Source: a virus. From it: a stretch of DNA of 29,905 bases. Both the position numbers and the translations under genes were made by a program. The DNA lies in IMG/VR virus record IMGVR_UViG_3300025108_000253, positions 1-29,905 of that record; one strand, given 5' to 3'. Below the pieces are notes generated by a model. It worked only from the letters and a program-made list of their open reading frames with translations, did not search any database and was not told the origin of the DNA. Each line of letters starts with the position of its first letter. Position 1 is the stretch's first letter. This document shows positions 1-29,905 of the stretch, in pieces.

Positions 1-9
1 GTGTTGTCT
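1..9. repeat. Terminal direct repeat, left copy
   Basis: The first nine bases, GTGTTGTCT, recur exactly as the last nine bases of the window (29897-29905). This could be a leftover assembly overlap of a circular genome, filled-in cohesive ends, or a junction repeat. Confidence 0.6.
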
Positions 10-390
10 CAAACTATGTTCCCGCGAAAAGGGGAGGAATTTTGTTTTTCTGGTTTCCGAGGGGACATGAGGGGAGGAAATCATGATATCTTCTGAAATA
101 GGGTGTGAAAAGTTCGGCGGGAGTGGAAAGTGGGTGGAGATGCTTTTTTTTGAGTTTTATGGGGTTCTTTCTCGGCCCGGGCCGCGCTCATTTTTTTGAG
201 GTGAAACCGCTGTCATGGTTTCCGATCCAGGTGAGTGATGCGGCGGTGCCCGGGTTCGAAAAATTGGTGTGCCCGGGATTGGTTTTGATGTCGCTTGATG
301 CCCGGTTTTCGCGTCGGGTTTCGCGGAGCAAATCGCGGTGATTTTAGGGCTGATTTAAGGCCAAAAAATCGCGGCTTGCTGCTGCTTGGT

Positions 391-540
391 TTTGTCCATG
401 CAAGCAATCTTTCGAGCGTGCTACCATGGACAAAATTAATTCTACCCTGGACAAAATTGATTTGAGAGGTGTTCTTTTGAACTAAGTTGTCCAGGGTAAA
501 TTTGATTTGTCCATGCAAGTTTTCTCTACCCTGGACAAGC
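391..540. repeat. Inverted TGGACAA iteron cluster
   Basis: Six copies of TGGACAA or its complement lie within 150 bp: 392-398 (-), 427-433 (+), 448-454 (+), 487-493 (-), 507-513 (-) and 532-538 (+). Three belong to the longer unit TACCCTGGACAA (443-454, 487-498 on the minus strand, 527-538). Two others share TTGTCCATGCAAG. The mixed orientation and AT-rich spacers (AAATTTGATTT and similar) resemble replication-initiator or partition-protein binding sites. The phage encodes a P4-type primase-helicase and a ParB, either of which could bind here. The binding partner is inference. Confidence 0.65.
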
Positions 541-543
541 TTG

Positions 544-564
544 AAGCTATATTCCTTATAGCTT
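544..564. promoter_or_regulatory. 8-bp palindrome, operator-like
   Basis: AAGCTATA and TATAGCTT form a perfect inverted repeat around the 5-nt centre TTCCT, just downstream of the TGGACAA cluster. It has the size of a dimeric repressor site. No regulator can be assigned. Confidence 0.35.
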
Positions 565-663
565 TCTGGCTTTCTGTCCATCTATCCACCCAGTTTTGAA
601 CAAATTTCAATATAGGGTATAAATACCCCATTCCTCCTTACGTATAAAGGTTTCTCGGATTTT

Positions 664-690
664 GGGTGGACAGGGTGGACAGGGTGGACA
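664..690. repeat. Three tandem GGGTGGACA units
   Basis: Three exact head-to-tail copies of the 9-mer GGGTGGACA occupy 664-690, just past the terminator of the minus-strand regulator. The GGGTGGAC core also occurs in the attP arm repeats near 28451 and 28659, and TGGACA occurs in the cluster at 391-540. A shared protein may bind all three places. Confidence 0.6.
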
Positions 691-724
691 AAAAAACACT
701 CAACTCAAAAATGAGTTGAGTGTT
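690..724 (-). terminator. Rho-independent terminator of the minus-strand regulator
   Basis: AACACTCAACTCA (695-707) and TGAGTTGAGTGTT (712-724) form a perfect 13-bp stem with a 4-nt loop. Read on the minus strand, the stem is followed by a T run, and it begins 25 nt past the stop of the gene at 749-976. The + strand has only a short T run after it, so minus-strand termination is favoured. Confidence 0.8.
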
Positions 725-748
725 TTAGGGTGGGGTGGGTTTTCCGAT

Positions 749-976
749 CTAATCGTTTTGTTTTTCGAGAAGGTCGAGGTACTTTTTTTCAGAGATGACT
801 ACAAAAGGAAAGGTAAGCTCACCTTCGAGTTTCCATGTCTTCTTAAGCCCGCAAATGCAGGCTGCAATCAACGAAACTTGAGAAACCCCGGATTGGTCCG
901 AGATTTTTTTCAGGTCGTTAATTATTGGGGAGGGGTGTCTTTGGGAGAGACGGGATATGTCACCGGTTTTTTTCAC
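749..976 (-). CDS. Ribbon-helix-helix-type regulator, candidate lysogeny repressor
   Basis: This 75-residue protein is the only convincing minus-strand gene. Its middle (DLKKISDQSGVSQVSLIAAC, then GLKKTWKLEGELTFPFVV) reads like the ribbon-helix-helix proteins that have SQSxLIRxxL followed by a GELTFPF-type strand. I recognise that style from small phage and bacterial regulators, by pattern only. Translation probably starts at GTG 976. The gene diverges from the early operon across an AT-rich gap and ends at a strong terminator of its own, so it forms a single-gene unit, as expected for a repressor. A perfect dyad at 1098-1131 is a possible operator. The lysogeny role is inferred from position. 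Confidence 0.6.
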   Translation of the reverse strand: MKKTGDISRLSQRHPSPIINDLKKISDQSGVSQVSLIAACICGLKKTWKLEGELTFPFVVISEKKYLDLLEKQND

Positions 977-1097
977 GCCGCAATTTTATGCAAATCGGGT
1001 GTCTTGTCGACTATTTTCTTATAATATCATTTTTTTCATGCCTAAAAAGCAATTGAAAATCAGGGGGTTAAACCAAATAAATCCTGAAAGACGTCGG

Positions 1098-1131
1098 TTG
1101 GGTGGCAAATAAATATTGTCATGCCACCCAA
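1098..1131. promoter_or_regulatory. 10-bp inverted repeat ahead of the early operon
   Basis: TTGGGTGGCA (1098-1107) and TGCCACCCAA (1122-1131) are perfect inverted repeats around an AT-rich 14-nt centre. The dyad lies between the divergent regulator and the first early gene, so it could be an operator or an mRNA leader stem. The gap 977-1155 also holds TATAAT on the + strand at 1020-1025, with no good -35 partner, and AT-rich -10-like sequence on the minus strand. A GTG at 1102 lies inside the stem, which argues against starting the first gene there. Confidence 0.55.
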
Positions 1132-1155
1132 TTGGCGGCATATTTTTTTGCAGCA

Positions 1156-1341
1156 ATGAGTAAAGACGAAATTGAGGCCGCATTGGTCAGAGGACGAGAA
1201 GAGACGGGAATAGCGGTGAAAGATTTGCGCCGGATGTGTCTTGTCGGGGGTCTTGAATTATTAGCGCGCGGCGAATTAAAGATTTCTTCATCAGCGAAAT
1301 CCCTTGTTTGGCGACTTGGAGGAAGGCGGGTGAAATCGTGA
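1156..1341 (+). CDS. Small early protein, unknown function
   Basis: This 61-residue protein is the first gene of the early operon. I prefer ATG 1156 over the in-frame GTG 1102, because the upstream codons lie in the dyad at 1098-1131. The sequence EIEAALVRGREETGIAVKDL, then RRMCLVGGLELLARGEL, suggests two amphipathic helices. That would suit a short DNA-binding or RHH-like fold, but I do not recognise a family. Its stop overlaps the next start (GTGA at 1338-1341), implying translational coupling with the downstream small genes. Confidence 0.55.
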   Translation: MSKDEIEAALVRGREETGIAVKDLRRMCLVGGLELLARGELKISSSAKSLVWRLGGRRVKS

Positions 1342-1616
1342 AATTCCTTTTGAATATTCCGGAAAATGAGCGCGCCCAATTTGTCGCGGCGGTTTGTGAG
1401 GAAATGGTGGCGCGCGGTGAGGCCGTCGTTTTGCCGCCTCGGACCGAGCCGTTTGACATGAAAGAGCTAAAAAAAGAAACGAAACTCAGTGACACGCAAC
1501 TGCGCCGCATGGCGGAGCCAGGTGGTCCATTTCAGCGGGTGCCCGGGGTTTCTTCTTTTTTAGTCACGGTTTCAAGTGTCCGCCAGTGGCAGGGGTTCGA
1601 AAGGGGGGCGAAATGA
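1338..1616 (+). CDS. Small HTH-like protein, possible excisionase-type regulator
   Basis: The protein is 92 residues from GTG 1338, which overlaps the previous stop. An in-frame start further upstream (1308) would run 34 bases into the preceding gene. The C-terminal half contains ELKKETKLSDTQLRRMAEPG followed by PFQRVPGVSSFLVTVSSVRQW. The pattern is a helix, a turn, a second helix and a short beta-wing ending in a tryptophan, as in many excisionase or MerR-like DNA-binding domains. The assignment is by fold pattern only. It overlaps the next gene by ATGA and sits in a run of coupled small genes. Confidence 0.5.
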   Translation: MKFLLNIPENERAQFVAAVCEEMVARGEAVVLPPRTEPFDMKELKKETKLSDTQLRRMAEPGGPFQRVPGVSSFLVTVSSVRQWQGFERGAK

Positions 1617-1864
1617 TGATTGAAAGGTTCAACAAAAAATCTCTCTCTGGCTTGGAGTTGGTGAGTGATTTTCATGGGAGTCCCTTGGAAGATGGAAAGA
1701 GGACTTTTCGCGTGAAAACTAATCATCCGTTCCTTGCGTGCCGGATTACTTTTGAGGTGACGGTTGGAGATGAGGAAAGGGGGCGGATGCCAAATCTTGC
1801 GGAGGTTTGTGAGGGTGTGGAAAGGCTTTATTACGCGATTACTTCGGAAGGGGGGGCTGAGTGA
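1613..1864 (+). CDS. Hypothetical early protein
   Basis: The protein has 83 residues and starts at ATG 1613, four bases inside the end of the preceding gene. A second ATG follows at 1616. The sequence looks mainly beta (GLELVSDFHGSPLEDGKRTF, then FLACRITFEVTVGDEERGR) and ends with a helix (LAEVCEGVERLYYAITSEGG). There is no signal peptide, membrane segment or family I recognise. It is coupled by GTGA to the winged-helix gene at 1861, so it probably acts in the early regulatory set. Confidence 0.55.
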   Translation: MMIERFNKKSLSGLELVSDFHGSPLEDGKRTFRVKTNHPFLACRITFEVTVGDEERGRMPNLAEVCEGVERLYYAITSEGGAE

Positions 1865-2214
1865 ACTTGTCCCAGGTGCGGATTGATTTGGTGGAGGCGG
1901 TTTTTGTTTTGATTGCGCTTTTTCGAAACCTGGGTGTCACTTCTTTGAGTCAATCTTTGGCGTTGTGTGAGCTTGTAAAAGCGAAAAATGGTTTGACGGA
2001 ATTGGATTTGTGCCGAGCACTAAAATTGCAGCAACCAACGATTAATAAAATCTTGGGGGGCTTTCGGGAAAAGGGATTGGTTGAGTCGTTGAGGGGATTG
2101 GGAGAAAGTCCCAGCGGCCGGGTGGCGGTGAAGTCGCGTTACTATCTAACAGAAAAATCCGTGTCAATGTTCGCGGAGGTTTCAAAGTTAATTCGGAAGG
2201 GGGATGGTGAATGA
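1861..2214 (+). CDS. MarR-like winged-helix DNA-binding protein
   Basis: The protein has 117 residues from GTG 1861. About residues 40-75 read as a winged helix-turn-helix: NGLTELDLCRALKLQQPTIN is the helix-turn-recognition helix, and KILGGFREKGLVES is the end of the recognition helix plus the start of the wing. The wing closes with SRYYLTEKS, and a C-terminal helix could dimerise. This is the MarR/DtxR-type arrangement, so it is probably a transcription regulator of phage genes. Ligand and operator are unknown. It is coupled by overlap on both sides. Confidence 0.65.
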   Translation: MNLSQVRIDLVEAVFVLIALFRNLGVTSLSQSLALCELVKAKNGLTELDLCRALKLQQPTINKILGGFREKGLVESLRGLGESPSGRVAVKSRYYLTEKSVSMFAEVSKLIRKGDGE

Positions 2215-2858
2215 AGCGTGCAAGCGAGACAGATGAGGCGGGCGTTTTGGATGAAGCTTTTTTACACCAGGGCGGGGAGCTTGGGTGGGATTTGTTTGGG
2301 GGCAGTCGCCTTACTCCGGCGGAACTCTTGGAACGATTTGAGGATGGGGTTGAGGATGTGGAATCGGAACGGGCCGCGGTGATGCGCGTGATGTTTGGAT
2401 TTGTTTTAACGGGTTGGCGTCGGGAGTTGTCTCCGCAAAAAGTGGGGTCGCGGTGTCGGGCTTTAGCGAGTGCCCTGGGACACACGCGCGGAACGGGGGC
2501 GCCGATGCTGGGCGCGCGAAAAACTTTGGCTGGTGAAGAGCGCCGGGAAGTGGCCAGGAGAATTTTGGACTATTGGTTTTCATACGGCGCGGATGATTTG
2601 TTGGTTGGCAAGTTAGTTTTAGCGATGGGCCTTTTTTGCAATCACGAAGAATTGAGCGGATGGAGTCAGACTAAGCTTGCGAAAGATTGCGGTGAGACTG
2701 GGGCGGGCATGATGGAGCGCGTCTATCGGGTCTGCAACAAACCGCTAGATTACACGGGCGCGAGTGCAAAGGGGACATTTCAACAAGGGCGCGACCAGCG
2801 CGCAAAAAGTTCCGAGGTCTGGAAAGATTTGAACAAAAACAAACGAGAGAATAAATGA
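2211..2858 (+). CDS. Unknown early protein with HTH-like C-terminal segment
   Basis: The protein has 215 residues from ATG 2211, overlapping the previous stop by 4 nt. The N-terminal third is acidic (GVLDEAFLHQGGELGWDLFG). The central part is helical (EERREVARRILDYWF, then DLLVGKLVLAMGLF). Around residues 155-180, GWSQTKLAKDCGETGAGMME looks like a helix-turn-helix, and the C-terminus is strongly basic (KDLNKNKRENK). The likely role is DNA binding in early regulation or replication, but I cannot name a family. Its stop overlaps the ParB start (ATGA at 2855). Confidence 0.5.
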   Translation: MKRASETDEAGVLDEAFLHQGGELGWDLFGGSRLTPAELLERFEDGVEDVESERAAVMRVMFGFVLTGWRRELSPQKVGSRCRALASALGHTRGTGAPMLGARKTLAGEERREVARRILDYWFSYGADDLLVGKLVLAMGLFCNHEELSGWSQTKLAKDCGETGAGMMERVYRVCNKPLDYTGASAKGTFQQGRDQRAKSSEVWKDLNKNKRENK

Positions 2859-4267
2859 GTGAGATAAAAAACGAGAAAAGGGCGGAAAAATTTGATGCTG
2901 TATTGATTGAGATTGGAAATTTATTTCCGTCCAAAACAAATCCCCGAAAAAGGTTTTGCGATGAGGCCGCGGAAAATTTGTCCCGGTCGATTGAGGTGAG
3001 CGGATTGCTGGAGCCGGTAGTGGTGCGGAGGAGTGGAGAAAAGTTTGAAATTGTCGCGGGCGAGCGTCGCTATCGCGCGTTGAAAAGTTTGGGACGGGAT
3101 CGGGTGCCTTGTGTCGTTCGGGAGATGAGTGATTTGGATGTTGTCCGCGCTCAACTCTCGGAAAACATCGCGCGTTCAGAATTGTCTCCAGTTGAGGAAG
3201 CGGGTGCCCTGGCAGACTTGCGGGAGCTTGGTGTTCTCGAAAAAGATTTGGCCGCGGAGGTGTCAAAATCTGAGGGATGGGTGCAAGCGCGCTTAGATTT
3301 GGGAAAGCTTCCGGAGGTGGTCCGGGATGCGGTTGATATTGGTGAGTTGGGGTTGGGAAGCGCCCGGGCGCTGCTACAGGTGGACGAGGTTGAGAGGGTT
3401 GATTTCGCGCAAGAGATTTTAAACTACGGCGACGAATTAACTTCGGATCGCGTTCGTGATTTGGTTCGGGACCGCTACGTTCGGCCGCGCGAAAATCGGC
3501 GCAAGTGGGCGGAGCATTGGGAAAAGGTTTTGAAATTCGAATGGGGTGATTTGGCGGCCCCCGTTGAAGATCCGGAGTTGTGGGGGGATTACGTTCATTC
3601 GTATGGAGAGGGCCGGGGAAAATGGAAAACTGGCGGTGATGCCATCGGGGGGCTTGCGGCGCGCGAAAGTGAAAAGGGAGTGACCTGGGGAGAGCTTGCC
3701 GAGGCGCATGGTCTCAAGGGGATGCTGGTTCCTGCTGGGGGAGTGTTGGGAGACGATTTTGAGAACGTCGTTGTCCTGGTTGATGGGGGTGCGATTCAGT
3801 CCGCGGAGCGCGCGGCGCGGGAGGCGGGTCGCTCGTTTACAATCGGCCCAAAAGTTTCGGATGAGTTGGGCGCGCCAAAACAAGCGCCTCCGGCGGAATC
3901 TAGTGAGGCAAATGTTGAGACAATTGATCGCAAGGTTGAAAAGTCTGGTTGGAATCCTTGGGTGGTCCGAGATCATTTGTTGTCTCTCGATGACTGGGAA
4001 GAGGTCGCTCCTAAATCTCAGGTGATGCTTGCGGTGATGGATGGCGAATGTCCCGGATGGCGTTTGGAATCTTTTGAGGTCATTTCCGGGGGCTTGCGAA
4101 GTTTCGAAAGCGTGGAAAATGGGGCGATTTCGTCAGTAGAGGACGAGTTTGAAACTTGGGTTCCGGTGGTGATTTGGTGGTGTTTACGCGGCGAAGAGTC
4201 TCCGCGTTTGGTGCGGCTCGCGGGGATCTTGGGTCTGCTGGATTTTTGGAGAGAGTGCCGGGCTTAA
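2855..4267 (+). CDS. parB: Stand-alone ParB-family protein with long C-terminal extension
   Basis: The protein has 470 residues. The ParB/sulfiredoxin-type N-domain is clear: NPRKRF near residue 29, the nucleotide-binding GERRYRAL box near residue 69, and ENIARSELSPVEEAG near residue 102, followed by an HTH region (AAEVSKSEGWVQARLDLGKL). In the family these motifs bind CTP and parS DNA. About 230 further residues, which I do not recognise, contain a Trp-rich end (WNPWVVRDHLLSLDDW, WVPVVIWWCL). No ParA ATPase gene is visible, so plasmid-style segregation is unlikely unless a host ParA serves. Transcription control, nucleoid association or an origin function is equally plausible. It is the last gene of the overlapping run starting at 1156. 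Confidence 0.8.
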   Translation: MSEIKNEKRAEKFDAVLIEIGNLFPSKTNPRKRFCDEAAENLSRSIEVSGLLEPVVVRRSGEKFEIVAGERRYRALKSLGRDRVPCVVREMSDLDVVRAQLSENIARSELSPVEEAGALADLRELGVLEKDLAAEVSKSEGWVQARLDLGKLPEVVRDAVDIGELGLGSARALLQVDEVERVDFAQEILNYGDELTSDRVRDLVRDRYVRPRENRRKWAEHWEKVLKFEWGDLAAPVEDPELWGDYVHSYGEGRGKWKTGGDAIGGLAARESEKGVTWGELAEAHGLKGMLVPAGGVLGDDFENVVVLVDGGAIQSAERAAREAGRSFTIGPKVSDELGAPKQAPPAESSEANVETIDRKVEKSGWNPWVVRDHLLSLDDWEEVAPKSQVMLAVMDGECPGWRLESFEVISGGLRSFESVENGAISSVEDEFETWVPVVIWWCLRGEESPRLVRLAGILGLLDFWRECRA

Positions 4268-4291
4268 TTTTTAACATAAGTTTTTTTAGAG

Positions 4292-4672
4292 ATGAAAATT
4301 GAAATTTTGAAAATGAATTTTGCTCACCAGGGCGAAGCGGTTTTGATGAATTACCGTTCTCAAGACTTGTTAGTGGGCACGGTGACAATCAGCTGGGATG
4401 ATATCGCGGGGCACGGGTTTTTGCATCAATTTTATGTGAGACCGGATTTTGAATCTCTGGGAGTGCGTGAGCGATTGGCACAGGCGGCAATTTTGTATTT
4501 ATGGGAACGCGGGTTTCATCGTGTCGTTTTGTATGAAATGCAATCGGCACAAAAGCAGTGCCGATTTTGGTTTGAAATGGGGTTTTGTGTAATCCAGGCG
4601 GAGGGCTGGGAGGTGCCAGATTCGGCGCAAGTTTTCATGGCGGAAATCGACCAGGGCGCGGTGGTGGTTTAA
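4292..4672 (+). CDS. GNAT-like acetyltransferase-fold protein
   Basis: The protein has 126 residues. FLHQFYVRPDFESLGVRERL, AILYLWERGFHRVVLYEM and CRFWFEMGFCVI follow the GNAT order: strand 4 into the acyl-CoA-binding turn, helix 3, strand 5, then the YEKxGF-type end. The usual Q/RxxGxG/A turn reads ESLGVR, so the pyrophosphate loop is atypical and CoA binding is uncertain. The substrate is unknown. Phage GNAT proteins sometimes modify host proteins or counter defences, but nothing here shows that. It follows ParB by 24 nt, and its stop shares one base with the next ATG. Confidence 0.6.
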   Translation: MKIEILKMNFAHQGEAVLMNYRSQDLLVGTVTISWDDIAGHGFLHQFYVRPDFESLGVRERLAQAAILYLWERGFHRVVLYEMQSAQKQCRFWFEMGFCVIQAEGWEVPDSAQVFMAEIDQGAVVV

Positions 4673-5067
4673 TGAGTGATTGGGAGACAGCGAGCCGGAT
4701 TCGGTTGAGATATCGTCGCGTGATCCATTCCGTGATTGAGTCATGGGTTCATGGACCGGTGGAGTTGTTGGCGTTAGATGACCAGCGGGAATTGAGGCGA
4801 GTTTTGCGGAAGTTGTGGGGGCGTCGAAATCGCCCGTTGAGGGGATGGCGCTATGTAAATTGGTTGGTAGAAATTCATCTTTGCCTTGGCTTGCCTGGGG
4901 ACGCCAAAGCGTCATTGCGGGCAAAAGTTCCGCGCCCGGCTATCAATCCGGGGTCGGTGATGCCTGGGGTGGTGGAGTGGCTGGGGGGAGTGGAAGGCGC
5001 TAGGGTTTCGGACGAGATCGAGCAAAACAAATTGGAGGTTTTGCCTTTGTTTTGCGGCCTGGATTGA
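4672..5067 (+). CDS. Hypothetical early protein, Arg/Trp-rich
   Basis: The protein has 131 residues from ATG 4672, whose A is the last base of the upstream stop. The N-terminal half is basic and helical (ASRIRLRYRRVIHSVIESWV, RELRRVLRKLWGRRNRPLRG), suggesting nucleic-acid contact. The C-terminal half is more neutral, with EWLGGVEGARVSDEIEQNKL. No family is recognised. Its place between the GNAT-like gene and the primase-helicase puts it in the early or replication module. Confidence 0.55.
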   Translation: MSDWETASRIRLRYRRVIHSVIESWVHGPVELLALDDQRELRRVLRKLWGRRNRPLRGWRYVNWLVEIHLCLGLPGDAKASLRAKVPRPAINPGSVMPGVVEWLGGVEGARVSDEIEQNKLEVLPLFCGLD

Positions 5068-5090
5068 ACGTTTAAAAAAAGTTTTATTTC

Positions 5091-5348
5091 ATGAAAAGAA
5101 CGGCAAGAAAAAGCGAATATCGAAGCGCGGTTGGACAAATGCAGATCCGCAGCTTGAACGAAATTAGAAAATGCGAACGGACATTTGTTCCCAAAAGGCC
5201 GCCGCGGGTTCCCGTCTCGGGTGAGATTTTGACAAGGAGAGAAAAGATTTCGCTCCGCGTTGATTTGTTGCAAGCGCGGAAGGATTTTACGCCTGAAGAT
5301 TTGAATCTTGCCAAGAGAGCATTGCGGCGGATGGGTTTTAAAAATTGA
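5091..5348 (+). CDS. Small basic hypothetical protein
   Basis: The protein has 85 residues and is rich in Lys and Arg (MKRTARKSEYRSA, IRKCERTFVPKRPPRVPVSG, LNLAKRALRRMGFKN). It could bind nucleic acid. It starts at ATG 5091, 23 nt after the previous stop, behind an AT-rich leader (TTTAAAAAAAGTTTTATTTC) without a Shine-Dalgarno site. I do not recognise a family. Confidence 0.5.
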   Translation: MKRTARKSEYRSAVGQMQIRSLNEIRKCERTFVPKRPPRVPVSGEILTRREKISLRVDLLQARKDFTPEDLNLAKRALRRMGFKN

Positions 5349-5363
5349 TTTTGAGTTGAGATA

Positions 5364-5432
5364 ATGAGTGAATTCAATCAGTTGTTTTTTAATGGCAAAT
5401 TGTTTGCCTTGTGCGGGGAGGTGGAAGCGTGA
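5364..5432 (+). CDS. 22-residue microprotein or leader coupled to primase-helicase
   Basis: A short frame MSEFNQLFFNGKLFALCGEV (then EA) runs from ATG 5364 and stops at 5432, overlapping the primase-helicase start by GTGA (5429-5432). The start is preceded by TTGAGAT, as at four other gene starts here. The overlap follows the coupling rule of the early operon. It may therefore act as a translated leader that delivers ribosomes to the primase start, or as a functional microprotein. Confidence 0.4.
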   Translation: MSEFNQLFFNGKLFALCGEVEA

Positions 5433-7795
5433 GTGACCTGGACGAATGCCGCGCGCGGTTTCCAATTTCCTCGCTTTGGGGACGTTTGGGACTTCGGGGC
5501 GCGGAGAAAGTAGAGGCGATCACGCCGGGAAGTCCGGCAAAAATTCATTCCCCTTGGCGCGAAGATAAAAACCCCTCGTTTTCGGTTTGGATCGACGAAA
5601 ACGGGCACGGGTTTTGGAAAGATCACGGCACCGGGGAAAGCGGTGACGATGTTCAAGCGATTGAACGCGCGCGCGGATTGTCTACAGGGGACGCTATCAA
5701 ACTTTTTTGCGAGTTCGCGGGGGTTCGCAGTGATGACGCCGCCGGTTTTACTAAAAAACGACCGGTAAAAAAAGCCGCGAAGGTGGAACGAAATTTTGAG
5801 GTGGTCAAAAAGTCGAGTTTGGCGGATCGCCTGGAAGGAAAGCCGGTCCCGGAAAAAAAGAAAACTCGCGCGGCGGGAGGTCGTTCCGAAATCAAAGAAA
5901 TTTATTCCTACCAGGACGAGCGCGGGGATTTGGCGCATGAGACGCTAAGGTTTGAGCCGAAAGGATTCCGGCAACGTCGGCCCGGAGTAGGGGACGAAGG
6001 GGAATGGGTTTGGAGTCTCAAGGATGTCAGGGTTTATCCATACCGATTGCCGCGTATTTTGGAGGCGAGCAAAGTGGAACCGATTTTTTTGGTCGAGGGG
6101 GAGAAGGATGTTGAGAACCTGGAGCGTCTAGGTGAGGACGTAATTGCAACTTGTCTTCCGATGGGTGCGGGAAAATGGCGAAATGATTTCGCGGAATATT
6201 TCCGGGATCGTTGGGTGGTGATTATCCCGGACTATGACAAACCGGGATTGGAAGGAGCGGAGAAAATTGCGCGCGAGTTGTTCGAGGTTTGCGATAGAGT
6301 CGGTCTTTTGATGTTGGATGATTTATGGGAAGGCGCAAAGGTTGGCGACGATGTGAGCGACTGGATTTTAGGGGGATGGGATCGCGGGGTTTTTGTCGAT
6401 GACCAGGTGAATCAATTGATGAACGCGGCGGAGTCCGCGGCAGTCGAAGAAATAGATTTTCTTTCCGATTGTCTTTTAAAAAGTTCGCGCGGTGGAGTGT
6501 CGCTTTATGAGGACCGGCTTGCGCGGCGATTGGTCAAAAGTGAAAAATTGATTTTTTGCGGCGATTTTTTCTATCGTTGGCAAAAGTCGCGGGGTCTCTG
6601 GGAAAAGCGGAGAGAAAAAACCTGGATCGAGCGAAAGGTTCGGCGCGCGATGGTTGATTGCGGTGGTGAAGAATTGGTGACGAAAGCCCGCGTCGGTTCG
6701 ATTGTTGGACTGGCGCGTTCGGAAAAGGTAGTTTTCCCGGAACAGTTAAATTCATACCCGGAGGGAACTTTTCCGGTCCGCAATGGGTTGCTTGATGTCG
6801 AGACCGGCAAACTTTTCCCTCATCGACATGGGTATTTTACAACGGTGCAAACCCCGCACAATTACATTCCCGGGGCGGAGTGTCCTGAGTGGTTGCGGTG
6901 GTTGGAGGATCGCCAGGAGGACGAGGCGACGCGCGCCCAAATTCAAGAGATTTTCGGATATTGTCTGGGGATGGGCATCAACTATCATTCCTTTTTTTTC
7001 CTCTACGGCGAAGGCGGCACCGGGAAGTCAACTTGCGTTGATGTCTTGGAATGGTTGGTGGGGGAGAAAAATCGCGTCAGCTTGGAGCTTACGGAATTAG
7101 ACAATCCATTTACGCGGCAGCAATTGGTTGGGAAGTCACTTTTCCTGGCGAAAGAATTGACGAGCCGGAGTTTTAAACACATTGGATTGATCAAAGCGAT
7201 TGTTTCCGGCGATCCGATTGGCGTGGATGTCAAATATGGGGAAGGGTTTGATTTTCGCCCCAATGGTCGCCTGGTGATGGAGTCAAATGTTGCGGCAATG
7301 ACACCCGACAGTTCCGGCGGGTTCGAAAGGCGCTTTATCCAGGTAAATTTTGAAAAGCCGATTGACCGGAAAAATATGGAATACGGTTTTCAAGCACGTT
7401 TCCAAGAGGAGATGTCTGGAATTTTGAATTGGGCTTTGGTGGGGTATCAACGTCTGGCGGAGCGCGGGAGGTTTGAGCATACCGAGCGAAGCCAGGCGGC
7501 AACCGATGATCTTTTGAAGCATCGCGCCCAGGTAGCAACCTTTTTGAAGTCAGGAGTGCTAGTGGATGAGGGGGAGGATGGTGCGCGGAGTGTTCGCATG
7601 GACCGCGTTTTTGAACTCTACCAGGATTGGTGTGAGGCGGAGGATGTTGTGGCTTATTTTAAAGAAAAATCAACATTCGCGCGGGAGTTCTTTACTAAAA
7701 AACCTGAATGGCGCGCTCGAAAAAAACGCGAGTGGTTTGATGGAATCAGAGACTACATTTTGCAAGGGGTAAAGGTGAACGAATTGGAGGATTAG
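5429..7795 (+). CDS. Primase-helicase, P4/D5-type (TOPRIM plus SF3 helicase)
   Basis: The protein has 788 residues from GTG 5429. The N-terminus matches the layout of a DnaG zinc domain (HSPWREDKNPSFSVW, then GDDVQAIERARGLSTGDAIK), but the zinc cysteines are missing. A TOPRIM domain follows, with LVEGEKD near residue 217 and IPDYDKPG near residue 263. The C-terminal half is a superfamily 3 helicase: Walker A GEGGTGKST near residue 527, acidic SLFLAKELT (Walker B position), and the sensor region RLVMESNVAAM with FERRF as the likely arginine finger. The family both synthesises primers and unwinds the origin, so this is probably the replication initiator. The left-end iterons are a candidate binding site. 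Confidence 0.88.
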   Translation: MSDLDECRARFPISSLWGRLGLRGAEKVEAITPGSPAKIHSPWREDKNPSFSVWIDENGHGFWKDHGTGESGDDVQAIERARGLSTGDAIKLFCEFAGVRSDDAAGFTKKRPVKKAAKVERNFEVVKKSSLADRLEGKPVPEKKKTRAAGGRSEIKEIYSYQDERGDLAHETLRFEPKGFRQRRPGVGDEGEWVWSLKDVRVYPYRLPRILEASKVEPIFLVEGEKDVENLERLGEDVIATCLPMGAGKWRNDFAEYFRDRWVVIIPDYDKPGLEGAEKIARELFEVCDRVGLLMLDDLWEGAKVGDDVSDWILGGWDRGVFVDDQVNQLMNAAESAAVEEIDFLSDCLLKSSRGGVSLYEDRLARRLVKSEKLIFCGDFFYRWQKSRGLWEKRREKTWIERKVRRAMVDCGGEELVTKARVGSIVGLARSEKVVFPEQLNSYPEGTFPVRNGLLDVETGKLFPHRHGYFTTVQTPHNYIPGAECPEWLRWLEDRQEDEATRAQIQEIFGYCLGMGINYHSFFFLYGEGGTGKSTCVDVLEWLVGEKNRVSLELTELDNPFTRQQLVGKSLFLAKELTSRSFKHIGLIKAIVSGDPIGVDVKYGEGFDFRPNGRLVMESNVAAMTPDSSGGFERRFIQVNFEKPIDRKNMEYGFQARFQEEMSGILNWALVGYQRLAERGRFEHTERSQAATDDLLKHRAQVATFLKSGVLVDEGEDGARSVRMDRVFELYQDWCEAEDVVAYFKEKSTFAREFFTKKPEWRARKKREWFDGIRDYILQGVKVNELED

Positions 7796-7797
7796 TA

Positions 7798-8463
7798 ATG
7801 AACGAAGAAAATGATTTTGTTTTAGAAGAGAGATGGGGGGTCGGTTCCCGGACGCTTTTGAATTGGCGCGAGAAAGGTGAGGAGGTTGGCGAGCTTCCTC
7901 CCTTGGGGCCGGATGATGGCGAAGCGTTTTTGGAATGGTATCGCGCGCACTACGGGCGCGAGCCGTCGAAAAAAGTGAAATCATCGCGCGGGGTGATGGC
8001 GGCGCTCGAGGTAGCGGAGCCGGTTGGTGAGTTGGAGTTGGACTTGGTGGAGGTGGAGGTGCTGAAAGGAGTTTTGGGGCGTTTGGGATTGTCGCTTAAT
8101 TTGTCGCGCGTGATTGAGGAGGTTGAGCGGGCGTATTCGGTTTATGTTCAATTGCGGGCCGAGGGGAAAAATTTAGATTCCGCGCTGCGGCGGTGGAAAG
8201 ATGGTTTGGAAATCCAGCGGCAATTGCAAAAGGGCGACGATGCGGTTTCGGCCGCGTTGGAGTTGTTGAAAATGTGGATGAGAAAAGAATGGGAGCCAAG
8301 AGAGGCGGCGGTTCGAGAGGGGGTTTCGGGGGCTATGCTGGGACGCGCCGCGCGTTCGGCCCTACTTGAAACGACGAGCGAGGCGGAGTGGGTGAAAGTT
8401 TGGGACCGGGAAGTGAATCGGGTCCTGGTTGAAAGTAAATCTGAGGGAGGACGCCCGGAATGA
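7798..8463 (+). CDS. Terminase small subunit (probable)
   Basis: The protein has 221 residues from ATG 7798, with GGAGG about 10 nt upstream. The N-terminus (VLEERWGVGSRTLLNWREKG) looks like the helix-turn-helix or winged start of Nu1/gp1-type small terminases, which bind cos or pac DNA. The middle is helical (LVEVEVLKGVLGRLGLSLNL, IEEVERAYSVYVQLRAEGKN) and suits oligomerisation. The main support is position: it overlaps the large terminase gene by ATGA at 8460. No other small-subunit candidate is nearby. Confidence 0.65.
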   Translation: MNEENDFVLEERWGVGSRTLLNWREKGEEVGELPPLGPDDGEAFLEWYRAHYGREPSKKVKSSRGVMAALEVAEPVGELELDLVEVEVLKGVLGRLGLSLNLSRVIEEVERAYSVYVQLRAEGKNLDSALRRWKDGLEIQRQLQKGDDAVSAALELLKMWMRKEWEPREAAVREGVSGAMLGRAARSALLETTSEAEWVKVWDREVNRVLVESKSEGGRPE

Positions 8464-10349
8464 TTTCGGATTTGCTTGATGGAATCGGGGTGGAGATGTC
8501 GGGACTTTTGTCCGGGGTTGAGGAGCGAGTTTGGGGCGGGGTTCGACGTTTGCCGTTTGGGAAATGGTGTGAGGAAAATATTGTGATTACCCCGGGAGAA
8601 AATGCCGATTTTGCCGGGCCTTATGATCGCAGCTTGACTCCATCCGCGGCGAGGTTTTGGGAGGAATTTTTGGATGCGGACGATGGGGAAAGGTGGTCGG
8701 AAATGTATGCGGCTAAGGGGTCGCAGTCCGCTTTTACTCTGCACGCGCTCGCGGCAATGGTTCGCCAAGTCGAATACGACCCCGGGAATATGGTTTACGC
8801 AATGGACTCTCAAAAGAGCGCGGGCGATGTCGCGGAGCGATTTGTTTGGTTGCTCCAGGAGGCTCCCGCGTTGCAGTCATTGATGGCGACGCTTTCGGAT
8901 GATGAGACCAAGGGTCTTAAAATTGAGCTTGGACGATTAAGCGCCTGGTTTGTCGGTGCGGGATCGGTTGGAGACATGGCAAGCAAGCCCGGGGTGAAAT
9001 TTGTCGTTGGTGATGAGGTGGAAAAGCACCGGACCCCGAAGCGCGAAGCGCAAACTCTCGATCTCTTATCGGACCGAAAAAAGGCGACGGTGGCCGCAAA
9101 AGGCTGCGGCTTTTCAACTCCCACTGATGAACTCGGGCAGATTTGGCGTTTTGTTCAAAGCGGATCCGGCCATCGCGATTTTGTCCCGTGCCCGCATTGC
9201 GGACATATGCAATTTTTGCGACTTGACCAGGTGAAATATGATCACCTGGTGGACCGTTGGGGTGCGCTGGATTTGAATCTTGTTAGAGAAAAGGCCGAAT
9301 ATGAGTGCGAAGATTGCGGGCGAGGAATCTCTGAGCGCATGAAGCGCGAAATGTTTGAGTTTGGTGAGGTCCGTCCGACGAATTACGAGGAGCGTGATGG
9401 GGTCGAGGTTCCGAAATGGTTTCCGCGCCGGATGAGCGTTTATCATAATGATCTCTACGCCATGTGGTCCGGGAGTCGCTGGGGTGATTTGGCGGCGGAA
9501 AAAGCCGAGGCCGGAAAAGATCCGATCAAATTAAGAAAGCTAGTCAATGGGCGCCTGGGCGAAGCTTGGAAATTGGGCATCGGGAAAAAAGTGATGCTTT
9601 CGGATATTTTGACAATGCGGGCGGATTACCCGCGCGGGTCGGTCCCGGTGAAACCCGTTTTGGTAGGTGGTTATATTGATACGCAAGATGATTGCTTCAA
9701 ATGTTGCAAGGTTGGTTACACCGAAAAAGGGGATTTTATGGTGAGCGATTTTGAAACCTTTTTACTCTGGAAAGACGCGGTTGAGTGGATGAAGAAGGGC
9801 GTTGCTTTCGAGGGCGTTTTTTACCCGGTCCAGGTGAATTTGACTGATGAAGGGGGGCATCGGACTTGGGAGGTTCGGCAAAATTGTTTGAAGCTTTATC
9901 CAGTATTTAATCCCTCAAAAGGAACGGGGGGAATTAAGGGCGGGCATTCGACGGTTTGGCGGGAGTATTACGTGGACAAAGACTCGGGCGATGCCGGTGA
10001 AAAAGTGAGCGTGTTGAGGTATGCCGACGATGGTTTTAAATGGTTTCTGTATCATCGCCTGATTTTAGAAAACGCGGCCGTGGTGAATGGTGATCATGAA
10101 CACGGGAGGTTATCGTTCCCGCGCGATTTGCGCGGAGAGGAGGCGATGGAATTCACCAGGGAGTTTTTAACGGAGCGCGCCGGGGTAGCGACCTGGAACA
10201 CCCCGAAAGGAAACGATCTCGCGGATTGCGTTAAATTGGCGCTGATTGGTTGGGGTGTTTTCGGGCACCTGGTGAGGGGTTCGGAGGTAGTTGTTCCAGG
10301 CCCGGATTTTAAAATTGGAGAGGATGCTGATGATGCTCCTGATAAATAA
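8460..10349 (+). CDS. terL: Terminase large subunit, GpA family
   Basis: The protein has 629 residues, the usual GpA size. It holds the packaging ATPase (YAAKGSQSAFT near residue 84 as the deviant Walker A, KFVVGDEVEKH near residue 180 as Walker B) and a zinc-ribbon pair (CPHCGH near 244, CEDCG near 283). The nuclease part begins around GGYIDTQDDCF near residue 402. GpA enzymes cut concatemers at cos or similar sites and pump DNA into the prohead through the portal. GGAGG precedes the start. The gene ends the pre-accessory operon, and the repeat-bearing small-gene block begins directly after its stop. Confidence 0.9.
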   Translation: MISDLLDGIGVEMSGLLSGVEERVWGGVRRLPFGKWCEENIVITPGENADFAGPYDRSLTPSAARFWEEFLDADDGERWSEMYAAKGSQSAFTLHALAAMVRQVEYDPGNMVYAMDSQKSAGDVAERFVWLLQEAPALQSLMATLSDDETKGLKIELGRLSAWFVGAGSVGDMASKPGVKFVVGDEVEKHRTPKREAQTLDLLSDRKKATVAAKGCGFSTPTDELGQIWRFVQSGSGHRDFVPCPHCGHMQFLRLDQVKYDHLVDRWGALDLNLVREKAEYECEDCGRGISERMKREMFEFGEVRPTNYEERDGVEVPKWFPRRMSVYHNDLYAMWSGSRWGDLAAEKAEAGKDPIKLRKLVNGRLGEAWKLGIGKKVMLSDILTMRADYPRGSVPVKPVLVGGYIDTQDDCFKCCKVGYTEKGDFMVSDFETFLLWKDAVEWMKKGVAFEGVFYPVQVNLTDEGGHRTWEVRQNCLKLYPVFNPSKGTGGIKGGHSTVWREYYVDKDSGDAGEKVSVLRYADDGFKWFLYHRLILENAAVVNGDHEHGRLSFPRDLRGEEAMEFTREFLTERAGVATWNTPKGNDLADCVKLALIGWGVFGHLVRGSEVVVPGPDFKIGEDADDAPDK

Positions 10350-10364
10350 AAGTAGAAATAATTG

Positions 10365-10393
10365 TTTACACATTTAATTATCTCAGGTAAATT
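10365..10393 (+). promoter_or_regulatory. Sigma-70-like promoter P1 of the small-gene block
   Basis: TTTACA (10365-10370), a 17-nt spacer and TAAATT (10388-10393) form a good promoter 16 nt after the terminase stop. The same arrangement is repeated at 11130-11158. Transcription would start near 10400, at the first leader hairpin. Confidence 0.65.
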
Positions 10394-10399
10394 GGATTT

Positions 10400-10465
10400 G
10401 TCAGCGGGGAAAGCCCCTGACCCGCCCCGGCGGAACCGGGACAGTCGAAGAAAGAAAGACAGAAA
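10400..10465 (+). promoter_or_regulatory. Structured leader, copy R1
   Basis: Two hairpins precede the gene at 10466. The first is GTCA(GC)GGGG-AAAG-CCCCTGAC (10400-10421). The second is CCCGG-CGGAA-CCGGG (10426-10440). A purine-rich spacer (GAAGAAAGAAAGACAGAAA) leads to the ATG. R3 at 11165 is nearly identical, and R2 at 10827 keeps only hairpin 2 and the spacer. Confidence 0.65.
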
Positions 10466-10795
10466 ATGACAAGACAGAAAAAGGAAGAAATCATCCGGGA
10501 AACAGCGTCTCCCGCGCTGCTCGAAGAAATTGAAATGATTTTTGACGAGGCAATTGCTGGCGAATGGGAGACAGTGAAAAATTTTTACGATGCCTTTCGG
10601 TGGGCGTCAGATAAATCGGACATGTGGGAAGAATGGGCTTTTCTAAGAACTCCCGCGCGGAAAGTTCACATTGCGCTTGGCGAATTTGTTCCCATGAGTG
10701 CGGAGGAAGTTGCTGAGTCTGGCAGTCTAAACGGCAAGCCATGGGATTTTAAAATGAATAAAACCCCATATCAATGGGTCGGCCCGCGTTGGTAA
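10466..10795 (+). CDS. Small accessory protein 1, unknown (moron-like)
   Basis: The protein has 109 residues and is acidic and helical at the start (EEIIRETASPALLEEIEMIF, EAIAGEWETVKNFYDAFRWA). It ends in a proline/tryptophan-rich tail (TPYQWVGPRW). It has no signal peptide or membrane segment, and I do not recognise a family. It has its own promoter and structured leader and is followed 8 nt after its stop by a strong hairpin. It lies between terminase and connector genes, where lambdoid phages often carry independently expressed morons. The function could be superinfection control or host interaction, but the sequence does not say. Confidence 0.6.
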   Translation: MTRQKKEEIIRETASPALLEEIEMIFDEAIAGEWETVKNFYDAFRWASDKSDMWEEWAFLRTPARKVHIALGEFVPMSAEEVAESGSLNGKPWDFKMNKTPYQWVGPRW

Positions 10796-10803
10796 GGCAA
10801 AAC

Positions 10804-10824
10804 GCGGGGGTCCGATCCCCCCGC
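10804..10824 (+). terminator. Hairpin with T-loop-like loop, copy 1
   Basis: GCGGGGG and CCCCCGC make a perfect 7-bp stem around the 7-nt loop TCCGATC, just after the stop at 10795. There is no T tract, so intrinsic termination is doubtful; an RNA-stabilising or processing element is possible. A near-identical hairpin lies at 11611-11631. The loop resembles the TTCRANN T-loop of tRNAs. Confidence 0.5.
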
Positions 10825-10826
10825 CA

Positions 10827-10869
10827 CCCGCCCCGGCGGAACCGGGAAGTCAAAAAAAGAGACAGAAAA
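10827..10869 (+). promoter_or_regulatory. Structured leader, copy R2 (partial)
   Basis: The sequence repeats the R1 and R3 leader from ACCCGCCCCGGCGG onward, with hairpin CCCGG-CGGAA-CCGGG at 10832-10846 and the purine-rich spacer ending GACAGAAAAA before ATG 10870. The promoter and first hairpin are absent, and the 7-bp hairpin at 10804 stands in their place. Confidence 0.6.
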
Positions 10870-11142
10870 ATGAAATCGAAAAACAAAATCGTCATCATCT
10901 CCCAGGAGGGAGCGAACTCGGATCAAATTACTTACGAATTTAACGGAGTTGAAAAATCAGTGGATAATTGCCAAACGAATTGGTCGATGATTAGAGCCTT
11001 ATTGTTGAATCCTATAAATCAAGTTTGCTGGGAGAAAAGAGGCCCGGGCGGATGGGTGATTGAGTCAGGAGCTTTTGATGAGTTTGGAAACCCGGTCCGA
11101 AAAAAAGTTAGAAAAAGCGAGAATAATTGTTTACACATTTAA
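10870..11142 (+). CDS. Small accessory protein 2, unknown (moron-like)
   Basis: The protein has 90 residues. I place the start at ATG 10870, because the R2 leader ends there exactly as R1 and R3 end at their ATGs. The sequence appears beta-rich (KIVIISQEGANSDQITYEFN, then VCWEKRGPGGWVIESGAFDE). The last codons (ENNCLHI) are supplied by promoter P2, so the insertion of the repeat has shaped the C-terminus. I do not recognise a family. It probably depends on P1 readthrough, since it has no promoter of its own. Confidence 0.55.
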   Translation: MKSKNKIVIISQEGANSDQITYEFNGVEKSVDNCQTNWSMIRALLLNPINQVCWEKRGPGGWVIESGAFDEFGNPVRKKVRKSENNCLHI

Positions 11143-11158
11143 TTCTCTGATGTAATTT
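11130..11158 (+). promoter_or_regulatory. Sigma-70-like promoter P2, inside the end of the previous gene
   Basis: TTTACA (11130-11135), a 17-nt spacer and TAATTT (11153-11158) duplicate P1. The -35 box lies within the last codons of the gene ending at 11142. AATAATTGTTTACACATTTA is identical in both copies. Confidence 0.65.
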
Positions 11159-11164
11159 CAATTT

Positions 11165-11233
11165 GTCAGCGGGGAAAGCCCCTGGCCCGCCCCGGCGGAA
11201 CCGGGACAGTCAAAAAAAAGAAAGACAGAAAAA
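11165..11233 (+). promoter_or_regulatory. Structured leader, copy R3
   Basis: The same two hairpins as R1 are present: GTCA(GC)GGGG-AAAG-CCCCTGGC (11165-11186) and CCCGG-CGGAA-CCGGG (11191-11205). The closing TGAC of R1 is TGGC here, which still pairs with GTCA through a G-U wobble, so the stem is kept. An A/G-rich spacer leads to ATG 11234. Confidence 0.65.
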
Positions 11234-11590
11234 ATGAAAACTAGAAGCAAAGCCACCCAGTTTATTAATTACAGACTTCATACTGATTATGAGCCGTATG
11301 AGGTGATTGAAATGAGCGCCAATGGCAAAACTGCAAAAGTCCGGAGAATGATTTGTGAGCGGATTAATAAAGAGGATGACGAGCATTCCCCTGGAGGGTT
11401 TTGCTGCCATACAAGTCATCCAAAAGGTCAGCTTTGGTCTTATGAGTCAAATGAAGATTCGCCCCTTTGGACAATGACTCTGCGCAATAATGGCGGATGG
11501 CAGTTTAGGGGACAAAAGACGGTTTACACAGGCGGATCAAAAGGCAATCTTGCAGATGAGCCATTTAAATATTACGATTACAACTTTTAA
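11234..11590 (+). CDS. Small accessory protein 3, conserved-looking phage protein of unknown function
   Basis: The protein has 118 residues. The layout YEVIEMSANGKTAKVRRM, then QLWSYESNEDSPLWTMTLRN, NGGWQFRGQ and finally FKYYDYNF resembles a widespread uncharacterised phage and plasmid family: TVVEVSxxGKxIxVQ, then xFTxRKNGxW, then YYDPSF. That match is from memory. The fold looks small and all-beta. Function is unknown in that family as far as I know. It has its own promoter P2 and leader R3 and is followed by the second 7-bp hairpin. Confidence 0.62.
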   Translation: MKTRSKATQFINYRLHTDYEPYEVIEMSANGKTAKVRRMICERINKEDDEHSPGGFCCHTSHPKGQLWSYESNEDSPLWTMTLRNNGGWQFRGQKTVYTGGSKGNLADEPFKYYDYNF

Positions 11591-11610
11591 TATTTAGAAC
11601 AAACATTTTT

Positions 11611-11631
11611 GCGGGGGTCCAATCCCCCCGC
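11611..11631 (+). terminator. Hairpin with T-loop-like loop, copy 2
   Basis: GCGGGGG and CCCCCGC pair perfectly around TCCAATC, 20 nt after the stop at 11590. It differs from copy 1 at 10804 only by G to A in the loop. No T run follows, so termination is uncertain. Confidence 0.5.
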
Positions 11632-11652
11632 TCAACTTTAAAAAACATTAAA

Positions 11653-11970
11653 ATGACTAATCAAAAATTTTACCAGGTAAGCGAAGAAATCAGAATTCAT
11701 TTCGCGTCTCAGATTAACAAAGCGGCAAATTGTCTCTACGGACGATATTTGAAAAATCCGTGTTCTTTTAAAGATCGCGACTTTTTAAAAGCATCGTTTT
11801 CCTGTTATTATTGGACCCATGCGAATCCTTTCGAGAAAAAATATGGATTTCGTTTTGTCCTGGAAAGTATTTCCCGGGAAGCGCGGAGAATTGTCATGGA
11901 AAAAATAAGCAAAAACAAACTTGCCCGCAAAAATGAAAATTTTCATCAGTCACGGGCAAGACGCCATTGA
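11653..11970 (+). CDS. Small accessory protein 4, unknown
   Basis: The protein has 105 residues, is basic and is probably helical (EEIRIHFASQINKAANCLYG, FVLESISREARRIVMEKISK) with aromatic clusters (FSCYYWTHANPFEKKYGFRF). Its C-terminus is strongly basic (KNKLARKNENFHQSRARRH). I recognise no family. It lacks the R-type leader and follows the second hairpin by 21 nt behind an A-rich spacer, so it may be expressed by readthrough from P2. Codon use is AT-richer than in the head genes. Confidence 0.55.
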   Translation: MTNQKFYQVSEEIRIHFASQINKAANCLYGRYLKNPCSFKDRDFLKASFSCYYWTHANPFEKKYGFRFVLESISREARRIVMEKISKNKLARKNENFHQSRARRH

Positions 11971-12042
11971 TCAATCTGAAAAGGAAATTGACATCTAAAG
12001 GATTTGTGAGGAGGTTTTCGAACTAGGAAATTTTTGGGAGTG

Positions 12043-12204
12043 ATGGCAAAAATCGGGAGACCATTTGGAACTAAAAAAGACGATTCAAAAAAGGGAGTCG
12101 TGCATTTTCGTTGTGATCTCTCTGAAAAAGCGAAATGGGTGAAAAAAGCCCAGAAAGAAAACAAAAAATTAAGCGCCTGGATCATCGAGCGTTTAAATAG
12201 ATAA
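12043..12204 (+). CDS. 53-residue ribbon-helix-helix-type protein
   Basis: This short protein has a basic start (MAKIGRPFGTKKDDSKKG), then VVHFRCDLSEKAKWVKKA and ENKKLSAWIIERLNR. The strand, helix, turn, helix order with SAWIIERLN is typical of Arc/MetJ ribbon-helix-helix proteins. It probably dimerises and binds DNA. It may control the small-gene block in front of it or the structural genes after it. The next gene begins 34 nt later with a TTGACG-type start context. No Shine-Dalgarno site is obvious at ATG 12043. Confidence 0.6.
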   Translation: MAKIGRPFGTKKDDSKKGVVHFRCDLSEKAKWVKKAQKENKKLSAWIIERLNR

Positions 12205-12217
12205 CTTTTTTGATGCT

Positions 12218-12237
12218 TTGACGCGGGGCGTCGGGGT
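12218..12237 (+). promoter_or_regulatory. TTGACG start element 1
   Basis: TTGACG lies exactly 20 nt before GTG 12238, with CGGGGT directly ahead of the start codon. This is the first of ten such elements. Confidence 0.6.
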
Positions 12238-12537
12238 GTGAAAGTTGATGTCGATATTGTGCGCGCTTATGCCGAAAAATATTCCCGCGCGGAGTTGGTC
12301 GTGATTCGGGACGCGGCCGTGGTTGCTCATTCGGGAAATCTCCCCCGGGTTGAGGTGACAGGTGCGAATTTTAAGGAAGGCGGATCGCAAGGGGTGTTTG
12401 TGGAAGGTGACACAAAAGAGGTGATGGCAATTTGCAATGCCGCGATTGATTATATTGATCGCGATGAGGACGCGGAGGCGCTGAAAAATCCCCAGGTGAA
12501 TCATTTGGATTTCAGCAATCGCGCGGTCCGGACTTGA
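12238..12537 (+). CDS. Small head protein, possible gpW-like connector
   Basis: The protein has 99 residues from GTG 12238, a start fixed by the TTGACG element. It lies between the terminase/accessory block and the portal, the position of gpW-type head-tail joining proteins in lambda-like phages. The sequence mixes helix (VDIVRAYAEKYSRAELVVIR) with short strands (PRVEVTGANF, GVFVEGDTKEVMAICNAAID). I do not see a decisive motif, so the connector role is from position only. Confidence 0.5.
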   Translation: MKVDVDIVRAYAEKYSRAELVVIRDAAVVAHSGNLPRVEVTGANFKEGGSQGVFVEGDTKEVMAICNAAIDYIDRDEDAEALKNPQVNHLDFSNRAVRT

Positions 12538-12556
12538 ATTTTTTGATTTGTGATTA

Positions 12557-12576
12557 TTGACGCAAGCTTTCAAAGT
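12557..12576 (+). promoter_or_regulatory. TTGACG start element 2
   Basis: TTGACG lies exactly 20 nt before ATG 12577. The CGGGGT part is weak here (CAAAGT). The spacing argues for ATG 12577 as the portal start rather than a codon near 12550. Confidence 0.5.
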
Positions 12577-14067
12577 ATGGCTCGCAGGGGAAAACGTGGC
12601 GGAAAAAATCGAAACAGGAAAAATGCTCAGGTTTCCGGAGGTGGTCCACTGCTTGACGGTGGGGGACCGGTGAATTTGAGCGGCTGGGATGCCGCGGAAC
12701 AGTCTGAGCGTCGGGGATATGTTGTTTGGCCTACCCTGGACACCGGCCGGGAATTGTCTGGTCATGATCGCCTGGAGGTGATGCGCAAGGCCCGGGCGGG
12801 TGTTGCAAACGTGGGATTTATGCGCCGATGTGAAACCGGGGTTTCTCGCCTTATTGGGACATTGACTCCCCAGGCGGCGAGCGGTGATGAGGAATATGAC
12901 AAACGAGCGGAGGAAGCGTTTTGGCGCCGCGCGGAGCACCCGCAAGCGTTTGACATGGCGGAGGAGATGAATTTTATGATGTGGCAGGGTGCCACAAAGC
13001 GGGCTAAGGTCGTAGATGGCGATGGCTTGTCGGTGTTGATGGAAGGGTCGGAAGGCGGCGGGAGAATTTTGTTTTACGGCGCGCATCAAATCGGGGACGG
13101 ACAAAGGCGTTGGAATGAAAAGATGCCGAAAAATCTCCGGGATGGGGTTTTTCTTACCAAGTTTGGTGGGCGGGCCGGGTTCCGGGTTCTTTCTGGGAAT
13201 GGCAAAGTTAAAGGGACAATCCCCCGGGAGCGGGGGGTCTATCATTATTCCCTGGAGCGTCCGGGCCGGGTGCGCCAAGTTTCGGGGTTAGCTCACGCGG
13301 TCAGCAATGTGATCGACCAGATTGAGATTTTGGCTGACACAAAGCACGCGGTAAAACTGGCGGCGCTTTGGGGTCTCTGGTTGGAGACTTCGATGGAGGG
13401 AGACGGCGGGGCGCAAGTTTCAAAGGATCTAAAAGCTTACCTCGGCGAAGGCGACGCGGGAGGTCCGCCGGTCCCGGCCGGGGGCGATGCTCAGGCCCAG
13501 ATGATCCAAATGGAAAAGGTTTTGCGGGGTGGAAAATTTCAGGGACTCAATCCGGGGCAAAGCGTGAAGGCTCTCCAGGATACGCGCCCGCATCCAAACA
13601 CAATTGCGCTTTTGAGTTGGATGATTCGCGACGTTGCAAGCGGTTTAAAATTGCACCCGGAAGTTTTATGGGATGCGTCAAAGATGAGCGGCCCGGGGAT
13701 GAGGTATGTTATGGCCGACACCAGGAGATTTATTGAGGACGAGCAAATGGATCTTGCCCGGGATTGTAAAAGAATTTGGATGTATTTCCTCGCTAAAGAA
13801 ATTCAAGCGGGAAGATTGGAGCGACCAAAGGAAGGGGCAAAATGGTGGGTCTCCCGGTGGATTCCCCAGGCGGACATGACCATTGACCGGGGTCGGGATG
13901 GAAAATTGGACGTTGAGCGCGTTGAGAAAAACTTAAAATCCCGTCAAGCGTTTTGGGGGGAGCAGGGAATGGATTGGAAAGAAGCTGAGGAGCAAGTTTT
14001 ACGCGAAGAAATTTGGCGCGAGAAAAAGCGCGCCGAACTGCAAAGCGAGCTCTTAGGAGAGGCTTAA
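12577..14067 (+). CDS. Portal protein, lambda family
   Basis: The protein has 496 residues from ATG 12577. The basic start (MARRGKRGGKNRNRKN) and RRGYVVWPTLDTGRELSGHD, RCETGVSRLIGTL, DGDGLSVLMEGSEG and HPEVLWDASKMSGPGMRYVM fit the lambda-type portal that forms the dodecameric DNA gate at one capsid vertex. Family portals have a helical hub around DTKHAVKLAALWGLWLETSM and a C-terminal crown. The large terminase upstream and the protease/scaffold downstream support the call. It contacts terminase during packaging and the connector afterwards. Confidence 0.85.
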   Translation: MARRGKRGGKNRNRKNAQVSGGGPLLDGGGPVNLSGWDAAEQSERRGYVVWPTLDTGRELSGHDRLEVMRKARAGVANVGFMRRCETGVSRLIGTLTPQAASGDEEYDKRAEEAFWRRAEHPQAFDMAEEMNFMMWQGATKRAKVVDGDGLSVLMEGSEGGGRILFYGAHQIGDGQRRWNEKMPKNLRDGVFLTKFGGRAGFRVLSGNGKVKGTIPRERGVYHYSLERPGRVRQVSGLAHAVSNVIDQIEILADTKHAVKLAALWGLWLETSMEGDGGAQVSKDLKAYLGEGDAGGPPVPAGGDAQAQMIQMEKVLRGGKFQGLNPGQSVKALQDTRPHPNTIALLSWMIRDVASGLKLHPEVLWDASKMSGPGMRYVMADTRRFIEDEQMDLARDCKRIWMYFLAKEIQAGRLERPKEGAKWWVSRWIPQADMTIDRGRDGKLDVERVEKNLKSRQAFWGEQGMDWKEAEEQVLREEIWREKKRAELQSELLGEA

Positions 14068-14073
14068 TTTGTC

Positions 14074-14090
14074 GAGTTTGCGGCAAACTC
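14074..14090 (+). other. Intergenic hairpin between portal and protease
   Basis: GAGTTTG, a CGG loop and CAAACTC form a perfect 7-bp hairpin, with no T tract after it. It ends 10 nt before the TTGACG element of the protease gene. It may stabilise or process the mRNA. Confidence 0.4.
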
Positions 14091-14100
14091 TCCGCGTGTG

Positions 14101-14120
14101 TTGACGGTGGCGCGCGGGGT
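14101..14120 (+). promoter_or_regulatory. TTGACG start element 3
   Basis: TTGACGGTGGCGCGCGGGGT directly precedes ATG 14121. The same 20 bases precede the tail-tube gene at 18277-18296. Confidence 0.65.
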
Positions 14121-15428
14121 ATGGCAAAAAATGGCTGGTATTCAATGAGCGCCTTAGGCGCGGTTTCTGGCGCGGTTGGCGAGGGTGATTCTCCAAAACA
14201 GGCGCGGGTTGATATTTTTGGAGAAATCGGCTGGGAGGTTTCGGGGTCGCGGTTTTTAAAAGATTTGCGCGGCTTGGGTGACGTTGAAGAAATTGATTTG
14301 CGCATCCATTCGGGAGGCGGTTCGGTGTTGGATGGTTGGGCGGTTGCCAATGGGATTTTAAATCATCCGGCAAAGGTGACGGCGCGCGTTGAGGGATTGG
14401 CCGCGTCAATGGCAAGCGTGATTGCGCTTGCGGCGGATGTTGTCGTGATGCCAGAAAATGCTTATCTTATGATCCATGATGTTTCCGCGGGTGCCTGGGG
14501 CGGGAGTGATGAGTTGCGGAGCGTTGCTGATTTGGTTGACAAGCTGGGGGATGACATTGTGAATTTCTACGCGAAGCGTTCGGAGCTTCCGGTTGACGAG
14601 GTGCGCGAAATGATGGCGGCGGAGACCTGGATGAATGGCGCGGAGGCATTGGAGAAAGGATTTGCTCATGAAGTCTTGGAGCCAGTCCAAGCGGCGGCGG
14701 TTGCGCAGGGCGTGAGTCTCGAAAACCGCTTTAGAAATGCCCCGGAAGAGTTGGTGAACATTTCCGAGGCAACACCCGAGGAAACTCCCGAAAAGACCCC
14801 CGAGGAAACTCCCGAGGAGGCCCCCGAGGAAGCTCCCGAGGAAGCTCCCGAGGAGACCCTCGAGGAAACTCCCGAAGAGACCCCCGAGGAAACTCCCGAG
14901 GAGACCCCCGAGGAAACTTCCGAGGAAACTCCCGAGGAGACCCCCGATGAAACTTCCGAGGAAACTCCCGAGGAGACCCCTGAACATTCTCAGGAGGTCG
15001 GAAATTCGGATGAGGGTGGAATTGTGAACAAATTTCGTTCTTTCTTGCGCGCCCGGGCTGGTTCCGGTGCGAGTGGTGAGAATGTTGATGGGAGTGCGGC
15101 AATTGCGGCGCTCCATGCAGAAAATGACCGTTTAAGCTTGGCGCTGGAAAAAGCGACGGCCGCGGCGGAAAATGCGGTTAGAGATCGTGATAGGTTAGAA
15201 GCTCGCGTTGAAACGCTAGAAGCTGAAAGCCGGGAACTTGACGCAATTTTGAGCGAAAGCGGGTTTACCGCCGCGGATGCTCATGACCTGCCAGCGCCCG
15301 ATGATGGCGATGGTGTCGAAAGTATTGAAGATCTGCAAAAGCAAATTCTTGAAGCGCGCGCAAGCGGTGACGCGGCGCGCGAGCGGGGTTTGCACAAACG
15401 GCTTCAAGCGGAAATCGCTGGAGCTTAA
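14121..15428 (+). CDS. ClpP-like head maturation protease fused to scaffold domain
   Basis: The protein has 435 residues from ATG 14121. The N-terminal 200 residues are a ClpP-type serine peptidase: IDLRIHSGGGSVLDGWAVAN, then GLAASMASVIALAAD with the nucleophile at Ser96, and MIHD with His119. The segment EETP repeats about 18 times (residues about 216-290), forming a long acidic linker. The C-terminus is helical and likely coiled coil (HAENDRLSLALEKATAAAEN, DRDRLEARVETLEAESRELD), as in scaffolds. Family members cleave scaffold and capsid during prohead maturation. A single protein thus supplies protease and scaffold. Confidence 0.82.
   Translation: MAKNGWYSMSALGAVSGAVGEGDSPKQARVDIFGEIGWEVSGSRFLKDLRGLGDVEEIDLRIHSGGGSVLDGWAVANGILNHPAKVTARVEGLAASMASVIALAADVVVMPENAYLMIHDVSAGAWGGSDELRSVADLVDKLGDDIVNFYAKRSELPVDEVREMMAAETWMNGAEALEKGFAHEVLEPVQAAAVAQGVSLENRFRNAPEELVNISEATPEETPEKTPEETPEEAPEEAPEEAPEETLEETPEETPEETPEETPEETSEETPEETPDETSEETPEETPEHSQEVGNSDEGGIVNKFRSFLRARAGSGASGENVDGSAAIAALHAENDRLSLALEKATAAAENAVRDRDRLEARVETLEAESRELDAILSESGFTAADAHDLPAPDDGDGVESIEDLQKQILEARASGDAARERGLHKRLQAEIAGA
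14771..14983 (+). repeat. 12-bp coding tandem repeat (EETP)
   Basis: About 18 imperfect copies of the 12-base unit CCCGAGGAAACT encode EETP/EEAP/EETS repeats in the protease-scaffold linker. Synonymous and GCT/GCC/TCC variants show that the array is diverging. Such an array is prone to copy-number change. Confidence 0.85.
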
Positions 15429-15493
15429 CAAAAGGGCCGGGGTCTCCTTTCAAACGGCTCCATTTTTAACAAAATTTAAAAGAAACTATTATT

Positions 15494-16423
15494 ATGGCTA
15501 ATTCATTAGGAACTACTTTGGGCGATAACATTTCGCAAAGCGTCTTGGATCATTTGGTGGAGGCGATGCCTCCTCTGATGCGTTTTTACATGGGCTTTTC
15601 AGACCAGCGTGCGCGCAAGGACGAAACAATTAAAACCCGCATTCCATCAGTGACGGCGGCTTATGACGCATCGAGCGGATACAGTGCAAAGGATGTTACT
15701 GGAACGGATGTTTCGGTTACTGCTTCAAACTTTAAAGCAACATCGGCTTCATTTTCCCCGGCCGAAATGAGTTCAACAAATCGCGATTTGATTGCTGAGT
15801 TCGCTGCGCCTCTCGCAAGCGCGCTTGCGGAGGGCTTGCTTGATGACTTTTACGCAATCATTACGGCAAGCGCCTTTACGAATTCAAATGTGAAAGTTGC
15901 CGCTGATATGGATAGCGACACTTGCCGCTTGATTCGCAAAAAGCTTTCCGCTCGCAAGGCTCCCCTCATCGGGCGTCTCGGGGTTCTCAATGGCGACGCT
16001 TATGAGGCTCTTACCGGCGATCCGCTTGTAAATTCAATTGATAGCAATCCCGCGGCTCACGATGTGGTAAGCCTGGCGCCCGCTTCTATTGTTCATGCCG
16101 GGGCAACCTGGTTTGAGGCTCCAAACCTTCCGAATAATTCCGAGGCTCTTAATGGGTTCGTAATGGCTCCCGGTGCCATTGTTGGCGCAACCGGAGTTCC
16201 GCGTGATGCCAATGAAGACGGTCTTGTTGGATGGGAAGATGTGCCGAGAAATGCGGCCGTGCGCGTTGTGAGTGACCTGGACGAAGACGGCCAGGGAACC
16301 GGAATATCTGTCCTTGAGCGTCGGACCCGGAAAGAGGACGGATCTGCTCAAATTGATTACGCATGGATTTACGGATTCGCGGCGGGCAATGCGGCCCTCC
16401 TTGAGCGTGTCACTGAGTCCTAA
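15494..16423 (+). CDS. Major capsid protein
   Basis: The protein has 309 residues, the right size and place for an HK97-fold coat. The N-terminus (MANSLGTTLGDNISQSVLDH) leads into an extended-loop-like stretch (TRIPSVTAAYDASSGYSAKD, VTASNFKATSASFSPAEMSS). The spine-helix region is DLIAEFAAPLASALAEGLLD. Later strands include GFVMAPGAIVGATGVPRDAN and SAQIDYAWIYGFAAGNAALL. There is no separate decoration gene upstream as in lambda. The leader has no Shine-Dalgarno site and is AT-rich (TTTAAAAGAAACTATTATT). Placement after protease/scaffold is the main support. Confidence 0.82.
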   Translation: MANSLGTTLGDNISQSVLDHLVEAMPPLMRFYMGFSDQRARKDETIKTRIPSVTAAYDASSGYSAKDVTGTDVSVTASNFKATSASFSPAEMSSTNRDLIAEFAAPLASALAEGLLDDFYAIITASAFTNSNVKVAADMDSDTCRLIRKKLSARKAPLIGRLGVLNGDAYEALTGDPLVNSIDSNPAAHDVVSLAPASIVHAGATWFEAPNLPNNSEALNGFVMAPGAIVGATGVPRDANEDGLVGWEDVPRNAAVRVVSDLDEDGQGTGISVLERRTRKEDGSAQIDYAWIYGFAAGNAALLERVTES

Positions 16424-16457
16424 TCGCGGGAAAGCTCAATCTGTAGTTTTTGAAATT

Positions 16458-16706
16458 ATGAGAAATTTGAATATCGTTGTTTCTGCAAGTGCAGATGGAA
16501 AGCTAAAGGCCGACTATATCGGGTTTAACCGCTCAGAGGCAAAAGCCGAATTTGCGAAGATCGTGGAAGCCGGGAAAGTTGACGAGGTGTTTTTCATCGA
16601 CCGTCCTGAAATGCGTCGCAAGCGACCGAAGGTAATTGCGGCGGCGGTAAAAGCTGCGAAGCCCGCAAAACCAGCGGCGAAAAAAGCAAAAGCAAAACAA
16701 GTTTGA
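16458..16706 (+). CDS. Small basic protein downstream of capsid
   Basis: The protein has 82 residues. I choose ATG 16458, which follows TTGAAAT and the capsid stop by 34 nt. The first 55 residues are mixed alpha/beta (LNIVVSASADGKLKADYIGF, AKIVEAGKVDEVFFID). The C-terminus is a Lys/Ala/Pro tail (KAAKPAKPAAKKAKAKQV) that could bind DNA or a capsid surface. It ends just before a strong terminator, so capsid plus this gene form a unit. The role could be decoration or head completion, but it is not recognised. Confidence 0.6.
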   Translation: MRNLNIVVSASADGKLKADYIGFNRSEAKAEFAKIVEAGKVDEVFFIDRPEMRRKRPKVIAAAVKAAKPAKPAAKKAKAKQV

Positions 16707-16729
16707 TTGGTAGTGTTTTTTCATAGTGC

Positions 16730-16765
16730 ACGCGCGCGGGTTTCGGCCCGCGCGCGTTTTTTTTT
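16730..16765 (+). terminator. Strong rho-independent terminator after capsid unit
   Basis: ACGCGCGCGGG (16730-16740) pairs with CCCGCGCGCGT (16747-16757) around TTTCGG. Nine T follow at 16757-16765. It separates the capsid unit from the connector genes, whose TTGACG element begins 9 nt later. Confidence 0.9.
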
Positions 16766-16773
16766 CTGCGGTT

Positions 16774-16795
16774 TTGACGTGGCGGGGCGAGGTGT
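16774..16795 (+). promoter_or_regulatory. TTGACG start element 4
   Basis: TTGACG is 22 nt, not 20, before ATG 16796; CGAGGT occupies the usual CGGGGT position. It follows directly on a terminator, so downstream genes need a promoter here or readthrough. Confidence 0.5.
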
Positions 16796-17128
16796 ATGGG
16801 TTTGGCAGATGGTCGATTAGATTTTTTGGCGGCGGCGCAAGCGGCGCTTGAATCATTGTTTCCGGGTGAGTTGGAGGTGGTTGATGAGCCAAGTTTAGGA
16901 ACGATTGATTGCGTCCGAAGTTCGGACGTTCGCGCGGAAGATGCGGCCAGGGGCGGATTTGAGTTGGATGAGGTGGTGAGCATCCGGGTGCGTGCTGAGT
17001 TGCTTTCGAGTGGCGGACTCGCGGTCGATGATTTGGTGGATTTAGACGGGCGACGGATGCGGGTTTCGTCCACTAGCCGGGAGCCAGGAGATCCGGCCTG
17101 GATGATTGAATTGATGGCGGCGGAATGA
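16796..17128 (+). CDS. Head-tail connector or stopper protein (probable)
   Basis: The protein has 110 residues. The N-terminal helix (ADGRLDFLAAAQAALESLFP) is followed by a beta domain (VVSIRVRAELLSSGGLAVDD, DLDGRRMRVSSTSREPGDPA). Size and order are those of lambda gpFII/SPP1 gp16-type stoppers between the head genes and the gpZ-like protein. No diagnostic motif is visible. It overlaps the next gene by ATGA. Confidence 0.55.
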   Translation: MGLADGRLDFLAAAQAALESLFPGELEVVDEPSLGTIDCVRSSDVRAEDAARGGFELDEVVSIRVRAELLSSGGLAVDDLVDLDGRRMRVSSTSREPGDPAWMIELMAAE

Positions 17129-17799
17129 GCGAGATAAAAGTCAAAGGACTACAAGAAACTCGGCGAGAGATTGACGCTTTGCGGCGCCGGTTGAAAATAA
17201 GCGGAGGAGAATTCGCAAATTTGGCGGCGCAAGTCGTTAGGGATACCGTAACAAGAAATGCGCAACCATTCGGGAACGGGAAGAAGTCTCTTGAAAAAGG
17301 CAAAAACGCCATCCGAAAGGATTTGCTTAAAATATTTAAAATCGTCCCTGACTCGGCCCGGGGCCAGCGTGGTGTGATTGTGAGCGCGGCGGAGGCAAAA
17401 AGCTGGCACAAGTCCCGGCGCGGAAACCGAGGGCGCACAGTCTCAGGGCAGCAAAAGCGCATCGCGTCGAGCGTTTTCAGGGCTTACATGGATTCGTTAT
17501 TTTTGCGCGTCGGGATGGCGAAAGGGTCGGTGACAGGCGGGAATGATTCCCGGCTTTCTGGGAGGTTTGCGAAGTGGGTCTCCCGCTGGAGTAGTGCGGG
17601 AAGTGCGTCGAGAAGGTCGGGTCTTGGGGGAGCCGTCTGGAAATTTGAAGCGGAGCCGTCCCACGTTGCGCGCAATAACGTGATGGGAAGGAAAGGGATT
17701 GAGCGGGTCTTTCGCGCGAAAGAAAGAAACCTTCGAAACCGGTTGAGGCGTGATTTGAAACGGAGTTTAAAAAAGGCGGAAAAGAAAATTAATAGGTGA
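17125..17799 (+). CDS. Minor tail protein Z-like (tail completion)
   Basis: The protein has 224 residues and is very basic. It combines a helical start (ETRREIDALRRRLKISGGEF), a middle with many Ser/Gly/Arg (KSWHKSRRGNRGRTVSGQQK, WSSAGSASRRSGLGGAVWKF) and a Lys/Arg-rich C-terminus (RNLRNRLRRDLKRSLKKAEK). This composition and place, after the connector and before the tail terminator/tube genes, suit gpZ-type tail completion proteins. The match rests on arrangement and general character rather than a firm motif. Confidence 0.55.
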   Translation: MSEIKVKGLQETRREIDALRRRLKISGGEFANLAAQVVRDTVTRNAQPFGNGKKSLEKGKNAIRKDLLKIFKIVPDSARGQRGVIVSAAEAKSWHKSRRGNRGRTVSGQQKRIASSVFRAYMDSLFLRVGMAKGSVTGGNDSRLSGRFAKWVSRWSSAGSASRRSGLGGAVWKFEAEPSHVARNNVMGRKGIERVFRAKERNLRNRLRRDLKRSLKKAEKKINR

Positions 17800-17806
17800 G
17801 TTTGAT

Positions 17807-17826
17807 TTGACGCGGCGGCGCGGGGT
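17807..17826 (+). promoter_or_regulatory. TTGACG start element 5
   Basis: TTGACG is exactly 20 nt before ATG 17827, with GCGGGGT before the start. It begins only 8 nt after the previous stop. Confidence 0.6.
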
Positions 17827-18273
17827 ATGGTTGTGAGTGATCGTTTTTTGGTGGCTTTGGGTGAGTATCTTGACGCCCGCGGGTTTTCATACCCGGCCCG
17901 GCTGAGAGACTGGAGCGGCGTAAAAGGGCAAGAAACTTTGGTTTTAGATGCTGACGAACCGGATGAGCATGAGGGTCTTGACGGGGTGTTCTCAATCGAC
18001 GGTGTTGTTGCTTTGCGCGTCCACCCGAGAGATACCACAGACGAGGAGCGCCGGGATTTGCTTGCGGATTTGAGCGAGTATTTAGAAGACGATGATTCCA
18101 CAGGATTCCTTGCGTGGGTAAATAATTCCGAAAACGAGCGGGGATTGGCCGCGGATGAGGGGTTGCAGGTTTACGAGTTCCGCGTCGATATTGGAATCTG
18201 GGAACTCGACGAAAAATTTATTTCGGGGAAAGTTGAGTTTTCTGCGATGATTGCGGGAAGTAATCAATCTTGA
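17827..18273 (+). CDS. Tail terminator-like protein (gpU position)
   Basis: The protein has 148 residues and is acidic. The N-terminus (SDRFLVALGEYLDARGFSYP) and later strands (VVALRVHPRDTTDEERRD, GLQVYEFRVDIGIWELD) give the helix-strand order seen in gpU-type tail terminators. It lies directly before the tail tube, which also supports the role of capping tail length and joining the head. The assignment is mainly positional. Confidence 0.5.
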   Translation: MVVSDRFLVALGEYLDARGFSYPARLRDWSGVKGQETLVLDADEPDEHEGLDGVFSIDGVVALRVHPRDTTDEERRDLLADLSEYLEDDDSTGFLAWVNNSENERGLAADEGLQVYEFRVDIGIWELDEKFISGKVEFSAMIAGSNQS

Positions 18274-18276
18274 CGG

Positions 18277-18296
18277 TTGACGGTGGCGCGCGGGGT
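18277..18296 (+). promoter_or_regulatory. TTGACG start element 6, with extra TTGACG upstream
   Basis: The 20 bases before ATG 18297 match those at 14101. A second TTGACG at 18270-18275 lies 7 nt upstream and overlaps the previous stop codon. Confidence 0.65.
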
Positions 18297-18680
18297 ATGG
18301 CTGCAAAAGTTTATGGTGACATTGAATGGGGAATGACCGCGGAGGATGGGATGTATGCGCAATCATTTGATTTCACATATTCCGCCCAGGAACTTTATAT
18401 TGCTGACGAGGACGGCGATGACGTTTCTGGTGCGATTTTTAATCCTTCAGCATCTTTCGCGCTGAACGGTTTTAAGAAAACAAGCGGAACACAAATGGAA
18501 CCGAAACTAGGGGCGGCGCTGACAATGGCAAACGATGAGGAATCGGAAAGTTTTGTTGATGGAACTCTGACAGGCGCAAAGGCTTTGGTCACTTCTGTCA
18601 AGCGTGGTCTTAAAACACGAGACGCGGCTACCCTGGATATTTCCGGATCATGGAAGCCGTTCATGGGAAGCTTGGCGTAA
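18297..18680 (+). CDS. Major tail tube protein (probable)
   Basis: The protein has 127 residues from ATG 18297, a start set by the TTGACG element. It is largely beta (QSFDFTYSAQELYIADEDGD, SFALNGFKKTSG, TLDISGSWKPFMGSLA), with acidic loops, as expected of small siphovirus tube subunits. Its place between the tail terminator and the G/GT chaperone genes is the standard tube position. A terminator after it suggests high, separate expression. Confidence 0.6.
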   Translation: MAAKVYGDIEWGMTAEDGMYAQSFDFTYSAQELYIADEDGDDVSGAIFNPSASFALNGFKKTSGTQMEPKLGAALTMANDEESESFVDGTLTGAKALVTSVKRGLKTRDAATLDISGSWKPFMGSLA

Positions 18681-18681
18681 C

Positions 18682-18743
18682 TTAGCGGTTTCGCTAAAGC
18701 CCGCGTTTCCTTTCTCCAATTCACTCGGGAGGCGCGGGCTTTT
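18682..18743 (+). terminator. Terminator after tail-tube gene
   Basis: TTAGCG-GTTT-CGCTAA (18682-18697) precedes a larger stem, AAAGCCCGCG (18696-18705) pairing with CGCGGGCTTT (18733-18742) across a 27-nt loop. A short T run follows. Efficiency is uncertain because the loop is large. Confidence 0.6.
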
Positions 18744-18773
18744 AAAATTAAGTGAGTTGGGTGATTGAGATTG

Positions 18774-19196
18774 ATGAGTAAAGTAGCGGAGTTTTTTGGT
18801 GGGTCTGAGGATGATTTTGACACGCGCGATTCTCATTTGGCGGCGGCGTTAATGGCGGTGGGCATTCGGCCGGTAGGAGCGGAGCCGGTTCGGGTAGTCA
18901 CCAGGATGACGGGACCGGAGCAATATCAATTTTATTTTAATCCGGTTAGCGAGTGCGGCAAATACCGGACCCGGGATCTTTTGAAAGCTTGGATCGAGGG
19001 AGTCGATTGGATTGAAAAAAACGAGGAGCACCCATTTGCTTTCGCAATGGCTTGCGCTCTTAATTACGCGGGGTTGATGAGGTTTGTGAAACGTCGAAAT
19101 CCGATTGCCTATATCAAGCGCGGCGATTCGGTGGCATTATTGCCGCTAAACGCGACGGCGCGGCAGGAGGAGGAAATATTGGGGAGTTTTAAGTAA
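18774..19196 (+). CDS. Hypothetical tail-module protein
   Basis: The protein has 140 residues. ATG 18774 is preferred; a TTG nine bases upstream is part of the TTGAGAT start context. Features are an N-terminal acidic part (FFGGSEDDFDTRDSHLAAAL), a strand stretch (VRVVTRMTGPEQYQFYFNPV) and a helical core (WIEGVDWIEKNEEHPFAFAM). It lies between tube and chaperone genes. I do not recognise it; a tail assembly role is inferred from position. Confidence 0.55.
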   Translation: MSKVAEFFGGSEDDFDTRDSHLAAALMAVGIRPVGAEPVRVVTRMTGPEQYQFYFNPVSECGKYRTRDLLKAWIEGVDWIEKNEEHPFAFAMACALNYAGLMRFVKRRNPIAYIKRGDSVALLPLNATARQEEEILGSFK

Positions 19197-19216
19197 AATG
19201 ATTGATTGATTGAGAT

Positions 19217-19627
19217 ATGAGCGAAAAAAGAAAGAAGAGAAATTTGGTTGCGGTGACGCTTTTTAAGGACCGACCGGAGGTCGGAGGGAAAAAGCTTTAC
19301 CCTTTATCCGGGGGGCGTTTGGCGATGCTAGAGGAGCGCGGAAATCCCCTGGTTGGTGAATTGTCGAAAGGGTCCGAAATTACTTCCTGGCAAGTCTTGG
19401 AGCTTCTCATGGTTGCCAGGATGTCCCGGGATGAGCTTGTTGATGTGGCAATGTTCCCAGATGATGAATGGCAGCGGTGCGTTAAGGTTTTTGGGATTGA
19501 TGTGGACGAGGAGGATCTTTCGGATTTTTGGGAAATTTTAGAGGCCGAATTTGAAGCGATTAGAAAACTGATGGCGGCCCCGGCAAAAAAAAAGGCGGCC
19601 CGCAAGCGGGCGGCGAAGGGTTGTTGA
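19217..19627 (+). CDS. Tail assembly chaperone, G-type short product
   Basis: The protein has 136 residues. It has the size, place and acidic-helical character of lambda gpG: ITSWQVLELLMVARMSRDEL, EEDLSDFWEILEAEFEAIRK. The tail end is basic (AKKKAARKRAAKGC). Near its end lies A AAA AAG (19588-19594) followed by a hairpin, and a downstream frame continues in -1, so most ribosomes should make this protein and a minority the longer fusion. In the family both forms help the tape measure assemble and are absent from the finished tail. Confidence 0.72.
   Translation: MSEKRKKRNLVAVTLFKDRPEVGGKKLYPLSGGRLAMLEERGNPLVGELSKGSEITSWQVLELLMVARMSRDELVDVAMFPDDEWQRCVKVFGIDVDEEDLSDFWEILEAEFEAIRKLMAAPAKKKAARKRAAKGC
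19588..19611 (+). other. Programmed -1 frameshift site with stimulatory hairpin
   Basis: The run A9 (19585-19593) plus G makes A AAA AAG in the 0 frame, the dnaX-type heptamer. GCCCGC (19598-19603) and GCGGGC (19606-19611) form a hairpin 3 nt after it. After slipping, the -1 frame reads on without a stop to 19872. Confidence 0.78.
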
Positions 19628-19872
19628 TAGACGCGAGCGATCCGCCCGTTTGGTGGGTCGATTATCTTGCTTGTATTGCCAGGGAGACCGGATGGAGCGC
19701 GGAATTTATTTTGTGGGATCTTCCCTATGCGCTGGGGATGGGAATCATGCACGCGGCCGGGATCTTTCATGGTAGCGTGATGAAGCTTGTCGAGGGAGAA
19801 GAAAAGGGAGTTCAGGAAATGCGAAAAGAGTTTGCGTCCCTGAAAGAAAAATATCTTTTAAAAACGGAATGA
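19594..19872 (+). CDS. Tail assembly chaperone, T-type frameshift extension
   Basis: This is the -1 frame continuation of the G-type chaperone, adding about 92 residues for a fusion of about 218. The extension starts GGPQAGGEG, then LLIDASDPPVWWVDYLACIA and a helical end (EGEEKGVQEMRKEFASLKEK). A TTG at 19621 could be a separate start, but it has no ribosome site, and the frame is open back to the slip site. In lambda, the T part binds the tail tube while G binds the tape measure. The stop overlaps the next small gene by ATGA. Confidence 0.7.
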   Translation, partial: GGPQAGGEGLLIDASDPPVWWVDYLACIARETGWSAEFILWDLPYALGMGIMHAAGIFHGSVMKLVEGEEKGVQEMRKEFASLKEKYLLKTE

Positions 19873-19985
19873 GTAGGGAGGGAAAGTATTCGGTAAATTG
19901 TCCCTTTTGCGGCTTTCCGTTTGATCTTGAAAACCTCGGAGTCTACGGGTGCCCAAATTGTCACGGTGAAGGATTGGAAGATTGA
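19869..19985 (+). CDS. 38-residue zinc-ribbon microprotein
   Basis: ATG 19869 overlaps the stop of the chaperone extension, and the frame ends at 19985. It contains NCPFCGFP and GCPNCHGE, two CxxC knuckles 17 residues apart, so it should bind one zinc ion. Coupling by ATGA to the chaperone argues that it is translated. Its role in the tail cluster is unknown: it could be a small chaperone partner or a regulator. Confidence 0.6.
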   Translation: MSREGKYSVNCPFCGFPFDLENLGVYGCPNCHGEGLED

Positions 19986-19988
19986 TTT

Positions 19989-20008
19989 TTGACGGCGCGG
20001 AACGGGGT
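19989..20008 (+). promoter_or_regulatory. TTGACG start element 7
   Basis: TTGACG is exactly 20 nt before GTG 20009, with ACGGGGT ahead of the start. It decides the amidase start over an in-frame TTG at 19982. Confidence 0.6.
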
Positions 20009-20491
20009 GTGAATGATCCTTACCCGGAGCGCGTGAGTTTGTCGCCAAATAAGGGCGGAAAGATCGCGCCTAAGTTTATCATTCTGCACCATACCGCTGG
20101 CAATTTTTCGGGTTCGGTTTCCTGGTGTCTAAAGTCGCAATCAAAGGTTTCATATCATTACATTATTGATCCCTCGGATGGGTCTCGGGTTCAAATGGTA
20201 TGGGACACAAAGCGGGCCTGGCACGCGGGGAAATCACGGTGGGGTAAATATCGCGGATTGAATGGCTACTCGGTCGGGATCGCGTTTGACCGGGACACAA
20301 ACACGCGGACACCAGGCGATCATGAAATTGATTCGGCGGCGCACAAATGTATTTATCTAATGCGCAAGTTTTCGCTGGGACCAGATTCAATTTTGACTCA
20401 TGCCCAGGTTTCTCCCGGCCGGAAAAATGATGTGAGCAAAGAAACTCACGATTTAGTTTTGGGTCGGGTCGGTGTTCTTTTGAGTGATTGA
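20009..20491 (+). CDS. N-acetylmuramoyl-L-alanine amidase (Amidase_2), endolysin or tail lysin
   Basis: The protein has 160 residues from GTG 20009. The family cuts the amide bond between muramic acid and the peptide in peptidoglycan. Zinc ligands appear as His27 (ILHHTAG), His131 (LTHAQVSPGRKND) and Asp141, ten residues apart as in AmpD-type enzymes. Lys139 and Tyr49 (SYHYII) correspond to residues important in the T7 lysozyme group. The usual glutamate in SIGIE reads SVGIA here, so catalysis may follow the T7-like rather than AmpD mode. No signal peptide is seen, so a holin would be needed if it is the lysis enzyme. It lies just before the tape measure, far from the holin-like gene, so a tail-associated role is also possible. 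Confidence 0.85.
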   Translation: MNDPYPERVSLSPNKGGKIAPKFIILHHTAGNFSGSVSWCLKSQSKVSYHYIIDPSDGSRVQMVWDTKRAWHAGKSRWGKYRGLNGYSVGIAFDRDTNTRTPGDHEIDSAAHKCIYLMRKFSLGPDSILTHAQVSPGRKNDVSKETHDLVLGRVGVLLSD

Positions 20492-20507
20492 CGTTGCGCG
20501 GCGGTGC
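20488..20507 (+). promoter_or_regulatory. TTGACG start element 8
   Basis: TTGACG overlaps the amidase stop codon and lies exactly 20 nt before ATG 20508. The start-proximal part reads GCGGTGC rather than GCGGGGT. Confidence 0.55.
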
Positions 20508-22049
20508 ATGGCAGCTTTGACGTTTAAGGTGGGGGGTGATACTTCCGGTTTGGGCACCGCGACCAATAAAGCAAAAGGAATGCTCAGTGGCTTGGCTAAA
20601 TTTGCAAAAGGCGCGGCTATTGGTGGTATGCTAGCGGGCGCGGCGGCAAGCGCGGTTGCCTTAGTGAAAGGATTTGGGGGATTGCGTGACGCAATTGATT
20701 TAGGCGGTGATCTAAGCGACTTGGCATCTCAAACCGGGATTGCGGTGGGGGAATTGGTAGTGTTGCAGCGGGCTTTGAGGGACAACGGTGCATCCGCGGC
20801 CGACGCTGGGCCTTTGATTAACAAAATGCAAAAAGGGATTGTTGACCTGGGGGCCGGTCTTTCGACACAGGTGAGAGCTTTTGGCCGTCTTGGTTTGAGT
20901 TACGACGAAATCGCCTCGAAAAGCCCGGGCGATCAATTTGAGTTGATCCAAAAACGAATTGCCGCAATGGAAGATCCAACGAAGCGGGCGGGGACTGCGA
21001 TGGAGGTTTTTGGGCGGAGCGGCGCAAAATTGCTCGCGATGTTCGACGATGCGAGCGCGATGGATAAAGCCCGCGTGAGCGTAGGCGGGCAAGCCGAAAT
21101 CTTAGAAAAAAACGCGGCGGAATTGGATCGTTCCAGCGATCTGATGAAAGGGATTGGTGACAAGTTTATGGGCTTTTTTGTCGGGATGGCGCCATTTGTA
21201 AATGCCCTTCTTTTGCCGGTTTTGGAAAACATAAACAAAATTGACCTTGCCGGGTATGGCGCGGCGGTGGGGCGTTTCTTCGCGATGTTTGGTGAAGCTT
21301 TTAAACAAGGGGCGATTCCGACGATGATTAAGGATGGCCTTTTAATTGCCGGAAAAGAATTGATTAATTTTTTGGTAAAAGGGTTTCGGGGTTTGATTGC
21401 TGGTTTGCTCGCGCAGATTTCGGCAATTCCGCGGATGTTTATGGGCATGATTCGGATGATGGCAGATCCCGAGATGTGGTCGGGTGTTGGGAAAATCTTG
21501 ATTGGTTTAGGGAAAAAAATGAGCGTTGCATTTTTGCAAATGATCCCGGAGCGATTGCGAGAAGGGGCAGACGTAGCGACGGCGAGCGATCTAAACTTTT
21601 TCAATCGCAAAGCGGGAGAGGATATCCTGGCCGGGAAAAATCAAATTATGCGCTCGCAAGGTTTTAGCTCTTATATTGAGGCATTAAAAACCTCGGCTGG
21701 AGAAGTTTCTAAGGCTTTTATGGACGAAATGGATGGGAGCGATGTGATTGACGCATCTGGAGAACGGAAAAGGCTGGGGGAGAGTCTTGATAAGCTCCGC
21801 GACGCAGTTGATAAAAATTCCGAAAGCAAAGAAGAAGAAGAGGAAAAAAAAGCTGGCTTGGTTTTGCCTGGGGACGGTGAGGGTTTTGCTACTGGTTTTT
21901 TGAAACCAATTGTTTCGAGTCTTGGAAAGGTTGGGGGCGCGGCTTTGAGCGGAGTTCAGGGGATGACGATGGACCGGGAAAGAAACAAGCTCTTGAATAT
22001 GATCGAGCGAAACACGCGGGAGGGTTTAGGCCCGGCCGTCTATGCGTAA
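20508..22049 (+). CDS. Tape measure protein
   Basis: The protein has 513 residues from ATG 20508. The start (MAALTFKVGGDTSGLGTATN) followed by Gly/Ala-rich hydrophobic stretches (LAKFAKGAAIGGMLAGAAAS) and long helices is typical. Later hydrophobic parts (MGFFVGMAPFVNALLLPVLE, FRGLIAGLLAQISAIPRMFM) could insert in the host membrane during DNA ejection. A 513-residue ruler predicts a short tail, roughly 75-80 nm by the usual 0.15 nm per residue. It follows the chaperone genes as expected. Confidence 0.82.
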   Translation: MAALTFKVGGDTSGLGTATNKAKGMLSGLAKFAKGAAIGGMLAGAAASAVALVKGFGGLRDAIDLGGDLSDLASQTGIAVGELVVLQRALRDNGASAADAGPLINKMQKGIVDLGAGLSTQVRAFGRLGLSYDEIASKSPGDQFELIQKRIAAMEDPTKRAGTAMEVFGRSGAKLLAMFDDASAMDKARVSVGGQAEILEKNAAELDRSSDLMKGIGDKFMGFFVGMAPFVNALLLPVLENINKIDLAGYGAAVGRFFAMFGEAFKQGAIPTMIKDGLLIAGKELINFLVKGFRGLIAGLLAQISAIPRMFMGMIRMMADPEMWSGVGKILIGLGKKMSVAFLQMIPERLREGADVATASDLNFFNRKAGEDILAGKNQIMRSQGFSSYIEALKTSAGEVSKAFMDEMDGSDVIDASGERKRLGESLDKLRDAVDKNSESKEEEEEKKAGLVLPGDGEGFATGFLKPIVSSLGKVGGAALSGVQGMTMDRERNKLLNMIERNTREGLGPAVYA

Positions 22050-22081
22050 GAAGTCTAGTTTTAATTTTTTAATTTGTAAAA

Positions 22082-22819
22082 ATGAGCACATTTCACGGAC
22101 TCGGGCTGGAAAAAAAGTTTGGTCTTAAATTGTCCAGGGACAAAATGGGCCTCTGGTCGGGCACCCAGGTTTATACCTGCTTGCGGTCCGAGTTGGCGAG
22201 AGTTGTTCCGGCCCAGGGGAGTCCCCATGAAGATTTTCCGTTTTTGACAGTAGATCAAATCGAAAGCGTTGAAGGGCTAGAGGGCGGGTTGATGAAAATT
22301 GTCGCGCGATATGCGGGCGCGTTGGGTTTATACGACGAAGATTCCCCCGAAAATATTCCCGAATATAATCTTGAGGTCACGACCAGCGACGAACCATTGG
22401 CAACGCATCCAAAATATGAAGATTTAGACGCAGACGAGCGCGCGGAGGCAGTCGAATTGGCGACAAATCCGCCGATGGAGGACGACAAGGAGACGCTAAA
22501 GGAAATTGACACAAGCGATTGGGCGGACAACAAAATTGAGCTTTACGAAAAAATGAGGAGCGGGGTTGAGGCATTCCGAGATCCAAAGGTGGTTTGGTCA
22601 AAGCGTTGGGTGAGTGAATCTTTACCGGCAAACCTTAACAAGACGGGCGAAATTGACAGTCCCGGGGGAAGTCCCCCGGCTGTGGCGGCGAATCGAAATT
22701 GGCTTTACCTTGGCGCGCGGACCAGGATTCGCGGACTTGTCTACGAAATCGAAGAAAGTTGGGAATTGTCAGGACGCGGAGGATGGGATGATGATTTGTA
22801 TGGACCGGATGCGGAATAA
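22082..22819 (+). CDS. Tail-tip region protein, unknown
   Basis: The protein has 245 residues and is acidic. It sits right after the tape measure, where distal tail proteins lie. Visible parts are GLGLEKKFGLKLSRDKMG, a strongly acidic middle (HPKYEDLDADERAEAVELAT) and a beta C-terminus (NWLYLGARTRIRGLVYEIEE). I see no recognisable distal-tail or hub motif. The leader is AT-rich with no Shine-Dalgarno site. Confidence 0.55.
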   Translation: MSTFHGLGLEKKFGLKLSRDKMGLWSGTQVYTCLRSELARVVPAQGSPHEDFPFLTVDQIESVEGLEGGLMKIVARYAGALGLYDEDSPENIPEYNLEVTTSDEPLATHPKYEDLDADERAEAVELATNPPMEDDKETLKEIDTSDWADNKIELYEKMRSGVEAFRDPKVVWSKRWVSESLPANLNKTGEIDSPGGSPPAVAANRNWLYLGARTRIRGLVYEIEESWELSGRGGWDDDLYGPDAE

Positions 22820-22837
22820 GTTTTTAGTGATTGAAAT

Positions 22838-24025
22838 ATGAAACTACCCCAAAAAGTGCAGCCGGGCGAGCCGGTAAAAGCGGAAGACTTCAATGATCTG
22901 CTGGATTTTGTGAAGTCCTTGGAAATCAAAAGCGGCCCCGGCTATTTGCCTCGGCGCTCACCAGGTGGGACGGCTCTCAACCTTCTCCGAAAAGGTGGAG
23001 GTGGCGGCGACGCGGGTGCGCCGCCAAGTTTTCGGATGCGCTCAGTTCGTCGGGGGACTGGAGATGATTCAGATGTTTTTTACGTCAAAATTGAGGCTGG
23101 TTATGTGACAAACGGAAACCCAAGAGATCCAGGGCCAATTCGGACCTACAATATGGTCTATGTCGAAGGGGTTGGGGAAGAAGGTTCGGATGTCCGTTTG
23201 GATGCTGAAGAAGCGCCTGAAATAGCAATGTCTGCGGGAGAGTTTCTTTATCTAAAAACAGAGTTGGACGATACTGGCCAAGTGAAATCCGATGTTGAGG
23301 TTTATACCTATGTCTCATCGGATGGTGAGCTTGAGGGCACGCACTATATTCCCGAAGCTCCGGAGATGGGAGGAGCAACCGATGGTGAACATTATCGGAA
23401 AATTTTGGAGTTGGAGTCTCTCCCGGTCGATCCCGGGGCGCCTCCAAAGGTCCGCGCGATTCAGTGGTATGAGGGAGATGTTGAGTTGTCTCCGTATGTC
23501 TGGAAAGCGGCTCATCCAAATGGGACCGGTGTTGGGCCTTATCATCAGTATGAGGAGGATGATGGGGTCCACGAATTTAGAAGTCACAAAGAGATTTACG
23601 GGCACCTGGTCGAGTGGGATGGAGAATATCAGATTGAGCACAATTTCGACGCGGAAAATATGGACCCGGGAAGCCTTAACGGAGCGAGCAGTGCGGAGGT
23701 CTATCGTGAGAAAGCGGAGACACAAGCCGAGGGCCTCACAACGAAAGCGGAGTTTCGAAAACTTACGCAGGGAACAGATGACGCGCGGCAGGAAATTTCA
23801 GTTGATCAAATCGGCGACAGAATTGAAATCAAGGGAAATGACGTAGATGACGCGCTGTCGATTAACGATGGCGGCGCCGCCTTAAATTTGTTGGTGCCCG
23901 CGGATGGCTTGGTTAAATCCGTCACAAACCGGATTTCAACTATGGAGCTTGACGTTTGCCAACCTGGCGCGACTTCGGGAGATCCTCCATCAAAGGTCAC
24001 TAAAAAATTCCTAATTTTGACCTAG
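22838..24025 (+). CDS. Structural protein of tail tip or baseplate (probable)
   Basis: The protein has 395 residues. The start MKLPQKVQPGEPVKAEDFND, then LLDFVKS and GPGYLPRRSPGG, has the form pGdp..A.d.N.L.d.. seen in many phage virion proteins by my recollection. The rest is beta-rich and acidic (VFYVKIEAGYVTNGNPRDPG, AGEFLYLKTELDDTGQVKSD), with a glycine run GGGGGDAG as a hinge. Start context TTGAAAT is immediately before ATG 22838. It is likely a tail-tip or fibre-attachment protein, but the function is unproven. Confidence 0.55.
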   Translation: MKLPQKVQPGEPVKAEDFNDLLDFVKSLEIKSGPGYLPRRSPGGTALNLLRKGGGGGDAGAPPSFRMRSVRRGTGDDSDVFYVKIEAGYVTNGNPRDPGPIRTYNMVYVEGVGEEGSDVRLDAEEAPEIAMSAGEFLYLKTELDDTGQVKSDVEVYTYVSSDGELEGTHYIPEAPEMGGATDGEHYRKILELESLPVDPGAPPKVRAIQWYEGDVELSPYVWKAAHPNGTGVGPYHQYEEDDGVHEFRSHKEIYGHLVEWDGEYQIEHNFDAENMDPGSLNGASSAEVYREKAETQAEGLTTKAEFRKLTQGTDDARQEISVDQIGDRIEIKGNDVDDALSINDGGAALNLLVPADGLVKSVTNRISTMELDVCQPGATSGDPPSKVTKKFLILT

Positions 24026-24032
24026 CAGAAAA

Positions 24033-24497
24033 ATGGGAAATTTTTTGATAACGCCAATTTGGCTCCCGACATTTGAAGAAAGAGTTTGTTGTTTATCGGG
24101 AGGAATGACTGGCGTCCGGAGCGAAGGCACATACACAGGTTTCAATGATGACGATCCGGATTTTTGGTGGCAATTTATGATCTGGTCAACGATTAGCAGT
24201 CGGACGGTTGAGTTTGGCATTTGCTGTTCTAAAAATCTTGAGATTGATATTTACTACGATTCATTTGACGCGGATGAATTTGTGGGGGTTTTCAAAATCA
24301 CGGTCCAGGACGCTGACGGGACGCGCGTGATTTTTGATGGAACGCAAGAGGCGCTTCCTTTGTCACCAGGGACTAAATCTTGGACAATCACGGAGGATGT
24401 GCAACCGCGAGCCTGTGGCGTCATCGTCACAATTGAAGGCGCGGTGACTGATACCGATCAGGGTGAGTTTTCGGTCACGGATGTCACTGTGAGTTGA
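24033..24497 (+). CDS. Beta-rich tail protein, unknown
   Basis: The protein has 154 residues, with a likely beta-sandwich pattern (FVGVFKITVQDADGTRVIFD, KSWTITEDVQPRACGVIVTI, GEFSVTDVTVS). The N-terminal part has several Cys and Trp (ERVCCLSGG, DDDPDFWWQFMIW, FGICCSKNLE). It could be a carbohydrate- or fibre-binding module of the tail tip. It starts 7 nt after the preceding gene and ends inside the first TTGACG at 24494. Confidence 0.5.
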   Translation: MGNFLITPIWLPTFEERVCCLSGGMTGVRSEGTYTGFNDDDPDFWWQFMIWSTISSRTVEFGICCSKNLEIDIYYDSFDADEFVGVFKITVQDADGTRVIFDGTQEALPLSPGTKSWTITEDVQPRACGVIVTIEGAVTDTDQGEFSVTDVTVS

Positions 24498-24511
24498 CGC
24501 GGAAAGATCAA

Positions 24512-24531
24512 TTGACGAAGGAGGGCGGGGT
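24512..24531 (+). promoter_or_regulatory. TTGACG start element 9, with extra TTGACG upstream
   Basis: TTGACG is exactly 20 nt before GTG 24532, with GCGGGGT ahead of the start. Another TTGACG at 24494-24499 overlaps the previous stop. GGAGGG lies between, so a Shine-Dalgarno contribution is possible here. Confidence 0.6.
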
Positions 24532-25830
24532 GTGAAGCTTTTTGTCGATCTTGATATCCGGCGTTTTGTTGTCTCTCCCGGGGTTCGGTCTGAGCCGAGA
24601 GGGCTTGAATTCAAAAGAGGAGACGCGGCAAGCGTGGAAATTGTTTTTTGCCGCGGCGCGGAAGAGGTCCAGCTTGAATCCGTTGCGGAAATCATTTGGG
24701 AGGTAAAAAAAGAGGGGGACTATTCGGGAGATCCGATAATCCGGGCGGAAAATATGAGCTACGTTAGCGGCTACTATACCGGCGCGCCCGTTTTTGATGC
24801 CACGGCAATTGATGCCGAGTTTACAAGCGACCAAGAATTTTTCGCGGCGATGATGGAAGTAACCTGGCGCGAGCCTTCGGCGTCGGGTTATACCTCAACA
24901 AATACCGCCCCTCTAAATGTCCACAATGATGTCATTAAAGAGGGCGAAGAATTGCCCGCGCTTTTGCTTGGGGGTGTCCCGGGAACCTCGGCAGAGGCCG
25001 AATTGGTATTTGCCGCAACCTCGGGCGTTCCTGACTCTGGAACTCTCGATCTTGATGGAGATGAGATCCATTTTAGATCAACAAGCGCCGGGGGGTCCGC
25101 TCCATCTGGCGCTTTGATTACATATTCAGCGGGCGGAAGTGTTGGTGATTTTTTGCCCGCGCTTGCCGACGTAATAAACACCGGGATCACGTCCGTCTCA
25201 GGTTTTACGGTAACGGGCAGCCCTTCGGCTCATGCAAACATTTCCGCGACTACGTCACTGGATAGTTCCCTAAATATCACGCTAAAATTCACGGCGAAAG
25301 TTGCTGGTGTTGCTGGTAATTCTCGGACCTATGATTTTGATGCTTCCGACAATTCCTTAGACCGAAGCGGGACCCTTTCGGGTGGAGTAGATCCGCGCAA
25401 TGTTTTGATTGGTGATTTAGTCACGACATTTGAGCCGGAAACATCGTTGACAAGCGGCGAAAAATCCCAGGCCCGCAATAACATCTCGGCGGCCCCGGAT
25501 AATGTGATTGAGGCAAGTCTTGCCCCTCAAACTCTGACGGACGCGGCGACAATTGTTTACGATATCTCCCAGGGCAAAAATGCGGAGGTGACTTTGACGG
25601 CAAACAGAACTTTAAGTTTTCCCTCAAACCTTTTTGCTGGCGCGTCGGGCGCTCTGGTTGTTGCGCAAGATTCGACCGGCGGGCGCTCCTTGACGCTCGC
25701 ATCTGGTTGGTTTGTTTCCGCGGGAGATGTTGCTGATTTTACGAGCTTAGCGGCAAATGAAAAAATTCAAATCACTTGGTATTGTGTCGATCTTTATAAT
25801 GTGAACGCCACGGTCCTTCTACTGCAATAA
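24532..25830 (+). CDS. Baseplate upper protein-like / receptor-binding scaffold
   Basis: The protein has 432 residues from GTG 24532. The N-terminus (MKLFVDLDIRRFVVSPGVRS, LEFKRGDAASVEIVFCRGAE, EIIWEVKKEGDYSGDPII) has the layout of BppU-type N-domains that anchor receptor-binding proteins. The middle carries repetitive beta stretches (SASGYTSTNTAPLNVHNDVI, TFTSGTLSGG-like turns), and the end (VTLTANRTLSFPSN, GGRSLTLASGWFVSAGD) is typical of fibre tips. It shares one base with the next gene, so the two are probably co-translated. Confidence 0.55.
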   Translation: MKLFVDLDIRRFVVSPGVRSEPRGLEFKRGDAASVEIVFCRGAEEVQLESVAEIIWEVKKEGDYSGDPIIRAENMSYVSGYYTGAPVFDATAIDAEFTSDQEFFAAMMEVTWREPSASGYTSTNTAPLNVHNDVIKEGEELPALLLGGVPGTSAEAELVFAATSGVPDSGTLDLDGDEIHFRSTSAGGSAPSGALITYSAGGSVGDFLPALADVINTGITSVSGFTVTGSPSAHANISATTSLDSSLNITLKFTAKVAGVAGNSRTYDFDASDNSLDRSGTLSGGVDPRNVLIGDLVTTFEPETSLTSGEKSQARNNISAAPDNVIEASLAPQTLTDAATIVYDISQGKNAEVTLTANRTLSFPSNLFAGASGALVVAQDSTGGRSLTLASGWFVSAGDVADFTSLAANEKIQITWYCVDLYNVNATVLLLQ

Positions 25831-27176
25831 TGTCAACGATCCTTCCCGGCTTTTTTCGCCCGCTTGGGTTCGATCCCTTGTCTCTCGAACCTGTTTTGGC
25901 TTTTTCCGCTCAGTCATCCATGCTTGAGGCAGGGGGCGCGGCCGCGGAAAATCTTGATCTGGTCCCTACACTTCAAAACCTGGTATCCGGCGGCGCTAAT
26001 GCTTCGCAGTCAACCGCCTCTAAACAACCCCGCGCACATGTGCCACTCGGTGATGGTCATTTGTATCTTCCCGGAGTCAGCGGAAATTACGCGAGTGTTC
26101 CCGATGCAAACAACCTTGATGGATTTGGTGATTTCGCCTTGGAATTCGTAGGGTCTTCCGAAGACTGGCACGCTGGACTCGCGATGACGTTGATTGGCAA
26201 ATGGAATAGTTCCGGTGGGTATTTTGTCCGGTTACAGGCAAACGGAACTCTGTTTTTTCTTTATAACACCTCGGGCGGGCAGAATTACCACTACTCAACC
26301 GCCGCGCATAACCTCGTGGATGGGGCGAAAGGTGGGATCAGAGTCATTCGGGATGGTTCATCGATTAAGTTTTACGAAAACCTCTTCAGCGGGAATGGGT
26401 GGCAGCAAATAGGGTCGAATGTCTCGGGTAGTGCGACGACGTTGGTAAACGGATCACAAGCCTTGGAGGTTGGAACATACAACGGAGGGAATGCTTACCC
26501 ATTCAACGGGCCAGTCTTATCGACTAAAATATGGAACTCTTCTTCGCCCGACACCGCCTCGCCTGTTTTGGACATTGATTTCTCTGACGGCGATCACAAA
26601 GCCTCGTCGTTCACTTGCTCGACAGGTCAAACCGTTACTGTTCACAGGACAGGTTCTGACCCGGCGACGCTTATAGGCAGAAACGTCCTCCGGTTTGACG
26701 GCTCAAATGATTACATTGGTAACAGTTTAAGCTCAGACCTCAACACAGCACATGCCTTTATCAAATTCGCAGTAAATGGCGACACTTTCTCAAGCACCGC
26801 GCCGACAACGATGGCTTTGTATCGCACAGAGCATTGGCTAACAAACGCAGCGGCGATGTTTATAGGAGTTGGAACAACATCTACAAACGCAAGGACATTT
26901 ATTGGAGCTACTGTGATGCAGCAGTCTGGTAAATGGAACGACGACAACGAAACAATTATCGCGGAAATCAGCATCTCTGACGGGGCGCACTTTTCAAAAG
27001 TAAACAACGCGAATCTTTTGACTGACAGTCGAGCCTATTCACTAAATTCTAATAAGTTTAGAATTGGAGCGGGTTCAACCAGTGGAAATGCTTCAATTGA
27101 CGTTGAGCAAATATACCTGTTCGACTTCGTTCTCTCCTCTGGCGAATCTGCTAAAATGTTTAAACATTTAGAATAA
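25830..27176 (+). CDS. LamG-like tail fibre, probable receptor-binding protein
   Basis: The protein has 448 residues and appears to carry two concanavalin/LamG-type jelly rolls. The first is near residues 80-240 (HLYLPGVSGNYASVPDANNL, FALEFVGSSEDWHAGLAMTL, KWNSSGGYFVRLQANGTLFF, GGIRVIRDGSSIKFYENLFS). The second is near 285-445 (VLRFDGSNDYIGNSL, FRIGAGSTSGNASIDVEQIY). Such domains bind sugars, so this is the best candidate for host recognition. Codon use in the second half is richer in A-ending codons than in the head genes, which suggests exchange of tip domains. Confidence 0.68.
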   Translation: MSTILPGFFRPLGFDPLSLEPVLAFSAQSSMLEAGGAAAENLDLVPTLQNLVSGGANASQSTASKQPRAHVPLGDGHLYLPGVSGNYASVPDANNLDGFGDFALEFVGSSEDWHAGLAMTLIGKWNSSGGYFVRLQANGTLFFLYNTSGGQNYHYSTAAHNLVDGAKGGIRVIRDGSSIKFYENLFSGNGWQQIGSNVSGSATTLVNGSQALEVGTYNGGNAYPFNGPVLSTKIWNSSSPDTASPVLDIDFSDGDHKASSFTCSTGQTVTVHRTGSDPATLIGRNVLRFDGSNDYIGNSLSSDLNTAHAFIKFAVNGDTFSSTAPTTMALYRTEHWLTNAAAMFIGVGTTSTNARTFIGATVMQQSGKWNDDNETIIAEISISDGAHFSKVNNANLLTDSRAYSLNSNKFRIGAGSTSGNASIDVEQIYLFDFVLSSGESAKMFKHLE

Positions 27177-27526
27177 TGAGTGACAAAAATATTTTAGAAA
27201 ATGCCCTCACTGAGCTAGAGCGAGATCAGTTAGACTCAGGTTGGGTTCATTTTGTTTGCACAATCGAATCTTTCCCTAATGTTTCCGATTACGTAAATAA
27301 TTCGCGCGGGTATCCAAACGGGGCAACTGTCAGAGGTCTACCTCTTGAAGATGATTTGATTGTGGCTAATGATGACTCGGGGAGGCTGATGCTTAAACTC
27401 GCCACCTGGCGCGTGAGCGGCGATGATATTTCGGCGCTTCAACCATTCATTGACGATGGGGATATTTCAATTTTGACAAGCGCCGAATTTGCGGCGCTAA
27501 AACCCGAGGAAACACAAAATATTTAA
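27176..27526 (+). CDS. Fibre-associated protein, unknown
   Basis: The protein has 116 residues, starting at the last base of the fibre stop (TAATG). The sequence is mixed (LENALTELERDQLDSGWVHF, NNSRGYPNGATVRGLPLEDD, RLMLKLATWRVSGDDISALQ). Small genes directly after fibre genes are often fibre chaperones or minor tip proteins. I see no motif that decides between these. Confidence 0.5.
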   Translation: MSDKNILENALTELERDQLDSGWVHFVCTIESFPNVSDYVNNSRGYPNGATVRGLPLEDDLIVANDDSGRLMLKLATWRVSGDDISALQPFIDDGDISILTSAEFAALKPEETQNI

Positions 27527-27545
27527 ATTGCGATCTTTTGATAGT

Positions 27546-27565
27546 TTGACGCCATGGGTCGTTGC
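27546..27565 (+). promoter_or_regulatory. TTGACG start element 10
   Basis: TTGACG is exactly 20 nt before ATG 27566; the start-proximal part reads TCGTTGC. It argues for ATG 27566 over the in-frame ATG at 27554. Confidence 0.5.
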
Positions 27566-28066
27566 ATGACGAGAAAACAATTCGAAGGTCAATTTCGCGA
27601 GGTTGTGACGGCTATAGGTGCGGCCTTTGGTGCCTGGGGGGTTTTGTCTGACGAAAAATTAGCGGGCATTGCGGGCCTCCTTGTGAGCGTGGCTGTTTTG
27701 TTGTGGTGCGTCGCAAATAAAGAGAGAGGCGAAATCCTTTCTTCTGTGTTTCGAAAAGTCCTGGCCGCAAGCGGATCTGTTTTGGTCGTATTTGGAATCA
27801 TGGAGCCGGACAAGGTTGAGTTTTTAGCCGGGGCAATTTTGCCGCTAATGTCTTTTTGGGCTAGTTTCAAAAGCAATGGCGAAAAGAGCCGTTTCAATGT
27901 CGGGGGGTTGCCGGTCCTTTTCTTTTTGGGTTTAATTTCACTTGGTCTCCCGTCGTGCGTGGTGTCCTTGGGAGAGGATGGCGATATTAAAGGAGAAATT
28001 GATTGGCAAGCGGTTCGCGGCGGGATCAGTGCCGTGGTGAATGACCCGGTGATTTGGGAAAAGTAA
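27566..28066 (+). CDS. Holin-like membrane protein with C-terminal lipobox-like segment
   Basis: The protein has 166 residues. Four hydrophobic segments lie at about 13-28, 32-50, 65-79 and 84-101, fitting a small holin that would release an endolysin. A fifth hydrophobic stretch (PVLFFLGLISLGLPSCVV, residues 116-133) ends in LPSC at Cys131, like a lipoprotein signal. It is followed by an acidic soluble tail (GEDGDIKGEIDWQAVRGGIS). The Pro at -2 is unusual for a lipobox. It may be one protein, or a second product may start internally at TTG for Leu115. It lies directly before the spanin-like gene. Confidence 0.6.
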   Translation: MTRKQFEGQFREVVTAIGAAFGAWGVLSDEKLAGIAGLLVSVAVLLWCVANKERGEILSSVFRKVLAASGSVLVVFGIMEPDKVEFLAGAILPLMSFWASFKSNGEKSRFNVGGLPVLFFLGLISLGLPSCVVSLGEDGDIKGEIDWQAVRGGISAVVNDPVIWEK

Positions 28067-28079
28067 GACGTTTTTTAGA

Positions 28080-28418
28080 ATGCTAGGAAATTTTTTCGCG
28101 CAGGGTGAGCCAATGACTTTGGTCCAAGCTCTTTTGGCGGCAATGGTTTTTCTGGTGAGCATTTTGGCGGGCGCCTGGAAAATCATCCACGGTTATCAGA
28201 GCGAGGTGAAACGTCGCAGTGACAAAATGGAAATAAAACTTGAGGAGAATTATTCCGAAACTTCGACGCTCCGCGCGGAGGTGGCGGGCCTCCAGGGGAG
28301 AATTGGAATATCTGAAGAGTTATCTCCGACGCTCTCGCGAATAGATCGCAACGTCGGGAGGGTTTTGGAGACGCTTAATGGAAAAGGATCTTTTGAGCCA
28401 GGCGAGGGTGAGAAATGA
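28080..28418 (+). CDS. Single-pass membrane coiled-coil protein, i-spanin-like
   Basis: The protein has 112 residues from ATG 28080; Met at 28113 is an alternative start. One N-terminal membrane segment (LVQALLAAMVFLVSILAGAW) is followed by a basic helix (SEVKRRSDKMEIKLEENYSE) and a coiled coil (TLRAEVAGLQGRIGISEELS). That topology fits inner-membrane spanins of Rz type. A matching outer-membrane lipoprotein partner could be the tail of the preceding gene. The role is inferred from topology and its place after the holin-like gene. Confidence 0.55.
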   Translation: MLGNFFAQGEPMTLVQALLAAMVFLVSILAGAWKIIHGYQSEVKRRSDKMEIKLEENYSETSTLRAEVAGLQGRIGISEELSPTLSRIDRNVGRVLETLNGKGSFEPGEGEK

Positions 28419-28450
28419 TCATTATTTTTTGAGAAATTAAAACGAGCGGG

Positions 28451-28480
28451 GGGGTGGACTACCAGGGTGGACTACCGAAG
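28451..28480. repeat. attP left arm repeats
   Basis: TGGACTACC occurs at 28455-28463 and 28468-28476, spaced 13 nt apart. The whole block is nearly identical to the one at 28659-28687. These are probably arm-type sites for the integrase N-terminal domain. Confidence 0.75.
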
Positions 28481-28582
28481 GCCGGTTTCAGTGACAATTT
28501 GGGGTTTTTTAGTCGGGGTTTTGGGCTTAAAAAACCTTGGTTTTGTGCGGTATGTGGCGCGTGAGGGGAGAATGGGCCTGAT

Positions 28583-28621
28583 TTAGAAGTGCGTTGCTCT
28601 ATCCAGTTGAGCTATGGACGC
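28583..28621 (-). other. attP core: 5' half of tRNA-Arg(UCU)
   Basis: Read on the minus strand, 28621 to 28583 is a perfect tRNA 5' half: acceptor GCGTCCA, TA, D-arm GCTC-AACTGGATA-GAGC, A, anticodon stem ACGCA and loop CTTCTAA (anticodon TCT, arginine). The bases after the loop (ATCAG) do not pair with ACGCA, so the tRNA stops at the anticodon loop and is not a functional gene. This is the identity segment for integration into a host tRNA-Arg gene. On integration, phage DNA would supply the promoter side of the rebuilt tRNA. Confidence 0.85.
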
Positions 28622-28658
28622 TTTAAGGTTTTATAAGGGATTGCGGCTGTCGGGGTTT

Positions 28659-28687
28659 GGGGTGGACTACCAGGGATGGACTACCAA
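28659..28687. repeat. attP right arm repeats
   Basis: TGGACTACC occurs at 28663-28671 and 28677-28685, spaced 14 nt apart and in the same orientation as the left pair. The block starts 37 nt past the tRNA piece and ends 48 nt before the integrase ATG, so integrase binding could also repress its own gene. Confidence 0.75.
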
Positions 28688-28734
28688 AAGCGGATTTTCC
28701 TTCCAATTTCCGGCGCTTGAGGTTGTCTTGGGGC

Positions 28735-29784
28735 ATGGAGTTCACGCGGACCGGAGTATCCTACCTAATCCGGCGCCGCAAGTCTGGAGTCTACTATTGG
28801 CACACAAAGATCGGCGGAGTGTCTCGGAGGGGCAGCTTGGGCACCAAGAGCCAGAGCGTCGCCAAAACGAGACTCAATCGCTACATTGAACGAGCAAAGG
28901 AGAAATTTGAGAGCATAGAGGTCATTGGCTCCCGGGGGGATCTGGTTAGGGATTGGGTGGAGATATGGGTGGAGCGCCAAAAGATGCGCCCGGAGCTTAA
29001 AGAGAGGACGCGCCTGAGCTATGAGGAGCGCGCGCGGCGATTAGGCGAGGGGTTCCCCTGGTCGAGTCCGGTGAGGACAGTGGGGCCGGATGTCTTTCGA
29101 AAGTGGTGGAGTGCCCGGTGTGGCGAGTTAGCGCCCGCCCGGGCCAATGATTTGCTGCGGGTGGTGAAGTCGATTTTTGCAATGCTCCAGGAAGATGGGG
29201 TCCGCGGGGATGATCCGGTGCGCAGCTTGTCCCGGGTGCCGGTGTCGGTGCCCGTCTTGGTTCTCCCAACGACGGAAGAATTTCAAAAGCTTGTCGAGTC
29301 GATTAGGGGCCAGGGGAAGCGGTGCAGCGAGGAGGTGGCCGATATGGTGGAATGGATTGCCTATAGCGGTCTGCGCGTTGCGGAGGCCCGGGGAATGCGC
29401 TGGGAGGATGTGCAGGATGATGTCCTGGTGGTCCGAGGAGATGCGGAGGGGACGAAGAATCGGCGGGAGCGTTTGGTTCCTATCATCGAGCCATTGCGGA
29501 CGGTCATTGATCGAAGACGTTGGGAAGGCGCGTCGGGCTTGGTCTTTTCTATTAAGTCTCCCATTAGGGGATTGCAAGCAGCGTGCTCGCGCCTGGGGTT
29601 CCCGCGTTACCGGGTGCATGATCTTAGGCATTTGTTTGGGACCGTTGCCATCGAGTCGGGGGTGGATGTTCCAACGGTGGCGGAATGGATGGGGCACCGG
29701 GACCGGGGGGCGCTTTTGCTCGAAAGGTATACTCACATTCGGCGGCAGCATTCGATGGAGCAAGCGAAGCGGGTTCGGTTTTAA
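28735..29784 (+). CDS. int: Tyrosine recombinase integrase
   Basis: The protein has 349 residues from ATG 28735; a start at 28657 would run through the right arm repeats. The N-terminus (SYLIRRRKSGVYYWHTKIGG) is an arm-binding domain type. The core-binding helical domain follows (LVRDWVEIWVERQKMRPELK). The catalytic set is complete: Arg214 (YSGLRVAEARG), Lys241 (GTKNRRERLVPI), His295 and Arg298 (VHDLRHLFGT), His321 (WMGHRDRG) and nucleophile Tyr332 (ERYTHI). It should join attP to the host tRNA-Arg site and excise with an excisionase, possibly one of the small early HTH proteins. Confidence 0.93.
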   Translation: MEFTRTGVSYLIRRRKSGVYYWHTKIGGVSRRGSLGTKSQSVAKTRLNRYIERAKEKFESIEVIGSRGDLVRDWVEIWVERQKMRPELKERTRLSYEERARRLGEGFPWSSPVRTVGPDVFRKWWSARCGELAPARANDLLRVVKSIFAMLQEDGVRGDDPVRSLSRVPVSVPVLVLPTTEEFQKLVESIRGQGKRCSEEVADMVEWIAYSGLRVAEARGMRWEDVQDDVLVVRGDAEGTKNRRERLVPIIEPLRTVIDRRRWEGASGLVFSIKSPIRGLQAACSRLGFPRYRVHDLRHLFGTVAIESGVDVPTVAEWMGHRDRGALLLERYTHIRRQHSMEQAKRVRF

Positions 29785-29896
29785 TTTGCCTGGGATGATG
29801 GCGGCGCTTTGCTTGTTGTCGCAGTAGTAGAAGCAATTTGCGCGGGTGGATAATGGACGAAAAGTAAACTCTTAGAGCGGTAAAATTCGTCAAAAG

Positions 29897-29905
29897 GTGT
29901 TGTCT
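29897..29905. repeat. Terminal direct repeat, right copy
   Basis: GTGTTGTCT at the right end repeats bases 1-9. The preceding 112 bases after the integrase stop hold no gene. Confidence 0.6.

Follow-up and report, generated by a model that had tools for sequence, protein, structure and literature searches.

The locus raises the question of what a TTGACG hexamer does at a nearly fixed distance upstream of ten gene starts in a viral genome. The window, i.e. the whole stretch of 29,905 nucleotides analyzed here (IMG/VR record IMGVR_UViG_3300025108_000253), belongs to a temperate lambda-like siphovirus. Two sequence indications, the nearest portal relatives and an attP candidate (28593..28631, minus strand), suggest that its host belongs to Verrucomicrobiota. 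The 39 nt of this candidate are identical to the 5' part of what we take to be a tRNA-Arg gene; among the genomes searched just two have this gene, one of them titled Verrucomicrobiales. A megablast comparison of the late region with named phages gave no match, a terminase and portal search of viral contigs for close relatives returned a single, identical contig, and an Rfam search of the window found no match.

Start-locked elements in the window

TTGACG begins exactly 20 nt upstream of nine gene starts and 22 nt upstream of a tenth, all on the plus strand, and each of these sites listed in the first-pass annotation was confirmed. The first element (12218..12237, TTGACGCGGGGCGTCGGGGT) precedes GTG 12238 of a gene for a 99-aa protein, the second (12557..12576, TTGACGCAAGCTTTCAAAGT) ATG 12577 of the portal gene identified with PHROGs, and the third (14101..14120, TTGACGGTGGCGCGCGGGGT) ATG 14121 of the head maturation protease gene. 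The 22-nt form is the fourth (16774..16795, TTGACGTGGCGGGGCGAGGTGT, then ATG 16796), followed by the fifth (17807..17826, TTGACGCGGCGGCGCGGGGT, then ATG 17827) and the sixth (18277..18296, then ATG 18297), whose 20 nt are identical to those of the third (TTGACGGTGGCGCGCGGGGT); an extra TTGACG, at 18270, shares bases with the stop codon of the preceding gene. The seventh (19989..20008, TTGACGGCGCGGAACGGGGT) lies before GTG 20009 of the amidase endolysin gene and the eighth (20488..20507, TTGACGTTGCGCGGCGGTGC) before ATG 20508 of the tape measure gene, the TGA within the latter TTGACG being the endolysin stop codon. The ninth (24512..24531, TTGACGAAGGAGGGCGGGGT) precedes GTG 24532, with an extra TTGACG at 24494 that bears the stop of the gene upstream, and the tenth (27546..27565, TTGACGCCATGGGTCGTTGC) precedes ATG 27566 of the holin gene. 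CGGGGT adjoins the ATG or GTG in six elements (12238, 14121, 17827, 18297, 20009 and 24532); the remaining four end in AGGTGT, CAAAGT, CGGTGC and CGTTGC, and the GG box described below is missing from the second and tenth.

This start lock is far beyond chance. TTGACG stands at -20 of 9 of 30 window starts, whereas shifting these starts into every other register gave a mean of 0.03 and a maximum of 2; some of these starts were chosen because of the element, and start-unbiased counts, which agree, carry more weight. Among all ATG and GTG codons followed by at least 50 open codons, TTGAC occurs 10 times at distance 20 (mean elsewhere, 1.0), one copy (14593) being a chance occurrence inside the gene for the protease. 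When every upstream pentamer was scored, the two top ranks were TTGAC at -20 and TGACG at -19, followed by TTTGA at -21, GGGGT at -5 and CGGGG at -6. The lock persists in wide intergenic gaps, e.g. the 136 nt before 20009, and the element settles several start codons, as had been proposed. Since TTGACG is present 31 times on the plus strand and 5 times on the minus strand, single copies within genes are meaningless.

A codon artefact would arise if in-frame Asp-x-x-x-Arg-Gly peptides lay upstream of misplaced starts, and most window copies do read [FIV]-D-x-x-x-R-G-[MV] in frame. However, several window sites have a stop codon in the same frame immediately before them (12211, 17803), and where the spacing is 19 or 22 nt, TTGAC supplies such a stop through its own TGA. 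Such an artefact, or plain chance, is extremely improbable: both are refuted by the register-shift test, the pentamer scan and the enrichment in relatives, which recurs in independent phages.

The element does not mark all late genes: none was found before the starts at 15494 (major capsid), 17125, 19217, 22082, 22838, 24033, 25830, 27176 and 28080, before the tyrosine integrase gene (28657..29784, plus strand) or before the early genes, terminase among them. Element-free window genes have a Shine-Dalgarno (SD)-like stretch, an overlap with the upstream gene or an A/T-rich leader such as that of the major capsid gene (15428..15493, plus strand). Genes 10466 and 11234 have TTTACA-17-TAA[AT]TT arrangements upstream instead.

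Occurrence in related phages and in host DNA

Related prophages (18-19) and IMG/VR contigs (92) likewise have TTGAC[A/G] 19-23 nt upstream of starts. In the 92 contigs TTGACA was counted 194, 79, 53 and 21 times at 19, 20, 22 and 23 nt (background 5.1) and never at 16 or 18 nt, and TTGACG, the form of the window, 28, 30 and 19 times at 19, 22 and 23 nt (background 2.7); 439 copies in the viral set were sense and 38 antisense. A lack of enrichment in relatives had been named beforehand as the result that would speak against the element; TTGAC is enriched, which favors the finding.

Portal, protease and tape measure genes carry the element, and in relatives it also precedes ParB-like genes and, in five phages, integrase genes, so that the earlier suggestion of a general late-gene control element does not hold. 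The ParB-like gene of the window (2855..4267, plus strand) encodes ParB_N and HTH_ParB domains; every element-bearing relative for which the early region was inspected has a homologue, and the element-free Moulinsart has none, a co-occurrence that is a correlation only. Among protease relatives in viral contigs the element was not enriched, because most of these are unrelated phages, and a capsid alignment was dropped as a search query as no stretch was conserved enough.

The sampled host DNA showed no enrichment of the element, which led an early impression of a host-wide signal to be abandoned. The full window signature TTGACGN8CGGGGTRTG gave seven single matches in 388 Verrucomicrobiota genomes, all judged to be chance. 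On these comparisons of sequences, the element is a mark of a verrucomicrobial phage family and is not confined to the one phage.

Architecture of the element

The consensus, [G/T]TTGAC[A/G]-N10-GG-N1..5-[A/G]TG, comprises two boxes. The previously described lock to the start codon stands for the spacing of TTGAC, but the GG box (offset 16 from the first T) keeps a fixed distance to TTGAC rather than to the start codon, which follows 1-5 nt later. In prophages and viral contigs GG holds offset 16 with the start at 19, 22 or 23 nt, and where the start lies at 21 nt or more, GG is found at offsets 15-18 in 42 of 62 cases, versus 6 of 62 in which it adjoins the start codon. Because GG occupies offset 16 in 53% of start-locked TTGACA copies and in 13% of unlocked ones, the element with both boxes complete is confined to starts.

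Tolerance of GTG as the start codon is largely limited to the tightest spacing. Such starts account for 21 of 44 prophage starts at 19 nt versus 2 of 52 at 20 nt or more (p=4e-7), and for 30 of 89 versus 11 of 90 in the viral contigs (p=7e-4).

The spacer between the boxes is mostly G+C, and there is no conservation upstream of TTGAC. The TGA was discarded as a key feature: it is in frame at 19 and 22 nt, yet spacings of 20, 21 and 23 nt are also used. Strong hairpins lie between the boxes and the start in some copies, and folding showed a weak excess in the 19- and 22-nt forms; a conserved hairpin was not supported as a fixed structure, and no base pair at a fixed position was found.

Possible modes of action

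The first-pass annotation had offered a promoter, a late control element and a translation-initiation signal without ranking them. At close to even odds, we favor translation initiation as the step at which this start-associated element, phage-specific and independent of SD pairing, acts in a family of lambda-like temperate verrucomicrobial phages; it is probably a virus-specific tag of translation starts. An effect on translation is what we infer from the observed sequence, geometry, occurrence and trade-off between spacing and start codon. The element would act within the mRNA, UUGAC and GG being recognized together as a single, rigidly spaced signal, and initiation would take place at the next AUG or GUG that follows closely, the tightest spacing being the strongest. 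The recognizing factor would be phage-encoded or phage-induced, since host genes do not use the element. A more specific version, in which UUGAC-N11-GG forms a private initiation code that steers ribosomes to the next AUG or GUG without SD pairing, via a phage-encoded factor or a phage-altered ribosome, is possible but appreciably less probable.

An SD site resembles the element in lying upstream of starts at short, variable spacing and in tolerating weak start codons when spacing is tight. It differs in that the element as a rule lacks an AGGAG core, its GG lies 1-5 nt from the start, with GGGG too near for an SD site as previously argued, and the 16S tail CCTCCTTTCTAAGGAG contains no partner for UUGAC; pairing between the element and the 16S 3' tail at 5-10 nt from the start was looked for and not found. 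The translation reading requires an additional factor, because the 16S 3' tails read (CCTCCTTTCTAAGGAG) lack GTCAA and host genes lack the element, and we know of no host or phage component able to read UUGAC. Evidence against translation comes from the gene for the major capsid protein: it is presumably translated more than any other, yet as a family rule it lacks the element at 19-24 nt (18 of 19). In favor of the reading, SD sequences are reported to be scarce in an Akkermansia species and in another verrucomicrobial strain (PMC10783764).

A spacer constant at 10 nt but free in sequence is commoner in recognition of double-stranded DNA than of single-stranded RNA, and this rigid spacing would fit an operator, an asymmetric DNA site before each gene at which a phage repressor silences prophage genes. 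By analogy with the cluster A stoperators (L5, D29, TipsytheTRex), which are bound by the immunity repressor in lysogens (PMC9283540, PMC6550527), this reading is conceivable though unlikely. Like the element, stoperators are asymmetric, oriented with transcription and present in more than 20 copies (PMC9283540, PMC6550527), with a TTGACA core and C-rich flank on the sense strand, near gene starts or stops; the D29 site on that strand, CTTGACAKCCACC, is close to the TTGACACC-rich consensus found here. An asymmetric site is read in cluster A phages by a monomeric repressor with two DNA-binding domains (PMC9283540), and the many copies per phage genome and absence from host DNA would also suit an operator. 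However, no GG box is reported for stoperators and D29 sites are not start-locked (distances of 0, 24-26, 40, 60, 62, 106 or none), whereas the elements here are, with complete copies at starts only. The elements before integrase genes in five phages and the element-free early window genes, including terminase, also argue against silencing, and a roadblock leaves the GTG effect unexplained.

A phage-specific promoter for each gene, yielding nearly leaderless mRNAs that start at the GG box, appears less likely still. It would account for two boxes that hold a constant distance between themselves but not to the start codon, for the preference for minimal leaders and, with GG, for a purine start, and leaderless transcripts make up ~10% of mapped starts in Akkermansia (PMC4782308). 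TTGACA is also the -35 hexamer of sigma-70 promoters; however, as had been noted, a -10 box is missing at 17 nt downstream (columns 22-30 of the aligned elements lack one), and that position is coding sequence. The missing -10 box and the mostly G+C spacer, which would be hard to melt, disfavor a promoter, as do the lack of conservation upstream of TTGAC and the location of elements within tightly packed genes. If a host sigma factor were responsible, host genes would be expected to carry the element as well; a search without positive control did not find the single-subunit, T7-like RNA polymerase (PF00940) in 11 host genomes, and none was seen among the window genes scanned.

The promoter geometry, without the need to melt DNA, would also result from a sequence-specific endonuclease that cleaves phage mRNA within UUGACA-N10-GG or past it, so that only short leaders remain. 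The strong hairpins in some copies agree with such processing, but with no nuclease candidate, no base pairing at a fixed position and unlocked UUGACA without GG also inside genes, we consider it improbable.

The closest known kind of element is that of the start-associated sequences (SAS/ESAS) of cluster K mycobacteriophages, which are likewise short asymmetric repeats directly upstream of many phage starts, mostly in one orientation, absent or nearly so from the host genome, and of putative function (PMC3203893, PMC12699233). These are contiguous 13-mers, GGGATAGGAGCCC, with an SD core; they number 11-19 copies, occupy the non-structural genome half and stand 3-7 bp from starts that are mostly ATG (PMC3203893, PMC12699233). 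The element described here is instead bipartite (TTGAC-N11-GG), lacks the SD core, allows GTG, largely precedes structural genes and belongs to phages of a different bacterial phylum; its consensus, TTGACAC-N9-GG, does not match GGGATAGGAGCCC.

Conclusions

No paper describing the element was found in the open-access literature. To our knowledge, start-codon choice in bacteria without SD sequences, some Verrucomicrobiota among them, is an unsolved problem. If an operator role were established, a relative of the stoperators that is locked to gene starts would exist outside Actinobacteria. The element improves start-codon annotation in poorly annotated verrucomicrobial phages and may provide a handle on an initiation factor or regulator. 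As a strong, phage-only, start-locked signal in ~100 phages, it offers a defined sequence with which start choice can be tested.

Start-locked element in the window

The first-pass annotation had placed TTGACG 20 nt before the start codons at 12238, 12577, 14121, 17827, 18297, 20009, 20508, 24532 and 27566, and 22 nt before that at 16796 (distances run from the first T of TTGAC), and all ten positions and spacings hold. TTGACG stands at -20 in 9 of the 30 gene starts of the window, against a mean of 0.03 and a maximum of 2 in other registers of the same starts; some of these starts were picked with the element in view, so start-unbiased counts weigh more. When every ATG or GTG with at least 50 open codons is considered, TTGAC occurs 10 times at 20 nt versus a mean of 1.0 at other distances, and TTGAC at -20 is the highest-ranked upstream pentamer in the window. 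TTGACG occurs in tandem at 18270/18277 and 24494/24512; in each pair the upstream gene has its stop codon within the first copy, and it is the second copy that is locked to the start.

The window also has a 106-nt leader repeated with 88% identity before small genes (10348-10453 and 11113-11218), with a third, shorter copy near 10827. It carries a promoter-like pair, TTTACA-17-TAA[AT]TT, after which come a G+C-rich segment that may form a hairpin and then GACAGAAA before the ATG; no Rfam match was found for it.

Distribution in related phages

In the pooled set of 20 portal-bearing verrucomicrobial phage and prophage loci, the distance from TTGAC to the start peaks at 19 nt (63 occurrences versus ~8), with 31, 24, 23 and 18 occurrences at 20, 21, 22 and 23 nt. 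Moulinsart (L038) and L092, two closely related phages, lack the element; in all the other portal-bearing loci TTGACA shows a strong bias to the orientation of the genes. An independent set of 92 viral contigs (0.96 Mb) was retrieved via the capsid protein; it contains near-duplicates, and its non-redundant set comprises 179 elements. In the 92 contigs TTGACA occurs 194, 79, 53 and 21 times at 19, 20, 22 and 23 nt against a background of 5.1, with zero occurrences at 16 and 18 nt, and TTGACG, the variant of the window, is likewise enriched. The enrichment in relatives, whose absence had been set beforehand as the refuting outcome, was found in both the portal loci and the viral contigs, where the compared genomes are often fragmentary, gene starts are inferred and, with redundancy reduced, the sequences keep some residual relatedness.

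The suggested late-gene control does not hold in general, as relatives also carry elements before integrase genes (five phages) and before ParB-like genes. Among phages whose early region was read, the ParB-like gene and the element go together, but only as a correlation over a dozen genomes. In 18 of 19 cases no element lies 19-24 nt before the major capsid gene, and its leader is often G-poor. Such G-poor, C/A-rich leaders are frequent in place of the element (loci L093, L095-L098 and L102, and genome G463); in L097, TTGACAC lies 57 nt upstream of the major capsid gene.

Structure of the element

The key result is that the spacing of the GG box is fixed to TTGACA and not to the start codon. 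GG begins at offset 16 (counted from TTGACA) in ~40-60% of elements, whether the start lies at 19, 22 or 23 nt. Of the 62 viral-contig elements whose start is 21 nt or farther away, 42 have GG at offsets 15-18 and 6 have it adjoining the start. GG accompanies 13% of TTGACA copies without a following start versus 53% of start-followed copies. Alignment of the non-redundant elements on TTGACA reveals no upstream conservation beyond an avoidance of C at the base just before it; downstream, TTGACA is followed by a C-rich stretch, and G stands at offsets 16-17 in 52-71%. The window geometry agrees with that of the relatives, its best copies having GGGG at offsets 15-18. In both data sets the GTG starts are found mainly at 19 nt, the tightest spacing, and all three element-bearing GTG starts in the window are on the CGGGGT form.

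The lack of a -10 box downstream of TTGAC, also remarked in the first pass, was confirmed in the aligned elements. A promoter with transcription starting at GG would fit the geometry only: the spacer is G+C-rich, and no polymerase candidate was found in a search run without a positive control. No match to TTGAC occurs in the 16S 3' tails that were read, which are CCTCCTTTCTAAGGAG and similar sequences.

In the 19- and 22-nt forms, the sequence from TTGACA to the start folds slightly more strongly than recombined controls do. A fixed hairpin is probably not part of the design, as no covarying position pair was found in this stretch, though single copies fold strongly in loci L091, L094 and L097. 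In these copies (L094 16427, L097 15029 and L091 5352; 0-based, gene-oriented) TTGACAC is followed by a strong hairpin of ~6-7 bp directly before the ATG, and they stand at 26-35 nt instead of 19-23 nt.

Phage host and absence from host genes

The 29.9-kb IMG/VR virus record has the gene layout of a temperate lambda-like siphovirus, including early and packaging genes (ParB-like protein, primase, large terminase), head genes (portal, head protease, major capsid), amidase endolysin, tape measure, holin and tyrosine integrase. A 12-nt repeat of Glu-Thr-Pro-Glu type (14728-15027, 17 register copies) lies in the linker that follows the protease domain, and ACCCTGGACAA is repeated in both orientations at 420-544, where it may mark operator or origin sites. 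The likely attP is a stretch of 39 nt on the minus strand at 28593-28631, interpreted as the 5' part of a tRNA-Arg gene; of the genomes searched, only two contain it exactly, one of them labelled as a Verrucomicrobiales bacterium. Repeated GGTGGACTACC at 28465-28500 and 28674-28709 flanks this candidate as possible integrase arm sites. Akkermansia phage Moulinsart is the only named phage matched by the window portal, and in the class to which the matched genome belongs, 36 of the 286 genomes have portal homologues; together with the tRNA match of attP, this places the host very probably in Verrucomicrobiota.

The element is a phage feature, unused by host genes. TTGAC is not enriched at element distances in 400 kb of a host chromosome (G130), nor in the less extensive DNA sampled from three further genomes; the host samples from G026 and G080 include a prophage locus. 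The pattern TTGACAN10GGCRTG has 31 matches in 12 whole genomes, mostly on prophage contigs, and the reversed control has 0; several matches outside those contigs also adjoin phage genes, and a stricter form is rare across 289 genomes of the phylum. Contig C17 of G463 carries a palindromic TTGACAGAAAGCGGGATGTCAA near 257280-257302, with TTGACA on both strands.

Possible mode of action

Among described elements, the start-associated sequence of cluster K mycobacteriophages comes closest; its function is still unproven (PMC3203893, PMC12699233). The two are alike in position, orientation and absence from the host, whereas our element has another sequence and a bipartite form, lacks a Shine-Dalgarno (SD) core, and stands apart in its gene set, start-codon use and host phylum. 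No description of our element was found in the open-access literature searched.

The element is locked to the start in wide and narrow gaps alike, its distance has a sharp lower limit and falls off within a few nucleotides, spacing trades off against the start codon, and complete elements are lacking elsewhere; all of this indicates that the element serves the start codon. A DNA operator is a less probable alternative, since rigid spacers are more usual where DNA is recognised and the sense strand of the cluster A stoperator of phage D29, CTTGACAKCCACC, is strikingly like the element consensus; unlike the element, however, that stoperator is not start-locked. The simplest and most likely reading of the sequence pattern is SD-independent translation initiation, in which UUGAC-N11-GG would be recognised in the mRNA; some members of the host phylum are known to have little SD pairing (PMC10783764). 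As the element is not used by host genes, its reader would be phage-encoded or phage-induced.
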